A stretch of 64,000 nt of DNA. Origin: Caldilineaceae bacterium. GTDB taxonomy: Bacteria; Chloroflexota; Anaerolineae; Caldilineales; Caldilineaceae. Below, in pieces: positions 1-64,000 of this stretch (position 1 is its first letter; each line of letters begins with the position of its first letter). Below the pieces are notes generated by a model. That model worked only from the letters and a program-made list of their open reading frames with translations. It was not told the origin of the DNA and did no database searches. A program made the position numbers and the translations under genes. The stretch spans positions 303,300-367,299 of the forward strand of contig JAPKMW010000001.1 of NCBI GenBank assembly GCA_026645575.1, read 5' to 3'.

Positions 1-1
1 T

Positions 2-1750
2 CTGGGGCAAAAGCTCCTGTTGGAGCCGGACCCGGAACATTGCCTCATCATGGTGCGGCTGACCGCTGAGGAAAGTCACCACCTGTTGCGCCAGGCAGGG
101 CTTGATCTATCACCGGCGGCGCTGGCAACGGTCGTCACCTATACGCGCGGCAATCCCCTCTTGTTGCGTCTCTTTGCGATCTGGCAACGGCTGGCGGGCC
201 GCGAAAGTGACGCCCTACACCAGATGACCGCCACCGTCTCCTTTGATTGGTTTTGGGTGCGTTTGCGGCAACACCTGGGCGCCAGAGAGGAAGAAGTCTT
301 GGGCGCTTTGGCCGTCCATCAAGGCGCAACGCCGCGTGATCTCTGGCAAAAGCAGCAGAAAACTGTGGAAAAGCTGATCACCATGAACTTGGTGGACAGC
401 CACGAGGATGACAGCATCTCGCTACACCCGACCATCCGCACGGCCATTGAACGCACCTTGTCGGCAGAGCAGCGACAAGCGCACCATCTGGCCGCGGCGC
501 TGGCCTATGAACAGCGGGCCACCTTTACACGGGCAGCCTATCACTACATCCACGGCGGACGACCGGAAGTGGCGGTTTGGCTCTGGCATCGCCACCAGGA
601 GCGTGAGTTGCAGCAAGGCCAGGCCGGCGCAGCGCTGGCGCTCTTTGCTCCGCTGGCCCAGCAGCCGCTGCCCCACCCCGCCGACCAAAGGGCGCTCCAC
701 CTACTACTGGCGGCCCTCTATAGTTTAAGCGGCCAAGCCCAGGATGGCCTTCAGGCGCTGGCGCAGGTCGCTTGGTCGCCCGGTCAAGCGACGACCGCCC
801 TGGCCCATGAAGTGCGCGGCCATCTGTTGAGCCACCAAGGGGAGATTGAGCGCGCCCTAGCCGAGTATCGTCATAGCCTGGACCTAATCACCCACCTGCG
901 CGCCGACCAGACCATTAACCTGCGCACGACCATGGGCCGCCACCAGTTGATCTACCTACGCGATCTGGATGGGGCGCGCCAGGCCGCGCAGACGGCGCAA
1001 TTTGAAGTCGCCGTCCTCCACGGGGAGATCGAAAGCGCCAGCGGCAATTATCTGGCGGCGCTGCGTCACTATCAGGCCGCTGAACCGCTGGCCGCTACCC
1101 TCAACAACCCCTATACCTCGGCCAAATTCTATGAAGCGCTGGGCATTCTCCACGCCTATCACGCCCAGCTTGCCCCGGCGTTGACCAACTTGCAAAAAGC
1201 CGGTGACTACTACCAGGCTTATGGCAACGAGGTCTGCGCCATCGGCATGACCCAAACCAATCGCGCCTGGGCCTATCTCATGGCGCAGCGTTATGGCGAT
1301 GTGCTGCCCCTGGCCGATGCCGCCCTGGCCTATTTCACCCGTCTGGGCGAACCTTATTGGATCGCCACCAATCAGACCAATCTAGCAGAGGCCCATTGCT
1401 ATCTGGGCAATCTGGCGCAAGCGGAAGCCTATGCCGAAGCTGCATTGCGCCTGGAAGAAGGCAGCGTCCGCCCCTATTGTCTCTATATCCTGGGTCAGAT
1501 TCGCCGCCGCCAGGGTCACTTTGCCCTCGCCGAACGCTTCTGCCGCGAAGCCATTGCCACCGCCGAAGCCAATCGCGACCCGTGGGCGCTGGGGCCGGCC
1601 TGGCGTGCGCTGGGCGAAACCTATCGCGATTGGGGCAAAGCCGATGTAGCCCGCACCGCCCTGCAAGAGACGCTCGCCATCTACCAGCGACTGGGCGTCG
1701 AAGCCGAAATCGCCTATTGTCAACACCTCCTGCGCAGCGTCTCGCCGTAA
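2..1750 (+). CDS. C-terminal part of a large ATPase/TPR signalling regulator (5' end outside window)
   Basis: The reading frame is open to the left edge, so this is a gene fragment of 582 visible residues; the first possible start (TTG at 20) is unlikely to be real. The first ~150 residues resemble the lid and winged-helix part that follows the nucleotide-binding core in MalT/NACHT/NB-ARC type STAND ATPases, including a helix with the pattern RGNPLLLRLFA. The rest is helical with repeated Ala/Leu/Tyr patterns typical of tetratricopeptide repeats, for example around residues 300-560 (repeated ALxxYxxAL and GxLAxAExxxxxAL). In this architecture TPRs sense a ligand or partner and the ATPase acts as a switch, usually with an N-terminal DNA-binding or effector domain that is not visible here. 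The effector type, and therefore the function, cannot be determined. An imperfect palindrome follows the stop codon. Confidence 0.75.
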   Translation: MGQKLLLEPDPEHCLIMVRLTAEESHHLLRQAGLDLSPAALATVVTYTRGNPLLLRLFAIWQRLAGRESDALHQMTATVSFDWFWVRLRQHLGAREEEVLGALAVHQGATPRDLWQKQQKTVEKLITMNLVDSHEDDSISLHPTIRTAIERTLSAEQRQAHHLAAALAYEQRATFTRAAYHYIHGGRPEVAVWLWHRHQERELQQGQAGAALALFAPLAQQPLPHPADQRALHLLLAALYSLSGQAQDGLQALAQVAWSPGQATTALAHEVRGHLLSHQGEIERALAEYRHSLDLITHLRADQTINLRTTMGRHQLIYLRDLDGARQAAQTAQFEVAVLHGEIESASGNYLAALRHYQAAEPLAATLNNPYTSAKFYEALGILHAYHAQLAPALTNLQKAGDYYQAYGNEVCAIGMTQTNRAWAYLMAQRYGDVLPLADAALAYFTRLGEPYWIATNQTNLAEAHCYLGNLAQAEAYAEAALRLEEGSVRPYCLYILGQIRRRQGHFALAERFCREAIATAEANRDPWALGPAWRALGETYRDWGKADVARTALQETLAIYQRLGVEAEIAYCQHLLRSVSP

Positions 1751-1756
1751 AGATTT

Positions 1757-1890
1757 ATGAAGGTTACGTAAATAAACCGGTAGTCGTAGGGGCACGAGGT
1801 TGGCGGGAAGCTTCTCACTGGTACAACCCATAGATCCGCCCGCCAACCTCATGCCCGTACGACTACCGAAATAAATCAATAACCTTTCAT
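1757..1890. repeat. Long imperfect palindrome (30-base arms) in intergenic region
   Basis: The core arms lie at 1778-1807 and 1839-1868 and pair with only two mismatches (for example GGTAGTCGTA against TACGACTACC), around a ~31-base loop. Outer segments (ATGAAGGTTA near 1757 and its complement near 1880) extend the symmetry. The arms contain TCGTAGGGGCA, which recurs in the palindrome at 43832-43894, so both may be copies of one dispersed element. There is no T-tract, so it is not a standard intrinsic terminator. The 341-base gap 1751-2091 holds nothing else that I recognise as a gene. Confidence 0.75.
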
Positions 1891-2091
1891 TAGTCTTTAT
1901 GACGGGAATGACCCGTCGCCATGAGACAAAGCCGGCGAATGCTGAGACAAAAGTGCTTCTGCCCACCCTCGCCGTCATGGTACAGTGATGGCAAGCGGCC
2001 ATTCAGCCAAGCTTGCATTCTCAACGAACACAGCGGCGCTGAAGACGCAACCGTAACCATTCATCTATGTACCATTGCAAAAGGAGTCTCT

Positions 2092-2523
2092 ATGTCACAG
2101 TTTTTACAAGCCAAACGTTGGATCGGGATTGCCCTCTTCACCCTGTTGCTGACAGGCGCAGCCCTGTTACCGGTCGCCGCCAAAGGTGGCGCCCCGTGCG
2201 AACTGGATGGCAGTTGGTATCCCGACGGCACGATCATTCACACGGGACCGTTGCTGCAAGTTTGTGATGACGGTCACTGGCGGGCGGTGGTCTTCCACCA
2301 TTGGGAAATTGTCCAGCGGCTGGATGCCATGCTGTTGAAGAAGTTCATCCCGGTGCCGCCGATCCCCGATCCCAACCCGTGGTGCCTAAGCTGCCCGCCC
2401 GCACTGACGGTCAAGCTGGAAACTGACACCCTCCAACAGATTGAAGAGGAGATGACCTTGATCATGGCGGGGTTGAAGCGGATTGATCAGATTGTTCAGA
2501 GCGATCCAATGTTTCAGCGATAA
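2092..2523 (+). CDS. Small secreted protein, unknown function
   Basis: I chose the ATG at 2092 because AAAGGAG lies eight bases upstream and because the product then begins with a clear signal peptide: positive residues, then a hydrophobic run (IALFTLLLTGAALLPV) ending in AAKGG. The 143-residue product has a mature part of about 115 residues. It contains a Gly/Trp/Asp-rich section with four cysteines (CELDG, VCDDG, WCLSC), compatible with two disulfides outside the membrane, and a C-terminal amphipathic helix. I do not recognise the family. The gene stands alone: a palindrome lies upstream and an intrinsic terminator follows 30 bases after the stop. A longer frame starting at 1921 exists but would bury the signal peptide. 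Confidence 0.7.
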   Translation: MSQFLQAKRWIGIALFTLLLTGAALLPVAAKGGAPCELDGSWYPDGTIIHTGPLLQVCDDGHWRAVVFHHWEIVQRLDAMLLKKFIPVPPIPDPNPWCLSCPPALTVKLETDTLQQIEEEMTLIMAGLKRIDQIVQSDPMFQR

Positions 2524-2553
2524 GAGATAATCGGTCTGGTCGGTTTGCTTTAG

Positions 2554-2590
2554 AGAAGAGCGTGCGCTGCACGCTCTTCTTTTCCCTTTG
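2554..2590 (+). terminator. Rho-independent terminator
   Basis: A perfect 12-bp stem (AGAAGAGCGTGC with GCACGCTCTTCT) around the loop GCT is followed by TTTCCCTTT. It closes the transcript of the small secreted protein and separates it from the Uma2 gene. Confidence 0.8.
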
Positions 2591-2615
2591 GGGTTATGGC
2601 GCGTTATGATATAAT
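2588..2615 (+). promoter_or_regulatory. Probable promoter of the Uma2-CHAT pair
   Basis: A perfect TATAAT at 2610-2615 is preceded by TGA, giving an extended -10. The -35 (TTGGGG at 2588-2593, 16-base spacer) is weak. Transcription would start near 2622, about 48 bases before the ATG. Confidence 0.45.
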
Positions 2616-2669
2616 GGTGGGCATGGTTATATGCCGCAACCGCGTGACACGAAGGCAAGGAGGGGATGA

Positions 2670-3593
2670 ATGAGCGAAGCGATCCGAACAACCACGACCG
2701 TTGGGCCAGGGGACCAACCCGTTGAGCCGGATTGGTCGCTAGGGTGGCGCTATGAACTAGTGCGTGATGCGCGCGGCCAGGAGCGCTCGATCCGCGTCCC
2801 CCTCACCGCCGAAGAAGCGCGTCATCCCAAAGAAGGATACGTTATGCCGGAGCGAACCGAACATGAAACCATCGGCGATGATCTGGCCGATATGTTGCGC
2901 GGCCACTATGAAGCCGATCCCACCGTCGCCGTCTTTCGCGATCTGGTCTTTGAGTGGGATCACCCGGCGGTGAAATCCTATGCGCCCGATATTGCGGTGG
3001 TGCCTAATGTGCGCGACCGGGACGCCAACCGTGGGCAATTTGTCGTCGCCGACGAAGGGACGCGCCCGAGCCTTGTCATCGAGATCGTCTCGCGCAATTC
3101 CCGCGAAGAGGATCGGGTCAACAAGGTCAGAAACTATGCCTTGGTTGGCATCCGCGAATATGTCTATATTGACATCCGCATGAGACGCAATGAATTGGTG
3201 GGCGAATTAGTCGGCTTTCGCCTGCAAGACAATCAATACCTGCCGATTCTGCCCGATGAAGACGACGCGCTCTACCTGGAAAGCTTGAATGTGCGCATTG
3301 GGCTGGAAGGCAATCGCATCTGGTTGGAGGATGGACAGACTGGTGAGGATCTGCTTAATCACTTGCAAGTCCGCCGCGCCTGGCGCGCCGAACAGGAAGC
3401 CCGTCAAGCCGCTGAAGCTCGCGCACAAGCCGAGGAAGAAGCCCGTCAAGCTGCCGAAGCTCGCGCACAAGCCGAGGAAGAAGCCCGTCAAGCCGCCGAG
3501 GCGCGCGCTCAAGCCGAGGAAGCCGCACGCGTTGCCGCCCAAGTGCGTATTGCCGAATTAGAAGCGCAATTGCAGCGGCTACAGCAACGCTAA
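2670..3593 (+). CDS. Uma2 family (DUF820) PD-(D/E)XK nuclease-like protein with coiled-coil tail
   Basis: The 307-residue protein has a Uma2/DUF820 core at about residues 30-215. Visible family motifs are the central APDIAVVPN, then PSLVIEIVS followed by an Arg/Asp/Lys-rich helix (REEDRVNKVRNYA) and GIREYVYID. The Asp of PDI and the Glu/Ser segment of IEIVS match the expected PD-(D/E)XK catalytic positions. From about residue 230 there is a highly charged coiled coil made of near-identical 14-residue repeats (ARQAAEARAQAEEE), typical of Uma2 proteins in filamentous and Chloroflexota bacteria. The ATG at 2670 follows AAGGAGGGG at a good distance. The CHAT gene starts 10 bases after the stop, so the two are probably co-transcribed. 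The biological role of Uma2 proteins is not established; mobile-element or defence functions are usually proposed. Confidence 0.85.
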   Translation: MSEAIRTTTTVGPGDQPVEPDWSLGWRYELVRDARGQERSIRVPLTAEEARHPKEGYVMPERTEHETIGDDLADMLRGHYEADPTVAVFRDLVFEWDHPAVKSYAPDIAVVPNVRDRDANRGQFVVADEGTRPSLVIEIVSRNSREEDRVNKVRNYALVGIREYVYIDIRMRRNELVGELVGFRLQDNQYLPILPDEDDALYLESLNVRIGLEGNRIWLEDGQTGEDLLNHLQVRRAWRAEQEARQAAEARAQAEEEARQAAEARAQAEEEARQAAEARAQAEEAARVAAQVRIAELEAQLQRLQQR

Positions 3594-3603
3594 AGGACAG
3601 AGT

Positions 3604-4713
3604 ATGGCCCCGGAGTTTGCCCCATCGGTTGTCATCTTTGATGCCCTGGATCATCAAGCTAACAACTTACAAGGTCGGGTCGAATATGTGGAAGCGCCGT
3701 CGCCCACGTTGCGCCTGCGCATTCGGTGGAATGCCGAGCGTCAGCCCGATGGCTACTTGCCGATTGGCAATGGCGTCGCCTATGTCTATGACAAAAGCAA
3801 CCCGATCCTTGTGCCGGTGAGCGACGATGCCAAAGCAACGCCGGTCGGGGCGAATCGCTTCCAGTGGACAGAGGGGTTACAATTTGGGCAACCGTGGTTG
3901 ATGTTTATCGCCATTCTGCCACCAGCCACCACCCTGGTTGATCCGGAGCCGCGACCCGTTGGCGCCAAATGTTTTGGGGAGCGGCTTGCGCTCTACTGGA
4001 TGCTCAAAGGCGATGAGTTTGAGCGCACCAAAGTGGAATTTACGCTCAAAGCCCACAGCGGGGATGCCGAAGCCGCTTGTCTTCACCTAAACCGCACCTA
4101 TTTGTCAAGCCAACCGGTGGCGCCCACCACGGTACTGGTGGAACCAACCACCCAAACCATCCTCTTCCTTGCCGCTGATCCCACCGATAGCGCCCGGCTA
4201 CGTCTTGCTTACGAATTGCGCCAGATTCAGGAAAAGCTTCAACTAGCCCGTCAGCGCGATGCCTTTCGCCTGGAAACGCGGCTGGCTGTGCGCCCCGCCG
4301 ATGTCAGTCAGGCGTTGTTGGATCTCCAGCCGCAGATCGTCCACTTTGCCGGGCATGGCCTGGAAGGGGGTCTCTTTTTTGAAAATGAGGCCGGCACCGC
4401 GCACATGGCCCCAACCGAAGCGCTGGCTGCGCTCTTTGCCCTGGTTGCGGATACGGTTGCGTGTGTGCTTCTGAACGCCTGCTATTCCGAAAGTCAGGCG
4501 AAAGCAATTGCCCAACATATTCCGTATGTCATCGGCATGAATAACGCGGTGGATGATCAGACGGCGACGGCGTTTGCCGTTGGCTTTTATCAAGCCTTAG
4601 GCGCCGGCAAATCGATTGTCGAGGCATATCACTTTGGCTGTGTCCAGATTCAGTTGCTGGGGCTGTCGCCGACGGTGATGCCGGTGCTTTTCAATAACCG
4701 CAGCCATTATTGA
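3604..4713 (+). CDS. CHAT-domain caspase-like protease
   Basis: The protein has 369 residues. Residues 1 to ~175 form a beta-rich domain I do not recognise. Residues ~185-369 are a CHAT domain: it opens with the usual ILFLAADPTDSARLRL, has the catalytic His in VHFAGHG (about His251) and the catalytic Cys in LLNACYSE (about Cys293), and ends with an AxAFAxGFYxALGAG helix. CHAT proteases (caspase HetF associated with TPRs) are cysteine peptidases often used as effectors in bacterial stress or defence responses. The ATG at 3604 is preceded by AAAGGAC and lies 10 bases after the Uma2 stop. The gene overlaps the 3' end of the convergent PhyH gene by seven bases. The N-terminal domain is probably the sensing or recruiting part; that is inference. 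Confidence 0.85.
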   Translation: MAPEFAPSVVIFDALDHQANNLQGRVEYVEAPSPTLRLRIRWNAERQPDGYLPIGNGVAYVYDKSNPILVPVSDDAKATPVGANRFQWTEGLQFGQPWLMFIAILPPATTLVDPEPRPVGAKCFGERLALYWMLKGDEFERTKVEFTLKAHSGDAEAACLHLNRTYLSSQPVAPTTVLVEPTTQTILFLAADPTDSARLRLAYELRQIQEKLQLARQRDAFRLETRLAVRPADVSQALLDLQPQIVHFAGHGLEGGLFFENEAGTAHMAPTEALAALFALVADTVACVLLNACYSESQAKAIAQHIPYVIGMNNAVDDQTATAFAVGFYQALGAGKSIVEAYHFGCVQIQLLGLSPTVMPVLFNNRSHY

Positions 4714-5522
4714 CCATAGAGCGCAATTCGTGCCGCTTCCACCAGATAGCGCTGTGTCACCATGAGGCGTGGGATCGGACGGATATTCGGCGCAATCGTA
4801 TGGAAGAGCCGTAAATCCATAAAGTAGACATCCCCCGCTTCACCCGTCATTTCAACAACTTGGAGTTCGACGTTGCCGACATGACCGGCTTTGCGCAGGA
4901 AATGGCGACGATCACCCGGTGTGTCGGCCATCAGTTCGGCAAAATAACGCTCTTTCTTCAATTGCTTGCGCAGATCACTCGAACTAATACGCACACCATT
5001 ATTTTGCAAACGATGGGAGCCGGTCACGGCCAGCGTACCACCACCGCCGGACTCCACCGTTTCTAGAAAACCAAAGATCTGCACCCCCGGCACGCCGCCA
5101 TCGGGTAGGCGCGGCAGATCCAAATGCCAGTCCTTGTGGGGAAGCGTCCAGGTGGTGGCATTGGGCAGCGTAAAGAGCAGCGTTGGATGTGCGCTCATTG
5201 GGAAGACTGGGCGGCCATCCACCAGGGCGCTGGCGGCGGCAGTTGTCTCCACACTGATGAGATCGATCATCGTTGGATGCCGCCAAAGTGGTTTGAGCAA
5301 TGCCATCCCAGCCGTCGGCTCCGTGGATGGTGGGTATTGGTGGAGCGACCAGCCGCCATCGCGCCAGATGCCTTCCTGCGCTAGATGTTGGAAAATCACG
5401 TTGCGCGCATTGGCAAGTTTCGCCAGCGGGAGGAAGTTTTTTCGCTTGATCAAGCCCTGGACGGCAAAAGTTTCTCTTTCGCTTGGCGTAAACATAGACG
5501 GATGCTCTGCTGGAATTGCCAA
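4707..5522 (-). CDS. Phytanoyl-CoA dioxygenase (PhyH) family Fe(II)/2-oxoglutarate oxygenase
   Basis: The 271-residue frame fits the PhyH family in length and motifs. It has an iron-binding His-x-Asp region in TLPHKDWHLDL (about residues 127-137), a distal His in LFHTIAPNIRP near the C terminus, and an Arg just after it suited to 2-oxoglutarate binding. Such enzymes hydroxylate small-molecule or lipid substrates in the cytoplasm; the substrate here is unknown. The 5' end is uncertain: the longest frame starts with TTG at 5522, while an ATG at 5495 (MFTPSERE) would remove nine residues, and neither has a strong ribosome binding site. The gene is convergent with the CHAT gene and appears monocistronic. 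No biosynthetic genes surround it. Confidence 0.8.
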   Translation of the reverse strand: MAIPAEHPSMFTPSERETFAVQGLIKRKNFLPLAKLANARNVIFQHLAQEGIWRDGGWSLHQYPPSTEPTAGMALLKPLWRHPTMIDLISVETTAAASALVDGRPVFPMSAHPTLLFTLPNATTWTLPHKDWHLDLPRLPDGGVPGVQIFGFLETVESGGGGTLAVTGSHRLQNNGVRISSSDLRKQLKKERYFAELMADTPGDRRHFLRKAGHVGNVELQVVEMTGEAGDVYFMDLRLFHTIAPNIRPIPRLMVTQRYLVEAARIALYGQ

Positions 5523-5893
5523 CTCTTTACGAAAAATAGCTATAAAAGCGCCTATCGTGAGAGTACACGATCATGTTCCTGTCACGCAAGCGCAGGGCGA
5601 AGCTGGATCACTTTGAACAAAATGTTAGGCGGCACTGGTCCCCAGCCAGATTAGGACAGCAACAACAGAAAGAGCGACCCATCCGGGGTGGCGACCCTTG
5701 GTGGCGATAAGAACTAGCAAGCCACTGCCAAGATAAGCAAAGAACATGATTAGAATTCTGTCGTTTTCCTCTAAGCACCCTTCCCCTTTGTGAAGCAAGG
5801 TGCTTACCCCGTTGCGACATAAGCAACAAAACTCTGTTTCCTTATACGTAGGGAAAATCGTTGATGCCACTGCATTGAAGCGGCTTGTGCGTG
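5523..5893. other. AT-richer gap with a small hairpin and a doubtful short frame
   Basis: This 371-base gap is richer in A/T than its surroundings. It contains a six-base-pair hairpin (ATCGTG/CACGAT, 5554-5571) and the weak short frame listed separately. I see no tRNA or strong promoter. It may be a remnant of a mobile or accessory insertion together with the adjoining toxin-antitoxin genes. Confidence 0.4.
5625..5870 (-). CDS. Possible small membrane protein, unsupported start
   Basis: This frame of 81 codons begins with GTG and has no clear ribosome binding site. The last ~40 residues, from an internal ATG, read as two hydrophobic stretches (FFAYLGSGLLVLIA and WVALSVVAVLIWLG) separated by a basic turn, which would suit a tiny two-helix membrane protein. 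The N-terminal half is Cys-rich and unlike a normal protein. I do not recognise a family. It could equally be a chance frame. Confidence 0.25.
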   Translation of the reverse strand: MASTIFPTYKETEFCCLCRNGVSTLLHKGEGCLEENDRILIMFFAYLGSGLLVLIATKGRHPGWVALSVVAVLIWLGTSAA

Positions 5894-6139
5894 CTACTTA
5901 ATCGGCAGCCGATCATACTTCTCTGGCTCAACATCAGGCACTTGCGCCAAAGCGGCAAGATAAGCGGCCTGATTCCCGCGCTCCGCTCGCGCAGACAAAT
6001 ACTTTTCGGTCAACAGTGCTGAAAGTTTTTCCGCAACGGCAACGACGATAAATTGATTGATCGATCCCCCTTCCTCATGCAGAACAGTTTTTACCCCTTG
6101 GTGTAAGGATTCGGGCAGACGTAAACTGAGTGTTGTCAT
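5894..6139 (-). CDS. Antitoxin, HicB-type ribbon-helix-helix protein
   Basis: I set the start at the ATG at 6139 (MTTLSLRLPESLHQ) because TGGAG lies just upstream, inside the end of the toxin gene. The product has 81 residues. The first ~45 form a ribbon-helix-helix unit: a beta strand TTLSLRLP, a helix, then GGSINQFIVVAVAEKLSALL. The tail carries YLSARAERGN and DVEPEKYDRL, a pattern common in HicB-family antitoxins that accompany PIN-family toxins. It should bind its own promoter as a dimer and neutralise the PIN nuclease with its C-terminal tail. The start codon lies one base past the toxin stop codon, so translation is probably coupled. The order is toxin first, antitoxin second. Confidence 0.85.
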   Translation of the reverse strand: MTTLSLRLPESLHQGVKTVLHEEGGSINQFIVVAVAEKLSALLTEKYLSARAERGNQAAYLAALAQVPDVEPEKYDRLPIK

Positions 6140-6140
6140 T

Positions 6141-6563
6141 TTATTCTCCAAGCCGTAACAGAAATTCACCAGCATCTAAAACCCGCAGGTTGAACCGCTC
6201 CACACCGATGAAATCGCGCTTATTGTAGGTAATGATATAATCACAACCAGCTTTGACCGCTAACTCCAATACTAAATCATCTTTGGGATCACGTAAAAAA
6301 GGTCGCCAGAGAAAGTAAATTTTGTGATGCCGTGCGACTTTGCAGTGGAAATTTAAAACTGCATCGATCACTGTACTCGAAACGGGTACACCAGGGATAC
6401 CGCGGTAAAGCACGTCTTCATATTCCAGCACGAGCGGTACAGAAAGATTAATTTCAAACCGTCCCATTCCTACTAATTGTAAAAGCCGAAACGCAGAACC
6501 ACGCTTTGAACGCAGGCCAGCTACGAGTACATTTGTATCAATCACAAATTCCGGTGGTCGCAT
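6141..6563 (-). CDS. Toxin, PIN-domain ribonuclease
   Basis: The 140-residue protein is of the putative toxin component, PIN family type. Acidic residues expected in the Mg-dependent active site are visible: Asp in FVIDTNVLVAG (about residue 9), Glu in LVLEYEDVLYR, Asp in RDPKDDLVLELAV and Asp in YIITYNKRDF. PIN toxins cut RNA, often tRNA or mRNA, when their antitoxin is degraded. The start ATG at 6563 sits six bases after a perfect TATAAT and has no ribosome binding site, so the mRNA is probably leaderless. The antitoxin follows immediately. Confidence 0.87.
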   Translation of the reverse strand: MRPPEFVIDTNVLVAGLRSKRGSAFRLLQLVGMGRFEINLSVPLVLEYEDVLYRGIPGVPVSSTVIDAVLNFHCKVARHHKIYFLWRPFLRDPKDDLVLELAVKAGCDYIITYNKRDFIGVERFNLRVLDAGEFLLRLGE

Positions 6564-6597
6564 AATGGTATTATATGCGCCACTATCTTTTTGTTAA
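6559..6597 (-). promoter_or_regulatory. Leaderless promoter and possible operator of the PIN/RHH module
   Basis: On the minus strand, TTAACA (6592-6597) and TATAAT (6570-6575) are separated by 16 bases, and the toxin ATG begins six bases after the -10 box. An inverted repeat CGCATA...TATGCG (6559-6579) spans the -10 box and the start codon. This is where an RHH antitoxin would be expected to bind for autoregulation; that binding is inferred. Confidence 0.65.
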
Positions 6598-6688
6598 GCT
6601 TAATTATTTGTTAGAAAAATTTTGTCAACTTATACAGTGATAGTGTTGTTAGGAAGGCGTGGGTGATAAGCGCACACCTTCCTAACAA

Positions 6689-8044
6689 TCACCGGCCAAT
6701 TGTAAAACGTAAGGAATAATTATTGAGCGTCCCCGGCAACGGTTGACGCGCATCCAGCCGGTTTTCTGGCTGCAAGCGCACCTGCCGCTGATCGAGCAGC
6801 GCCGCCAGCATGGTACTTGTCAGCAGCAAGACCAGATTCCGACCGGGACACATGGCCGGCCCGCCGCTAAAGGGAATCAGCGGCCAATCTTGATCCGTGC
6901 GGTGGCGCATCCACAATTCCGGCGTGAAGCGGTTAGCATAGGGCAGGCGCTGGTCATCGCGATGGAAGAAGGGGGCGTAGATCATGACCCCCGTCTGTGC
7001 TGGCATAGTGCCGGTTTCCCACTGGGTTGGCACGGTGCTTTGGCGGAGCACCATCGGCGCGGTGGGCCAGAGGCGCAGGGCATCAAGGACGCAAGCGCGC
7101 AGATAGGGACGATCCGGCTGGTTGCTTTGGATCTCGTTACGGGCGTGCGCCAACTGGGTGGGATGGGCGGCCAACAGTGCCAACGTGCGGAAGGTCGCCA
7201 TGCCGGCCGGATCAAAGGCAAAGAGCCATTGGGGAACTTGTTGGTCCGGGGCTGTCAGTGCTGTTGTATGGGTGGCCGCCATTACACCGGCCAGACTCCC
7301 GTTTTCGGCCCGCGCCAAATGGTTCTGCAAGCGTTGGTAAAAGTGATCGCGCAAGCCACGGCGTTGCGGCATGAGAAAGGCCCAGTTGGCATCGGCGCGC
7401 AGCCGGTTGATCAGATCCGTTAATTCGTAATCATTGCGTGCGGCGTCGCCGAAGACCACCCGTCGCACAACCCGGAACCAGGTGTCGGCAAAGTCCTCCC
7501 ACACCAACAGTTGACGCTGGCGCGCCAGATCCAGGAGCAGGGCCGCCTCTTCGTTGACTACATCGACAAAGCGTGCGGTCAAGCGGTGCATGGTTTGGCC
7601 GGTATCCAGCACCTGTTCATTGAAGCGGCGGCGGTCAGCCCGTGCCACCCCATGTGAGACCAGTACTCCTTGCGGCTGAAAGTGAGCCAGCGCAGCCCGC
7701 TTTTCACTGCTGGCCGTGGCAAAGGGTTCGGGGGAGCCGTTGAGAACACGATGAACATGATGAGGGGCGAGGATCACCGCTTGCGAACGGATCGGAATGC
7801 GCAGTAGTAGCGGGCCAGGTTGGTACTTGTTGCGCAGATATTGCATATAGCGCACGGCGCGTTGATCCAAATCGAGCCATTCTGCCAGCGCCACCACGCT
7901 AGGGCGACGGATGATCACCCCTTTGGCAACGGTGGGGATAACGACGGTGCTAATGATGCCGAGCGTGTCCCGCAAACTCGCTTGCGGCAGGCTCGCCCGT
8001 TGGGTTTGGACATAGGGGACGTTGGTAACGGTCATTTGAGTCAT
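6689..8044 (-). CDS. Cytochrome P450
   Basis: The 451-residue protein has the haem-ligand motif FSGGPAMCPG with Cys at about residue 399, an I-helix segment FDPAGMATFRT, and the K-helix LRACVLDALRLWP. It is a cytoplasmic b-type haem monooxygenase that needs external redox partners; none is encoded nearby. Two deviations stand out: the Glu of the ExxR motif is Asp (DALR), and the I-helix reads AGMAT rather than the usual AGxDT, so it lacks the acidic residue that helps proton delivery. The ATG at 8044 follows GGAGAG; a second ATG three codons in is possible. The gene lies downstream of smc on the same strand, 135 bases away. The substrate is unknown. Confidence 0.88.
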   Translation of the reverse strand: MTQMTVTNVPYVQTQRASLPQASLRDTLGIISTVVIPTVAKGVIIRRPSVVALAEWLDLDQRAVRYMQYLRNKYQPGPLLLRIPIRSQAVILAPHHVHRVLNGSPEPFATASSEKRAALAHFQPQGVLVSHGVARADRRRFNEQVLDTGQTMHRLTARFVDVVNEEAALLLDLARQRQLLVWEDFADTWFRVVRRVVFGDAARNDYELTDLINRLRADANWAFLMPQRRGLRDHFYQRLQNHLARAENGSLAGVMAATHTTALTAPDQQVPQWLFAFDPAGMATFRTLALLAAHPTQLAHARNEIQSNQPDRPYLRACVLDALRLWPTAPMVLRQSTVPTQWETGTMPAQTGVMIYAPFFHRDDQRLPYANRFTPELWMRHRTDQDWPLIPFSGGPAMCPGRNLVLLLTSTMLAALLDQRQVRLQPENRLDARQPLPGTLNNYSLRFTIGR

Positions 8045-8072
8045 CTAGTTTACTCTCCATCCAAGCGCCCGC

Positions 8073-8099
8073 CGTTTCCCCGGAAGAGAGCCGGAAACG
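8073..8099. other. Short hairpin between smc and the P450 gene
   Basis: CGTTTCC and GGAAACG can pair around a 13-base loop. There is no T-tract, so terminator activity is doubtful. Confidence 0.3.
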
Positions 8100-8179
8100 T
8101 GGTGCGCACCGGGATGACTATGTCATTGACCGTTGACCAACTGCTGTAATCCATCACCCGAAAGTTGCCATTTGCCGCC

Positions 8180-11100
8180 CTATAACTTCACAAACTCCTC
8201 AATCTTCTGCAAGTCTGCCACGCCATCACCGTTGACCCCATTCTGGTGCTGCACCATGCGATCCCCCTCTAGTTTGAGGCTGATGACGCGGCTAATGCCA
8301 TCGTTGCCCATCGTCACGCCATAGATGGCATTGGCTCCTTCCAGGGTGCGGCGGTTATGGGTGACGATGATAAATTGGGTGTTGTCACTCAGTGACTCGA
8401 CTGTCAAGCGGAAGCGATCCACGTTGGCTTCATCGAGCGCGGCGTCCACCTCATCCAGCACACAGAAGGGGGTGGGGCTGACCCGTAGAATGCCGAAGAT
8501 GAGGGCGCAGGCCGCCAGCGTCCGTTCACCGCCGGAGAGTAGGGCGAGTGTTTGGGGCCGTTTGCCGGGCGGGCGGGCGATGATCTCAATGCCGGTGTTG
8601 GTAATGTCGTCGGGTGTGGTCAGCACCAGTTGCGCTGTGCCGCCATTAAAGAGCAACTGGAAGAAGTGGACAAATTGCTCGGCCACTTTGGTAAAGGTCT
8701 CTTGCAGGGCGGCTTCCATCAGCCCATCCAACTCCTTCAGCACCTTGCGCATGTCGCCAATGGCGGCTTCAAGGTCGGTTGACTGGGTGCTTAAGAAGTC
8801 GTGACGGCTAGCGGCTTCCTCGTATTCACGCAACGCTTCCGGGTTGACATTCGAGATGCGATTGAGGCGGGCGCGCGTCTCCCGTACTTCGTCATCAAAA
8901 CCGGCGGGCAGACTTGCCACCACCGGCAACTGTTCAACAATCGTATCCCACGGCAGTGGCGGCTGGTAGGCGAGACTTTCGCTCTCCTGGAAGACAACAA
9001 AGCCTAAGTCCTGTTCGATCTCATGTTGCAGTTGTTGACGGGCGTCCTCGCTGCGTTGTAACTGGAGACGAGCGTTGTTCCAACTGCTCTCATCCTTGCG
9101 CAGCGCGCTTTGCGTTTCACGTTCGGCGTTCTCTTTAACCGCCCGTTCTTCTTCCACGGTGGCGACAGCGCTTTCCAGCGGTTCGATCTGCCGGCGGAGC
9201 GCTTCAATCGCGTTACGCAAGCTCTCTTCTTGACCGGCCAACGTGTTGATCCGTTCGGCTAATGCCTGGGCTTCGGCGGTCAATTTTTGGCTGGTCTCGC
9301 TGCGATTCTGCTGCTGTTGCGTCAGCCGTTGTAAGGTGCGCTCTTGTGTTTCTAACAGTTGGCGTTGGTTGCGCAAATGACCTTGCGCCTCCGCTGCCGC
9401 TGCCCGCAGATCGGCCAATTGTTGCAACAGTTCACTAACGCCCGCCTGTTCAACCGCTGCTTCCGCCGCCGCCAGCGCTGTGACGGCATTGTTTTCCTCG
9501 GCTTGCCAGTGCGTGGCTTCTGCTTGTAAGGTTGCGACCTGGCTGCTCAATGTTTGTAATTCATCCGCCGTTTGTGTGCCACGCTCCTGCTGCCAGCGAA
9601 CCGTTTGTGCGGCCCGATCCAGTTGCCGTTGCGCCTCTTCGCGGGCTTGCCGTTGCTGGCGTTCCTGGCGCGCCAACTCGGCCAGGGTGTGTTGGGCGGT
9701 GGTAATCGCTTCGTTGGCGGCACTCACCTGATTTTGTTGCGCAGTGCATTGTGTTTGCACTTTTTGCACAGCGCTTTCCGCCTGTTTTACCTGCTGGGGT
9801 AACTCCCGCAATTCCCGTTCACGCGCTAGGATCGACTCATCGCGCCGGTTGCTGTCATTGCCGCCAGTGACAGCGCCGCCGGGGCGGATAATTTCGCCAT
9901 CGAGCGTGACTACCGTTGGCCGCTGTTGGTTGCGATAGTTGTCCAGCGCCCGCCGCGCCGCCGGCAGATCCTCGGCCACCCAGGTGCGGTTAAGTAATTG
10001 CAGAACGGCGTCTGCAATCTGCGGGTCATACTCGACTAGATCGGCAGCATTGCCCAGGATGCCCGGCGCTTTGGGCGCAGGAATGGCCGATAGGACACTC
10101 AGTCGGTCGAGGGGCAGAAAGGTGGCGCGACCGCGTCCGCTGCTCTTGAGAAAGTCGATGGCGCGTTGGGTATCCTGCCAAGTTGCAGTAATCACATTTT
10201 GTAGCGCGCCGCCAAAAGCCGTCTCCATTGCCTTGTCCAAGTGGGCCGGGACGCGGACGAGTGAGCCGACGACACCCAGAATCCCGGTCAACGGCCCGTC
10301 ATTTCCCCGCTGCTCGCGACTGGCTTGCAACACAGCGCGTACACCACTGGCATAACCAGCGCCTTCCTCGTGGAGCCGCTTGAGCAAATCAAAGCGGGTT
10401 TGCAACCGATCCAGCGTGCGGGCGGCTCCTTGGCGCTCCCGTTCTGCTCCGGCCAATGCCTCTTGGGCCGCTTTGAGATCGGCCTGCGCCGTGGTCAGTT
10501 GTTGTTGGGTTTGACGGGCGGCCTCTTCGGTCTGTTGCAATGTCTGCGTCGCTACGGTTAGGGCCACCTGGCGGCTGGCTGCTTCGGCTTCAGCATTCTG
10601 TTGATTGCTCTGCTGTTCGGTCAAGCTCTTTTGGAGTGTCTGTTGGCGTTCGGTCAATTGCTGCAACCGGCTCTCAGCATTGACTCGCTGGCGCTGTACC
10701 CCTTGCAAGTTCTGGCGCGCACTGTCAAGCGTGCGTTGCAAGCCGGCGCGCTCCTGTTGCCGTTGGTCAACCACGCTTTGAATGGCGTTGACCGCCCCTT
10801 GCCGTTCTTGGAGCGTACTCTCCGCAATGACCAGGCTCTGTTGCACTTCGCTCCGGCGTTGCACTTGGACGCTTTGCTCGGTTTGGAGTGTAGTCAACTC
10901 CTGCGCCGCCTCGTCAAGCCGGGTCTGTAATTGATGAAGGCGTTCGCGGCCAACTGCTAACTCACGGCTGCTCTGCTCGGCTTCCTGATGGCGACCGCTG
11001 CTTTGTTGGTGGAGATCGGCCAACTTGTTGCGCAGAATGGCATGTTGATTGCGCAACGTTTCCAATTGTCCCTCCAACGTCTTGAGCGCAGCCTGCCGTT

Positions 11101-11869
11101 GATTGACAATCTGGTGCAACTCACCTTCCAAGCGGCGGTTCTGTTCCAGTTGCAAGATGGTAGTGCGCCAGCGAAAGCCATACCAATCGCGCAACATGCT
11201 GCGCAGGTCACTGGCAACGGCGGCATATTCCTGCGCTCGTTCGGCCTGCCGTTTCAAATACTTCAAGCGGGGCGTTAACTCGGCCAGAATGTCGTTGACA
11301 CGGGTCAGGTTTTGCTGGGCCGCTTCCAGGCGATTGAGGGTGGTGGTGCGTTTGAACTGGTAGCCGGTGATGCCCGCCGCCTCCTCAAAAAGGCTGCGTC
11401 GCTCTTCCGGCGTGAGATTGAGAACCCGGTCGATCAGCCCTTGCCCGACGACGGCGTAGGTGCGGCGGCTCAAGCCTGTCTGCGCTAGCAGTTCGGTGAT
11501 GTCTTGCAGCCGCACCCGTTTGCCGTTGAGCAGATATTCGTTGTCGCCATCGCGATAGGCGCGACGGGTGATTTCGATTTCGGTAAAGTCGAGCGGCAAT
11601 TGACCGCGGCTGTTGTCTAGGGTCAAGACCACTTCGGCCATACCCAGCCGCGCTTTTTTGTCGCTGCCGGAGAAGATGACATCGCTGGTCTTTTTGGAGC
11701 GTAACATGCTATAGCTCTGTTCGCCCAGACACCAGCGAATGGAATCGACAATGTTGCTTTTGCCGCTGCCATTCGGCCCGACCACGGCAGTAATGCCGGC
11801 ATCAAAGAGAAATTCGGTGCGCTTGGCAAAGGTTTTGAAGCCTTGAATGACGACGCGTTTGATGAACAT
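8180..11869 (-). CDS. smc: Chromosome segregation ATPase SMC
   Basis: I chose the ATG at 11869 ([15 protein letters not shown]), the conserved SMC N terminus; the longer frame to 11959 only adds residues encoded by an intergenic repeat. The 1229-residue protein shows Walker [10 protein letters not shown] (residues 31-39), long coiled coils at ~170-500 and ~680-1000, a hinge around residues 520-640 ([13 protein letters not shown]), the ABC signature [14 protein letters not shown] and Walker [14 protein letters not shown]. The dimer condenses and segregates the chromosome together with ScpA and ScpB, which are not in the window. Length and layout are normal for bacterial SMC. No ribosome binding site is evident, and the upstream bases are period-7 repeats. 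Confidence 0.96.
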
Positions 11870-11871
11870 GA

Positions 11872-11968
11872 GTAGTGATTCGTGATGAGTGCTGAGTGAC
11901 TTGTGCTGAGTACCGTAGAGATTGAGAGATAAAAAGATTGAGAGATTATCGCAAAGCAATCTCTCAAT
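11872..11968. repeat. Period-7 repeats and a palindrome upstream of smc
   Basis: From 11872 to about 11915 the sequence is a degenerate tandem of seven-base units (TTCGTGA, TGAGTGC, TGAGTGA). It is followed by the palindrome ATTGAGAGATT / AATCTCTCAAT (11937-11947 and 11958-11968), which overlaps the stop codon of the upstream gene. The same type of element recurs elsewhere in the window. Confidence 0.7.
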
Positions 11969-12704
11969 TTATGACAAGCAAACGCCAAAGATTGGGTAAG
12001 AATAGTTCCAGAAGCAGACCAGCTAATAAAAGAGCGCCGGCTCTAACAATAAGTTGGCGACGTGTGCGCCAGTAATGAGCTGGTTGCCATATACCGGTGA
12101 TGCCCGGTTCGCTAAGGAGGATGACCAGGCCCGCGTACCCGGCAATCCGTAGCAATGACCAACTTGGCAGCGCCAGAAACAAGCCGGCGGTGCTATTCAG
12201 CGCGACCAGCAAGATGCCCATATTGTAGGCCGCCAGGTTGACGCTTTTGACCAAAAACCAAAGGCCCAGCAGGCCGACGCTAACCAGGCTGCCGAGCAAA
12301 ACGCCTGCCAATTCAAGCAGCCGGGAAAAGGGCGCTGCTGCAAAGCTATCGGGACGGATGGCGTCGGCGGCGCGGTAGAACCAGGCGACATAGGCCATGC
12401 GGTATTGAAAGCCATCATGAAAGGCGCGCTCCGCCCGTGCTTCCAGAAACCAGGTTAGACCAGTGACAACCGTAAACTGGATGCCTAGCCAGAGCGCCAT
12501 GACCCAGATGGCCTCACAAATCAACCCCTGGCGCAGGGGAATGAGTAGAAAGATAAAGAGCGTCACGGTTTGCACAATGGGGAGAAAATTGGGCTGACCA
12601 ATGACAGTTGGTAGGCTAGTGGTCAAGAAGGCGAAAAAGCCCACGGTGATATAGAAGATCGGGTCGCGGGCTAGGGAATAGGATGGTTGCATAGCGCTGT
12701 CCAT
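11964..12704 (-). CDS. Integral membrane protein, unknown function
   Basis: From the ATG at 12704 the product has 246 residues with about six hydrophobic segments (for example [48 protein letters not shown] and [17 protein letters not shown]). It is an inner-membrane protein without conserved polar motifs that I recognise. The frame runs back to a TTG at 12734, close to the predicted transcription start, and another ATG occurs at 12692; none has a strong ribosome binding site. It lies between the terminator of the cytochrome bc operon and smc, on the same strand, and has its own promoter. Confidence 0.7.
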
Positions 12705-12742
12705 ACAAATGAACCAGATTAACTTGATACGCAAAGCTCAGG

Positions 12743-12772
12743 ATTATACCATGTGCAACTGTGCGCTCACAA
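12743..12772 (-). promoter_or_regulatory. Promoter of the membrane-protein gene
   Basis: On the minus strand a perfect TATAAT (12743-12748) is preceded by TGG (extended -10), with TTGTGA (12767-12772) as a -35 at 18 bases. The predicted start of transcription is near 12736. Confidence 0.55.
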
Positions 12773-12803
12773 AAAAAGCGCTCATCCACGATGAGCGCTT
12801 TTT
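12771..12803 (-). terminator. Intrinsic terminator of the cytochrome bc operon (symmetrical)
   Basis: A nine-base-pair stem GCGCTCATC / GATGAGCGC with loop CAC is flanked by seven A on one side and five T on the other, so it can end transcripts in both directions. It lies 70 bases beyond the stop of the cytochrome c gene. Confidence 0.85.
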
Positions 12804-12871
12804 AGCGTTGGTGGGGTTTGCAACCGTACTTCGTTTTTGTAAGAAGTGCGATTACAAACCGTATCTGCCAA

Positions 12872-13825
12872 CTACTGTGGCCGATTGGGATCGAGCAGCC
12901 ATTCGACTAAGCTGTTGATCTCTTCTTCGGACATTTGGTCCTTGAAGTTACCAGGCATAATGCCGCCGACATACCCTGGATTGACAAAGGTGTTCGGGTT
13001 GACAATGCTGTTATACACATAGGTTGCCGCATCTTCACCAGGGACACGCTGGCCGGCGGTTTCCGGCAAATTACCGATGTGCGGACCCGGTTGACCGATA
13101 TTGTCATCAGTCTGCGCCTGGGCCAACTGATGACAGCCAGAGCAGCCCATTGCCGTAAAGAGTTGTTGCGGCGGGCGTGGGCCAGTCGCAGCAGCTGGTG
13201 TCGGCGTGGGCGGCGGTTCACCCGGCATCACAGCAACGCCGTCAGCCGTGCAACTCTTAATACCCAGTGCATCCGGTGATTTGTCGCCTTCCTGCGCTTT
13301 GGTCGGCACCCCGCGGAAGCATTGGAAAGGATCGTCGGCTGCGCTTTGGGTCAGGGCATCTTCCTGCCAGTTCATGACAAAATTGGTGACATGTTGCACC
13401 TGATCATCGCGAAAGGGGCCGCCAAAGTGATTACTCCACGTCGGCATCATCTGTGCCCACTGTGTGCCTGCTTTGCTTGGGCGACCACCGGCAACGGTCA
13501 GTTCGACAAAGTCATAAAGTGAACCAGCCCAACCCACATCAACAATGCGTTGGGTAAAGAAATATTTGCTGTTCAGCGCCGGCGCGACGTTGGGCAGCCC
13601 TTTGCCATCGGCGCCATGACAGTTGGCGCAGTTGTTGTAAAAGAGTTCAGCACCCTTTTCAATGCTACGCCCGTTCCAGTTGCCTTCTTGCGCCAACATC
13701 CGTGGCTCTTCAATGCTAAATTGGAAAATGGTCAGCACAACCGAGAGCATGGCCCCGGCAACACCCAGGAAAATCTTTGCAAGGGGCGACCGAACATAGA
13801 GAATGTGATACCAAGGTTTACGCAT
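12872..13825 (-). CDS. Membrane-anchored dihaem cytochrome c of the bc complex
   Basis: I chose the ATG at 13825 (MRKPWYHIL) because AAAGGA lies just upstream and it follows the cytochrome b stop by seven bases. The 317-residue protein has one N-terminal membrane anchor (about residues 17-35, [17 protein letters not shown]). It has two haem c attachment sites, CANCH (residues 66-70) and CSGCH (about residue 230), each in a separate cytochrome c domain. It probably takes electrons from the Rieske protein on the outer face of the membrane and passes them to a terminal oxidase or a soluble carrier. It is the last gene of the Rieske - cytochrome b - cytochrome c operon. Its position and anchor resemble c-type subunits of Chloroflexota and Gram-positive bc complexes. 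Confidence 0.9.
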
Positions 13826-13832
13826 GGGTCCT

Positions 13833-15527
13833 TTATTCCCCTTCACCTGACGGCGAAACAAAGCTGAAATCTTTCATGCCATACTGTTCCCAGTAGAGCG
13901 ATTTTTCATGCAGCCAGAAGTTTCGATAAAATTTTTCCTCTTTCCCATCGGCGCTCAACCACTTGATCTCCCAGTAGATGCGCTTAAGTGCGGGCTGTTC
14001 TTGGGTGATGGTGACAATGCCGTAGGGTTTGTTGAAATCGGCAACCTGTGCTTCCCATTTCCGCACGCTCAGCTCGAATTCGTGCATCACTTCAGCAAAG
14101 TGTTCATCGTCTTCGGCATGAACGGCTTCAAAGGGAATCACCCCCTTATCTAACAGGGCTTGTGCGCCTTCATCACCAAGCCGCTTCTTCATCTCTGCCG
14201 TGGTCATCGTTGTATAAGCGCCAAGCGGCATGTGCTTGTAGCCAATTTCACGGACAAGCCCAGCGCCTTCTTCCGGCATCAACTCTTGCACCACTTCCAC
14301 TGATGGCGCACCTTGTACGGCATACTGCGGCGTACCCATCCAGCTCCAAACAATCATCACGAAGCCGGCGACGACACCGCTGATGATGGCGACTTTGCGG
14401 TCGCGCACACGACGGCTGGGGTTGGGATCGAGGTAGGGAATGAGCATCAACAGCACTAACAGGATCCCCGGTAAAATCACGCCAGCGATCATCTTATCAG
14501 CAATCTTCAACAAGCCTTGCAGCCAATAGAAGTACCAAGGCGCAACCGTGTGCATTGGTGTTGATTGCGGGTTGGCAATCGATTCCAAGGGCGCCTGGAA
14601 GAAAAAGGTGACCAGCAAGAGCATAATGCCCGTAAAGACGACCAGGAAGCTGGCTTCGTCGATAAAGACATCGGGTAGGAAGTAAACACGGCGATCTGCC
14701 GGCACTTTGTTGGCGGTATCCTGGCCTACTTCTTCTTCGTTAGCCGGCAAGCTAATCCCGAAATGGACCACTTTATAATAGTGGACAAAGAAGAAGAGAA
14801 TCAGAATCAGCGGCAGGAAGAGGACATGCAGCAGGTAGAAGCGCATCAACCCATTGGCGCCGATGTCCGGGGCACCGCGGGCCAGCAAGTTTACCGTTTC
14901 ACCGACAACCTTGGGCGGCACCGCTTCGGCCATGGAAGTACCAATGGTCACAGCCCAGAAGGCGAGTTGATCCCAGGGCAATAAATAGCCGGAGAAGCTC
15001 AAGAAAAGGGTCACGACCAGTAGCACAACACCGGTAAACCAGGTAAATTGTCTTGGTGGCTTATAACTTCCCGTTAGGTAAGTACGCACCATATGCAATG
15101 TGACAATGGCTACCATCAACTCGGCGCCCAAGCGGTGGACATCGCGCATCACCTGCCCGAAAGGAACAGCACTTAACAACCGGATCATGTCCGTGTAGGC
15201 GCGTTCCGGTGAAGGCGCATACCAGATCATCAGGTAGATGCCGGTAATGGTCTCGACAATAAAGAGATAGGTAGAGAGTAGGCCAAGCCGGAAAGTGTGG
15301 GTAAAGCGGGTCACACTTTCATGATAATAGGTCGGCTTGATGTGCAATAAAAACGTTTCCGAGTGGGGTTTTAAGCGCGGGTTGGGACGGCCCGGCGCTT
15401 CGCCACGCAACATGCGGCGGAATTCGCCGGCGCTAATGCCGGCGGTGATGCGGGTAAAGGTATCATCCGCCAAATCTAGCGCCGTATTGAGCAAACTCTT
15501 ATTTTTGACTTCAGGTTGGACAGCCAT
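13833..15527 (-). CDS. Cytochrome b subunit of a bc complex, fused type with C-terminal extension
   Basis: The 564-residue polytopic protein carries the b-haem ligands His131/His145 and His234/His249. The second pair is spaced H-x14-H, as in b6-type cytochromes. Both the b6-like N-terminal half and the subunit-IV-like half are present in one chain. The quinol-site PEWY motif reads APWY (in [10 protein letters not shown]). After about residue 400 there is an extra ~160-residue soluble part (from [11 protein letters not shown] to the end) that I do not recognise as a standard domain. The subunit oxidises quinol and moves electrons across the membrane. It lies between the Rieske gene (109 bases upstream) and the cytochrome c gene. 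Confidence 0.93.
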
Positions 15528-15636
15528 TCAGCTCTCTCTCCTTGGTACAGCAGTACTCTGCACAACAAGATTTCGTAAGACTTACTGGTTGATAAATAAA
15601 CAGATAGCGGAGCAAGCAGGCGCGTTTGCCTTAAAC

Positions 15637-16440
15637 TTAGGCCGCCTGAATGCGTACCGGTGAATCGATGGCCGGGTCGCCGTTTACCTTTTTACCCGTA
15701 TCCACCACAACCTGCCCATTTTCGACGGTGAGTTCGAAGTAGTCGAGCGAACGGGGCGCTGGACCTTCAATAAAGAAGCCGTCATGGCTAAATTTGGAGC
15801 CGTGGCAGGGACACTCAAAGCGGAAATTTGATGGCTCCCATTTATACAAACAGCCTAAGTGGGTGCAAACCATGTAGATGGCTTTGGGTGAACCTTCTTC
15901 TGTGCTGACCAGCCAGAATTTGCCAGCCGTATAGCCGACAGGTTCTGCATCAGAAGGTGGTACTTCTGTTTCGCTCAGGAAGAATTTACCGCCGAACTCA
16001 CCAGCTTTGAAGCGGGGGTACATAAAGAAGTAGCTGACCAACCCGGTTTCTACCGCAAGCAGCCCGACTGCCGCTCCCCAGGCATAGGTCAAAAATTCAC
16101 GTCGCGTCATTTCGGCTGGTGTGAGTGCAGGCACGGCCGCTTCTTCCGCCTTGGGCTTGGGGGGGGCTGCTGGCTTGGGGGACGCCGGTTTGGGCGCCAC
16201 CACGGGTTTAGGTGCTGCAACAACAGCAACACCATTGCCGTTGCTTTCCACTACAGCTTCCATCACTGGCGCCGCTACCTCTTCCGGTTCGGCTTCCATC
16301 ACTGCCACCGGGGCGCTATGACCGCCGCCCTCTTCAGCGTGCGCTGCTTTGTTTCTGGCATAGGCTGCCAGCATTTTCTGTTTTAATTCTGCAATTCGCT
16401 GTTCTCGTTCAGCACCGGTTAATTCAAAAATTGTCGCCAT
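15637..16440 (-). CDS. Rieske iron-sulfur subunit of a bc complex
   Basis: The 267-residue protein binds a [2Fe-2S] cluster through CTHLGC (about residues 190-195) and CPCHGSKF (about 209-216). A Tat-type motif TRREFL precedes the single membrane helix ([19 protein letters not shown]) at about residue 115, as expected for a Rieske protein exported folded. The ~110 residues before it are unusual: a basic, helical start and then a stretch rich in Ala, Pro, Val and Lys ([20 protein letters not shown]), predicted to stay in the cytoplasm. The ATG at 16440 has AAAGGAG upstream. It is the first gene of the bc operon, downstream of a consensus promoter. Confidence 0.93.
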
Positions 16441-16606
16441 TTCGGTCCGGTCTCCTTTGGCCTTGCTTCCGGTCTAACAAAAATTCGGTTTACAAATTTA
16501 CAACGTTATTGCGCAACCGCTTTGCTTGCGCACAAATAGGCGCGTACAAAGACCGTCGGCAACGAAATCGTATGAGTGCTTTGTCAGGGTTACTTGTATA
16601 AACGTG

Positions 16607-16635
16607 ATTGTAGCATAATGAAGTTGTTCGTGCAA
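16607..16635 (-). promoter_or_regulatory. Possible proximal promoter of the bc operon
   Basis: On the minus strand TGCTACAAT gives an extended -10 (TACAAT at 16607-16612), with TTGCAC (16630-16635) at 17 bases as a weak -35. Confidence 0.4.
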
Positions 16636-16764
16636 TAGTTCACAAGTACAACAGAAGGTTTAGCAAAGGTTACGGCTAAGAACTGCGGGGGGCTTCTTGC
16701 CGGCACAGACTGTGCTTGACTTCCTGCTAACGCTTGTCGGTAAGGTTACTGGTTTGTTACGGCG

Positions 16765-16793
16765 ACTATAGCACACCTGTGCGCGTTTGTCAA
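16765..16793 (-). promoter_or_regulatory. Consensus sigma-70-type promoter of the bc operon
   Basis: On the minus strand TTGACA (16788-16793, perfect) and TATAGT (16765-16770) are separated by 17 bases, with TGC before the -10. Transcription would begin near 16758, leaving a leader of ~320 bases before the Rieske gene. Confidence 0.75.
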
Positions 16794-16838
16794 AATTATC
16801 ACAAATGAAGGGTGAAAGTTTGGGGATGAAGAGTCTGT

Positions 16839-16946
16839 AGTCCTAAGTCCAGAGTCGAATAGTCCAGAGTCCACAGTCCACAGTCCAGAGTCTAATGCCT
16901 TGTCTACGTAACCACGGACTCTGGACTCTGGACTTAGGACTCTAGA
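16839..16946. repeat. Palindromic heptamer repeat (AGTCCAC/AGTCCAG units)
   Basis: Seven-base units AGTCCTA, AGTCCAG, AGTCCAC, AGTCCAC, AGTCCAG occur in tandem. The first arm (16839-16856) is perfectly complementary over 18 bases to 16924-16941, and shorter internal units can pair in several registers. The right arm abuts the SPFH stop codon. Confidence 0.85.
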
Positions 16947-18116
16947 CTATTCGACCGCCTGCGCCGTATTTGTCGTCTCTACCGTCGGCATGATGCCCGG
17001 CCCGGGAATGACGATAGTGGGAGCAGAGCCTTCGGGGGTGAAGATGATTTTATCGTTGCCGTTGAGGGCGGACGCGTTGGCTTGGGCGATCAGTTGTTGC
17101 AGATAACCGGGATTGCCGGCGATCAACTCGGCTTTGGCAATTTCTGGCGCCAGATCGGCTTTGGCCTGTTCGGCGGCGGCTTTGGCGCGGGCCGTTTGAA
17201 TTTCCAGTTCCAGTTGAGCGGCGACGAGGGCGTTATTTTTCTCTGCCTCAATAATCGCGAGTTCGGCTTCGACGCGCGCCAGTTCGTTGGCTCGTTCGGC
17301 TTCGATTACTGCTTTTTGTGATTCGATCTTCTCCCGTTCAAACTCGGCCAGAATCTTCTGTTGGCGCGACTCTTCCTGCATCCGGCTCTGTTGGACGCGA
17401 ATTTCACCTTCTTGGCGCGCCTGTTCGGCGGCAGCTTCGGCCTTGGCGCGTAGTTCATCTTGTTTGGCCTTTTCCGTTTGCAGGCGGCTTTGGACAATTT
17501 CATCCAGCCGCGCCTGGGCTTCGGGCAACAGGATCACATCGGGGACGGCGAGATTTTGCACATTCAAGCCATAATTTTTGGCCAGCTCATCCAACTCGGT
17601 GTCAATACAATCACGCAGTTGGTCGCGCGCCGCGCCGATCACGGCATCATCAAAAATGCGATCACCGACACACACTTTCATTGCCTGGCGGGCGCGATCG
17701 GCAATCGCCTGGCGGGCGACCTCATCGTTGAGATAGTGCTGGTTATATTGCGCCCAGAGCGTACGCAGCAATTCGCGATCAACCACGCCCGGACGGAAAA
17801 CATCCCCCGTCACCACCAGCCCGATGCGCTGCTTGTCTTTGGTGATCAACTCTTCATCGGTCACCGTAAAGGGAATCGCTTCACTGGAAACCCGGCGAAT
17901 TTCGACAAAGAGACCCACATCGCTATAGACCCCCGGCCCGACCACATCGGTGATGCGCCCGCTGCGGAATTTGACGCCGACCTCTTGCTCTCGCACCTGC
18001 TCAAAAAAGTAGAAGAACTGGCTGGAAAAGCTATAGAGAAAAAAGAGAAGAACCAGACCGATGACAATGACGAAGATGCTGAAGTTGCCGCCGCTTGCTT
18101 TGCGTAAATTTTGCAT
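16947..18116 (-). CDS. SPFH/Band 7 (prohibitin-like) membrane protein
   Basis: I chose the ATG at 18116 (MQNLRKASGG), preceded by AAGGG; the frame extends to 18203 without support. The 389-residue product has an N-terminal membrane helix (FSIFVIVIGLVLLFFLYSF). An SPFH/Band 7 domain follows at about residues 40-220 (EQEVGVKFRSGRITDVVGPGVY), then a long charged, Ala/Glu-rich helix at ~220-350 that should form a coiled coil, and a short tail. Such proteins oligomerise into rings or caps on the membrane and organise microdomains or regulate proteases; a partner protease gene such as ftsH or nfeD is not adjacent. It appears monocistronic, with a repeat element at its 3' end. Confidence 0.85.
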   Translation of the reverse strand: MQNLRKASGGNFSIFVIVIGLVLLFFLYSFSSQFFYFFEQVREQEVGVKFRSGRITDVVGPGVYSDVGLFVEIRRVSSEAIPFTVTDEELITKDKQRIGLVVTGDVFRPGVVDRELLRTLWAQYNQHYLNDEVARQAIADRARQAMKVCVGDRIFDDAVIGAARDQLRDCIDTELDELAKNYGLNVQNLAVPDVILLPEAQARLDEIVQSRLQTEKAKQDELRAKAEAAAEQARQEGEIRVQQSRMQEESRQQKILAEFEREKIESQKAVIEAERANELARVEAELAIIEAEKNNALVAAQLELEIQTARAKAAAEQAKADLAPEIAKAELIAGNPGYLQQLIAQANASALNGNDKIIFTPEGSAPTIVIPGPGIMPTVETTNTAQAVE

Positions 18117-18364
18117 AAATACCCTTTCTTGTCTTAGTTGCTTATTTTTGTGTACAATTGACCCGTCGTAAGAATAAACGCTGGCCTGTTTGGATTTCCG
18201 CAAGACAACTTCGCTGTCAGTAAGATGTCAGCCTGGTAAAAAGCTGACATGTGGATCTTGCTGCCGGTCAACGCTGGTGTCCCAGAAGTTCGACTTCTAT
18301 GCCGATACCATTGCGGAAGGGTGCAAAAAGCGTTGCGGCGCTATCAGCGATCTACGTCTTGCGT

Positions 18365-18400
18365 GACAAATTTGTCGCGCGTCCTACCCTAGCTTACAAT
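18365..18400 (+). promoter_or_regulatory. pyrC-pyrB promoter with overlapping palindrome (possible operator)
   Basis: TTGTCG (18372-18377) and TACAAT (18395-18400) are separated by exactly 17 bases. A perfect 12-base palindrome GACAAATTTGTC (18365-18376), with further flanking symmetry (GCG...CGC), overlaps the -35 box. A dimeric repressor bound here would block RNA polymerase; which protein binds is unknown. Confidence 0.6.
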
Positions 18401-18428
18401 GAACACATTGTCGATAGACGTTTGTCTT

Positions 18429-18478
18429 GATGTGGTGAGCGCTTTAGGCGATCCGCAGGGTTGTTATCTTACCACATC
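18429..18478 (+). promoter_or_regulatory. Hairpin in the pyr leader
   Basis: GATGTGGT (18429-18436) can pair with ACCACATC (18471-18478), 22 bases before the pyrC ATG. There is no T-tract, so it would act on translation or mRNA stability rather than as a classical attenuator. Confidence 0.3.
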
Positions 18479-18500
18479 CCAACGAAAGCGAAGAAGATTC

Positions 18501-19631
18501 ATGGCTCTCATTCGGTTGCCCGGTTTAATCGACGCCCACGTCCATCTACGTGAGCCGGGCTATGAACACAAGGAAGATTTTGCCACCGGTTCGGCCGCGG
18601 CGCTGGCTGGCGGCGTCACCGTGATGTTAGATATGCCCAACACCCAACCACCCACCGGCTCCCCCGAACTCTTTCGCGAAAAGGTGCAGCGGGCGGCAGC
18701 CAAGGCGCGCTGTGATATTGGCCTTTTTGTCGGCGCAACGACTACTATGCTCGACGCTTACCTCCCAGTGGCAGCAGCCGCTTGTGGACTGAAAATTTAT
18801 GTCAGCGATACCTTTGGCAGCCTGCGCATTGAAGAGTTGGGGCTACTCCATCGCTTCTTTCGCACTTGGGCCGAACAAGGCGACAAGCTGGGCTACCGTT
18901 CCGCCGCCAACCCACACGGCATCGGCCCGATTGCCGTTCACGCAGAAGAGTTGATGTTGCCCGTCTGTCTCGCTCTGAGTCACCTCTACGCCACGCCGCT
19001 CCACATTGTCCATGTCACCCGGCGCAGCGAAATCGAACTGATTCGTCGCGCCAAGGAACAGGGCTACCCGGTCACTTGTGAAGTGACGCCCCATCATCTC
19101 TTCTTAACCACCGAAGATGCGGTGCGCCTGGGTACGTTGGGAGATATGCGTCCCCGCCTCGCTTCGCCCGATGATGTCGCCGCCATGTGGGAGCATCTGG
19201 CCGTTTTTGATATTTTCGCCACGGATCATGCCCCGCATACCCTGGCTGAAAAAGGGATCGGCGTCGCTACACAGGTCACCAACCCACCCCCCGGCGTTCC
19301 TGGCGTCGAGACAATGTTGCCGCTTCTGCTCACCGCCGTCCATGAAGGCCGCTTGACGGTTGATGACATTATTGCCCGCTGTGTCACCGGTCCCCAGCAG
19401 GTCTATGGCATTCCGGCCCAACCTGATACCTTTGTCGAGGTCGATGTTGACGCCCGTTATGAATTGCGCAATGAAGCAATGCAGACCAAAGTAGGCTGGA
19501 CGCCTTTTGTAGGGAGAGAAGTCTTTGGTCGGGTGGAGCGGGTTGTTTTACGCGGGCAGACCGCTTTTGCTGATGGTAATGTTTTAGCGGCGCCGGCCAC
19601 TGGTCGTGTGCTGTTTCAGAAGACAGGATAA
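18501..19631 (+). CDS. pyrC: Dihydroorotase
   Basis: Dihydroorotase closes carbamoyl-aspartate to dihydroorotate in pyrimidine synthesis, in the cytoplasm. I chose the ATG at 18501 ([20 protein letters not shown]) because the metal motif [10 protein letters not shown] begins near the N terminus in this family; the frame extends to 18399 without similarity. The 376-residue protein shows metal ligands in DAHVHLR, a candidate carbamylated Lys in [11 protein letters not shown], His in VHAEE and IVHVTRR, and the catalytic Asp in ATDHAPHT. The short length and the lack of a long N-terminal strand place it nearer CAD-type dihydroorotases than E. coli PyrC. It is three bases upstream of pyrB and shares its promoter. 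Confidence 0.93.
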
Positions 19632-19634
19632 CTT

Positions 19635-20636
19635 ATGACAATTGCACCATTGAGTAGTACCCCAGTCGGCAGCCGCGTCGGCGGCGCTATGCCGGCTGAC
19701 CATGTCAATAACGGCTTTTACGGTCAGGATATTTTGAGCGTCAGCCAGTTTAGCCGTGACACGCTTGACTATATTTTTCAGGTGGCGCATGAGATGCAGG
19801 TGTTGGTCGAGCGTTTTGGCAGCGCCGATCTGCTGCAAGGTAAGATCCTTGCCAACCTCTTCTACGAACCCAGCACCCGCACCAGTTCGAGCTTTATGGC
19901 CGCCATGTTGCGCCTGGGCGGCCAGGTAATCCCCATTAATAATGTGCAATATAGTTCTGTAACCAAGGGCGAGAGCTTGCCCGACACGGTGCGTACGCTG
20001 GAAAGTTATGCCGATGTCATCGTGCTGCGTCATCCGGAGATGGGAGCAGCGGCGACGGCGGCGCGCTATGCCAGCAAGCCGATCATCAACGCTGGCGACG
20101 GCGTGGGGGAACATCCCACCCAGGCGCTGCTTGACCTCTTTACCATTGTCCAGGATCTGGAACGGCTGGACGGGCTGCGCGTGGCGATGGTCGGCGATCT
20201 CAAGTATGGGCGCACAGTGCATAGCTTGACCAAATTGCTAATCAATTACGATGTGGACTTTGTCTTTGTCAACCCCGACATTCTCCCCATGCCGGATGAG
20301 GTATTGCATGTCGTGCGCGACAAAGGGCGCCGCTATCAGGAGACTAAGGATGTCCAGGCCATCATTGGCGATGTTGATGTTCTCTATGTCACCCGTGTGC
20401 AAAAAGAGCGCTTTAGCGACATGGCCGAGTATGATCGGGTGAAGGATCAATATGTGGTCGACGAGGAATTGATGACTCATGCCAAAGCGCGCATGATCGT
20501 CATGCACCCGTTGCCCCGTGTCAACGAAATTAGCTACGCCATCGACAACGATCCGCGCGCCGCTTACTTCCGCCAGATGCGCAACGGTATGTTTATTCGT
20601 ATGGCCTTGTTGGCGGCTGTGCTTGGCAAGGCGTAA
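19635..20636 (+). CDS. pyrB: Aspartate carbamoyltransferase catalytic chain
   Basis: PyrB joins carbamoyl phosphate and aspartate in the committed step of pyrimidine synthesis. The 333-residue protein contains the carbamoyl-phosphate loop [12 protein letters not shown], the conserved [18 protein letters not shown] and the aspartate-binding HPLPRVNEI region. The N terminus is ~30 residues longer than in E. coli PyrB. The start at 19635 follows AGGAT and lies three bases after the pyrC stop, so the two genes are translated from one mRNA. No pyrI regulatory chain is nearby. An AT-rich palindrome overlaps the end of the gene. Confidence 0.95.
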
Positions 20637-20673
20637 ACAATTATAAATTGACAATTGATAATTTATAATTGTT
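20636..20673. repeat. AT-rich palindrome after pyrB
   Basis: AACAATTATAAATT (20636-20649) and its exact complement (20660-20673) flank a ten-base loop. A near copy with the same arm start and loop type occurs at 40125-40162. It lacks a T-tract but could still slow or end transcription. Confidence 0.75.
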
Positions 20674-20698
20674 ATTGGTTGGTAGGGTATATAGGTTG

Positions 20699-22666
20699 AT
20701 GGCAATGATGAAGCAATGGATAATACGCGTTGGCGTTCTGTTGTTGATAGGGGCGGGCTTCTGGCTGGCGCAGCAACCGGCGTCGGCGCAAACAACCAAT
20801 AACGACGCCGAGTTAGTCTATCTGGATGCCAATGGATTCATCCGCGTCTTCGACTCGACGACCGCGGCCAATAGCGCCAATGTTCAGTGGGTCAGCCCAG
20901 TGGGCGGCTGGGTGGATATTGCCGTGGGTGATTTTAATGGCGATGGCGATAGTGAAATTGCGGCGGTGAGAGGGACGACGGGCAGCGGTCTGCTGACGGT
21001 TTATGATCCGGTGATCGTCACCGGCGCTGTGGTGCCGAATCAACTCTACAACGGCATTCCCTGGCGGATTCTCTATCAAACGCCGCTGGACGGCACTCCG
21101 TACCTCGTCGCTACCGGTGATTTGGACCCTAATGTGGCCGGTGCTGAGATTCTCTATGTCACTCGCCTTAACACTGAGGATGCCGATGAGGCAAACGATG
21201 AAACGGCATTGATTACCCTCCATGCCAGCGCGCCGGATGGCTCGGCTTGGGCCGCGCTAGCACAACAAACAACCGGGCAAATCCCCCTCCAAATCACCGT
21301 TGGGAATCTTGATGGGGGGGGGCCTGATGAAATGGTCTTTGTTCATAAGTCAGGGACGTTGGAAATTTACCGCCTTACTGCTCCCACCTTCACCCGCATT
21401 GTCAACTGGGAAAGTAAATCGCAAGAGTGGCGTGCTACGGCCATTGCCCGCTTCTTCTCCTTTGGTTTGCCGGGATTGGTTACCAGCCGGGCTGCCTCGC
21501 CTGGCGCTGCTAGCTTTCGCGTGTTTGTTTATGATGAGCGTGAAAACGGCCTCTTCCGAGACGCCCACAGTGAGTTTTTTCTGCCGGCGCCTGAACGCCT
21601 TTTTGTTGGGGACATTACGGGGAATGGTGACGAAGAGGTCTTCTTCCTGCGCACTGTACCCGGCAATGTCACAACCATTCCCCGTTTAGCCATGCGCAAC
21701 CGCGGGGCCGACAACCCACCCGCTTTTGAAGAAACGTTGGATACCGATAACGGCTATCAGAGCGGCGTCGCAGCGGATGTGGACGGCGATGGTCGCGCCG
21801 AAGTGATTGTCATGCGCAATAACAAGATCCGCATCTATACCCAACCGGAAAGTAACAAGACCTTTACCGAGACAACACCGCCTGTCGTCACCAATTCACG
21901 CACGATCGTGGCCGGCAACTTGGATCGCAACGGCTATCTGCGCACCCCCACCTTCAGCGTTACGCCGGCCAAACTGGAGGGAGATCTAGCCGCCGGCGAG
22001 CAGAGTGCCCAAGGGGTTCTTTCGCTAACAAATGCCGGTTTTGGCGGCGCCCTGCCCTTTACATTCCAGGTTGATGGCCAGCCTACCTGGTTACGGTTAA
22101 GCGTCGTTGCCGGCCAAACGCCCGCCACCTTTAACGCCGCGTTTGATGCGCGTCTCTTAGTTGCCGGCGTCTATAGCACGACGATCCATATCAACTCCAG
22201 CAATTCCCAAGTCAACAATGCGCCGCTGGCCCTGCCGGTCAAATTGACTGTGCGCGATGGTCTGGTGCCGCGCACCTTTGATCTGATCCTGACCCCGACA
22301 AACTGTGCCGCCGACGCTGCCGATCAGGTCATTGATCTCCCTATCGACGGCCCGCCCGGCATGACCTTTGTCGCCCGCATTCTAGCGGCTGCGACCGAAG
22401 CAGACGCCGAAGCGGCAACGGAACCGACGGCTGCTGCGGCTGGCCTGGATTGGCCGTCCGCCGTACCTTGGGTGGCCGCCCAATCCCCCAACAGCGCGCC
22501 CACCACCATGCAACTTACCTTCCGTCCCCAATTGGTCACCACCGGCTTTGTCAAAGCCACCCTCGAATTGACCGCCGTCGATAGCAAAGGCACACAGACA
22601 CGCCGCATCCCTCTGGGGATACTTTGTACGCAGACAAGGCTTTACCTTCCCCTTGTCACACGCTGA
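20699..22666 (+). CDS. Secreted FG-GAP/VCBS-repeat protein with YLPLV tail
   Basis: From the ATG at 20699 the product has 655 residues and a signal peptide (hydrophobic IRVGVLLLIGAGFWLAQ, then PASAQ). Residues ~40-420 hold at least six FG-GAP/VCBS-like units with Asp-rich Ca-binding loops, such as GDFNGDGDSE, GNLDGGGPDE, GDITGNGDEE and ADVDGDGRAE, which suggests a beta-propeller. Residues ~430-540 look like a BACON/Ig-type beta domain and the end is a second beta domain. The last residues TRLYLPLVTR match a short hydrophobic C-terminal tail that I associate with secreted Chloroflexota proteins. It is probably a cell-surface binding protein; the ligand is unknown. A run of nine G at 21314-21322 lies in frame and is a possible phase-variable or error-prone site. 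Confidence 0.8.
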   Translation: MAMMKQWIIRVGVLLLIGAGFWLAQQPASAQTTNNDAELVYLDANGFIRVFDSTTAANSANVQWVSPVGGWVDIAVGDFNGDGDSEIAAVRGTTGSGLLTVYDPVIVTGAVVPNQLYNGIPWRILYQTPLDGTPYLVATGDLDPNVAGAEILYVTRLNTEDADEANDETALITLHASAPDGSAWAALAQQTTGQIPLQITVGNLDGGGPDEMVFVHKSGTLEIYRLTAPTFTRIVNWESKSQEWRATAIARFFSFGLPGLVTSRAASPGAASFRVFVYDERENGLFRDAHSEFFLPAPERLFVGDITGNGDEEVFFLRTVPGNVTTIPRLAMRNRGADNPPAFEETLDTDNGYQSGVAADVDGDGRAEVIVMRNNKIRIYTQPESNKTFTETTPPVVTNSRTIVAGNLDRNGYLRTPTFSVTPAKLEGDLAAGEQSAQGVLSLTNAGFGGALPFTFQVDGQPTWLRLSVVAGQTPATFNAAFDARLLVAGVYSTTIHINSSNSQVNNAPLALPVKLTVRDGLVPRTFDLILTPTNCAADAADQVIDLPIDGPPGMTFVARILAAATEADAEAATEPTAAAAGLDWPSAVPWVAAQSPNSAPTTMQLTFRPQLVTTGFVKATLELTAVDSKGTQTRRIPLGILCTQTRLYLPLVTR

Positions 22667-22671
22667 AGCGC

Positions 22672-22792
22672 GCCGCCACAAAGACCCCACCGCTCCCGGC
22701 GAGTCCGTGACTCGCCCTGGGCCGCCAAAGACCCTGCCGCTCCTGGCGAGTCCGTGACTCGCCCTGGGCCACAGCGACTCACGGACTTGCCA
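22672..22792. repeat. Tandem ~48-base repeat with a small hairpin in each copy, plus one inverted part-copy
   Basis: Copy 1 (22672-22720) and copy 2 (22721-22767) differ at a few positions, and each carries GCGAGTCCGTGACTCGC (22699-22715, 22746-22762), a hairpin with GTCCGTGAC at its centre. An inverted, diverged part-copy (CGACTCACGGACTTGCC) follows at 22774-22792. The block lies between the convergent ends of the FG-GAP and GT-C genes. Confidence 0.9.
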
Positions 22793-22833
22793 AGCGCCGA
22801 TCAGCGAAATGGTAACGCCGGCTCATCCTGTCC

Positions 22834-25395
22834 CTACTGAACGTCCACCACGCCAATGGTCAGCGCATCTTTGCTGCCGCGCCACCAAGGGCGATGTGCG
22901 GGGATGAGTGCTTGATCACTGGCACGCAGTACACGTAGCGTGAGGGTGTAGCGACCGGGGGGCGTTGTCGGGGCGAGGGGCAAAGTGCGCCAGTCGCGGA
23001 CGGGGATGAGCGGAGGCCACGCGCCGCTGGGGTAGCCCCAGCCGCCCAGCGCCGTTGTCCATTGGCCAACCACCGCCCCCATTTCATCGGTCAAAGTAAG
23101 TTGCCCAAGATAAGTATCGCGATAACCGCTGGCCTGTGGTCGCCAGACCAGCTCAACGGCAAGGGGGGAACCAGGGGCGGGGCTGGGCGTTGTCAGCCGG
23201 GCGCGCACCAGATCAATGTAATCAAAGCTGGCCGTCACCGCAGGGATGATGGGCGCCTGAGTGGCTGGTACAATGGGCACGGTTCCTAAAGGGAGCGCTT
23301 GCTGTTGCGGCTCTGTGTCAGCCACGGCCACCGGGGTGCCGGTTTGTGCATCATACGCAATCAGCGCCAAGTTGTGCGCACCCGGTGGCGTTGCGACCGG
23401 GATGGGCAAGGCCATGATATAAGCATAATCCGTAGACCACGCCTGTACGGGGATCGTTGGCGTCTCATCAGCCTGTGCCAACGGCTGTCCATCGGCGGTT
23501 GAGAGACGGAGGCTAAAGCTGATAACCGGGGGGAGCGCCGCACGGTTGACCGGCGGTTGCCAGGTTAACTTGATGTAGAGGTATGAGCCGGCAGCAACGG
23601 TCGGCGTGATCAGCGCGGCCTCCTGCAAGCGCAGATCGCCAACAAAGCGATCCTGCTGAAGGGCGAGGGCCGTCCATCTCTGATCCGGCACGGCTTGACC
23701 GCTTTGATAGAGTTGAATACGGAGGTAATCGCGGCCTGGGATCGGCGTTTCGCTCAATAATGTATTATAGGTGTCAAACCAGGTGCGGATTACACCCTGC
23801 GGGTCATTAACGGTGTCATAGAGACGATAGTGCCAGAGCCGTTGGTATTGGCGCGCCAGCGCAAAGAGCGCCAGGTTGGCATCCGCTGCGCGCATGGCAA
23901 AAAAGTCGCTGGTCGGATCGCCCCACCCCAGGCTCGGCGCGCCATCAACGCTTCCTGTGCGCACCACCACCGGGTTGGTCGGGCTGGTTGCCCCTGGCGT
24001 TGCTGGTTGTTGCGCAAAGGTCGGGTAATCGGTCAAGCGGACAAACTGCCCAAGCGGCGGCGGCACGGCGGCATCGACACCGGCCAAGGTGGTCGGCCAG
24101 TAGGTTGTCAATACCGTGTAGACCCATCCGGCATTAACTAGGATGGCATCGCCTGGTCGCCAAGTTTGGGCCAGTTGCGCCACGGCGCTGCGGTGATCGT
24201 CATCTTGTACTGTGGGCGCAAACCAAAAGTTGTACAAGCTCCAGCCATGCACGACCAACAGGGCAATGGTCGCAACCGCGCCAAGCAGCCTTTGCCGCTT
24301 AAAACTAACGAGCAAAGCGGCCGCCAGCAACAGAAGCAGGGGCGACCCATAGGTGAACAGATAGCGCACATGGTAAAGCGGCGTAACCCACAAGGTAATG
24401 ATGACCAGCGCCGCTAGTGGAATGAGGAGATAGCCGGCCAGCACAAAGTAGCCGATGGGCAACCGGCGGCTACTTTTATTCGTGTAGTGAAGGCGAGCGG
24501 TAATCAAAAGCAAGAAGAATAGCGCCAGCCAAAACCAGGCCGTAGGCGCCGGCGCACTCTGCCCGGTCAGCAAAGCGCTGGCGCCACGCGCCAGATCGTC
24601 CAGAAATGCTGCGCCCGTTGTCCACGCAATCCGCCACGGCGGCACCGGCGGGTCGATGGCCTGACGCCAAAAGATTGGTAGCCAGGGCGCCCAGAGCAGC
24701 AAAATGGTAACTTGTGCCATAAGCCAAAGCCGCCACTGCCACCTTGGGCTTTGTCGCCAGGGAGTCAGCCAAAGTAGGAGAGCAATGGCATTCAACGCGA
24801 CCAAGACGAAGAGAAAGTAATACAAGGTATAGAGACCCGCTGCACCGGCAATGGCATAGAGGGCAAGCCAGCCATAGGGGCGTTGATCGCTGCTGCCTGC
24901 TTGCCACCAACGCAACAGCGCCCATAGCCCTAGCAAGCCCAACAGCGCGCCGAGGGTATACATGCGCACTTCCTGGCTATACCAGATCTGATACGGATTG
25001 ATCGCCGCCAGCCACAACCCTGCCAATGCCACGGTCGGCGACGCCAATCGTCGCCCCAATGCAAAGAGCAACGCGACAATCACCACGCCACACCACAAAC
25101 TCGGCCAGGCGTAGAGAAATTCCAAGCCAAAGGCCGGCGTTGGTTGCGTAAACATTTGCCAGAAGTGGAGCAATAAATAGTAGCCGGGGGGGTGAATATC
25201 GCCGGCGGTATGGTGAAGCAAGGCGGGGATGCTCTTCTCTGCCAGCGCCACGCTCACTGTCTCGTCATACCAGAGCGAAGTCGTCCCCAAGCGGTAGAGC
25301 CGCAGGGCAAAACCGACCAGTATACCTAGCAATATGCAAAGCCGCCAACTATTTTTTCGCACACTCTTGGCGCCAATATGAAAATCCCATTCCAC
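22834..25395 (-). CDS. GT-C family membrane glycosyltransferase with large C-terminal beta region
   Basis: The 853-residue protein starts at a GTG (25395) with AAGGAA well placed upstream. Residues ~15-400 are a polytopic PMT_2/ArnT-like GT-C core, including the first-loop catalytic motif LWYDETVSVAL, then HPPGYYLLL and about nine to ten membrane helices. GT-C enzymes move a sugar from a polyprenyl-phosphate carrier to an acceptor on the outer face of the membrane. Residues ~420-853 are soluble and rich in Pro, Thr and beta patterns, with at least two Ig-like segments. The gene faces away from the rest of the cluster, with a palindrome-containing gap at its 5' end. Donor and acceptor are unknown. 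Confidence 0.85.
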   Translation of the reverse strand: MEWDFHIGAKSVRKNSWRLCILLGILVGFALRLYRLGTTSLWYDETVSVALAEKSIPALLHHTAGDIHPPGYYLLLHFWQMFTQPTPAFGLEFLYAWPSLWCGVVIVALLFALGRRLASPTVALAGLWLAAINPYQIWYSQEVRMYTLGALLGLLGLWALLRWWQAGSSDQRPYGWLALYAIAGAAGLYTLYYFLFVLVALNAIALLLWLTPWRQSPRWQWRLWLMAQVTILLLWAPWLPIFWRQAIDPPVPPWRIAWTTGAAFLDDLARGASALLTGQSAPAPTAWFWLALFFLLLITARLHYTNKSSRRLPIGYFVLAGYLLIPLAALVIITLWVTPLYHVRYLFTYGSPLLLLLAAALLVSFKRQRLLGAVATIALLVVHGWSLYNFWFAPTVQDDDHRSAVAQLAQTWRPGDAILVNAGWVYTVLTTYWPTTLAGVDAAVPPPLGQFVRLTDYPTFAQQPATPGATSPTNPVVVRTGSVDGAPSLGWGDPTSDFFAMRAADANLALFALARQYQRLWHYRLYDTVNDPQGVIRTWFDTYNTLLSETPIPGRDYLRIQLYQSGQAVPDQRWTALALQQDRFVGDLRLQEAALITPTVAAGSYLYIKLTWQPPVNRAALPPVISFSLRLSTADGQPLAQADETPTIPVQAWSTDYAYIMALPIPVATPPGAHNLALIAYDAQTGTPVAVADTEPQQQALPLGTVPIVPATQAPIIPAVTASFDYIDLVRARLTTPSPAPGSPLAVELVWRPQASGYRDTYLGQLTLTDEMGAVVGQWTTALGGWGYPSGAWPPLIPVRDWRTLPLAPTTPPGRYTLTLRVLRASDQALIPAHRPWWRGSKDALTIGVVDVQ

Positions 25396-25425
25396 AAGCT
25401 TTTCCTTGCTCTGCAGAGCTTAGGA

Positions 25426-25478
25426 GCGATTAAGAGATTCAATCTCTTAATCGCCCAATCTCTTAATCCCTCAATCCC
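25426..25478. repeat. Perfect palindrome with period-14 flanking repeat
   Basis: GCGATTAAGAGATT (25426-25439) and its exact complement (25441-25454) are separated by one base, followed by two further partial units (CAATCTCTTAATC, CCTCAATCCC). It lies between the divergent GT-C and 3D-domain genes and resembles the elements at 11937 and 53678 in unit sequence (AATCTCT). Confidence 0.85.
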
Positions 25479-25541
25479 ACTGTTCTTTGCTGCAAGATGC
25501 TATCACGCTCTCCCCTCTCCGACCAAATGAAGCTTTCTATT

Positions 25542-25570
25542 TTGGCATTCTGCTGCGCATCGGCTACAAT
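25542..25570 (+). promoter_or_regulatory. Promoter of the G5/3D gene, nearly leaderless
   Basis: TTGGCA (25542-25547) and TACAAT (25565-25570) are separated by 17 bases. Only eight bases lie between the -10 box and the ATG at 25579, so the mRNA would start at or one to two bases before the start codon. Confidence 0.7.
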
Positions 25571-25578
25571 AGCAGGCC

Positions 25579-27105
25579 ATGTCTACAATAGCACTTCGAC
25601 GACGGACAGGACGCACCATCGCCCTGGTGAACCGGCTGCCGGCGCTGATGGCCACTGCCTCCGGCAGCGTGGTTATCCTGGTCTTGCTATGGGGGCTTTG
25701 GTCGCTCACCAGTATAACGGTGCATGTCATGGTGGATGGCGTACCGGAAACGATCAAGACCCATCGCCGCACGGTTGGTGATCTGCTGCTCGACTTGGGG
25801 ATGACCATCCATGTTAATGATCGCGTGACGCCGACCGTCGCCGCGCAGTTGCACCAAGGCATGACAATTTCAATCCAACGGGCGCGCCGTGTACAGATTT
25901 GGGCCGATGGTCGACAGTGGGAGACGGCGAGTTGGGGTCAAACTGCTTATGCCATTTTGGCGGAAGCGGGGGTGACGCTCGATCACGATGACCAGGTGCA
26001 GATTGCCGACCGGCGCCTGCACGTCGATGCGCCGTTGCCGCCGGTCACGCCAACCCAATTGCCGCAAACCTATAGCCGTGGCTATGCGTGGGATAACTGG
26101 CGATACGAGCCACTTCAGTTGCGTTTGCAGCGCTCTATGCCTGTGACCGTAAGGGATGGCGGCTTACCTTTTACGATTCGGACAACGGCGCAGACGGTCG
26201 GCGAAGCATTGCGCCAAGCGGAAATTACCATCTATCTGGGCGACTTGGTGCAGCCGGGGTTAGGTACGCTGGTGTCCCCAGGGTTGCGTGTGCAGATTCA
26301 GCGGAGCAAACCGATTTCGTTGCGGGTCGATGAGCGCATCTTGAAAACGCGATCACGTGCGCAAACGGTGGGGGATGCGTTGGTCGAGGTTGGCGTTGGC
26401 ATCTCCGGCTTGGATCGGGTGGAGCCGGCGCTGGATACGCCGCTAAAAGCTGATTTAGCCATTGCCATTACCCGCATTCATGAGACGATTGAGGTGAAGG
26501 AGAAAATTGCCCCCTTTGAGACGGTCTTCCAGCCTGATCCCAATTTGCCGATTGACACACAACAACAGACCACCCCCGGCGCCGAAGGCATTACTCGTGA
26601 ACGCTATCGCGTGCGCTATGAGAATGGGCAAGAGGTCGCGCGTACGCTGGAGGATACCTGGGTGGCGCAGGAACCGGCCCAACGCATCATTGCCTTTGGT
26701 CAGTTGATCCAGCCGCAGACCATCACCACGCCCGAAGGAGAGCAGATCACCTATTGGCGCAAAGTTCGCATGTTAGCCTCTAGCTATAGCGCCGGTACAG
26801 CCGGCGTTTCACCCGACAAGGCCTGGTATGGTCGCACCTACACGGGCGACCCAATGCGCAAAGGGGTGGTGGCGGTCGATCCCAAAATTATCCCGTTACG
26901 TTCCCGTGTTTTTGTCCCCGGCTATGGTTACGGTGACGCGCTGGATATCGGCACAGCGATTCGCTCACGGCGCATTGACCTAGGCTATGACAATGATAAC
27001 TTACAGCTATGGAACCGCTGGGTGGATGTCTACCTGCTCTGGCCGCCACCCCCTGCTCATCAAATCACCTGGGTCATCCCCAACTATCCGCGTGCGCCGA
27101 ATTAG
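25579..27105 (+). CDS. Membrane-anchored YabE-like protein with DUF348 repeats, G5 and 3D domains
   Basis: The 508-residue protein has one N-terminal membrane anchor (about residues 32-50, GSVVILVLLWGLWSL). Three or four ubiquitin-like DUF348 repeats follow (recognisable by VMVDGVPETIKTHRRTVGDLL, QTAYAILAEAGV, QTVGEALRQAEI and QTVGDALVEVGV). A G5-type segment lies at ~300-380 and a C-terminal 3D domain at ~400-500. The 3D domain keeps its three Asp in AVDPKIIPL, DALDIGTAI and RIDLGYD, expected to form the active site of a lytic transglycosylase-type peptidoglycan enzyme. The order resembles resuscitation-promoting or YabE/YocH-like cell-wall proteins. It probably acts on the wall outside the membrane. 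The mRNA looks leaderless. Confidence 0.88.
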   Translation: MSTIALRRRTGRTIALVNRLPALMATASGSVVILVLLWGLWSLTSITVHVMVDGVPETIKTHRRTVGDLLLDLGMTIHVNDRVTPTVAAQLHQGMTISIQRARRVQIWADGRQWETASWGQTAYAILAEAGVTLDHDDQVQIADRRLHVDAPLPPVTPTQLPQTYSRGYAWDNWRYEPLQLRLQRSMPVTVRDGGLPFTIRTTAQTVGEALRQAEITIYLGDLVQPGLGTLVSPGLRVQIQRSKPISLRVDERILKTRSRAQTVGDALVEVGVGISGLDRVEPALDTPLKADLAIAITRIHETIEVKEKIAPFETVFQPDPNLPIDTQQQTTPGAEGITRERYRVRYENGQEVARTLEDTWVAQEPAQRIIAFGQLIQPQTITTPEGEQITYWRKVRMLASSYSAGTAGVSPDKAWYGRTYTGDPMRKGVVAVDPKIIPLRSRVFVPGYGYGDALDIGTAIRSRRIDLGYDNDNLQLWNRWVDVYLLWPPPPAHQITWVIPNYPRAPN

Positions 27106-27582
27106 GGTGATCGATGATTCGCTCATCGAAATCAACGGATCAACGCGTCACGCACACCAAATTTCTCCGTCAAAGTAAGTAAATCCTAAGCGCAAATGTA
27201 ATATTACCTACACAGCAAATGCCCTAAGAGTGTATTAATCAACTCGTAATATGTTCTTAATTTTGTTGGCTTATACTCTCCTGGTAAGATGTATTTAATC
27301 ATTTGGCTAAAATGTAGTTTTGATTTTTTGAAATTTGTATTTACTATAATTCACGTAACCACTTAGCCCGCTCCTAACTACTCCATGACCGGCGACCCAT
27401 CGCCAGTTATGGACTGCTAGAAACTAAGTAGGTACTAATTCACTAATAAAAGCGTTTAGCACTGGTAACGATTCATACTCACTGATTGTCATACTTGAAA
27501 GAATAATCTGTACAAGAAGAAGAATCTGTGTTACGTGTGATCGATTCAGTGTTACCAACAGAGAAAATAAATCGTACGGCAC
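27106..27582. other. AT-rich 477-base non-coding region with a hairpin
   Basis: I see no gene here. A TATAAT at 27345-27350 could be a -10 box but has no well-spaced -35. The hairpin TCCATGACCGGCGA / TCGCCAGTTATGGA (27382-27413, loop CCCA) resembles other GTCC(G/A)TGAC hairpins in the window. Two copies of GTGTTAC occur near 27531 and 27549. The base composition is clearly more AT-rich than the flanking genes. It probably holds the promoter and leader for the large membrane-protein operon. Confidence 0.5.
27345..27350 (+). promoter_or_regulatory. Possible -10 box for the YYY/GT-C genes
   Basis: A perfect TATAAT lies in the AT-rich gap. The only -35 candidate, TTGATT, is 19 bases upstream, which is longer than usual. 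Confidence 0.25.
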
Positions 27583-30500
27583 ATGCCCCAAATACAACAA
27601 ACCAATACAACGCCCACAAATTCAATCAAGCGTGTACACGTTGGCTTATTGCTGCTCATCATTCTGGCCGGTTTTACGTTGCGTGTCTGGGGGATCAACT
27701 TTGACCAAGGGCTGGGCAGCCATCCCGACGAACGGAGTACATCCTGTTTCTATGCGGCTGTGTTGCGCCTGCCCACCAGTTGGGACGAATTCTGGGATCC
27801 GCAGCGCAGCCCGTTGAACCCGCTTTGGGATCTCAATGCCCAGCGCGCGCGCAGCTTTACCTATGGTCATTTCCCCTTGTACTTGGGTACGGCTATGGGC
27901 GAGTTGATGCACATGGCTGCGCCGTTGGCGGAGCGCTTGGGGGCTTCGGAAGCCACCGTCGCGCTAATGGCGCGCGCCGATGGCGCTTGTGACGCTATTG
28001 CGGTGGCTGGGCGGCTGCTCATGGCCTTACTGGATACGCTCACCATTTTCTTCCTCTTTTTATTAGGGCGGCGGATCTTTGGTCCAGGCGCCGGGTTGTT
28101 GACTGCTGCATTCTATGCCTTTACGGCCCAAGCGATCCAGTTAAGCCACTTCTTTGCCATGGATCCAGCCAGCACTACCTTTACGGTCCTGGCCGTGTTG
28201 GGCGCCGTGATGATGGTGCAGGAACGCTCCTGGCGCGCCGTCGTCCTCAGCGGCATTGCCGCCGGACTGGCGATTTCCTCGAAATTTAGCGCCCTGCCGA
28301 TTTTGGGCGTGCCGATTGTGGCAGCCATTCTGATGCTTTGGCAGGAGCAGACCGCCAGCCGGCTCGCCGGGCGAGTGGCGGATGCCCGACTACAATTGCG
28401 GGCGCTGCTTGCCATTCCGCTGATGCTCGTGTTGGCGGTGGTCGCTTTTGCTGTGACCAGCCCCTACGCCATTCTCGACTGGGAGAGCTTTATCCGCGCC
28501 ACGTTGGTCGAACAGGGACGGATGGTGCGCGGCATTGCTGATATGCCCTTTACCCGCCAATATCGCAATACAACGCCTTATCTCTATTTCTTGCAACAGC
28601 AACTGGCCTGGGGTTTGTGGTGGCCGCTGGGGGCGGTGGCGGCGCTGGGCGCCCTCCATGCGCTAATGATCTTACTCTACGCCATCGGCCTGTTGCTCTA
28701 CAATCGCCTTGTTGAAGTAGGCCAACGCGCCGGTCGCCTGCTGACCGATAGCCAGGTCGCCTATGTCGTGGTCTGGAGTTGGATCATCCCCTATTTTGGC
28801 CTCACGGGCGCCTTTCTTGCCAAATTTAACCGCTATATGAGTCCCTTGCTGCCCTTTGTGCTGCTCTTCGCCGCCGGGTTGATCTGGCAATTGTGGTGGG
28901 CATGGAAGCAAGGACAGGGCGACAGGCGACAGGAGACAGGTGACAACGAGATCGGCGCGGTACGCACTTCGGGGATGCGACGTTTTGGCGCTTTTGTCTC
29001 TTCGTCGTTGGCAGTACTTTTGACGCTAGTCGGCATTGGCGGTGGGCTGTTCTGGTCGCTGGCCTATGTCAACGGCGTCTATAACCACGAGCATACGTGG
29101 ATTACGGCCAGCCGCTGGATCTATCAGAATGTGCCGAGCGGATCGATCATTCTTTGGGAACAGTGGGATGATGCCTTGCCCAAGACGGTGCCGGGGGAAC
29201 CGGGGATGGACATGGGCAGCACGGGACTGCGCAACATCGACTGGGGGCCTTATGAAGAGGATACCGCTGAGAAGTATGAAATCATGAAGGCCAAGCTGCG
29301 CGAGGCGGATTATGTGGTCTATTCCTCCAAACGCATCTATGATAGCGTCGATGAACTGCCCGAACGCTACCCCATGACCAATCGCTATTACCAGGCGATG
29401 TGGAGCGGAGAACTGGGTTTTGAGCTGGTGCAGGAAACCACCTCGCCGCCACGTCTCTTTGGCTTTGTCTTTGACGATCGCCACGCTGACGAAAGCTGGA
29501 GTCTCTACGACCATGCCCAGGTCTCGATCTTTAAAAAAGTGCGCGATCTCAGTGACGCCGAATATGATGCCATCTTTGCCGGCACCTGGGAAGGCGCCAT
29601 TCCCTGGTATGTGGGCGAGGGGTCGCCCTTAAGCCCGTTTCTTAACGCCATTGGCTTGGGTGGTACACAGGAGAGTGAAAGCCGTGGCTTGATCAACCGC
29701 ATTATCGCCATGGTTTCGGAAAATTATAGCGCCCCTCAGCAACCGCCGCTGGAAGAGCGCAAGTCGCTTATGGTCGAGCCGCCGCTGGAACAGTTGCCGG
29801 TGGTTGACAATTACCGCTGGAATGAGGTCGCTAGCGAGAATACCTGGCTAGGGGTGATCTGGTGGTGGCTGGTGGTGGCTTTGCTGGGCTGGGTGGCATG
29901 GCCCTTTGCCTTCTGGCTCTTTCGCCCCCTGCGTGATCGCGGCTATTTCCTGAGTCGCGCCTTGGGGTGGCTGCTGGCGGCCTGGCTCTTGTGGATCTTA
30001 GCTAGCTTCCAATTGGCGATGAACTCAGTCGTCAATGCCTGGCTGGCCGTGGCAGTGCTGGCTGTTTTGGGGGTGGCTGCGGCGTTGGCCCAAGCTCGCA
30101 CCTTGCTTCCCTTTCTGCGTGAACGCTGGCCTTTGTTGCTCTTTGGCGAGCTGCTCTTTGCCGCGGCCTTTCTCTTTTTTGTCCGCCTCCGCATGGGCAA
30201 TCCTGACATTTGGCAGCCCTGGTTTGGCGGCGAGAAGTTTATGGAATTCGCCTTTCTTAACGGCATCCTGCGCAGCCCCTACTTCCCGCCGGTGAACCCC
30301 CACTTTGCCGGCGGCTATATCAACTATTACTACTTTGGCATCTATCTGGTGGCCTATCTGATCAAGCTTACCGGCATCTACGCCGAAGTTGCCTTCAACC
30401 TGGCGATCCCGACGCTCTTTGCCCTTACAGTCAGCAATGCCTTTGCCGTCGCCTATTCGGCGGTACGGGTTGTGCTACCCTCGCCTACCTTCCCCCGAAA

Positions 30501-32721
30501 GGGGAGGAATGCTGGTCGCGCTGAGGGCCATCTGGCGGCGGAGAAGGCTGCTGATGGCGATGGTCGCTCCCTTCCTGTTGCGGAGATCTGGGGTGGGACG
30601 CCGTTACCCGCTGCCCAAGAAATCACCGACAAAGAGATCATTGCAACACCCGTGGTCGCCGCAGAAGCAATGTCCGGAGGACAAGACGAGCCATCGACCA
30701 TCAAACCGCATGCACTCCAACCCGTGATGGAACAAGCCAATACCCCTACGCCATCAGCCACTGACGACGTGGATGCCCACAACACGCAACACGAATCATG
30801 TACCACGAATCACGAATCACAAATCACAAATCACGCACCTCATTGGCGCTACGGCCTCTTCGCCGCGCTCCTCGGCCCGCTCTTTGTGGCAATTTTGAGC
30901 AACCTGGAGGGCTTTGCCCAGGTGGTGCGCAACCTAGCGCGCCTGAGTACCAGTTCTTTTCAAAGTAATCATAGTGTGGTGCAGGCGCTGGTTCATGCCG
31001 GCAGCGGCTTGCAACAGGTGTGGGAAACCGGTCAACCTCTGCCGCCCTATGACTTCTGGGGGCCAAGCCGCGTCATTCCGGCCACCATCAACGAATTTCC
31101 CTACTGGAGCTTTCTCTTTGCCGATCTGCACCCCCATCTCATCGGCATTCCCTTTAGCGTCTTCTTCCTCTCGCTGGTCTTAACGCTCTTCTTCGATTTG
31201 GCGAGCGGACCGGAAGTGGGGCGCCGTTTGACTTGGCAGCGGGCGACGGGCTTGCTTTTTCTCTTTGCCCTGTCGTTGGGAACGCTGGCGAGCGTCAATC
31301 TTTGGGAATTGCCCACCTTCCTGGGCTTAGGGGTCCTGGCGCTGGTTGTCGCCCAATACCGGGGGCGGGGGCGGATCAACTGGCCTGTCACCCTTGTGCT
31401 GTCCGCGGTCTATCTGGCCGGCGCCTATCTGCTCTACTGGCCCTTCTTTGCCAATTATGTCAATGTCGGCGCCAGCGGGGTAGGGTTGGTGAAAGAGGGG
31501 GATGACACCGGGTTGTGGCTGTTGATCTGGGGCTTCTTTGGCTTGATCCTGCTCAGTTGGCTCCTCTATACGGCAACCCGTGGCGGAGAGAGCAGCGGCA
31601 GCGGCAGCGAACGTTGGCTGGCGGGAAACTTCCGCTATCTGGATCGTCTACCGCGCTATCTCCACCTACACCGCCTTTGTGTAAGTCAACCAACGCTAGG
31701 CTATCTCGTCACCCTGGCCCTTGTGCCGTTGACGGTGGTTGCAGCGGTTGGCGCCTTTTTGCTTGACCGGACGGTGTTGGCGCTCTGCTTAGCGCCGCTG
31801 GGGTTATGGTGGTTGTTGCTTTGGCGGCGCAGTCGCCAGGCCGATGCTGGTAGCGTGTTAGTGGTGATTCTCGCCATTACTGGGCTGGCGCTTCTGGCCG
31901 GGACCCAAGTTGTCTATCTGAAAGACTTTTTAGCCGGCGGCGATCACTACCGGATGAACACCCTCTTCAAGTTTTTCAATCAAGTCTGGGTGTTATGGGG
32001 CATTGCCGCTGCCATTGCGCTGCCCCGCTTCTGGCATGGCTATATTCTCCAGCAGAATTGGCGTCAACTCCCGTTGCGCACGGCTTGGGGTGTCGTCTTT
32101 ACCTTGCTCTTTGCCGCTGGCTTTTCCTATCTGGTCTGGGGGACGCCGGTGCGGTTGGATCAGCGCTTCCCCGGCTGGCGCCCGCCGATTGGCACGCTCA
32201 ACGGGCTGGACTTTATGCGCGAAGGGGTCTTCTACTGGCCTGACCAGAACAACCCAATTGAAATGCGTCATGATTGGGCCGCCATTCAGTGGATTCTTGC
32301 CAATGTACGCGGCAATGCCATTGTCATGGAAAGTTCGGAAGTGAGCTACTATCGCGAAGCCGGCTCCCGTATTGCCAGCATGACTGGTCTTAGCGGTATT
32401 CGCGGTTTCCACGAAGGCGAACAGCGATATGGGGATGAGGTGGGGCTGCGAGACATGCTCCATCGCGAATTCTGGTCAACGATGGATCTGGTGCGCACCC
32501 AGCAGTTGCTCCAGGAATTGAACGTTGATCTGGTTTACGTTGGCCCACTGGAACACTATTTACACCCAGATGGGGTGCAGAAACTAGCCGTCATGGCGGC
32601 TAACGGTCAACTGACTGCCATCTACACTGATGAGCTTTCCGTGATCTATGCCGTGCCGGGCCGTTTGGCGCAGACGCAGCAGGGTTTTTATGCACCCCTG
32701 GGGCAGACAGCGATGCGATAA
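27583..32721 (+). CDS. Giant membrane protein: GT-C glycosyltransferase fused to a YYY (DUF2298) domain
   Basis: The 1712-residue protein has two halves. Residues ~15-500 form a GT-C/PMT-type polytopic core whose first outer loop carries GSHPDERSTS, the expected Asp-Glu catalytic pair. Residues ~500-750 are largely soluble. Residues ~760-1712 are a DUF2298 (Chlor_Arch_YYY) unit with YYYFG (about 915), LHPHLIGIP (about 1182), HYRMNTLFKFFNQ (about 1456) and VYVGPLE near the end. The same landmarks are found in the next two genes. The fusion implies that YYY proteins act in the same step as GT-C enzymes on the outer membrane face. Odd points: an in-frame period-7 repeat at 28913-28950 (GACAGG units), and an insert at residues ~964-1084 that looks like translated intergenic repeat DNA. 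The start ATG lacks a ribosome binding site. Confidence 0.85.
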   Translation: MPQIQQTNTTPTNSIKRVHVGLLLLIILAGFTLRVWGINFDQGLGSHPDERSTSCFYAAVLRLPTSWDEFWDPQRSPLNPLWDLNAQRARSFTYGHFPLYLGTAMGELMHMAAPLAERLGASEATVALMARADGACDAIAVAGRLLMALLDTLTIFFLFLLGRRIFGPGAGLLTAAFYAFTAQAIQLSHFFAMDPASTTFTVLAVLGAVMMVQERSWRAVVLSGIAAGLAISSKFSALPILGVPIVAAILMLWQEQTASRLAGRVADARLQLRALLAIPLMLVLAVVAFAVTSPYAILDWESFIRATLVEQGRMVRGIADMPFTRQYRNTTPYLYFLQQQLAWGLWWPLGAVAALGALHALMILLYAIGLLLYNRLVEVGQRAGRLLTDSQVAYVVVWSWIIPYFGLTGAFLAKFNRYMSPLLPFVLLFAAGLIWQLWWAWKQGQGDRRQETGDNEIGAVRTSGMRRFGAFVSSSLAVLLTLVGIGGGLFWSLAYVNGVYNHEHTWITASRWIYQNVPSGSIILWEQWDDALPKTVPGEPGMDMGSTGLRNIDWGPYEEDTAEKYEIMKAKLREADYVVYSSKRIYDSVDELPERYPMTNRYYQAMWSGELGFELVQETTSPPRLFGFVFDDRHADESWSLYDHAQVSIFKKVRDLSDAEYDAIFAGTWEGAIPWYVGEGSPLSPFLNAIGLGGTQESESRGLINRIIAMVSENYSAPQQPPLEERKSLMVEPPLEQLPVVDNYRWNEVASENTWLGVIWWWLVVALLGWVAWPFAFWLFRPLRDRGYFLSRALGWLLAAWLLWILASFQLAMNSVVNAWLAVAVLAVLGVAAALAQARTLLPFLRERWPLLLFGELLFAAAFLFFVRLRMGNPDIWQPWFGGEKFMEFAFLNGILRSPYFPPVNPHFAGGYINYYYFGIYLVAYLIKLTGIYAEVAFNLAIPTLFALTVSNAFAVAYSAVRVVLPSPTFPRKGRNAGRAEGHLAAEKAADGDGRSLPVAEIWGGTPLPAAQEITDKEIIATPVVAAEAMSGGQDEPSTIKPHALQPVMEQANTPTPSATDDVDAHNTQHESCTTNHESQITNHAPHWRYGLFAALLGPLFVAILSNLEGFAQVVRNLARLSTSSFQSNHSVVQALVHAGSGLQQVWETGQPLPPYDFWGPSRVIPATINEFPYWSFLFADLHPHLIGIPFSVFFLSLVLTLFFDLASGPEVGRRLTWQRATGLLFLFALSLGTLASVNLWELPTFLGLGVLALVVAQYRGRGRINWPVTLVLSAVYLAGAYLLYWPFFANYVNVGASGVGLVKEGDDTGLWLLIWGFFGLILLSWLLYTATRGGESSGSGSERWLAGNFRYLDRLPRYLHLHRLCVSQPTLGYLVTLALVPLTVVAAVGAFLLDRTVLALCLAPLGLWWLLLWRRSRQADAGSVLVVILAITGLALLAGTQVVYLKDFLAGGDHYRMNTLFKFFNQVWVLWGIAAAIALPRFWHGYILQQNWRQLPLRTAWGVVFTLLFAAGFSYLVWGTPVRLDQRFPGWRPPIGTLNGLDFMREGVFYWPDQNNPIEMRHDWAAIQWILANVRGNAIVMESSEVSYYREAGSRIASMTGLSGIRGFHEGEQRYGDEVGLRDMLHREFWSTMDLVRTQQLLQELNVDLVYVGPLEHYLHPDGVQKLAVMAANGQLTAIYTDELSVIYAVPGRLAQTQQGFYAPLGQTAMR
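28913..28950. repeat. In-frame heptamer repeat (GACAGGN) inside the GT-C/YYY gene
   Basis: About five seven-base units (GACAGGG, CGACAGG, CGACAGG, AGACAGG, TGACAAC) encode a polar linker (KQGQGDRRQETGDNE) just after a membrane helix. Period 7 is not a multiple of three, so unit gain or loss would shift the frame unless three units change together. Confidence 0.8.
30475..30838. repeat. Repeat-derived insert inside the GT-C/YYY gene
   Basis: This ~120-codon stretch interrupts the YYY domain between two membrane segments. It opens with a hairpin (CCTTCCCCC / GGGGAGG) and ends with seven-base units of the CACGAAT/CACAAAT type, translated as alternating NHESQIT-like residues. Neither neighbouring YYY paralogue has this segment. 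It looks like intergenic repeat DNA that became coding. Confidence 0.7.
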
Positions 32722-32811
32722 CGTGTTACGTGTTACGTGATTCGGGATTGGTGATTCGTACAGCGTGATCTGAGCCTGTCGAAGATCACGCTGCACGAAT
32801 CACCAATCCCG
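32722..32811. repeat. Heptamer repeats and 28-bp palindrome between YYY genes
   Basis: Units TTACGTG, TTACGTG, ATTCGGG, ATTGGTG, ATTCGTA run in tandem. The arms 32743-32770 and 32784-32811 pair at 27 of 28 positions around the loop TGAGCCTGTCGAA. Confidence 0.9.
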
Positions 32812-32830
32812 TTTTGAAGCGACGGAATTT

Positions 32831-35440
32831 ATGGCGTGGCAATTCTTCTCCTGGTATTTAGTGGTACAACTGATGACGCTGGCGACGCTGCCCTTGACAT
32901 TGTCGCTCTTTCCCAATCTGCCGGATCGGGGCTATGCGTTTAGCAAAAGCGTGGGCGTGCTGGCCGTGGGCTTTGTCTTCTGGTTAGGCTACAGCTATGG
33001 TCTGGTGCGCAACGAAGCGGGCGGCGCCTGGTTGATGTTGATCGTGGTGGCGGCGATCTGCTGGGGCGTAGGGCGGGCCGTTATCGCCAAGGCGCGCCGG
33101 CGGGGAAACCTGGGGATCAGTTGGTACTATGTCGCCGGCGTTGAGTTGCTCTTTCTGCTGCTCTTCACTGTTTGGGCCACAGTGCGGGCCTATGATCCGG
33201 CGGTCAACCACACCGAAGAGCCGATGGATCTGATGTTTATGTACAGCCTGTGGGGGAGCGCCACTTACCCGCCGCACGATGCCTGGCTCAGTGGCTACCC
33301 GATCAGCTACTACTATTTCGGCTATTGGTTGCTGACAACGGTGGGCCGGTTGGCGGGACAACCGCCTCACATTGGCTATGTGTTGGGGCAGGCTAGTTGG
33401 TATGGGTTGCTCTGGCTGGGCTGTTTTGGTCTGGGCTATAACCTGCTGGCGCGCCGCAACGGTGGCGGTGACGAGCGGGCGTTGGCCGGCGGTCTGCTGA
33501 CCGGTTTGTTGGTGGCGGCGGCGGGCAACTTGCAAACCGTTATGGAATGGCTCTATGCCATTGGTCTCAATGTGACGGCGCCGGCGAGCTGGTTTGGCGT
33601 GCGCAACTTCCCGGAACAAGCGGCACAGACCAGTCTCTGGCATGTCAGCTTTGATCTCTGGTGGTGGCGCCCGGCCCGCGTTCTCAGCGACCGCTGGTTG
33701 ACGGGCGATCATCTGGAAGTGATTGATGAATTTCCCATGTTCAGCTACCTGTTGGGTGATAATCACCCCCATGTGCTGGCTATGCCCTTTGTGATTCTGA
33801 TGATCGCGCTGATCTTTAACCTCTTCTTGCAGCGGCAACGTTTGGCCGGGGTGGGGCAGCCGGCGGTCGCCGCGGCGGATACGGACAAGGTGACGGCGCT
33901 GGTCACGCGCTGGTTGGCTTTTGTGCGCACATTGATGCCCTTTGGCTTGGTCGGCGCTGTCAGCCTGCTGGTGACGGCGAGTGCGTTGGTCTTTCTCAAT
34001 ACCTGGGATTTTCCGCCCTACTGGCTGCTCTTGATGGTGGTGGTCGGCTTGCTGGTGCGCCGGGAGTTGATGCAGGCGCCAACGCTGGCGAACGCCCAAC
34101 GCTGGCGACAAGCCATTCTGGTGGCCCTATTGAGCGGTGGGGCAATGGTGGCGGGGATCGGGCTGCTCTTGTGGCCCTACTTTTTGACGGCGCAAAGTCA
34201 GGCGGCCGGGCTGTTGCCCAATCTCTTTAACCCGACGCGCTTGCCCCAATTCATCGTGATGTTTGCCTTTGCCCTGCTGGGGGTCGGCGCCTTTTTGGGG
34301 GTGAGCGGCCAATGGGTGGCGCAAGGACAAGCGCTCTGGCGCAAAGCGGGGCGTTCATTGGTGACCATCGTAGCGCTGGTCTATGGCGTACCGCTGCTCT
34401 TTTTGGGGATGTGCGCGCTCCTGGTGACGACGCCACGGGGCGCGACGTTGTTGGCCGGTTTACCCTTGCCGCCTGGCGCCGCCAGTTATCTGCCCTTTTT
34501 TATCGAACGGTGGGGCAGTCAGTTTTGGACCTTTCTGTTGGTCGGCGCCTTGTTGACTGTGACGCTCTGGCTGCTCTGGTGCGCCATTGACCGTTTCTGG
34601 GATCAACCGGCGGCGCTCTCGGTTGAACCATCGAGCGGACGCTGGGCGGCCTTACCGACCACCACTCTCTTTGTGCTGCTGCTGGCGGCGCTGGGGTTAT
34701 TGCTGGTCTTTGCACCCGAATTTATCTATCTGCGCGATAACTTCGGGATTCGTATGAATACCGTCTTTAAGTTCTACTATCAGGCGTGGCTGCTCTTTGG
34801 GGTGGTGACGAGTTATGCTATAGTGGTGGCGCTTTCCGAATGGCAACCCTTTGGACGGCAACCAGCGGAAGCAGGACCAACCAATCGGTTGCTCGCCTGG
34901 GGGACGATGGGCTGCGCCGTTTTCTCCCTGGGGTTGGGGCTGCTGGGGTTGATTTACCCGGTTGCCGGCATGTATAGCAAAACCGGGGGCTTTGTTACGA
35001 CGCCAACCTTTGATTCTAGCGCTTATTTGGCCGATAGTGGGTCGGCGGAACTGGCCGCGGTGTTGTGGGTGCGGGCCAATACGGCGCCGGACGCCGTGGT
35101 GGTGGAGGGCAAGGGCAACAGCTACTGGAATCACAACCGCATCAGCACCATGACCGGGCGCCCAACTCTGCTCGGCTGGGAGAGCCACGAAGAGCAATGG
35201 CGTGGCAAAGCCTATGCCGAGATGGCGCAAGGTCGGGTGGCAGCGCTGGAAACCATCTATCGGGGTACAACGGTCGAAGCGATTGATCAGGTTTTGGCCC
35301 AATGGCAGGTCGATTATGTCTATGTTGGCCCAACCGAGCGCCAACAATATACTATCACCGAGGCAAGTGAACAGGTGTTGGCGGCGGCCATGGACATCGC
35401 CTTTGATCAAGGCAATGTGCGCATCTATCAACGCCGATAA
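32831..35440 (+). CDS. YYY-type (DUF2298) polytopic membrane protein, copy 1
   Basis: The 869-residue protein is made of about 18-20 hydrophobic segments. Family landmarks are DRGYAFSKSVG near residue 35, NHTEEPMDLMFM (about 130), ISYYYFGYWLL (about 159), LGDNHPHVLAMPFV (about 308), LNTWDFPPYW, LRDNFGIRMNTVFKFYYQ (about 635) and a soluble C-terminal part with GWESHEEQWRG and DYVYVGPTE. The function of the family is not established; the conserved acidic and His motifs in outer loops resemble GT-C active sites, so a lipid-linked sugar transferase or flippase-associated role is plausible. It is a close paralogue of the next gene, from which only a palindromic repeat separates it. Confidence 0.85.
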   Translation: MAWQFFSWYLVVQLMTLATLPLTLSLFPNLPDRGYAFSKSVGVLAVGFVFWLGYSYGLVRNEAGGAWLMLIVVAAICWGVGRAVIAKARRRGNLGISWYYVAGVELLFLLLFTVWATVRAYDPAVNHTEEPMDLMFMYSLWGSATYPPHDAWLSGYPISYYYFGYWLLTTVGRLAGQPPHIGYVLGQASWYGLLWLGCFGLGYNLLARRNGGGDERALAGGLLTGLLVAAAGNLQTVMEWLYAIGLNVTAPASWFGVRNFPEQAAQTSLWHVSFDLWWWRPARVLSDRWLTGDHLEVIDEFPMFSYLLGDNHPHVLAMPFVILMIALIFNLFLQRQRLAGVGQPAVAAADTDKVTALVTRWLAFVRTLMPFGLVGAVSLLVTASALVFLNTWDFPPYWLLLMVVVGLLVRRELMQAPTLANAQRWRQAILVALLSGGAMVAGIGLLLWPYFLTAQSQAAGLLPNLFNPTRLPQFIVMFAFALLGVGAFLGVSGQWVAQGQALWRKAGRSLVTIVALVYGVPLLFLGMCALLVTTPRGATLLAGLPLPPGAASYLPFFIERWGSQFWTFLLVGALLTVTLWLLWCAIDRFWDQPAALSVEPSSGRWAALPTTTLFVLLLAALGLLLVFAPEFIYLRDNFGIRMNTVFKFYYQAWLLFGVVTSYAIVVALSEWQPFGRQPAEAGPTNRLLAWGTMGCAVFSLGLGLLGLIYPVAGMYSKTGGFVTTPTFDSSAYLADSGSAELAAVLWVRANTAPDAVVVEGKGNSYWNHNRISTMTGRPTLLGWESHEEQWRGKAYAEMAQGRVAALETIYRGTTVEAIDQVLAQWQVDYVYVGPTERQQYTITEASEQVLAAAMDIAFDQGNVRIYQRR

Positions 35441-35540
35441 GAGTCGCGTAGTCCAGAGCCAGTCTGTAAACTTGTGCATCTGTTGCGATCTACTGGTATT
35501 AGAAAGCCGTTGTCTGGACTACGCGACTCTGGACTACTAA
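35441..35540. repeat. Palindromic heptamer-type element between the two YYY paralogues
   Basis: GAGTCGCGTAGTCCAGA (35441-35457) is perfectly complementary to 35513-35529 over 17 bases. The left arm begins at the base after the upstream stop codon. The unit AGTCCAGA is shared with the element at 16839 and with a remnant near 60379. Confidence 0.9.
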
Positions 35541-35562
35541 GTTTGGGATAAAAACATTTAAC

Positions 35563-38160
35563 ATGCTTTGGCAATTTCTCTCGTGGTATTTGGTGTTGCA
35601 ACTGTTGGCGTTGGCCGCACTGCCCTTGACCTTGACGCTCTTTCCCAATCTGCCGGATCGAGGCTATGCCTTTAGCAAAAGTGTCGGCGTGTTGGCGGTG
35701 GGCTTTGTCTTCTGGTTGGGCTATAGCTACAGCCTCTTCCGCAATGAAGCCGGCGGCGCCTGGTTGACTGTAATCCTGGTTGCGGTGGCAAGTTGGGTGA
35801 TTGGTCGGTCAGCAGGGCTAGTCGCCCAAGTGCGGAGTGCGGGGAAGCTGCCGGTCAACTGGCGCTATGTTTTGGGCGTAGAGTTGATCTTTCTGGCCTT
35901 CTTTGCCCTGTGGGCGGTGGTGCGGGCCTATGATCCGCGGGTCGATCACACCGAAGAGCCGATGGATCTGATGTTTATGAACAGCATCTGGGCCAGCGCC
36001 ACCTATCCGCCACAGGATGCCTGGTTGGGCGGCTATGCCATTAGTTACTACTACTTTGGTTATTGGCTGCTCACCACCGTGGGGCGGCTGGCCGGTCAAC
36101 CGCCGGAAATTGCCTATACGCTGGGCCAGGCGAGTTGGTATGGCCTGCTCTGGATTGGCTGCTTTGGCATGGGCTATAATTTGCTGGCGCAGCGCGATGG
36201 CAAGGGGGGGGGACGCTCCACCCTGAGTGGCTTGCTGGCCGGGTTGATGGTGGCGGCCATCGGCAATTTCCAGTCGATCTGGGAGTGGCTGCATGCCAAC
36301 GGCTACAATGTGACTGGCGTGGCGCAATGGTTCGGCGTGCGCGGCTTTCCCGAAGGCGTGCCGCAGACCGGGCAATGGTACATCAGCATGGATTGGTGGT
36401 GGTGGCGCCCCAGCCGGGTCATCAGCGACCGCTGGCTCAATGGCGACCACATGGAGGTGATTGACGAGTTCCCGATCTTCAGCTATGTTCTGGGTGACAA
36501 TCATCCGCATGTGTTGGCGATGCCCTTTGTCATTCTGCTCATTGCGTTATTGTTTAACTTATTCTTAAATCGTCGTCAGCCAGCTATTCCGGTCAATCGC
36601 GAGACGGGCGGCAGCGCCTGGTGGGCGACCTTGCAACAGACGCCCGCCTTTTTGCTGGATCTGGTGCGTAGCCTTGTGCCGGCGGGATTGATTGGCGCCG
36701 TGACTTTGGTTGTCGCTGGTGGGGCGCTGGTCTTTCTCAATACTTGGGACTTTCCGCCCTATTGGTTGTTGTTGATGGTCGTGACCGGCCTCGTTGTCTG
36801 GCGGGGGCTGGGTCAACTGACCACCCTAAGCGGCCTGGCGCGTAGCGGACAAGCCGTGGTGATCGGTGTGATCAGTGGGGCGTTGCTGGTGGTTGGGCTG
36901 TTGCTCTGCTACTGGCCCTATTTCTTGACGGCGCAAAGCCAGGCCGGCGGGATTGTCCCGAATCTCTTCAACCCGTCCCGCCTGCCGCAGTTCTTTTTGA
37001 TGTTTGGCTTTGCGTTGCTGGGTGTGTGTGCGCTGCTGGGGGTGGCCTGGCAGGCATTGGCGCCTGCTGAGCGGGTTCTGAAGACGAGCCATTGGGTGCA
37101 GTTGGGCAGCTTGGCGGCGCTCGTTTATGGCTTGCCGATTCTGTTTTTGATCCTGAGTACGCTCTTTGCGACGACGGTGCGGGGCCAAAGTTTGCTGGCC
37201 GGCAATATGCCTTTGCCACCGGGGGCGACGGATTATCTGCCCTTTATTTTGGATCGGTGGAGTAGTCAGCCGCAGACTTTTTTGGTGGTTGGGGCGCTGC
37301 TGACGCTTGTCCTGTGGATTGGCTTGCGCTATGTCGGCCTGTGGGGAATGACAGCGACGGATGAAACCGCGACCAATGGACGAGCGACGACGATCTTTGT
37401 CCTACTGCTGACGGCTATTGGGTTGCTCCTGGTCTATGCACCTGAATTTGTTTACCTGCGTGATAACTTTGGCACACGCATGAACACCGTCTTCAAATTC
37501 TATTATCAGGCATGGCTGCTCTTTGGACTGGCGGTGAGCTATACGATTGTCGTGGCGTTGTCAAACTGGTCGGTCAAAGCGCCGCTGTCGCTTGGAACAA
37601 ATGTCTTTGCTGGGCTGTCTCTTGTCATAGCGCTGTCGGGCATTCTCTTTCCGCTGGCGGCGACCTATAGCAAGACCGGCGGCTTTGGCGGGACGCCTAC
37701 CTTTGACGCCACGGCTTACCTGGCGCAAGTGGGGCCGGCAGAACTGGCCGCCGCCAACTGGGTGCGCACCAATACGGCGCCCAATGCAATGGTGGTCGAG
37801 AGCAAAGGGGCCAGTTATTGGTCGAATTACAACCGGATCAGCACCATCACGGGGCGGCCCACTTTGTTGGGCTGGGACGGTCATGAATCGCAGTGGCGCG
37901 GTAAGGCGTATGGCGAGATGGCGCAAGGGCGGGTCGAGGCGCTGAAACTGATCTATTGCAGCCGCACCCCGGAGCCGATTGCCCAAGCGCTGGCAACCTG
38001 GAACATTGATTATGTCTACGTTGGGCCAATGGAGCGTAGCCAGTTGCAGATCGGCTGCGCCCCTGATTTTATGACGCCGGAGAATGAACGGGCGCTGGCC
38101 GCTGCTACCGATCTGGCCTTTGCAGAAGGCGATGTCCGAATTTATCAGCGACGACGTTGA
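35563..38160 (+). CDS. YYY-type (DUF2298) polytopic membrane protein, copy 2
   Basis: The 865-residue protein matches the preceding gene along its whole length, including the identical segments PDRGYAFSKSVGVLAVGFVF and HTEEPMDLMFM, then ISYYYFGYWLL, DNHPHVLAMPFVIL, LNTWDFPPYWLLLMV, RMNTVFKFYYQAWLLFG and a C-terminal DYVYVGPME. This is a tandem duplication within the lineage. Differences concentrate in cytoplasmic loops and in the C-terminal soluble part, where this copy has two Cys (YCSRT and GCAPDF) that copy 1 lacks. As for copy 1, no biochemical function is known. A GT-C gene follows 25 bases downstream, so the genes are probably co-transcribed. Confidence 0.85.
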   Translation: MLWQFLSWYLVLQLLALAALPLTLTLFPNLPDRGYAFSKSVGVLAVGFVFWLGYSYSLFRNEAGGAWLTVILVAVASWVIGRSAGLVAQVRSAGKLPVNWRYVLGVELIFLAFFALWAVVRAYDPRVDHTEEPMDLMFMNSIWASATYPPQDAWLGGYAISYYYFGYWLLTTVGRLAGQPPEIAYTLGQASWYGLLWIGCFGMGYNLLAQRDGKGGGRSTLSGLLAGLMVAAIGNFQSIWEWLHANGYNVTGVAQWFGVRGFPEGVPQTGQWYISMDWWWWRPSRVISDRWLNGDHMEVIDEFPIFSYVLGDNHPHVLAMPFVILLIALLFNLFLNRRQPAIPVNRETGGSAWWATLQQTPAFLLDLVRSLVPAGLIGAVTLVVAGGALVFLNTWDFPPYWLLLMVVTGLVVWRGLGQLTTLSGLARSGQAVVIGVISGALLVVGLLLCYWPYFLTAQSQAGGIVPNLFNPSRLPQFFLMFGFALLGVCALLGVAWQALAPAERVLKTSHWVQLGSLAALVYGLPILFLILSTLFATTVRGQSLLAGNMPLPPGATDYLPFILDRWSSQPQTFLVVGALLTLVLWIGLRYVGLWGMTATDETATNGRATTIFVLLLTAIGLLLVYAPEFVYLRDNFGTRMNTVFKFYYQAWLLFGLAVSYTIVVALSNWSVKAPLSLGTNVFAGLSLVIALSGILFPLAATYSKTGGFGGTPTFDATAYLAQVGPAELAAANWVRTNTAPNAMVVESKGASYWSNYNRISTITGRPTLLGWDGHESQWRGKAYGEMAQGRVEALKLIYCSRTPEPIAQALATWNIDYVYVGPMERSQLQIGCAPDFMTPENERALAAATDLAFAEGDVRIYQRRR

Positions 38161-38184
38161 ATTTAACTTTTGAAGCAAGAGTGA

Positions 38185-40104
38185 ATGCTTATGAGCTTTT
38201 TGAGTTTATCACCAACAATGGGAGCGCAACCAGGGCGAGCAGCGGTTCGCAGCGCGTATGGCTGGTTGACAATCGAGCGGGGGGTGTATGGGCTGTTGGC
38301 CCTGCTGGCAGCCGTGATGCGGCTGCTCTGGTTGGGGGGACAACCGCTGACGCCGCTGGAAGCAGGCCATGCCTGGTCGGCCTGGTTGGCGGCGAACGGG
38401 GGGCAGACGACGTTGGCGCCGGCGCCGGATAGTCCGCTCCTCTATACCCTTTCGACCTTGCTCTTCTGGGTATCCGTGCCGAGTGACGCCGTTGCCCGTC
38501 TGCTCCCGGCGCTCTGTGGCATTGGGCTGGTGCTTCTGCTCTGGTATTGGCGCGCCTGGTTGGGGCGCACGGTGGCGCTGCTGGCGGCCTTGCTGGTGGC
38601 GTTCGATCCCTGGTTGACGGCCTATAGCCGGTTGGCTGATAGCGCGATGCTTTCGATCTTTCTGGGCCTATGGACCTTGACCGGCCTGATGCAGGTGGCG
38701 GAGCAGGAAAGTGATAAGGCCGCTTCTGCCTCCTGGCGTACAACCACGGCGCTGGCCTTTGGCCTGTTGTTGGTCAGCGGCCCGCAAGCGTGGAGCCTGC
38801 TAGTGGTGTTGGCGCTCTTTTATTGGCTGTGCGCATCGCCGGCCACCCAGGTGTGGTTACGCCAGTCGGGGTGGTGGGTGCTGGTGGCGGGTGCCGCAAT
38901 CGTTGGCGCCACCGGCTGGCTGGCGCGACCAGAAGGCTTGGGCGCCATTAGCACCAGTTTGACCGTCTGGCTCCAACAGATCACCGGCAGTGATGTCGCA
39001 CCCGTCTACCCGCTGGGATGGCTGGGGTGGCGCTTGTTGTTGGAACAGCCGCTACTGCTTGTCTTTGGCCTGCTGGGCTTAGCGATCTATCGCGGCCAGG
39101 CGCCAACCAATGAAGCGCCAACCGATGAGGCGACGCTAGGGCAGCAACAAGGGTGGTTGCGTTTCTTAACCTTGTGGCTGGTGTGGGGCGTGTTGCTGGT
39201 TTTAGCGCCAGGCCGCACCCCATTGGCGATTGGACTGTTGGCCTTGCCGCTGATCTTCTGGGCTGCCTATGGTCTGACCCTCTTGGTGGAACAAGCGCAG
39301 GGGGCCGTGGCGTGGCGCGAGAATATGCTGCTGATCGCCGTTCTCTCGATTTTGCTGATCTCGTTTACCTTTTGGCTGGCGGCATTGGGCAACAGCACGA
39401 GCTTTGACGCTACACTGGCGCGTACCTTGTTGGTGATTTTGGTGCTGATCTTCTTGATTTTGCTGGCCTACACACTCTGGTTGGATGGCCGGCAGACGCG
39501 ATTGGCGGCGGGGGCGCTCCTGGCGTTGATTTTATTCATGTGTACCATCAGCAGCAACTGGCAACTGAACCAACGTTTTGACCTGGCCTACCCCGACGGC
39601 TTCTTTGCCTCCTATACCAACCCCGATGTGCGCCAACTGGTTGCCAATGTGCAAATGTTGAGCGCCCACCGGCGGGGTGACGCCGGTGAATTGGCGTTGC
39701 AAGTGGAAATGGTCGGGACGCCCGATCCAGTGCTGGGTTGGTATCTGCGCGATATGCGCAACCTAAGTTGGGTGCTGGCGCCGGGCATGGTCGATGGGCA
39801 AAGTCCGCCGGTAATCCTTACCTTATCTCAGGATAGTGCCGTGAATCAATTAGCAGCCAGTTATATGGGCAGTCGCTATGCGCTGCGCGATCACTGGCTG
39901 CCGGCCACGTTGGCGACCGATGCAATACCGGAAAACAGTGCGGCGGCAGAGCTTGGCTTTACCGCCCGTATGCAAGAGCGACTCAACACCCTCTGGTCGG
40001 CGCGCGGGCGCGGCCAGTTGCGCTGGGCGCTCTACCGTGAAGCGCCGGCCATCCCACCCAGCGACGAAGTCATTTTGTGGGTGATGGCGGAAGGTAACCC
40101 GTAA
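38185..40104 (+). CDS. Polytopic GT-C-like membrane protein
   Basis: The 639-residue protein has about 11-12 membrane helices and a C-terminal soluble part of ~180 residues. The first outer loop reads GGQPLTPLEAGHAW, which keeps the Glu of GT-C enzymes, while the usual preceding Asp is not visible. The pattern resembles a subgroup of Chloroflexota membrane glycosyltransferases found beside YYY genes. An ATG lies at 38185 and another two codons later. It follows the second YYY gene by 25 bases and precedes the Agl23-like gene, with an AT-rich palindrome between them. It may be an inactive or non-catalytic partner, or use a different acidic residue; this is inference. Confidence 0.75.
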   Translation: MLMSFLSLSPTMGAQPGRAAVRSAYGWLTIERGVYGLLALLAAVMRLLWLGGQPLTPLEAGHAWSAWLAANGGQTTLAPAPDSPLLYTLSTLLFWVSVPSDAVARLLPALCGIGLVLLLWYWRAWLGRTVALLAALLVAFDPWLTAYSRLADSAMLSIFLGLWTLTGLMQVAEQESDKAASASWRTTTALAFGLLLVSGPQAWSLLVVLALFYWLCASPATQVWLRQSGWWVLVAGAAIVGATGWLARPEGLGAISTSLTVWLQQITGSDVAPVYPLGWLGWRLLLEQPLLLVFGLLGLAIYRGQAPTNEAPTDEATLGQQQGWLRFLTLWLVWGVLLVLAPGRTPLAIGLLALPLIFWAAYGLTLLVEQAQGAVAWRENMLLIAVLSILLISFTFWLAALGNSTSFDATLARTLLVILVLIFLILLAYTLWLDGRQTRLAAGALLALILFMCTISSNWQLNQRFDLAYPDGFFASYTNPDVRQLVANVQMLSAHRRGDAGELALQVEMVGTPDPVLGWYLRDMRNLSWVLAPGMVDGQSPPVILTLSQDSAVNQLAASYMGSRYALRDHWLPATLATDAIPENSAAAELGFTARMQERLNTLWSARGRGQLRWALYREAPAIPPSDEVILWVMAEGNP

Positions 40105-40124
40105 TCGTTAGCTGTAGCATCATG

Positions 40125-40162
40125 AACAATTATTAATTGAAAATTGAGAATTAATAATTGTT
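40125..40162. repeat. AT-rich palindrome, second copy
   Basis: AACAATTATTAATT (40125-40138) and its exact complement (40149-40162) flank a ten-base loop. Size, arm length and loop match the palindrome at 20636-20673, with compensating base changes in both arms. Confidence 0.8.
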
Positions 40163-40199
40163 GTTTGTTAATGGGAAGTGGAGATCTGGGAACTGGTCT

Positions 40200-43100
40200 A
40201 TGAGTACAAAAGAATTGACACGGGAGGGCATGGCGTCGCCAACAGGGGCGTCAACGGTGGCGACGCCAGTACTTGAGGCAAAGAATGGTCAGGCGCCAAA
40301 GCCTACGCTGCTGGATCGCCCTTTGGCTGCGCTGATGGCTTTCAATTGGGAGACGACCGCCTGGATTCTGTTGTTGATCGTGGCGTCCGCCCTCCGTTTT
40401 TACAACGTGGGCGAACGCGCCATGAGCCACGACGAGAGTCTGCATACGCTCTACTCCTATTATCTCTATGATACGGGCAAGTATGAACACAATCCGATGA
40501 TGCATGGGCCGATTCTCTTCCATGCCAATGCCTTTGCCTACTTCCTCTTTGGCGACAGTGACGCTTCGGCGCGCTTCTTCCCGGTGCTGGCCGGCATTGG
40601 CATTGTGGCCATGGCCTGGCGTTTCCGGCGTTATCTTGGCCGGGTTGGCGCATTGGTGACGGGCGTGTTGGTGACGGTCAGTCCGAGCTTGCTCTTCCAC
40701 AGCCGCTATATCCGCGATGACATTTACATTGCCTTCTTCCTCATGGTCTGGATCTACGGCATCTTCCGCTACATGGATACACGGGAACGCAAGTGGCTGG
40801 CCTGGATTATGGTGGGCATGTCGCTCGGCATTCTGGCCATGGAAGCGCACTTTATCAGTGGCGCCATCCTGGGCGCTTTCTTTGTGGGGCTGGCGCTCTG
40901 GCAGGTGGTGGGCCATCGGCTCTGGTTGGCCGTGGCGCCGGTCTTTGCCGCCGGCGGCTTCTGGTATGTCTTGCATGTCCAGGCGCGTGAATTGAGTAAA
41001 CAGGCTGAAACTGCAGCCGAGGGGGCCGCCGACTTGATCAGCCGCAGCAATCGGCTGGAATTTACCGGCTTGGGCGCCATTGCCATTGCCGTCATCATCG
41101 GTTTTGTGCTGATCTACATGGTCATGAATCGCGAAAAGTGGCAACAGTTGCGCCGCAGTGTCCACCTGGACCTGGCAGTCTTCATGTTAACCCTAGTGCT
41201 ACCCTTCACCGGCGCCTTCTTCCTGCCCTTGCTGGGCTGGACTTTGAAGAATAAATTTGACGCTGTGGGCGCCTGGACAACTTTCGAAATAGCAACGGCA
41301 GCATCTATTGTCATCCTGCTCACTGTGTTGGCGGTTGGTATTGCCTATTTCTGGTATGACATGCGTGGGCGCGCCGCACGTCCGGCTGATAGTGAAGCCA
41401 ATGGCGCGCATGGCAGTAATGGTGATGGCGCGGTTGACCCTGCCGCCGAACCGTCCAATCTGGGCCTTAACTTTGTGGTCTGGGCGCAGTTGATGGGGGT
41501 CTTCTGGCTGATCAACATCCTCTTCTATACCACCTTCCTGACCAATCTGCGCAATGGTCTCGCCACCGGTATTGTCGGCTCGCTGGGTTACTGGCTGGCG
41601 CAACAGGAAGTGGCGCGTGGCGGGCAACCAACCTATTACTATCTGCTCATTGCCAGCGTTTATGAATTTCTACCCTGGTTGCTGAGCATTGCCGGCGCCG
41701 GCGCCATTGTCTACTGGCTCTTGAAAAACCGCGATTGGGACCCCGTGCCAGCGACCGATCTGCCGGCGGAACTGTCGGCAACAGCGCAGACTGGCCGTGG
41801 ACCCCGACACGATGACGCCGAATTATTGCGCCATAATCGCGTCTACTTTGTTGTCTTCTGTATCTGGTGGGTGATCGGTTCTTGGCTGGCCTATTCCGTG
41901 GCCGGCGAAAAGATGCCCTGGCTCATCACCCACATGGCCTTGCCCATGTGTGTCCTGGGCGGCTGGTACTTTGGCCGTCTGCTAAACCGCATCGACTGGG
42001 GCGCCGTGCGCGAGCAAAAGGCGTTCTGGCTGATCGGGGTGGCGCCGGGGTTGATTTTTGCTCTGCTGACCCTGGTGGGCGTGACGCGTTCCGCCGATCG
42101 TTCGGTGAGCGCGACCGCCGGCTCCATGCAACGGGTGTTGGCGCTACTCATTACGGTCGGTCTGCTCTACGCCATCTGGTATTGGGCCGCGCGCTTGACC
42201 TGGCGGACGGCAGCGCGTCTGCTGACCATTGGGCTGACAACCTTGCTCTTCCTGTTGACGGTGCGCGTCTCCTTTATGCTCACCTACATCAACTTCGACA
42301 TGGCGACCGAGTATATGGTCTATGCCCATGCCTCGCCCGACATTAAGCGGGCGCTACGAGAAATTGACTCGATCAGTGAGCGCACCGTCGGGGGCCGTAA
42401 CATTGTGGTCGCCTATGACGACGAAAGTTCATGGCCGCTCAGTTGGTACATGCGTCTTTACCCCAACCATAAATTCTATGGCGCCGCACCCAACAGTGAC
42501 TCCATGTCGGCGCCAATCATCATCGTTGGTGATGGCAACTATGACAAAGTCCACCCTTATGTCGAGCGCGATTATGTTAAACGCACCTACCGTCTGGTCT
42601 GGTGGCCGGACATGGATTACTTTAACATGACCTGGGGGCGCCTCTGGAATGCCGTAGTCGATCCCCAACAGCGGGAGCGCATCTTCCAGATCTTCTTCTT
42701 CCGGCGCTACCGTGATACCAATGATTACAGCAAGTTCCGTGATCTCTCTGTGTGGCCCCATCGCAAGGAGTTTGAGATGTGGGTAAAGCGCGATCTGGCA
42801 ACCCAAATCTGGGATCTGGGCGTGGCGCCGGTGGTGAGCGCCGGCAATGATATGGCATCACAAGCGCTGGCAAAAGAGATCGATCTCTCGGCGCTGGCGA
42901 TCTACAACGGCGTCTACGGCGACAAAGCGCTGCTGACCCCGCGCACGTTGGCGATTGCGCCGGATGGCGCCCGTGTGATTGCTGACACCGGCAGTAACCG
43001 TATTGTCGTGCTGGATCGCGACGGCAACTTCCTCCGTACCTTTGGCTCCACTTGTCGTCTGGGTGAAGGGGCTGCCGGTGGTTGTCTCGACCCTGATGGC

Positions 43101-43817
43101 GCCGGCCCGTTAGCGCTGGGCGATGGACAATTCTATGAGCCGTGGGGCGTGGCCGTTGGCGCCGACGGCAAGATCTTTGTTGCGGACACCTGGAATGGTC
43201 GCATTCAGGTCTTTGATAACGAAGGGCGCTTTATCACTAAATGGGGCGCCTTTAGCAGCACCGGCGGCGAGTTGACCGATGCCTTCGCCCTCTTTGGCCC
43301 GCGCGGTCTGGCGATTGCCAACGACGGCAATCTGCTGGTGGCTGACACGGGTAACAAGCGCATTATCAAGTTCACGCCCGATGGCCAGTTGGTGCAACAG
43401 ATCGGCGGCGGCGGTGTGGTCGGTGGTCGCTTTGAGGAGCCGGTTGGGCTGGCCGTCTCGCCCCTTGACGGCAGCGTCTTTGTGGCGGACACCTGGAACC
43501 ATCGGATTCAAAAGCTGACCCCCGCGCTGGAATTTACCGCCGAGTGGCCGGTGCCGGGCTGGGAGTCACAAGATATTGTCGCCAAGCCCTATATTGCCGT
43601 GACCGGCACTGGCGATGTTTACATCACTGACCCTGCGCTCTACCAGGTGCTGGTCTACAACCAAAACGGTGAGATCAAAGCTTCCTTTGGCAAGTTTGGC
43701 ACAGACTCCAACCGCTTTGATCTGCCGACCGGCATTGCCTTTGACCCAGCCACCAATACGGTTGTGGTCAGCGATGCCAACAACAACCGGATTCTCACCT
43801 TCCAACCGGTGCCGTAA
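40200..43817 (+). CDS. Agl23-like GT-C membrane protein with C-terminal NHL repeats
   Basis: I chose the ATG at 40200 (MSTKELTREG). The 1205-residue protein begins with a GT-C-type core (residues ~45-720) with the outer-loop motif ERAMSHDESLHT and KYEHNPMMHGP, RYIRDDIYIAF and EAHFISGA. These resemble the flippase-activity-associated Agl23 family that Chloroflexota share with methanogenic archaea. After a soluble segment comes a set of about five NHL-type repeats (residues ~900-1205), seen in EPWGVAVGADGKIFVADTWN, LAIANDGNLLVADTGNKRI and GLAVSPLDGSVFVADTWNH, which should fold as an outer beta-propeller. The propeller may bind glycans or protein acceptors. The next gene starts with no gap after this stop codon. 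Confidence 0.85.
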   Translation: MSTKELTREGMASPTGASTVATPVLEAKNGQAPKPTLLDRPLAALMAFNWETTAWILLLIVASALRFYNVGERAMSHDESLHTLYSYYLYDTGKYEHNPMMHGPILFHANAFAYFLFGDSDASARFFPVLAGIGIVAMAWRFRRYLGRVGALVTGVLVTVSPSLLFHSRYIRDDIYIAFFLMVWIYGIFRYMDTRERKWLAWIMVGMSLGILAMEAHFISGAILGAFFVGLALWQVVGHRLWLAVAPVFAAGGFWYVLHVQARELSKQAETAAEGAADLISRSNRLEFTGLGAIAIAVIIGFVLIYMVMNREKWQQLRRSVHLDLAVFMLTLVLPFTGAFFLPLLGWTLKNKFDAVGAWTTFEIATAASIVILLTVLAVGIAYFWYDMRGRAARPADSEANGAHGSNGDGAVDPAAEPSNLGLNFVVWAQLMGVFWLINILFYTTFLTNLRNGLATGIVGSLGYWLAQQEVARGGQPTYYYLLIASVYEFLPWLLSIAGAGAIVYWLLKNRDWDPVPATDLPAELSATAQTGRGPRHDDAELLRHNRVYFVVFCIWWVIGSWLAYSVAGEKMPWLITHMALPMCVLGGWYFGRLLNRIDWGAVREQKAFWLIGVAPGLIFALLTLVGVTRSADRSVSATAGSMQRVLALLITVGLLYAIWYWAARLTWRTAARLLTIGLTTLLFLLTVRVSFMLTYINFDMATEYMVYAHASPDIKRALREIDSISERTVGGRNIVVAYDDESSWPLSWYMRLYPNHKFYGAAPNSDSMSAPIIIVGDGNYDKVHPYVERDYVKRTYRLVWWPDMDYFNMTWGRLWNAVVDPQQRERIFQIFFFRRYRDTNDYSKFRDLSVWPHRKEFEMWVKRDLATQIWDLGVAPVVSAGNDMASQALAKEIDLSALAIYNGVYGDKALLTPRTLAIAPDGARVIADTGSNRIVVLDRDGNFLRTFGSTCRLGEGAAGGCLDPDGAGPLALGDGQFYEPWGVAVGADGKIFVADTWNGRIQVFDNEGRFITKWGAFSSTGGELTDAFALFGPRGLAIANDGNLLVADTGNKRIIKFTPDGQLVQQIGGGGVVGGRFEEPVGLAVSPLDGSVFVADTWNHRIQKLTPALEFTAEWPVPGWESQDIVAKPYIAVTGTGDVYITDPALYQVLVYNQNGEIKASFGKFGTDSNRFDLPTGIAFDPATNTVVVSDANNNRILTFQPVP

Positions 43818-44915
43818 ATGAAAGCGCCGGTAGCCCCAGTGCCTGATCGTAGGGGCAAGATAATTCTTGCCCCTACGATCAGGCACTGGGGGCTGTTGCT
43901 CTTTGTCATTGTGTCTTTGTGCTTTGCCGTAGGCTCAGTAAGGGCAATGCCGTTAACCCAAGCGCCGATTGTTTCACCATCCGCGATCAGTACACCGACG
44001 CCCGTTGCCAATGGCAATCATAACGAAAGGGCGCCGGAACAGTATGTGGTGAAAGCCGGCGATACGCTCTGGCAGGTGGCGTTGGAGATGGGGATCGATG
44101 TGGCGCTGATGCCCTGTGCGGTGGCGCCGACGTTTCGCCCGGAACAGCCGTTGGTGATTGGCAATGCGCTCGAACGGTTGCCGCCGGAACAGTGGTGTCA
44201 TGCCGTGCAGCCGGGGGAGACGCTGGCAACCATTGCCGCCACTTATGGTGTATCGGTAAAGCAAATTTATCAGATCGCTTGGAATGGCTTAACGAATACG
44301 CCAGTAGAGGCTGTACAGTTGACGCCAGGCGATTACTTGCGCATCCCCTTGCCGCCGGCGCCAACCGACACAACCGGCTCGCCTTCGTTTCTGAACTGGA
44401 TGCTAAACCAGCCGGTCAACACGTCGCCCTTTACCGTGCTGGCGGTAGGTGGCCCCTTTGCTGAAGAGAAGCAACTGTTACAGCGTCTGGGCGAACGGGC
44501 TTTACAGCCGATGAACCAACCAGGCGCCGTGCCGGCCAACTGGCCCTATGGCAGCGGCGTCTTTCACTGGCCGCTGGCCGGCTGGTTGACACAGGGCTAT
44601 CGCTATGATCATCGGGCGATTGATATTGCTGCGCCGACCGGCACCCCCATCCTGGCGGCTGATCGGGGGGTGGTGGTGCGAGCCGGGTGGAATCAACAGG
44701 GCTATGGTCTCTTTGTCATTATCGACCACAACATTGATTATGTCACGCTCTATGCGCACCTGAGTGAAGTACTGGTAGAGGAGGGGCAGGTGGTGGCGCA
44801 AGGTGATTTGATCGGCAAGGTCGGTTCGACCGGCAACAGCACCGGCCCCCATCTCCATTTTGAAATTCGCGACTTTGGTCGCTTAACCAATCCACTGGAA
44901 TTATTGACGCGGTAA
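43818..44915 (+). CDS. Secreted LysM and M23 (lysostaphin-type) peptidase
   Basis: The 365-residue protein begins with a basic stretch and a signal peptide (HWGLLLFVIVSLCFAVGSVRA). LysM-type segments at about 75-175 follow (QYVVKAGDTLWQVALEMGI, HAVQPGETLATIAATYGV) and bind peptidoglycan. The C-terminal M23 domain shows Zn-ligand motifs in YDHRAIDIAAPTG, LYAHLS and GPHLHFEI, so it should cut peptide bonds in the cell wall. The ATG at 43818 directly follows the upstream stop codon and has no ribosome binding site. The first ~28 codons are formed by a palindromic repeat (43832-43894), so the true start may instead be a TTG near 43895 with GGGGG before it. Confidence 0.87.
   Translation: MKAPVAPVPDRRGKIILAPTIRHWGLLLFVIVSLCFAVGSVRAMPLTQAPIVSPSAISTPTPVANGNHNERAPEQYVVKAGDTLWQVALEMGIDVALMPCAVAPTFRPEQPLVIGNALERLPPEQWCHAVQPGETLATIAATYGVSVKQIYQIAWNGLTNTPVEAVQLTPGDYLRIPLPPAPTDTTGSPSFLNWMLNQPVNTSPFTVLAVGGPFAEEKQLLQRLGERALQPMNQPGAVPANWPYGSGVFHWPLAGWLTQGYRYDHRAIDIAAPTGTPILAADRGVVVRAGWNQQGYGLFVIIDHNIDYVTLYAHLSEVLVEEGQVVAQGDLIGKVGSTGNSTGPHLHFEIRDFGRLTNPLELLTR
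43832..43894. repeat. Near-perfect palindrome encoding the N terminus of the LysM-M23 protein
   Basis: The left arm (43832-43860) and right arm (43865-43894) pair over ~28 bases around the loop TAAT, with one extra G on the right. The arms contain TCGTAGGGGCAAGA, sharing TCGTAGGGGCA with the palindrome at 1778. In frame the element encodes the residues just before the signal-peptide hydrophobic core. Confidence 0.9.
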
Positions 44916-44970
44916 CACGACAACGGATGAAGATGGTAATGGATGTTTGTGTTGTCGTTACATGATTCCA

Positions 44971-44976
44971 TATAAA
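44971..44976 (+). promoter_or_regulatory. Possible -10 box for the PA14/NHL GT-C gene
   Basis: TATAAA lies 26 bases before the chosen ATG; the -35 candidate TTGTGT at 18 bases is weak. Confidence 0.3.
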
Positions 44977-45002
44977 ACGCGTGTTTTTAGGTGCAATCAT
45001 CT

Positions 45003-48000
45003 ATGGTTAGAAAATTTGCGCAACCCCATCGCAGCCCGCGCTTCCACAGCTTTTTGTGGGGGGCAGGTGCACTTCTGTTAGCGATCCTTGCCCAACGTCA
45101 ACTATATGATAAGCAGATCGAGACGGCAAGCGTTCTTTTTGCTGTGGCTGCTTTGCTCTTTGTCTGGCCTTTCCGTGCGCAACTATGGTCGGCGATCCCG
45201 GTGGCTTCACAGTTGCACATTGGTGGCGGCGGTTTACTAAATTTGCTCTGGCGTTTGCTGCCGGGGGCGCTGGCGCTGGCCGCGGCCTACTGGTCGCTAC
45301 GCCTCTTCCAGGTCAATGTGCAAGAACCGAGCGTGCGTGCCTGGTGGTTGCACATTGCCAGTCTCCTGCTTATCTTGCTCTTTGCCTTTCTGCTGGACTG
45401 GGGCGCGCCACGCGAACCGGCGGCGCTGACCATTGCCGAAGAGGAGGAAAGTGGCGCCGCGGGGCGCTGGCATTGGTGGTCGATTGGTAGCTTGCTTGTC
45501 ATCACACTGCTGGCGATCTTTATGCGCCTCTGGCAATTTGCTGAAATTCCTTTTGGCACCTGGTATGATGAGGCCGAAGCGGGCTTACTGGCGTTGCGCA
45601 TCTTGGAAAACGAAAATTACCGGCCGATCTTTGAAGGGTCGATCAACATGCCGGCCCACTACCTCTATCTCATCACCTTTTTCTTTCACTATGTTGAGAT
45701 TTCCACCCAATCTATTCGCTTGGTGAGTGTGGTGATGGGGGTGGCGATGGTGGGGGCTGCTTACTTGGTTGGGCGTGAACTTTTGGGTGGACGGCTGTGG
45801 GGGCTGGCGTTGGCCTTTCTTGTGGCGGTGTCGCGCTGGGCCGTCAATTTTAGCCGCATTGGTATGTACAACATTAGCACCCCCCTTTTTGAACTACTGA
45901 CCATCGGGTTGCTCTTGCGCGCTTTTCGCCGGGGGCGCTATCTCGATTATGCGTTGGCTGGATTGTCACTGGGGTTGGGTCTCTGTTTTTATGTGGCGTT
46001 TCAACTCTTTGTCGGCGTGATTCTGCTCTTTTATCTCTTTACTAGTTTGGTGCAACGGGGCTTTTTGCGGCGAACCTGGTCAGGCTTGCTGCTGGTGCTG
46101 GTGACGGCAGCGTTGGTGGTGATGCCCATCGTTGTCTTTGCCAACCTCAAATCCGATATCTATTTTGCCCGCACTAACCGCACCTCGATCTTTGCCGAAA
46201 AGACGCCACAGGCAGAATTGCCGCCGCTCTTGCAACAAACTTGTCCCCAACTGCCGGGCGAGTGGGCAAACCGCTGCGAACGGCTCCCAATGGTATTGGA
46301 AAATGCCCGCAAACATCTCTTGATGTACAACTATCGCGGCGACCCGAATGGCCGTCACAACCTGCCGGGCGAGCCGATGCTCGATAATATCATGGCAGCG
46401 CTGCTGGTGGTCGGGGTGGGCCTCTGTCTTATCCGTTTCTGGCGACCGCGTACGATGCTGCTTTTGCTGTGGCTGGGGGTGATGCTCCTTGGCGGGATTC
46501 TTTCGCTTGGCTTTGAAGCGCCCCAATCGCTGCGGTCGATTGGCACCTTGCCGGCGGTCTACTTACTGGCGCTGGCGCCACTCTATGCCCTGCAACGCGC
46601 CTGGATCAAGAGCGGCGGTCAAGCAAACTCGCCCTTCTTTGTCCTGCCGCTCTGTGGCCTGCTGCTTTGGAGTGGGTACAGTAACTTCTACACCTATTTC
46701 TACCGCCAGGCGACCGATTTTGCCAGTTGGAATGCCTTTTCCACCCCGGAGTCGATTACGGCCAAGCTGTTGACCAACCTGGATGATCAGACCGAAGCCT
46801 ACGTGATCGCCTATTTCCACGGTCACCCGGCGATTAACTTTCTGGCGCGCGGGACGCGCTCCTATCAACGGCTAGAGACCACTGATCACCTACCGTTGGC
46901 CTGGCCGAATGATAAGAATGTTGCGCTCATCATGAATGCCGACAGCCGTTCGCTCTTTGAAGAGGCCAAGCATTACTACCCGACCGCTCATTTTGAGGAA
47001 ATCGGTTCGGCGAGCGGTGGCCCGCCGGTGGTCTACTATGCCTATCTAACCCGCGATGATCTGCTGAATGCCCAGGGCTTGCAGGCGCGCTATTACGGCA
47101 ATGAAAGCTGGGCGGACGCTCCCATTTTGGAACGCAAAGAATTGATGATCACTGCCGATTGGTCAAGTCAACCGCCGGTGCCGCGCCCCTTCTCGGTTGA
47201 ATGGGACGGCGTGTTGAATGTCACCGATTATGGCCCGCACCAATTTTTTATCCAGGCGCCGGCCTATGCCGAACTGTACATCGGCGAACAGCAGGTGTTG
47301 ACTGGCACCGGCGAGTTGAGTGGCGCTCTGCTCCTGGCCGAAGGGAAACATACCATGCGCCTACGCGCCGTGGGCGGCGCCGGCCCCCTCAGCTTTTCCT
47401 GGCGCCCGCCCGATCGCGGGCCGGAACTGATTCCCTCATCGGCCTTGTATGTGCCGCCTGTCACCAGCAACGGTCTACTAGGTAAATTCTATGCTAATGG
47501 CAACTGGGAAGGCGATCCGGTGCTGGAACGGATTACGCCCTCCCTCAATCTCTATTTCCATATTCCCACCCTGCCCCGCCCCTACACCGTTGAGTGGAGT
47601 GGCAAAATTGCCATTCCCCAGAGTGGCAGCTATCGCTTCGGGTTGGAATCCATTGACGAGTCGTCATTGGAAATCAACGGGCAGCCGGTTGTTAGCACCC
47701 AAGTGCCGAATGAGTACCGTGAAGGGGCTATTGAGCTGACGAGTGGTTTGCATGATGTGCGCCTTCGCTATGCCGACCGCACCGATCATACCCATATCAA
47801 TTTCTACTGGGTGCCCCCCTTTGCCGGTCAGCAACCGGTGCCTTCAGAAGTACTCTTCCCCCCCCAAGCGAACTATGAGCGGGTAGCCTTGCCCAATGTC
47901 ACCCAACTGGTCTTCAACCCCAACGCACCGGCGCCGCCCACGGTCAGTAGCGCGCCTTTGAGCGGGATTGCACGTGCGGTCGCGGTTGGGCTGAATCAAC

Positions 48001-48755
48001 CCAAAGGCATTGCTGTCGGTCCCGATAATCGCCTCTATGTGGCTGACACGGGTAACAAGCGCGTCATCATCTTGCAGCCGGATGGCACGATCATTGGCGA
48101 ACTGCAAGGGACAGCGCCCTTTGCCGAACCGTTCGACCTTGCCGTCGGGCCGGATGGCAAGGTTTATGTCCTGGATCCAGCGCTGGAGCGCATTAGTATC
48201 TTTGACCGGGATGACACCTACCTGGGTGACTTGCCGGCTGATCCGGCTATGGTAGGCCGTTCGCGTGGGATTCATGTGGATCGTGATGGGCGCATTTGGG
48301 TTGCCAACACTGCCGGCGGGCGCGTGGTCGCCTTGGATGGCAATGGGAACCTGCTGTTGGGCATTCCGGTCTGGCCGGGCAATGACAGTCAGCCGGTCGA
48401 TGTGGCGGTGGGGGTGGATGGGTCGATCTTTGTCACCGATGCCGGCTTGAACAAGCTGGTGCAATTTGATCCCGGCGGCCGCCGCCTGTTGGCTTGGGAT
48501 ATTCCGGTCGCCAACACGATTGATGCCAGCCATCTGGCCGTCGATGGCGCCGGCTATCTCTACCTGAGCAAGCCGGAACCCTTCCTGGTGAGCCAATTAT
48601 TACCCAGCGGCGAACTGGTGGGTGACTGGTCGGCTATACCGCCGGGAGGTGGGCCAGCGAAGCCAATCGGCATTGCCGTCGATAGCAGCGGGCGGGTCTG
48701 GTATGTCGATACGATTGGCGGGATGGTCTATGTGATCGAGCCGGATGTGGGGTGA
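45003..48755 (+). CDS. GT-C membrane glycosyltransferase with two PA14 domains and NHL repeats
   Basis: I prefer the ATG at 45003 (MVRKFAQPH), with AGGTG upstream; a GTG at 44991 is also in frame. The 1250-residue protein has a GT-C core (residues ~10-640) with catalytic-loop motif GTWYDEAEAGLLAL and NMPAHYLYLI. Two PA14-like domains follow, at about 680-810 (LQARYYGNESWADAP) and 820-950 (LLGKFYANGNWEGDP). NHL repeats fill ~980-1250 (GIAVGPDNRLYVADTGNKRV, DLAVGPDGKVYVLDPALERI). PA14 domains commonly bind carbohydrates, so the enzyme appears to carry its own glycan-recognition modules outside the membrane. It ends one base before the convergent pyrK-like gene. Confidence 0.87.
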   Translation: MVRKFAQPHRSPRFHSFLWGAGALLLAILAQRQLYDKQIETASVLFAVAALLFVWPFRAQLWSAIPVASQLHIGGGGLLNLLWRLLPGALALAAAYWSLRLFQVNVQEPSVRAWWLHIASLLLILLFAFLLDWGAPREPAALTIAEEEESGAAGRWHWWSIGSLLVITLLAIFMRLWQFAEIPFGTWYDEAEAGLLALRILENENYRPIFEGSINMPAHYLYLITFFFHYVEISTQSIRLVSVVMGVAMVGAAYLVGRELLGGRLWGLALAFLVAVSRWAVNFSRIGMYNISTPLFELLTIGLLLRAFRRGRYLDYALAGLSLGLGLCFYVAFQLFVGVILLFYLFTSLVQRGFLRRTWSGLLLVLVTAALVVMPIVVFANLKSDIYFARTNRTSIFAEKTPQAELPPLLQQTCPQLPGEWANRCERLPMVLENARKHLLMYNYRGDPNGRHNLPGEPMLDNIMAALLVVGVGLCLIRFWRPRTMLLLLWLGVMLLGGILSLGFEAPQSLRSIGTLPAVYLLALAPLYALQRAWIKSGGQANSPFFVLPLCGLLLWSGYSNFYTYFYRQATDFASWNAFSTPESITAKLLTNLDDQTEAYVIAYFHGHPAINFLARGTRSYQRLETTDHLPLAWPNDKNVALIMNADSRSLFEEAKHYYPTAHFEEIGSASGGPPVVYYAYLTRDDLLNAQGLQARYYGNESWADAPILERKELMITADWSSQPPVPRPFSVEWDGVLNVTDYGPHQFFIQAPAYAELYIGEQQVLTGTGELSGALLLAEGKHTMRLRAVGGAGPLSFSWRPPDRGPELIPSSALYVPPVTSNGLLGKFYANGNWEGDPVLERITPSLNLYFHIPTLPRPYTVEWSGKIAIPQSGSYRFGLESIDESSLEINGQPVVSTQVPNEYREGAIELTSGLHDVRLRYADRTDHTHINFYWVPPFAGQQPVPSEVLFPPQANYERVALPNVTQLVFNPNAPAPPTVSSAPLSGIARAVAVGLNQPKGIAVGPDNRLYVADTGNKRVIILQPDGTIIGELQGTAPFAEPFDLAVGPDGKVYVLDPALERISIFDRDDTYLGDLPADPAMVGRSRGIHVDRDGRIWVANTAGGRVVALDGNGNLLLGIPVWPGNDSQPVDVAVGVDGSIFVTDAGLNKLVQFDPGGRRLLAWDIPVANTIDASHLAVDGAGYLYLSKPEPFLVSQLLPSGELVGDWSAIPPGGGPAKPIGIAVDSSGRVWYVDTIGGMVYVIEPDVG

Positions 48756-48756
48756 G

Positions 48757-49611
48757 CTAAACAATCTCTGTCAACGCCATCACCGGGCCATGTACACACG
48801 CCCGCGTGTATCCCGCATCGCGCACCGGTACCACACAAGCGAGGCAGGCGCCGACGCCACAAAGCAGATCCGCTTCGACCAACACTTGTGCAAAGGTGGC
48901 ATCGACCCGGAAGCGATGTTGGCGAATCAAGCTCGCCACGGTTGATAACTGTCCTTGTGGCAGCGCCACGCAAACTTGATCGGCCCACGGCGTCAGTTCG
49001 GCGATTTGAGTCGTCCACGCGTCATTGGTGGTTGCCTGCCGCACTTCGACCGGAATTGGTAGGAGTGGCGTTAAGGTGGTAATGGCCTCCACCGTCCCCT
49101 GCACCAGCAACGTGACGCGGCCACCGCGATCCAACATCACATCGTTCAACCCAAAGAGTAAGGGCGCCCGCGCCGCATCGGTTAACAAGAGCAGATTACG
49201 GCTGTTCGGTTGCAGCGTAAAGCCATGCCCCAACGGCCCCAGCAAGTTGATCGCTTGCCCCACCGGCTGTTGCAGCAGCCAGTCATAACCAGGGTCGCCA
49301 TTCAACGGCAAATAACACTCCCACGTATCGCCCTCTGCCGCTGTCAACCCCGGCCGCACAGTGACGCCAAAGAGGGGCCGGCGCAGATAGATCTGCCATT
49401 CGCTCCACCGCTCCGCCTCATTCTGCACCCCACAGCGCGCCAACCAATAGCGCCCATTGACCCCACCCGTCGCCAACCCGCTCGGCACTTTGAGCGATAG
49501 CAACGCACTCTCATTCAAGACGCGCGGCATTGCCGCCACCACTGCCGTGCGCGTCCCATCATCATTTGGCATTGGCAAAGGCGTAGTCGGGCTAACAGGA
49601 AATGTTGACAT
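48757..49611 (-). CDS. pyrK: PyrK-like electron-transfer flavoprotein (dihydroorotate dehydrogenase electron transfer subunit)
   Basis: The 284-residue protein has the ferredoxin-reductase layout of PyrK: an FAD-binding beta barrel at ~35-135, a nucleotide-binding domain at ~135-225, and a C-terminal [2Fe-2S] motif LLCGVGACLACVV followed by RACVHGPV. The four Cys are spaced as in PyrK. PyrK passes electrons from PyrD to NAD. A PyrD gene is not adjacent and the pyrCB genes are ~29 kb away, so the assignment rests on the Fe-S pattern alone; another small Fe-S flavoprotein role is possible. A TATACT box lies six bases before the ATG, which suggests a leaderless mRNA. The gene is convergent with the GT-C gene. 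Confidence 0.75.
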   Translation of the reverse strand: MSTFPVSPTTPLPMPNDDGTRTAVVAAMPRVLNESALLSLKVPSGLATGGVNGRYWLARCGVQNEAERWSEWQIYLRRPLFGVTVRPGLTAAEGDTWECYLPLNGDPGYDWLLQQPVGQAINLLGPLGHGFTLQPNSRNLLLLTDAARAPLLFGLNDVMLDRGGRVTLLVQGTVEAITTLTPLLPIPVEVRQATTNDAWTTQIAELTPWADQVCVALPQGQLSTVASLIRQHRFRVDATFAQVLVEADLLCGVGACLACVVPVRDAGYTRACVHGPVMALTEIV

Positions 49612-49617
49612 TGCAGT

Positions 49618-49623
49618 AGTATA
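49618..49623 (-). promoter_or_regulatory. -10 box of a leaderless pyrK promoter
   Basis: On the minus strand TATACT ends six bases before the ATG at 49611. No good -35 is visible. Confidence 0.4.
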
Positions 49624-49639
49624 CTGGATCTGCTATAGT

Positions 49640-49735
49640 ATAAGTAGGTAGACAGGTAAACAAGTAGACAGGTATACATGGAATAAGATGTATCTACCTG
49701 TGTACCTGTGTACCTGTGTACCTGTCTACCTATTT
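49640..49735. repeat. Palindromic octamer repeat (TACCTGTG/TAGACAGG units)
   Basis: Left units TAGACAGG, TAAACAAG, TAGACAGG and right units TGTGTACC (three times) and TGTCTACC have period 8. AGGTAGACAGGTA (49646-49658) is exactly complementary to 49719-49731. The element sits between the divergent pyrK and DUF58 genes. Confidence 0.9.
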
Positions 49736-49754
49736 TCACACATCAACAACGCTC

Positions 49755-51170
49755 ATGCAAGTTACTCGTTCGTTCTACCCACATTGGTTGCCGCGTTGGG
49801 CGGTGACAGCGCTCTGGAATCGGGGGCTGCCGGCTCAAGCGCGGATTGCCCATACGATGCTCTGGCCGTTGCTACTGGTGCCGCTGCTGCTCTTTAACCA
49901 ATTGGTGACGCCCCATCCCGTCTGGGTAGTGTTGCTGGTGACATTGGTGGGCCTCTATGCACTCGGTCTGTTCTGGGTGCGCGACCTGGCGCAGCGAGTC
50001 ACGCTCACGCGGCGGCGCACCGGTGTCCTGTTGGTGGCCGGCGATGAGTTGCATGAGGAATTCCAGTTGCAGAATGAGAGTATGCTGCCCGTCCTTTGGG
50101 CCGAATTTCTCGACCAATCGGATCTGCCGGATTACCAGCCGGGGCGGGTGGTTGGCTGTGGCGGCAACACGAGTTATCGCTGGAATGCCAAAATGACCTG
50201 TCGGCGGCGTGGCGTCTACCGCCTGGGGCCGCATCAATTGGTGTTGGGTGATCCCTTTCATCTCTTTACGCTGACCATTGATTTTCCCGAAAGTGAAACG
50301 GTGTTGATCTACCCGCGTGTATTGCATCTGCCGCCGGTGCAATTGCCGTTGGGTAGTACGACCGGCACGGCCCGGCGCCAACGCCCCCTCTTTGGCGCGC
50401 AGCCGGCCACCACCGTGCGCGACTACCAATCGACCGATAGCCTGCGCTATGTCCACTGGCCGATCACCGCCCATCGTGGTCAGCTAACGGTCAAAGAGTT
50501 GGAGACTGAGCCAAGCGGCGCTGTCTGGGTTGTGCTGGATCTCGACCAGGGCGTCCACCACGGCGAAGGCGATCTAGGGACGCTCGAATATAGCATCATC
50601 GTCGCCGCCAGTCTGACCGCTCAACTGATCAGTAGCAGTGATCAACGGGCCGTGGGTCTTTTCACCATTAGCGGTGGGCAGGTAAAGAAACAGATGGATG
50701 GTATGAGCGAAAGCGAAGACGCACTGGAAGTCATTACCCGGCAACCGCAAAGCGGACAGGCGCAACTCTGGGCGATCCTGGCCGCCTTGGCCCCGGTGCA
50801 GCCTGGTCGAACGCCGCTGGTGGAACTCTTGCGCACCGCCCGCGCCAGCTTGGGCCGCCGCTCAACCATTGTTTTGGTGACAGCGCGCCCGACCGCCTTG
50901 TTGCCGGAAGGCGACTGGCCGGCGCAACTGGTTCACCTGCAAGCGACGGGCGTGACCAGCACTGTCTGCTTGGTCAGCACCGAAGCGACGGGGCGCGACC
51001 AGGATGAGCCGATCCGCACGCTGTTGGCGCGTTACAACATTCCCGTCCAAAGCTTTGTCACCAGCGCCCAACTCCCGGCGGCCTTGACCTTCCGTCGCAC
51101 GCGCAAAGTGATCCGCTCAACGCCGACGGGAGGTGTTGTCACCTATGAGGAAGAAGTGGAAGTTGGGTGA
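49755..51170 (+). CDS. DUF58 domain protein
   Basis: I chose the ATG at 49755 (MQVTRSFYPHW); the longer frame reads into the octamer repeat. The 471-residue product has two adjacent membrane helices (about residues 35-70) and a beta-rich middle. A DUF58 core with the typical GTTRDY-like variant PATTVRDYQSTDSLRYVHWP lies near residue 220, followed by a von Willebrand A-like C-terminal part (WVVLDLDQG). DUF58 proteins usually work with a MoxR AAA ATPase and a TgpA-type transglutaminase. Only the latter is present, directly downstream. A 41-base hairpin separates the two genes. The function is not established. Confidence 0.85.
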   Translation: MQVTRSFYPHWLPRWAVTALWNRGLPAQARIAHTMLWPLLLVPLLLFNQLVTPHPVWVVLLVTLVGLYALGLFWVRDLAQRVTLTRRRTGVLLVAGDELHEEFQLQNESMLPVLWAEFLDQSDLPDYQPGRVVGCGGNTSYRWNAKMTCRRRGVYRLGPHQLVLGDPFHLFTLTIDFPESETVLIYPRVLHLPPVQLPLGSTTGTARRQRPLFGAQPATTVRDYQSTDSLRYVHWPITAHRGQLTVKELETEPSGAVWVVLDLDQGVHHGEGDLGTLEYSIIVAASLTAQLISSSDQRAVGLFTISGGQVKKQMDGMSESEDALEVITRQPQSGQAQLWAILAALAPVQPGRTPLVELLRTARASLGRRSTIVLVTARPTALLPEGDWPAQLVHLQATGVTSTVCLVSTEATGRDQDEPIRTLLARYNIPVQSFVTSAQLPAALTFRRTRKVIRSTPTGGVVTYEEEVEVG

Positions 51171-51176
51171 TTTTTT

Positions 51177-51217
51177 AGCCTGCTCGTAGCCGGTCACGGA
51201 CCGGCTACGAGCAGGCT
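51177..51217. repeat. Perfect 18-bp hairpin after the DUF58 gene
   Basis: AGCCTGCTCGTAGCCGGT (51177-51194) pairs exactly with 51200-51217 around CACGG. The apex reads GTCACGGAC, the complement of GTCCGTGAC seen in other hairpins here. Six T precede it and none follow, so it is not a normal terminator for the plus strand. Confidence 0.9.
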
Positions 51218-51259
51218 TAGACGTTACCGCAGTTCTTAATAGCCAATACTTAATATCTA

Positions 51260-53629
51260 ATGACCATTGCAACCGATTCACGCACAAACGAACTAGTAAT
51301 TGAAGAGCAGCGTCATCTGGTGTTGCGCGTGCTCGACTGGCTGATCACGCACTATCGACCCGACTTGGGCTGGTTGGTCTTTGGCGTCAGTGTGGCATTG
51401 GCGGCGTTACCGTCGCTCGGTGTGGGCGAAAATCGGGTGGCAGAGTTGCAGCGCATCCAAGTCGGCATTGATTGGGTCGGGCCAATGGCCGTCTTTGTTA
51501 CCTGGCTACTCTTGGGCTGGCGCAAAGCACGCCCCTTGACGCGCTGGCGTACCCTCAATTTCGTCTGGATGTTCCTCCTTCTGTTGCTAACCGGCGCCCT
51601 GGTGTTGAGTCAGGCGTTGGTTCGTTGGCTGCCCGGCCCGGTTGAATGGGGGACAACGATCTTGAACGGTAGCTGGGCGACGCTGGCCGGCCAGATGCTG
51701 CAAGATTGGATTGGTTTGGGAACGCGCTTCAGCCTCTGGTGGCAAGGGGTGCGCGCTGGTGGGGCGGCACAGGATAATTTGATCTTTGCGGCGGTGGCAG
51801 GGGCGCTCTTTTGGCTCTTCGGCGTGGCGACCGCGTTGTTGGTACGTCGTTATCGGCAAGGCTTGCCGGCGGCAGCGCCCTTGCTCTGGCTGCTAGGGAC
51901 GATTTTGCTCTACAGCGGCATCAATCGCGGGCTGATGGTGAGCGGTGTGCTGTTGGCTGTGATCCTCCATCTTTTGCTCGACCAACAGCGGCTGACCGAG
52001 CGGTGGGAACGGCTGCGCCTCGATTATAGCCCGGACTTGCGTTGGGATCGGCTGATGGTAGTGGCGATTGCAACCTCGGCGCTCTTTGTCACCGCTGCGC
52101 TCATGCCAAATCTCTATAGCCAGACATTGGTCAGTCGTTACTATGGTTGGGTGGCGCCGGTTGACAAAGCATTGGAAGCGTTACAAGGTCGGCTCTTTCC
52201 CGATCTGGCCGGTGTTTCCCGCTTGCATGGACGGGGCGGCGCGGCTGGGTTGCCCAATGCCTTTCTGCTGGGTGGCGGCGGCGAGTTGGGGCAGAATGTA
52301 GTCATGCAGGTGCGCACCAACGATTCGATTGGCTATGAGGGCTACCCCTACGAAATGATGGGGCCGCCCCCTGGTCATTACATGCGCGGCGCGACCTTGA
52401 CCCGCTATGACGGCCAGGGGTGGAGCAACCCTGATCGCACAACGCGCCTCCCCGAAGTAGCCAATGAGCGGTGGAGTGAAGCGCCCACCGCTGGTCGCAA
52501 ACTATTGGTGCAGAGCGTAACGCTCTTTGCCAGCGCCTCCATTCTCTATGCTGCGCCAGAACCGCTGGAGCCGGGGGTTGATTATCAGGCCGAAGTGCGC
52601 GCCGATGGCGATCTGGTGGCGATCTGGCAACGGGCGCGCACCTATACGGTTATCTCCAACATTCCGGCTGTGAGTGAAGAGATGCTGGCGCGCGAACCGG
52701 CTTGGGGGGCGGAGCGACCACTACCGCCGGGGTATGAAACCCACTTGGAACTGCCTGATACGATCACCGAGCAGACGCGTCAACTGGCGATGGACTTGAC
52801 GGCGAACGAGCCAACCCCCTTTGCCAAAGCCCGCGCCATCGAGCGTTTTTTGCGTCAGTACGAGTATGATCTAAATGTGCCGCCGCCGCCGACCGATGTG
52901 GTCGATATTGTCGATTACTTCCTCTTTGACCTTCAGCGCGGCTATTGTGACTATTATGCGTCGGCCTTTATTGTGTTGGCGCGCCTGGCCGGCTTGCCGG
53001 CGCGCTTTGCCACTGGGTACGCCCCCGGCTATTGGAATGAGGTGGAGTTGCTCTGGGTTGTCACCGAAGAGCAAGCCCATTCTTGGCCCGAAGTCTACTT
53101 CCCCACCTACGGCTGGGTGCCTTTTGAGCCGACAGCCGGTCGCAGTGAACTGACCCGGATTGGTTTTGATCCTTCGACCAGTGCTGTTCCTGCCCCATCC
53201 CGCCCGCTACCGGCCGCCTCGACCACGCCGCGCACTGGGTTTACCTGGAACTGGCAAATGCTGATTTGGCTTGCACTGGCAGTTGCCCTGGTCTGGGCCG
53301 GCTGGAATGGCTGGCAGCGCTGGCGCCAACGCAACGAAGATCCGTGGCTGGCGCTCCTCCAATGGGGCCGCCGCTTGGGCCGTCCACTGGCCGCCGGCGA
53401 AACCGTGCTAGAGTATGGCGACGCCCTGGCTGCCCATGTCATTGCCCAGCAACAGCAGATGCCGGATGCCGGGCGCGTCGCCGCACGCGAGATTCTTGCC
53501 CTGAGTCAGCAGGTCAACGCCCTACGGTACGCCTCGGCCGCGTTGCGGACCCAGGCCACAACCCAAATCAGCGAACATTGGCTCCGGCTACGCGGCTATT
53601 TGCCCCAATTACAGGCGCGGCGATCGTGA
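51260..53629 (+). CDS. TgpA-type membrane transglutaminase-like protein
   Basis: The 789-residue protein has six or so N-terminal membrane helices (to about residue 300), a long outer loop, and a transglutaminase-like domain at ~500-640. That domain has the candidate nucleophile Cys in GYCDYYAS (about 563), His in EQAHSWPEVYFP (about 607) and an acidic residue in GWVPFEPTA (Glu, about 623), where an Asp is found in many relatives. A single helix at ~675 and a DUF4129-like tail follow. The layout is that of TgpA, which pairs with DUF58 and MoxR proteins. It probably modifies or cross-links surface proteins or peptides outside the membrane. Confidence 0.88.
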   Translation: MTIATDSRTNELVIEEQRHLVLRVLDWLITHYRPDLGWLVFGVSVALAALPSLGVGENRVAELQRIQVGIDWVGPMAVFVTWLLLGWRKARPLTRWRTLNFVWMFLLLLLTGALVLSQALVRWLPGPVEWGTTILNGSWATLAGQMLQDWIGLGTRFSLWWQGVRAGGAAQDNLIFAAVAGALFWLFGVATALLVRRYRQGLPAAAPLLWLLGTILLYSGINRGLMVSGVLLAVILHLLLDQQRLTERWERLRLDYSPDLRWDRLMVVAIATSALFVTAALMPNLYSQTLVSRYYGWVAPVDKALEALQGRLFPDLAGVSRLHGRGGAAGLPNAFLLGGGGELGQNVVMQVRTNDSIGYEGYPYEMMGPPPGHYMRGATLTRYDGQGWSNPDRTTRLPEVANERWSEAPTAGRKLLVQSVTLFASASILYAAPEPLEPGVDYQAEVRADGDLVAIWQRARTYTVISNIPAVSEEMLAREPAWGAERPLPPGYETHLELPDTITEQTRQLAMDLTANEPTPFAKARAIERFLRQYEYDLNVPPPPTDVVDIVDYFLFDLQRGYCDYYASAFIVLARLAGLPARFATGYAPGYWNEVELLWVVTEEQAHSWPEVYFPTYGWVPFEPTAGRSELTRIGFDPSTSAVPAPSRPLPAASTTPRTGFTWNWQMLIWLALAVALVWAGWNGWQRWRQRNEDPWLALLQWGRRLGRPLAAGETVLEYGDALAAHVIAQQQQMPDAGRVAAREILALSQQVNALRYASAALRTQATTQISEHWLRLRGYLPQLQARRS

Positions 53630-53677
53630 ATAGTTGGCTGCATCATTATCCCTATTTCATGAAGTGATTCAATAGAA

Positions 53678-53726
53678 GATTGAGAGAGTCAGAGATTTAG
53701 TCAGGAAATTTCTGACTCTCTCAATC
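53678..53726. repeat. Palindrome with AATCTCT-type unit
   Basis: GATTGAGAGAGTCAGA (53678-53693) is exactly complementary to 53711-53726. The outer unit GATTGAGAGA matches those at 11937 and, in part, 25426. Confidence 0.85.
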
Positions 53727-53753
53727 CCTCCTCAACCGATAAGGAGCTTATCT

Positions 53754-55388
53754 ATGCCTACCTTTGATGTTCTCATTCAAAATGCCCGCGTGGTTGACGG
53801 CACAGGCAACCCCTGGTTCTATGGCGATGTCGCGCTGACCGGCGACCGCATTGCTGCTGTCACCCCGCCAGGGCAGATTGCCGTCGACCAGGTGGGCGAA
53901 ACCGTGGACGCCACTGGCATGGTCGTCTGCCCCGGTTTTATCGATATTCAGAGCCATGCCATCCTGTGGTTAATGCGAGATGGTCGTTGTTTGTCCAAGA
54001 TTACGCAGGGTGTCACTACCGAGATTATGGGCGAAGCCTGGACGCCAGCGCCGATGGGGGGCCGCGTCGATTACACTGAGTCGATTGTGAACAGTACACT
54101 ATTGAAACAAATGCCGGAGTGGGTTGAGCGCATCAAGGGCTGGACGAAGTTCCGCAACTGGCTGGAAGCGATGATCGACCACGGTGTTTCGCCCAATATC
54201 GGCTCCTTCCTGGGCGGCGGCACCTTGCGTGAATATGCCAAAGGTATGGAGATGGGCCGCGCCACCGCCGACGAACTGGCCGTTATGGAACGGGTCATGG
54301 CCGAGTCGATGGAAGGGGGCGCCTTTGGCGTCTCCTACGCGCTCATCTACCCGCCGGACTGCTATGTCGAGACTGACGAACTGGTACAGGTCTGCAAAAC
54401 GGTCGCTCGCTACAATGGCGTTTACATCACCCACATTCGCTCCGAGGCTGGTCTGTTACTAGAGGCGATGAATGAGGCTATCGAAATCGGCAAGCGGGCC
54501 AACGTGCCGGTGGAGATTTATCACCTCAAGGCATCGGGGCGCAACAACTGGCATCTCATGCCCGCCACCATCGACCTGATCAACCGTGCCCGTGCCGAAG
54601 GGGTCGATATTACGGCGGACATGTACCCCTATGCCGCTTCCGGCACCGGCTTGACATCGATTTTGCCACCTTGGGCAGCGGCGGACGGCAAGTTCTATGA
54701 CAACCTGCGCGACCCGGTTATGCGCGCCAAAATCAAGGCCGAAGCGCTCAACCCCTCTGGCGATTGGGAGGCGATGGTGCAGGAGAATGGCCCCGAAAAT
54801 GTCATGCCGGTTGGCTTCTACAAACCAGAGAACAAACAATATGTGGGCCGACGGTTAGCCGCCATTGCCGCTGAACGGGGGCAGGATTGGGTGGACGCCG
54901 CGATGGATCTGCTCTTGAGCGAAGAGCAGCGCATCGGCACCATCTATTTCAGCATGAACGAAGAGAATCTCAAACTGCAACTGCGCCAACCGTGGATCAA
55001 GATCTCCACCGACGCCGGTGGTTTTGACCCGGCGTGGGGCAAGGCATGGGGGCCGATCCACCCACGTGGCTACGGCACTTATCCCCGCGTATTGGGCAAA
55101 TTTGTCCGTGACGAAGGAGTGATCCCGCTGGAAGACGCCGTGCGCAAGATGACTTCAGCGGTGGCCGACCGACTGAGTCTGCGTGATCGTGGTCTGCTGC
55201 GCACGGGTATGGTAGCCGATGTGGTCATCTTTGACCCCGCCACCATCGGCGACCGCGCCACCTTTGAGGAGCCGCATCAACTTTCTGTGGGTGTACGCGA
55301 TGTCTGGGTGAATGGGGTGCGGGTGCTTAAGAACAGTGAGCATACTGGAGCCAAACCGGGACGTATTGTCGATGGACCGGGCCGATAG
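53754..55388 (+). CDS. N-acyl-D-amino-acid deacylase-like amidohydrolase
   Basis: The 544-residue protein starts at an ATG with AAGGAG seven bases upstream. It shows the D-aminoacylase layout: N-terminal beta sandwich (FDVLIQNARVVDGTGNPWF), PGFIDIQSHAILWL, SKITQGVTTEIMGE, THIRSEAGLLLEAMNEAI and YHLKASGRNNW, with a C-terminal strand (GMVADVVIFDPATI). The metal motif usually reads His-x-His; here it is Gln-Ser-His, as in a subgroup of the family, so the metal site may hold one Zn. The expected reaction is removal of an acyl group from N-acyl-D-amino acids or related cyclic amides; the true substrate is not known. No operon partner is evident, and a hairpin follows the stop. Confidence 0.85.
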   Translation: MPTFDVLIQNARVVDGTGNPWFYGDVALTGDRIAAVTPPGQIAVDQVGETVDATGMVVCPGFIDIQSHAILWLMRDGRCLSKITQGVTTEIMGEAWTPAPMGGRVDYTESIVNSTLLKQMPEWVERIKGWTKFRNWLEAMIDHGVSPNIGSFLGGGTLREYAKGMEMGRATADELAVMERVMAESMEGGAFGVSYALIYPPDCYVETDELVQVCKTVARYNGVYITHIRSEAGLLLEAMNEAIEIGKRANVPVEIYHLKASGRNNWHLMPATIDLINRARAEGVDITADMYPYAASGTGLTSILPPWAAADGKFYDNLRDPVMRAKIKAEALNPSGDWEAMVQENGPENVMPVGFYKPENKQYVGRRLAAIAAERGQDWVDAAMDLLLSEEQRIGTIYFSMNEENLKLQLRQPWIKISTDAGGFDPAWGKAWGPIHPRGYGTYPRVLGKFVRDEGVIPLEDAVRKMTSAVADRLSLRDRGLLRTGMVADVVIFDPATIGDRATFEEPHQLSVGVRDVWVNGVRVLKNSEHTGAKPGRIVDGPGR

Positions 55389-55395
55389 GTTACAA

Positions 55396-55434
55396 GCTTG
55401 CTCACAGCTTGTCCATGACCGGCTGTGAGCAAGC
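55396..55434. repeat. Hairpin after the deacylase gene, GTCCATGAC apex
   Basis: GCTTGCTCACAGC (55396-55408) pairs exactly with 55422-55434; the 13-base loop contains GTCCATGACC. There is no T-tract. The convergent xisI gene ends at 55442. Confidence 0.85.
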
Positions 55435-55441
55435 GGTGGCG

Positions 55442-55783
55442 TCAGGCAACGGCAAATTCACCGTAAGCCCGTAGTGGTGGTGGTTGAAAACCAAGCACAA
55501 TCGCGTTATTAGGAACCCCATGTTCTAGAAACCAGGTGGCAATCCCATCTTCGGTCAAATCCTCTTCGATCCAGATTTTGCCATTTTCTAGCGCAACGTG
55601 TAGAACTGTTTTGAGAATGCGGTTATTCTCCTTCCAACCAACTTTACGTACCAAATACTGCTGATGGTCATCATCAAATGCCGTCACAACTCGGTAGGGG
55701 AGGTTGGGTGACCTACGAACGAGCGTCACATATTCGCTCAAAGCTTGCTTGATCAATGTTGAGTATGATTCTATTTGACCCAT
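55442..55783 (-). CDS. xisI: XisI family protein
   Basis: The 113-residue protein has the XisI pattern: an N-terminal helix IESYSTLIKQALSEY, a strand-rich centre DHQQYLVRKVGWKENNRI and KIWIEEDLTEDGIATWFLEHGVP, and a C-terminal VLGFQPPPLR. XisI and XisH were first described as factors needed for excision of the fdxN element in heterocystous cyanobacteria; most copies elsewhere have no such element. The gene overlaps the 3' end of xisH by 13 bases and has GAGGAGA placed for its own start, so the two are translationally linked. No excision-element ends or recombinase are visible nearby. Confidence 0.88.
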   Translation of the reverse strand: MGQIESYSTLIKQALSEYVTLVRRSPNLPYRVVTAFDDDHQQYLVRKVGWKENNRILKTVLHVALENGKIWIEEDLTEDGIATWFLEHGVPNNAIVLGFQPPPLRAYGEFAVA

Positions 55784-56187
55784 TGAACAATCTCCTCTCG
55801 ATCGACATCAACTACTAAAAGCTTTATCTTGCGCCGTTGTATAATTTCATGAGTGCCTTTTCGCAAGAAGAAAGTCTTATATACGTACAGACTGATAGCA
55901 ATATACAGATCGTATTTCAAACCAGCGAGAGTAATCACATCAAAATAGAGATCATATTGTCCGAGCGCTTGCTGTAATTCGCGAATAAACGAACGTCCAG
56001 CAAAAGTTTTAACTTCAACAATAATTTTTGCGCCATCTTTTTCTGCAACAATCGGCTCTCGTTCTGCTACGATGTCAGCATAAATTTCGAGTTCCTCATA
56101 TTCAATCTGAAGAAATTCTGCTGTGATGGCCCAGCCATCCTTGTCGAGGGCATTCTTGACTGCATCATGAATTTTATCTTTTGCCAT
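55771..56187 (-). CDS. xisH: XisH family endonuclease-fold protein
   Basis: The 138-residue protein has the XisH pattern: an N-terminal helix (KDKIHDAVKNALDKDGW), then EREPIVAEKDGAKIIVEVKTFAGRSF and ELQQALGQYDLY. Asp/Glu residues with the EVK motif fit a PD-(D/E)XK nuclease fold. Its role outside cyanobacterial DNA rearrangement is unknown; a toxin-antitoxin-like or defence role with XisI is possible. The ATG at 56187 is six bases after a candidate -10 box and has no ribosome binding site, so the mRNA may be leaderless. The local DNA is AT-rich compared with the flanking genes, in keeping with horizontal transfer. Confidence 0.88.
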   Translation of the reverse strand: MAKDKIHDAVKNALDKDGWAITAEFLQIEYEELEIYADIVAEREPIVAEKDGAKIIVEVKTFAGRSFIRELQQALGQYDLYFDVITLAGLKYDLYIAISLYVYKTFFLRKGTHEIIQRRKIKLLVVDVDREEIVQWVK

Positions 56188-56193
56188 AGGATA

Positions 56194-56223
56194 AGTTTAC
56201 CACAAATAGAAATTCGTTTCTAA
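56194..56223 (-). promoter_or_regulatory. Possible leaderless promoter of xisH-xisI
   Basis: On the minus strand TGGTAAACT gives an extended -10 (TAAACT, 56194-56199) with TTAGAA (56218-56223) at 18 bases. Six bases separate the -10 box from the ATG. Confidence 0.45.
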
Positions 56224-56297
56224 TTGTTGAATTTGGATTTTTTCGTCAAGTAAGGGTGAGTTTCAGGAGAGCATAAAGTAATAGCCAACTTAACCAG

Positions 56298-57077
56298 TTA
56301 TCCTTTGTGTTGCCACTTGCACGGATACGACTCGGCAATCTGGACAAAGCCAAACTTCTCCAAAATCGGGCGGCTCATGGCGCTGGCATCGACGGTGAGG
56401 TATTCGACCTGTCGGCGGATCGCTTCCTGGGTGCGCACGGCCAGGAGCGCCGTATAGAGACCCTGCCCGCGATAATCCGCCAGGGTCGAGCCGCCCCACA
56501 GACTGGCAAACCGGCTGCCCTTCGGGTAATAGATCCAGCCGGCGCTGGCGGCGACCTCGCCCTGATAGGCAACGTAGACGCTCATTTGTGTCGGGTGGTG
56601 ACAGAGCGCATGGGTGAGAAATTCCTCTAACCACGCAAAGTCACCACCCCAAACCGTTTCTTCAATGGTACGTACTAGCGCCAATTCCACCGGGACCGTT
56701 AAGCGCCGAATGGTTTGCCGTGGTGGCTGCAAGAGGGCTGCCGGCGCTTGCGCTAGATCCAGCACCATAATCGCTTCGCTTTCCTCCACGACAAAGCCAT
56801 GCGCCGCCAATCGTGCCACCAAATCGGTGGGTTGATCGTAGTCATAAGCTTTCCACTCAAAGTTCTGCCCTCGTGCCGTGAACCAAGCGATTTGCTCGCG
56901 AATCACCTGGTCGGCATTGGTTTCATCGAGTTGGGAATAGATGATGGTGCCTTCCCCGGTGTCGCCATGAGGAAGCGCGCGAATCAAGTGCGGTAGCACT
57001 TCCCGTTGGCTATCCGGGTAGGTGACGTTAATGCGTTGATCTTGGGTGTAGAGGGTCAAGAGGTCATTGGCTGACAT
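56298..57077 (-). CDS. GNAT family N-acetyltransferase
   Basis: The 259-residue protein has two domains: an N-terminal ~120 residues with degenerate GNAT-like features (DLVARLAAHGFVVEE) and a C-terminal GNAT domain at ~130-250. The latter carries the acetyl-CoA loop DYRGQGLYTALL, preceded by GSRFASLWGGSTL and followed by ILEKFGFVQI. It should transfer an acetyl group from acetyl-CoA to an amine; the substrate is unknown. It starts three bases after the rlmM-like stop codon and is the last gene of the operon AbrB - PIN - purB - rlmM - GNAT. Confidence 0.83.
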   Translation of the reverse strand: MSANDLLTLYTQDQRINVTYPDSQREVLPHLIRALPHGDTGEGTIIYSQLDETNADQVIREQIAWFTARGQNFEWKAYDYDQPTDLVARLAAHGFVVEESEAIMVLDLAQAPAALLQPPRQTIRRLTVPVELALVRTIEETVWGGDFAWLEEFLTHALCHHPTQMSVYVAYQGEVAASAGWIYYPKGSRFASLWGGSTLADYRGQGLYTALLAVRTQEAIRRQVEYLTVDASAMSRPILEKFGFVQIAESYPCKWQHKG

Positions 57078-57079
57078 GA

Positions 57080-58138
57080 CTATCGCGACCCTTTCAGGCG
57101 CAAATAAACTGTGATCTCACTGCGGTTATGAAACAACTGGCGCGCGCCGGCAATCGTGTAGGCTTCCTGTAAAAGCTTGAAGGCATGGTCGATGATGGGC
57201 TGCCGGTTCTGCTCCGGTAGCTTGAGCGTCATGATCACCAGGCCGTGGCGGTAGAGTTGTTTTGCATAGGCAACCATCATCCGGGCCGAATCACGGGCAT
57301 CCATGCGCATGTCATTGACAATCAGGTCAAAGCGATCCGGCTCATCGGCCAGGTATTGTTCGGCGGTCATCCGTTTATGGCGCACGCCTCGATCCGTGGC
57401 AACACGCTGATCGAGGTCGCCAGGGTCTACCGCCGTAACATATTGATCCTTCTGGCGCAGCACACGCGTCCAGCCGCCAGGGGAAGCGCCTAAGTCCAGG
57501 GCGACACCGCGTGGTGGTAGCTGGATCTTAAAAATTTCCAACGCCTCTAATAGCTTAAATTCCGAACGACTCACCTGCCCCTCTTCCCGCGCAAAACGGC
57601 GTACCCCGCCGGCCCAGTTAGAGAGGTTGTTAATGGCAAGGGAGAGACCCAGATAAGCAGCGTAATTCGTATTGTCACTAGTAGCGCAGACGACAGAGAG
57701 AATCTGTTGGGGATTGCGCACATCCAAGGGCGCGCCGCTGCTATTGAGAATTTCAGCAATGGCGTTGTTGAGGTCAAAGGGTTTGTAGGGCAGGTCGGCC
57801 AGGACGCGTGTTTGCACGGAAAAGGGTAGGTCGGGATCGACCAGCGGCAAGACCGCCTCGGTGATATGCTGGCGCAGAATGGCAAGATCGGTGTTGAGCT
57901 TGTTGCGCAGCGGCACAATCTCCTGTACTGGGCAAATGTGGCGGACAAAGATCGGCGGGGCCAGCCGCCAGCGTTCGGCCAGATCGAAAAAGGATTCATT
58001 ACTCCTGACTAACAGCACGCCATCGGCCAGAGGGGTAGTTTGGGCATCGGGCAGCGCTTTGTGTAATTCAGCCAGCGCCAGGTCAAGAAAATCAGCCTCG
58101 GCGGTCAAAATCAGGGTGGGTGCAAGCTCAGTGCTCAT
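57080..58138 (-). CDS. rlmM: RlmM-like 23S rRNA 2'-O-ribose methyltransferase
   Basis: I chose the ATG at 58138 rather than the TTG before it. The 352-residue protein has an N-terminal THUMP-like region (residues ~1-170) and an FtsJ/RrmJ-type methyltransferase domain at ~190-350. The SAM-binding motif is VALDLGASPGGWT. The catalytic Lys-Asp-Lys-Glu set can be read in SRSEFKLLEA, LIVNDMRMD, VIMTLKLPEQ and NRSEITVYL. Length and order fit RlmM, which methylates a cytidine of 23S rRNA; specificity in this organism is inferred. It lies five bases after purB on the same mRNA. Confidence 0.8.
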   Translation of the reverse strand: MSTELAPTLILTAEADFLDLALAELHKALPDAQTTPLADGVLLVRSNESFFDLAERWRLAPPIFVRHICPVQEIVPLRNKLNTDLAILRQHITEAVLPLVDPDLPFSVQTRVLADLPYKPFDLNNAIAEILNSSGAPLDVRNPQQILSVVCATSDNTNYAAYLGLSLAINNLSNWAGGVRRFAREEGQVSRSEFKLLEALEIFKIQLPPRGVALDLGASPGGWTRVLRQKDQYVTAVDPGDLDQRVATDRGVRHKRMTAEQYLADEPDRFDLIVNDMRMDARDSARMMVAYAKQLYRHGLVIMTLKLPEQNRQPIIDHAFKLLQEAYTIAGARQLFHNRSEITVYLRLKGSR

Positions 58139-58143
58139 CAAGG

Positions 58144-59556
58144 TTACTCCGTTGCCACTGGAACGGCGGCGCGCATGGCGGCAGCAACCGCTGTAGCCCG
58201 TTCCGGTGCATCGCCAACATGTTCGGTCGCGTCCAGCAACGTTGGTACGACTGTCGCCGGCACAAAAGTGGTAATGCGTGGGTCAGCGGCCAACAGGTCG
58301 GCCATTGGATTGGATTTCCCTTCTTGTAGCGCGGCCCAAGCCGTCAAACTATGTTCGCGAATGACTTCGTGTAGCGACTGGCGATCGCCACCAGCGCGCA
58401 CTGCTGCCATTAAGACCCGCTCCGTAGCGGCAAAGAGGCCGTAGTCGCGCAGGTTGCGCGCTGTTGGGCCGGACCAGATGCGCAAGCCTTCGACCAGTCC
58501 CTGCGCCCGGCGTAACACCTCGTCGGTCAACAGAAAGGCTTCGGGTAGGAAGAGGCGTCGGTTGGCGGAATCGTCTAAGGTGCGCTCCAGAATGCTCAAG
58601 GCGACATTATCCCACGCAATGCGGGGCAGGGCGGCGACTTGGCGGGTCAAGCTGTCGATATTTTCCGCCGTAATCGGATTGCGTTTGAAGGGCATGGCGC
58701 TCGATCCTACCTGTTTGGCGCCAAAGGGTTCGCTCCACTCACCAATGGGCGGACTTTGCAGAATGCGCAGATCCAGCGCAAATTTATGGAGGCTGGCGCA
58801 GAGACCGCTCAAGGCGTTAAGGATCAACAGATCCTGTTTGCGTGGATAGGTTTGGGTGGCGGCGGGAAAGGCTTGTAATCCCAGCTTGCTCATCACCCGC
58901 TCTTCCAATTGCTGGGCTGTCCAGGTTGATTCTTCCAGCAGTTGTGTGTAGCTGGCGCTGGTGCCGACGGCGCCTTTTAACCCCTTGCCCCGAATGCCGT
59001 TGCGGACACGCTGTAGCTCTTCCCAGTCGATTAACAGATCTTGTCCATACTGTGCCAGGCGATAACCAACCGTGGTCGGTTCAGCCGGCTGGATATGGGT
59101 AAAGGCAATGGCGGGGGTGTGCGCTTCAGCTTCGATGCGGGCCGCCAGTGCGGTCAATAGCTTTTGGAGATGCGCCAGGATGAGATCCAAGGCGTGTTGC
59201 AACCGGAGGGCATCCACATTGTCTAGCACATCCATTGACGTGGCGCCCAGATGAATGATGGCGCCACCGACAGGGCATTGTTCGGCAAAGGTTTTGATTT
59301 CGGCCATTAGATCATGGCGAATTTCCCGCTCAATTTCCTCGGCGCGAGCAATGTCGATCTGCTCCTGGTGGGCGCGTAGATCGGCGACTTGGTCAGTCGT
59401 CACCAGGCCAGCTTCGGCTTGCGCTTCGGCCAAGGCGACCCAAAAGCGGCGCAGCAGGCGGCGCTTTTGGGCTTCACTCCAGATGGTACGCATGGCGTCG
59501 CCGCCATAGCGCCAGGTGAGCGGGGAGAGGTAGGTTTCGTGGTCAAAGGTGGTCAT
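58144..59556 (-). CDS. purB: Adenylosuccinate lyase
   Basis: PurB removes fumarate from adenylosuccinate and from SAICAR in purine synthesis. The 470-residue helical protein contains the fumarase/aspartase signature loop VGSSAMPFKRNPITAE (about residues 290-305), the His of GATSMDVLDN and the His of TPAIAFTHIQPAEPTTVG. Its start codon overlaps the stop codon of the upstream PIN toxin gene in an ATGA arrangement, so translation is probably coupled. The rlmM-like gene follows two to five bases after the stop. This places an essential nucleotide gene behind a toxin-antitoxin pair. Confidence 0.95.
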   Translation of the reverse strand: MTTFDHETYLSPLTWRYGGDAMRTIWSEAQKRRLLRRFWVALAEAQAEAGLVTTDQVADLRAHQEQIDIARAEEIEREIRHDLMAEIKTFAEQCPVGGAIIHLGATSMDVLDNVDALRLQHALDLILAHLQKLLTALAARIEAEAHTPAIAFTHIQPAEPTTVGYRLAQYGQDLLIDWEELQRVRNGIRGKGLKGAVGTSASYTQLLEESTWTAQQLEERVMSKLGLQAFPAATQTYPRKQDLLILNALSGLCASLHKFALDLRILQSPPIGEWSEPFGAKQVGSSAMPFKRNPITAENIDSLTRQVAALPRIAWDNVALSILERTLDDSANRRLFLPEAFLLTDEVLRRAQGLVEGLRIWSGPTARNLRDYGLFAATERVLMAAVRAGGDRQSLHEVIREHSLTAWAALQEGKSNPMADLLAADPRITTFVPATVVPTLLDATEHVGDAPERATAVAAAMRAAVPVATE

Positions 59557-60008
59557 TGCTTGCTTTCTGTATAAAGCCGACGACGAATCTCTTGTAGCAT
59601 TATGCCAGGACGTACTACCTTGATTACAGTGGATAACGGCCAGAAATCCTTCTCATTCAGGGTAACAAGGTATTGACATTGTTGCCCAATCGCCGACGCC
59701 AGGATCGGTGCATCTTTAGGATCAGCATAAGGAAGCGCTTGTTGGATCTGTTCCTGCTGTAGCGGTGGGCCAATCGTAAGCGCATCATTGATCAGAACCC
59801 GCAAGATGGGAAGGGCCGCCGGCAACTTTGCTAATACGTTGCGCTCCGATTCAACACATTCATCAGCAGAAACCCGACCATCAAGCAAGGTTAAATTTGC
59901 CAATTGCAATAAAATATAGCTGGCGCCTTTCTGAGAGAAGGCGCCAGCTATGAGAACTGAGCTATCAAAAAACAGACGGAATGGAACAGTTTCAGGGGTG
60001 GCTTGCAT
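59553..60008 (-). CDS. PIN-domain toxin-like protein upstream of purB
   Basis: The 151-residue protein has a PIN fold with acidic residues in RLFFDSSVLIAGA (about Asp15), VSADECVESER, YADPKDAPILASAI and YLVTLNEKDF. It is expected to cut RNA as the toxin of a VapBC-type pair. It overlaps the end of the AbrB-type gene by 17 bases at its start and purB by four bases at its end. Both overlaps make it part of one tightly coupled operon. Whether it is an active toxin or a regulatory leftover cannot be told from sequence; all expected acidic residues appear to be present. Confidence 0.85.
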   Translation of the reverse strand: MQATPETVPFRLFFDSSVLIAGAFSQKGASYILLQLANLTLLDGRVSADECVESERNVLAKLPAALPILRVLINDALTIGPPLQQEQIQQALPYADPKDAPILASAIGQQCQYLVTLNEKDFWPLSTVIKVVRPGIMLQEIRRRLYTESKQ

Positions 60009-60267
60009 AGCGCTCCTGATATAATTTGCGTCGCTGTTCAGGTAAACCTTCCAATAATTCTTCTAAGCTGATCCCTGCCTCTTCACGTAGGGCTTCCATC
60101 TCTGCAACAAGCTTAGGAATCATTGAGACACGAGGCGTTAGGAAAAAGCTTCCATCACCTAAATCAACTAAGGTCAGTACGTCACCTTCGTTTAGCGCAT
60201 ATTTTTGCCGCAGATCCGCTGGGATTGTCAGCGAACCTTTTGCACGTAATTGCATTGTCGTAACCAT
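59992..60267 (-). CDS. AbrB/SpoVT (MazE/VapB)-type antitoxin
   Basis: I chose the ATG at 60267 (MVTTMQLRAKGS), preceded by GGAGGGG; the frame extends to 60303. The 91-residue protein has an N-terminal swapped-hairpin AbrB DNA-binding domain (MQLRAKGSLTIPADLRQKYAL, then EGDVLTLVDLGDGSFFLTP). A C-terminal helical, acidic tail (MEALREEAGISLEELLEGL) suits toxin binding. It should neutralise the PIN protein and repress the shared promoter. It is the first gene of the operon that continues into purB. Confidence 0.87.
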   Translation of the reverse strand: MVTTMQLRAKGSLTIPADLRQKYALNEGDVLTLVDLGDGSFFLTPRVSMIPKLVAEMEALREEAGISLEELLEGLPEQRRKLYQERYASHP

Positions 60268-60302
60268 TGATTCCCCTCCGATTTTCGGAATTTCTGCTGT
60301 CA

Positions 60303-60331
60303 ATTATAATGATCAGGGCTAAAGAATACAA
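60303..60331 (-). promoter_or_regulatory. Promoter of the AbrB-PIN-purB operon
   Basis: On the minus strand TTGTAT (60326-60331) and a perfect TATAAT (60303-60308) are separated by 17 bases. Transcription would start near 60296, leaving a 29-base leader with a strong ribosome binding site. Confidence 0.6.
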
Positions 60332-60565
60332 TTTCTATTACCGCCGTTTGCATAATCAACAGTTCGCAGTCATGTAGTAGCGTAGTCCAGGGTCAGGTTA
60401 TTGTAATCCCGGCTGCGTTGCGGCTACTGCTCATGGGTTGCTATGCCGAAACTGTCATTGATGCTTCGCTCTGATTACTGAATTTTCGCGACTATCCTGC
60501 CGCTTGTGCGTCATCGCTAATGTAACTTGCGATTGCTCCACCGTACACCAAAGGACAAACACCGA

Positions 60566-60661
60566 ATGGATAAGTTATTACTATTCACCTTACTCATTGT
60601 TGCGCTGGTAGCGTTAAGCGTGATTGATCATATTGCCACCAGTTCCAACGATCAATTGTAA
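60566..60661 (+). CDS. 31-residue single-helix membrane peptide
   Basis: This frame is preceded by AAAGGA about nine bases before the ATG. The product begins with MDK, has one hydrophobic helix (LLLFTLLIVALVALSVI) and ends with a short polar tail (DHIATSSNDQL). Size and layout match many bacterial small membrane proteins that bind and modulate a larger partner. The last ten bases overlap the end of the convergent P1 peptidase gene. The region upstream (60332-60565) has no other gene and includes a remnant AGTCCAGG heptamer near 60379. It could still be chance, but a clean helix, start and ribosome binding site together make it credible. Confidence 0.5.
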   Translation: MDKLLLFTLLIVALVALSVIDHIATSSNDQL

Positions 60662-61719
60662 TTTGCCATGATTGCCTGCAAGCGATCCGCCGGCAATTCG
60701 TAGACCGTGCGCCCTTGCTGCCCGGTCATCGTTTCCGCTGCGCACAGTGCATTCAAAATCGACTCCTCGACCGCTTCCGCCGTGGCGTCAAAGAGCGGGT
60801 CCATTTGCTGGTTGGGGAGCGTTTGCAAAGGAATCAGTCCCGTTGCTGCGACTGGCACATGATTCCCGGTGGCAAAGGCCAGAAAAATATCGCCACTGCC
60901 GTTATAGCCCGTCCCACCGACACGCGCCAATCCCACGGTCGCTCGTTGCGCCAGCCGTTTGCATTGATGCGGGAGCAATGGCGCATCCGTCGCCACCACA
61001 ATAATAATCGACCCATCTGCCTTTGGCCGCTGACGATGCGACGGCACTTGCTCTGTATCAATGGAGCGCCCCACCGGCACGCCATTGACCCGCAGATGAC
61101 GACGGGCGCCATAATTCGCCTGCACCAATGCCCCAATCGTATAACGACCGCTGGGCGTCGTCACCAGACGTGAAGCCGTGCCAATCCCGCCTTTGAACTC
61201 ATGACAGATCATCCCCGTCCCACCGCCGACATTGCCCTCGGCCACTGGCCCACTTTGGGCGTTACTCAGTGCAGCAAAGAGATCTTCTTTGGTCAGGTGA
61301 AAGGCATTAATGTCATTGAGCCAGCCGTCGTAGGTTTCAGCGACGATCGGCAATAAAAATCCGCTCTCCGGGTGTTTCTGAATCTCATGCTCCACCAGTG
61401 CGTCGCGCACTAGTCCGACCTGATGGGTGTTGGTGATCGCAAGCGGCCCACCGATCATGCCCGACTCTTCCAGCCAGTGGACGCCGGTTAACTCGCCATT
61501 GCCGTTGAAGGAGTGATAAGCGCCATAGCATTGGTCTTGATAAGCATCGCCGCCTCGCGGTACAATCACAGTGACACCCGTGCGCGCCACCCGCGGCTCG
61601 TCATAGATCAGCGTTGTGTGGCCGACCAGAATATCGGGAACATCGGTAATGGCATTGTGTTGACCGGTAGGGTACTCACCAATGGTGATGCCCAGGTCGC
61701 GCAGGCGTTGACGTGGCAT
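60652..61719 (-). CDS. P1/DmpA-type aminopeptidase
   Basis: I chose the ATG at 61719 (MPRQRLRDLGI) with AAGGAAAG upstream. The 355-residue protein is of the DmpA/BapA (S58) family. These are self-processing N-terminal nucleophile hydrolases that release N-terminal D- or beta-amino acids. Conserved segments are DVPDILVGHTTL, AITNTHQVG, EGNVGGGTGMICHEFKGG and the cleavage-site motif DGSIIIVVATDAPL. The chain would be cut before Ser237 in that motif to expose it as nucleophile. It appears monocistronic with its own promoter. Together with the D-aminoacylase-like gene it suggests use of unusual amino acids or wall peptides; that link is inference. Confidence 0.88.
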   Translation of the reverse strand: MPRQRLRDLGITIGEYPTGQHNAITDVPDILVGHTTLIYDEPRVARTGVTVIVPRGGDAYQDQCYGAYHSFNGNGELTGVHWLEESGMIGGPLAITNTHQVGLVRDALVEHEIQKHPESGFLLPIVAETYDGWLNDINAFHLTKEDLFAALSNAQSGPVAEGNVGGGTGMICHEFKGGIGTASRLVTTPSGRYTIGALVQANYGARRHLRVNGVPVGRSIDTEQVPSHRQRPKADGSIIIVVATDAPLLPHQCKRLAQRATVGLARVGGTGYNGSGDIFLAFATGNHVPVAATGLIPLQTLPNQQMDPLFDATAEAVEESILNALCAAETMTGQQGRTVYELPADRLQAIMANYN

Positions 61720-61756
61720 AAAACTTTCCTTGTTGTTGATTACAGTCACACATTTT

Positions 61757-61785
61757 AGTATACCACACCAGAACCACTGCGACAA
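61757..61785 (-). promoter_or_regulatory. Promoter of the P1 peptidase gene
   Basis: On the minus strand TTGTCG (61780-61785) and TATACT (61757-61762) are separated by 17 bases, with TGG before the -10 box. The leader is about 30 bases. Confidence 0.6.
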
Positions 61786-61901
61786 TCAACCCTGCACAGT
61801 TTCTGCGCTTGGCCCAATTTGTGGTAGGATTGGGAATTGCGCATGATTGCGGGCGTCTTTTGATTCCGGGATTTGATTCGAGTATTTGTGGATTTGCGAT
61901 T

Positions 61902-63917
61902 ATGTCTATCTTAACTCTCTCCAACATCAGTCAATCTTACGGCGACTTTGATGTCTTTCTGGGCATCACGGCCAGCATTCCCAACGACGGCAAGGTCGGT
62001 CTGGTGGGGCCAAACGGCATCGGCAAGACGACGCTGCTGCGCATCCTGGCCGGCCTGGCGACGCCCTCCAGCGGCGGCGTCCACTTTGCCCAGGGCACGC
62101 GCATTGGCTATCTGCGCCAGGAAGCGATGGAAGCCTTTGCTGGTCGTGATAACACGATTCATGCCGAGATGCTGACCGTTTTCAAGGATCTGAAAGCGCA
62201 GGAGGTTCATCTGCACCAATTGCAAGAGCGCATGGCGCAAGGGGAACCCTCCGCTGATCTGTTGCGTGAATACGCCGCTGCCCACGATGCCTTTGAACAT
62301 GCCGGCGGCTATGGCATTGAGTTGCGGATCAGCCAGGTTTTGCAAGGGTTGGGTTTCTCGAAGACCGACTGGCCCACGCCCTTGAGCCGGTTGAGCGGCG
62401 GCCAAAAGACGCGCGCCCTGCTCGCCCGTCTGCTCTTGGAACAGCCCGATCTCCTGATCCTGGACGAGCCGACCAACCATTTGGATGTCGGGGCGATTGA
62501 ATGGCTGGAAGGCACGCTGCGCACTTGGGCCGGCGCCTTGCTCATTGTCAGCCATGACCGTTACTTCCTGGATCGCGTTGTTAATCGCATCTGGGAGATG
62601 AGCCGCAGCGGCATCGAGGAATATCGCGGCAACTATAGCGCTTATGTGCAGCAACGCCAGGAACGGTGGGCGCGTCGCCAGGAAGAGTTTGACACGATTA
62701 AAGAAAAGTTCCTGAGCGAACTGGACTTTATCAAGCGCAACATCGCCCGCGACAGCACACGCGATCGCGCCAAGGGTCGCCTCAAACGGTTAATTCGCGA
62801 GGTGCGTGTGGTGGAGGCTGGTGGTCTCCATCTCCTCAACACCAAAAACTGGGGCGAGGTGATGGACGAAGTATCCATCTCGGAAACGCGCTGGGGGGTT
62901 GAGGATGTGGAAGGGGCGATCAAGAGTTTACAAAGTCCGGTTGTGCGCCCGCCCCAACTCAACATGCGGTTACAGACCAACCTGCGCAGCGGCAATTTGG
63001 TCTTGCGCAGCAACCAATTGGAGATTGGCTATCCAGGGAATCTGCTCTTCCGGGCTGATCCCATTGAGTTGACGCGCGGCGAATGTGCGGCCTTGATCGG
63101 CCCCAATGGCACCGGCAAAACGACCTTTTTGCGCACCCTCATGTCGGATCTGAAACCGCTCAAAGGCGAATTACGCTTTGGCGCCAGCTTGAAGGTAGGC
63201 TATTTCGCCCAAGCCCATGACAAGCTCAACCCCAACCGCACGGTGATGGAAACACTGCTCGATTTCCGCAACATGCCCATCGGTCAGGCACGTAACTATC
63301 TGGCCCAATATCTTTTCCGCAATGACGATGTCTTTAAGCCGGTGCATATGTTGAGCGGTGGTGAACGGGCGCGGCTGGCGTTGGCTCTACTGGCGTTGGA
63401 AGGCGCAAACTTCTTGCTCCTCGACGAGCCGACCAACCACCTGGACATTCCTGCACAGGAAGTGTTGCAGGAAGTCTTGGAGCAATTCCAGGGGACGATC
63501 CTGCTGGTCTCCCATGATCGCTATCTGGTGGATCGACTGGCGTCGCAAATCTGGGAATTGCAGGATGGTCACATGGTGGTCTTCCCCGGCACCTATGCTG
63601 AACATATCGCCGCCCGCGAAGCCGCCCGCGAAGAGGCTCGCACGGCCGCCGCCGAACAGCGTAGCGATGGCCGGCGCGTGCAGGGGCAGGATCGCCGCAA
63701 TAAAAGTGAGGAACGGAAACGGGAACGTGCCTTGGCGGCCAAAGAGGCAGAGATCTACCAATTGGAGCAAAAGCTGGCCCAGATCGAGGAAGCGCTCCAA
63801 AAAGCCAGCGCTGAACAGCAATTCACCAAGATCCAACAACTCACCACTGCCTACGCCGAAACCCAAACGGCGCTAGAACAGTCCATGTCCTCGTGGGCGG
63901 AGTTGGCGGAGGCGTAA
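61902..63917 (+). CDS. ABC-F family ATPase
   Basis: I chose the ATG at 61902 (MSILTLSNISQSYG), the usual ABC-F start. The 671-residue protein has two ABC ATPase domains and no membrane segment. The first has Walker A GPNGIGKTT, signature LSGGQKTRALLARLLL and Walker B LLILDEPTNHLD. The second has GPNGTGKTT, LSGGERARLALALLAL and FLLLDEPTNHLD. A linker with a charged helix lies between them (about residues 245-345), and a C-terminal coiled coil (about 565-671) resembles Uup/YdiF-type proteins. ABC-F proteins act on the ribosome in translation or antibiotic protection; the subtype is not certain. Bases 61860-61900 upstream have a weak period-7 pattern. Confidence 0.9.
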   Translation: MSILTLSNISQSYGDFDVFLGITASIPNDGKVGLVGPNGIGKTTLLRILAGLATPSSGGVHFAQGTRIGYLRQEAMEAFAGRDNTIHAEMLTVFKDLKAQEVHLHQLQERMAQGEPSADLLREYAAAHDAFEHAGGYGIELRISQVLQGLGFSKTDWPTPLSRLSGGQKTRALLARLLLEQPDLLILDEPTNHLDVGAIEWLEGTLRTWAGALLIVSHDRYFLDRVVNRIWEMSRSGIEEYRGNYSAYVQQRQERWARRQEEFDTIKEKFLSELDFIKRNIARDSTRDRAKGRLKRLIREVRVVEAGGLHLLNTKNWGEVMDEVSISETRWGVEDVEGAIKSLQSPVVRPPQLNMRLQTNLRSGNLVLRSNQLEIGYPGNLLFRADPIELTRGECAALIGPNGTGKTTFLRTLMSDLKPLKGELRFGASLKVGYFAQAHDKLNPNRTVMETLLDFRNMPIGQARNYLAQYLFRNDDVFKPVHMLSGGERARLALALLALEGANFLLLDEPTNHLDIPAQEVLQEVLEQFQGTILLVSHDRYLVDRLASQIWELQDGHMVVFPGTYAEHIAAREAAREEARTAAAEQRSDGRRVQGQDRRNKSEERKRERALAAKEAEIYQLEQKLAQIEEALQKASAEQQFTKIQQLTTAYAETQTALEQSMSSWAELAEA

Positions 63918-63937
63918 TTAGATATTGGATATTAGAA

Positions 63938-64000
63938 TCTGTCTGAAAAGGTCAAGAACGAGCGAGACGGCGGAGCATGAGGCGAATCATGGCAATCTGG
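63938..64000 (-). mobile_element. Right end of an insertion sequence, cut by the window edge
   Basis: On the minus strand the last bases of the window read as the end of a transposase frame (QIAMIRLMLRRLARS, stop at 63953-63955), the C terminus typical of IS5-type DDE transposases. The stop is followed within a few bases by CTTTTCAGACAG, which looks like a terminal inverted repeat. The rest of the element lies beyond the window, so the family is inferred from 15 residues. Confidence 0.6.

Follow-up and report, generated by a model that had tools for sequence, protein, structure and literature searches.

A conserved gene row of predicted GT-C membrane proteins from the YYY (DUF2298) and Agl23 families in an uncultured Chloroflexota bacterium

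DUF2298 (Pfam accession PF10060; TIGR03662, Chlor_Arch_YYY) is described as uncharacterized in those portions of the literature available to us. Our literature searches gave no match to TIGR03662 or TIGR03663, the matches to 'YYY domain' were unrelated as judged by their titles, and GT-C papers say nothing of the YYY family in their titles and abstract openings. The TIGRFAM note on TIGR03662 distinguishes two architectures: a single YYY domain, and an N-terminal region followed by two YYY domains and TPR. NCBIfam entitles TIGR03663 'flippase activity-associated protein Agl23', a name that presumably derives from the Agl23 of Haloarcula hispanica. The H. hispanica protein, when purified, is reported to translocate a lipid-linked oligosaccharide in liposomes and to complement a rft1 mutant of yeast (PMC11182771).

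Both families occur in a 64,000-nucleotide window from an uncultured Chloroflexota bacterium, where positions 22834..48755 hold a row of genes, g1–g9, that is kept among its relatives (Table 1). An earlier note on this DNA had described seven large polytopic membrane proteins of 639–1712 residues, and all are present at the lengths given. Their motifs read as it stated (WYDE in g1 and g9, HPDE in g3, HDE in g7, and a Glu without a preceding Asp in g6), and profile searches bear out the YYY proteins, one of them a GT-C fusion with the YYY domain C-terminal, the PA14 and NHL parts, and the LysM-M23 peptidase and G5/3D wall protein. Its observation that no sugar-nucleotide or cytoplasmic glycosyltransferase gene is present holds for the 34 window ORFs scanned with Pfam. 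These 34 belong to 57 ORFs of at least 150 aa, the scan's lower length limit, and most of the remaining ones overlap them. The window yielded no match to Rfam families and no tRNA.

Table 1. Genes of the row, in window coordinates.
Gene	Coordinates	Strand	Length (aa)	Description
g1	22834..25395	-	853	GT-C protein, WYDE at 42-45, large C-terminal part; divergent from operon
g2	25579..27105	+		Wall-active type protein; three DUF348, G5, 3D (Pfam)
g3	27583..32721	+	1712	Fusion of GT-C domain (HPDE, residues 47-50) and YYY (DUF2298) domain (Pfam/NCBIfam)
g4	32831..35440	+	869	Stand-alone YYY; predicted GT-C fold and AglB-like C-terminal domain (731-869)
g5	35563..38160	+	865	Second stand-alone YYY
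g6	38185..40104	+	639	Agl23 paralogue; catalytic-position Asp lost, Glu59 kept
g7	40158..43817	+	1219	Agl23 (TIGR03663) GT-C protein fused to NHL beta-propeller; HDE at 91-93
g8	43818..44915	+		Two LysM and M23 peptidase (Pfam)
g9	44991..48755	+	1254	GT-C protein (WYDE), two PA14 stretches, NHL/Vgb-like propeller (Pfam)

The reading we favour, with moderate confidence, is that the g3–g9 operon encodes GT-C glycosyltransferases with outward-facing active sites, which would use polyprenyl-phosphate donors carrying a sugar or an oligosaccharide in assembling or transferring a glycan of the cell surface. What the computation shows in its favour is the order of the genes in close relatives, co-occurrence across the phylum, the predicted folds and the conservation of acidic residues. 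The operon core would consist of two paralogue pairs, possibly heteromers, the GT-C and YYY fusion with a stand-alone YYY protein and the Agl23 protein that is degenerate here with Agl23-NHL; we infer this pairing of membrane proteins from gene order. The NHL and PA14 modules may hold the acceptor or the glycan outside, and the 3D and M23 proteins may loosen the wall at the site that receives the glycan. As far as tested, all seven membrane proteins are of one fold type, judging from the predicted structures of g4 and g7, the PMT-type Pfam matches above cut-off in the N-terminal part of g3 (g3-N), g7 and g9, and the g6–g7 profile comparison. The proteins g3–g7, g9 and g1 look like sugar-transferring enzymes acting outside the cell.

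The YYY proteins are members of TIGR03662 by a wide margin (459.1 bits for g3, 453.5 for g4 and 444.3 for g5; NCBIfam cut-off 300.25). Both TIGRFAM architectures are observed in the family, and g3 differs from them in joining one YYY domain to a GT-C domain and in lacking TPR. A tree of 82 rows indicates that g5 is a lineage-specific duplicate of g4. The residue E129 is conserved in 87 of 87 aligned YYY proteins as the acidic residue of the first outer loop, as are Y160 and Y161 of the YYYxG motif, with Y162 in 83 of 87. Among aligned fusions, HPDE is found in 39 of 44, the remaining 5 being gapped at the motif, and D49 in all 39 ungapped sequences. The loop bearing the acidic residue in YYY, Agl23 and fusion proteins probably faces out.

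The predicted structure of g4 (pLDDT 86.9, pTM 0.92) gave a GT-C match that stands clear of unrelated folds. We predict a GT-C fold for the YYY (DUF2298) family, together with an AglB-like C-terminal globular domain. Among the matches listed by VIA-align, from which absence does not exclude a fold, the top-ranked one is STT3/AglB, and the predicted YYY C-terminal domain matches that of AglB. It is conceivable that YYY resembles an oligosaccharyltransferase and delivers the lipid-linked glycan en bloc to an acceptor on a protein or in the wall, with Agl23 and the other GT-C proteins extending the lipid-linked glycan, but several observations make this unlikely. The structural scores for AftA, ALG12, ArnT and Pmt nearly equal that for STT3/AglB. 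The C-terminal domain of STT3/AglB carries the motif WWDYG, found in four (L093, L095, L097 and L099) of seven Chloroflexota STT3 stretches examined, whereas the YYY consensus there is GWDGHESQWRG. YYY proteins also lack a Pfam STT3 match (PF02516; E 0.01). Matches to PF02516 at Pfam's own cut-off occur in 36 of 301 genomes, mostly weak and in other GT-C proteins; because of such weak matches we chose a line of 60 bits ourselves.

Sequence-profile kinship of YYY was not significant with either STT3 (hhalign probability 1.7) or Agl23, the agreement in both cases being in fold alone. Searches by sequence against solved structures returned no meaningful match for YYY (by profile search of PDB sequences), g6 or g3-N. 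The mycobacterial AftA/Emb and yeast Pmt1-Pmt2 enzymes, some of which act as paralogue pairs, have a GT-C fold in common with the YYY model, whereas the YYY profile search of PDB sequences found no kinship with them.

Ten proteins were scanned with TIGR03663 (cut-off 126.25 bits), and g7 alone exceeded the cut-off (235.9); g6 reached 82.9 bits and g9 47.6, which leaves g9 outside Agl23. The g6 protein is nevertheless a full-length homologue of the g7 family (hhalign E 4.7e-39, 583 columns); in the g6 alignment, E59 is kept in 60 of 62 sequences and an Asp at position 58 occurs in 4 of 62. In the Agl23 family, the Asp at the candidate catalytic position (D92) and HGP are invariant (37 of 37), and g7 adds a C-terminal NHL propeller. 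Profile comparison of Agl23 with STT3 gave an hhalign probability of 47 over 133 columns. The predicted structure of g7 is an ArnT-like GT-C fold, clear of unrelated folds, at 14% identity to ArnT, the lipid A aminoarabinose transferase; lipid A is not expected in Chloroflexota. The earlier note had made its system idea depend on YYY and GT-C proteins having related folds, and the g4 and g7 models share a predicted GT-C fold.

The published work on Agl23 suggests a different assignment, in which Agl23, and possibly YYY too, would flip or scramble lipid-linked sugars, leaving g1, g3-N and g9 as the sole glycosyltransferases. The NCBIfam title and, through the family name that links g7 to it, the liposome and rft1 results for H. 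hispanica Agl23 (PMC11182771) speak for this assignment. A pure flippase would have no need of the invariant Asp and HGP, however, and the g7 model has a glycosyltransferase fold. We consequently find the flippase assignment doubtful and consider that the predicted fold puts the published name in question.

Gene order is conserved in 61 of 68, 36 of 47 and 37 of 48 related loci, the 36 of 47 being those with the fusion upstream of YYY, and this excludes a chance grouping of the seven proteins. TIGR03662 YYY is above cut-off in 193 of 301 sampled Chloroflexota genomes, about two thirds. The neighbourhood conservation that the earlier note proposed to examine holds among close relatives, but only by half across the phylum: of the 81 genomes in which YYY and Agl23 both have a listed position, 41 carry them within 20 kb. 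In the other 40 the pairs are far apart on one contig (0.3–1.65 Mb; 5 genomes) or on different contigs only (35 genomes, some of which assembly breaks may explain), which lowers our confidence in the favoured reading. Such separation, and the presence of g1, g2 and g8 relatives in just 7, 13 and 5 of 80 loci, would fit a rival reading as ordinary, loosely assembled GT-C genes from unrelated pathways. The conserved order and the co-occurrence of the pairs even where they are located apart disfavour this reading, and we regard it as highly improbable.

The earlier interpretation is, as a whole, partly supported. Surface-glycan assembly is the best-supported role, and a Pseudobutyrivibrio YYY gene is located within a plasmid surface-polysaccharide cluster. 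Kinship to archaeal-type Agl loci stands at the family level only, both families being matched in the control genomes of Haloferax volcanii and Methanosarcina acetivorans. A complete pathway confined to the outer face is not supported: elsewhere in the five relatives examined there are 15–47 GT2, one GtrA-like and 2–8 initiating-transferase matches, and a GT4-cluster gene lies near 8 of 80 loci (one of the eight checked by Pfam). Plasmid searches returned no match for Agl23. For YYY they gave one match in a Firmicutes plasmid and a partial, unannotated one in a haloarchaeal plasmid.

A broader and rather speculative joint reading makes YYY a third class of membrane enzyme that transfers oligosaccharides or glycans, beside STT3/AglB/PglB and transferases of the O-antigen-ligase type, with a fused and a stand-alone member acting as a pair. 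Under this reading Agl23 proteins would be glycosyltransferases and not chiefly flippases, and would act in pairs, one partner of which has lost its catalytic Asp in certain lineages. The two families would jointly glycosylate the cell surface in most Chloroflexota and in some archaea. With a predicted GT-C fold and candidate catalytic residues, the function of YYY becomes directly testable, and a simple mutant test could address the doubt over the flippase name. If correct, these assignments outline how surface glycans are built in most of the phylum.

The g1 protein falls below the PMT_2 cut-off (22.8 against 26.1 bits; Pfam), a weak fold assignment, and its C-terminal part, called "Ig-like" in the earlier note, has no Pfam match; WYDE is kept in 5 of 5 aligned relatives, and a g1 relative adjoins the cluster in some close relatives only. 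Where a g2 relative is present, it precedes the fusion gene. The DE of the g9 motif is found in 12 of 12 PA14-bearing relatives; the PA14 part of g9 shows a weak likeness to RsgI3 (E 1e-4), and its propeller resembles NHL propellers.

The row at 22834-48755 comprises nine genes (g1-g9), seven of which encode large polytopic proteins, bearing out the earlier note's description of a locus with seven such proteins. Genes g3-g9 share one orientation, with successive intergenic gaps of 109, 122, 24, 53, 0, and 75 bp, and are thus spaced and directed as an operon would be. The closest named relatives of the window are Caldilineaceae.

Genes of the row and flanking features (window positions; g2-g9 assigned with Pfam/NCBIfam models)
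Feature	Positions	Strand	Description
g1	22834-25395	minus	divergent from the other genes
g2	25579-27105		G5/3D/DUF348 protein
g3	27583-32721		GT-C domain fused with YYY (DUF2298/TIGR03662) domain
g4	32831-35440		stand-alone YYY protein
g5	35563-38160		stand-alone YYY protein
g6	38185-40104		Agl23-like (TIGR03663)
g7	40158-43817		Agl23 with NHL propeller
g8	43818-44915		LysM-M23 protein
g9	44991-48755		GT-C protein with two PA14 stretches and NHL-like propeller
Left end of window	3604-4713		CHAT-domain protein; TPR and Uma2 proteins nearby
Small protein	48757-49611	minus	DHODB-type iron-sulfur binding tail; end 1 bp from g9, opposite strand
Downstream pair	49716-53629		DUF58 protein, then transglutaminase with weak TgpA-N match; likely membrane pair a short way downstream of the row

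Searching genome contigs with an alignment of YYY sequences confirmed 540 loci; stop-to-stop ORFs of the best 80, a sample consequently skewed to the window's own kin, were annotated with models made from the window genes. Within these best 80 of 540, a TIGR03663-like gene lies immediately 3' of YYY in 61 of the 68 loci whose downstream sequence reaches 1.8 kb or more, and a full Agl23 within 8 kb in 36 of the 51 in which it reaches 5.3 kb or more, NHL being fused to it in 35 of those 36. Of 48 Agl6-type genes, 37 have a full Agl23 after them. The GT-C-YYY fusion immediately precedes YYY in 36 of the 47 loci whose upstream sequence covers 5 kb or more (29/47 under a stricter rule); the other 11 have a fusion further upstream (4), a YYY ORF without a recognised GT-C part (1), or none (6). 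Relatives of g1, g2, and g8 occur in only 7, 13, and 5 of the best 80 loci, making these genes peripheral. A histidine kinase-like ORF cluster, checked with Pfam in locus L070 (16887-20198), recurs in 12/80, with the Agl6-type gene nearest in 9 of the 12.

TIGR03662 matches 212 of 301 sampled Chloroflexota genomes (193 over cut-off) and TIGR03663 matches 248 (191 over cut-off). Once weak matches were removed by best listed E-value (14 for YYY, 3.5e-7 or weaker; 56 for TIGR03663, 5.6e-17 or weaker), 190 genomes encode both, 8 YYY only, 2 Agl23 only, and 101 neither, a tight fit, though kinship of the genomes inflates its significance. TIGRFAM notes reportedly already describe the two families as occurring together, frequently near each other, so the link is probably not new. 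Among 14 control genomes, both models match Haloferax volcanii and Methanosarcina acetivorans, and TIGR03663 also matches Bacillus subtilis and Corynebacterium glutamicum (two of its four over cut-off). Clear STT3 matches (>60 bits) occur in 7/301 Chloroflexota genomes, only one of which has YYY; at Pfam's cut-off STT3 matches 36/301.

Among the matches listed, 81 genomes have places for both families. In 41 of these, the nearest YYY and Agl23 share a contig and are no more than 20 kb apart; in five (G126, G142, G158, G174, and G246) they share one at a distance of 0.3-1.65 Mb; and in 35 they occur only on separate contigs, some perhaps through assembly breaks. G126, for example, encodes at ~1.85 Mb a stand-alone YYY along with a 2498-residue protein that combines an HPDE-bearing GT-C part with two YYY and TPR, and a tandem Agl23 pair with NHL on the second copy at ~3.40 Mb. 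YYY and Agl23 are two modules rather than one locus. The shared neighbourhood anticipated in the earlier note is therefore kept as a gene order among kin, but across the phylum as proximity in only about half of these genomes.

Both G126 Agl23 copies keep HDE and HGP, whereas in the window's lineage one copy, g6, is without the Asp: 60/62 relatives retain E59, but only 4/62 have Asp before it. R105 (61/62), W519, and R522 (both 62/62) are also kept, and an alignment of the g6 family with that of g7 spans 583 columns (E 4.7e-39), placing g6 'PLTPLEA' opposite g7 'AMSHDES'. The simplest reading of these residues is that g6 is a conserved, probably inactive partner; it may alternatively have a Glu-based activity. 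Agl23 could instead be a flippase, since the purified Haloarcula hispanica Agl23 translocated a lipid-linked oligosaccharide in liposomes (PMC11182771); the predicted fold and invariant Asp nevertheless lead us to argue that the family is enzymatic, and both activities could coexist.

GT-C enzymes generally act on the outer face, using polyprenyl-phosphate donors. We infer that the YYY proteins (fused with stand-alone) and the Agl23 copies form two heteromeric GT-C pairs, which would extend or transfer a lipid-linked glycan. The NHL and PA14 modules would hold glycan or partners; the g9 PA14 part weakly matches the RsgI3 PA14 region (E 1e-4). Placement of the glycan in or on the wall would be consistent with the 3D and M23 proteins. 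On Pseudobutyrivibrio plasmid pNP95, a YYY gene (TIGR03662, 432.3 bits) is surrounded by genes for GT2, sugar epimerase, aminotransferase, and O-antigen ligase, which independently supports a role in surface glycans.

Assembly wholly on the outer face, as first proposed, finds no support as a whole pathway in the content of five relatives (G001-G004 and G006), each with 15-47 GT2, one GtrA-like, and 2-8 initiating-transferase matches. GT4-cluster genes also lie near 8 of the best 80 of 540 loci, methyltransferase-cluster genes near 6, and an LPG-synthase-type membrane protein near 3 (one example of each checked with Pfam). In the window's genome, too, the genes that make the donors most likely lie elsewhere.

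An 82-row YYY tree (window, 15 homologues, and the first 40 loci) separates fused and stand-alone YYY into two clades (support 100 each). Within it, g4 and g5 both belong to a 12-row group (support 99), each beside its own close relatives, and on this topology are duplicates that arose within one subclade. YYY from short contigs of MAGs labelled Deltaproteobacteria/Acidobacteria (L019-L022 and L026) sit beside Caldilineaceae YYY, reflecting either binning error or gene transfer. In the fused YYY of g3, residue 905 (30295-30297) is Asn. Fusions from other loci have Asp here in 43/44 cases, as do 87/87 YYY-only ORFs when aligned by motif.
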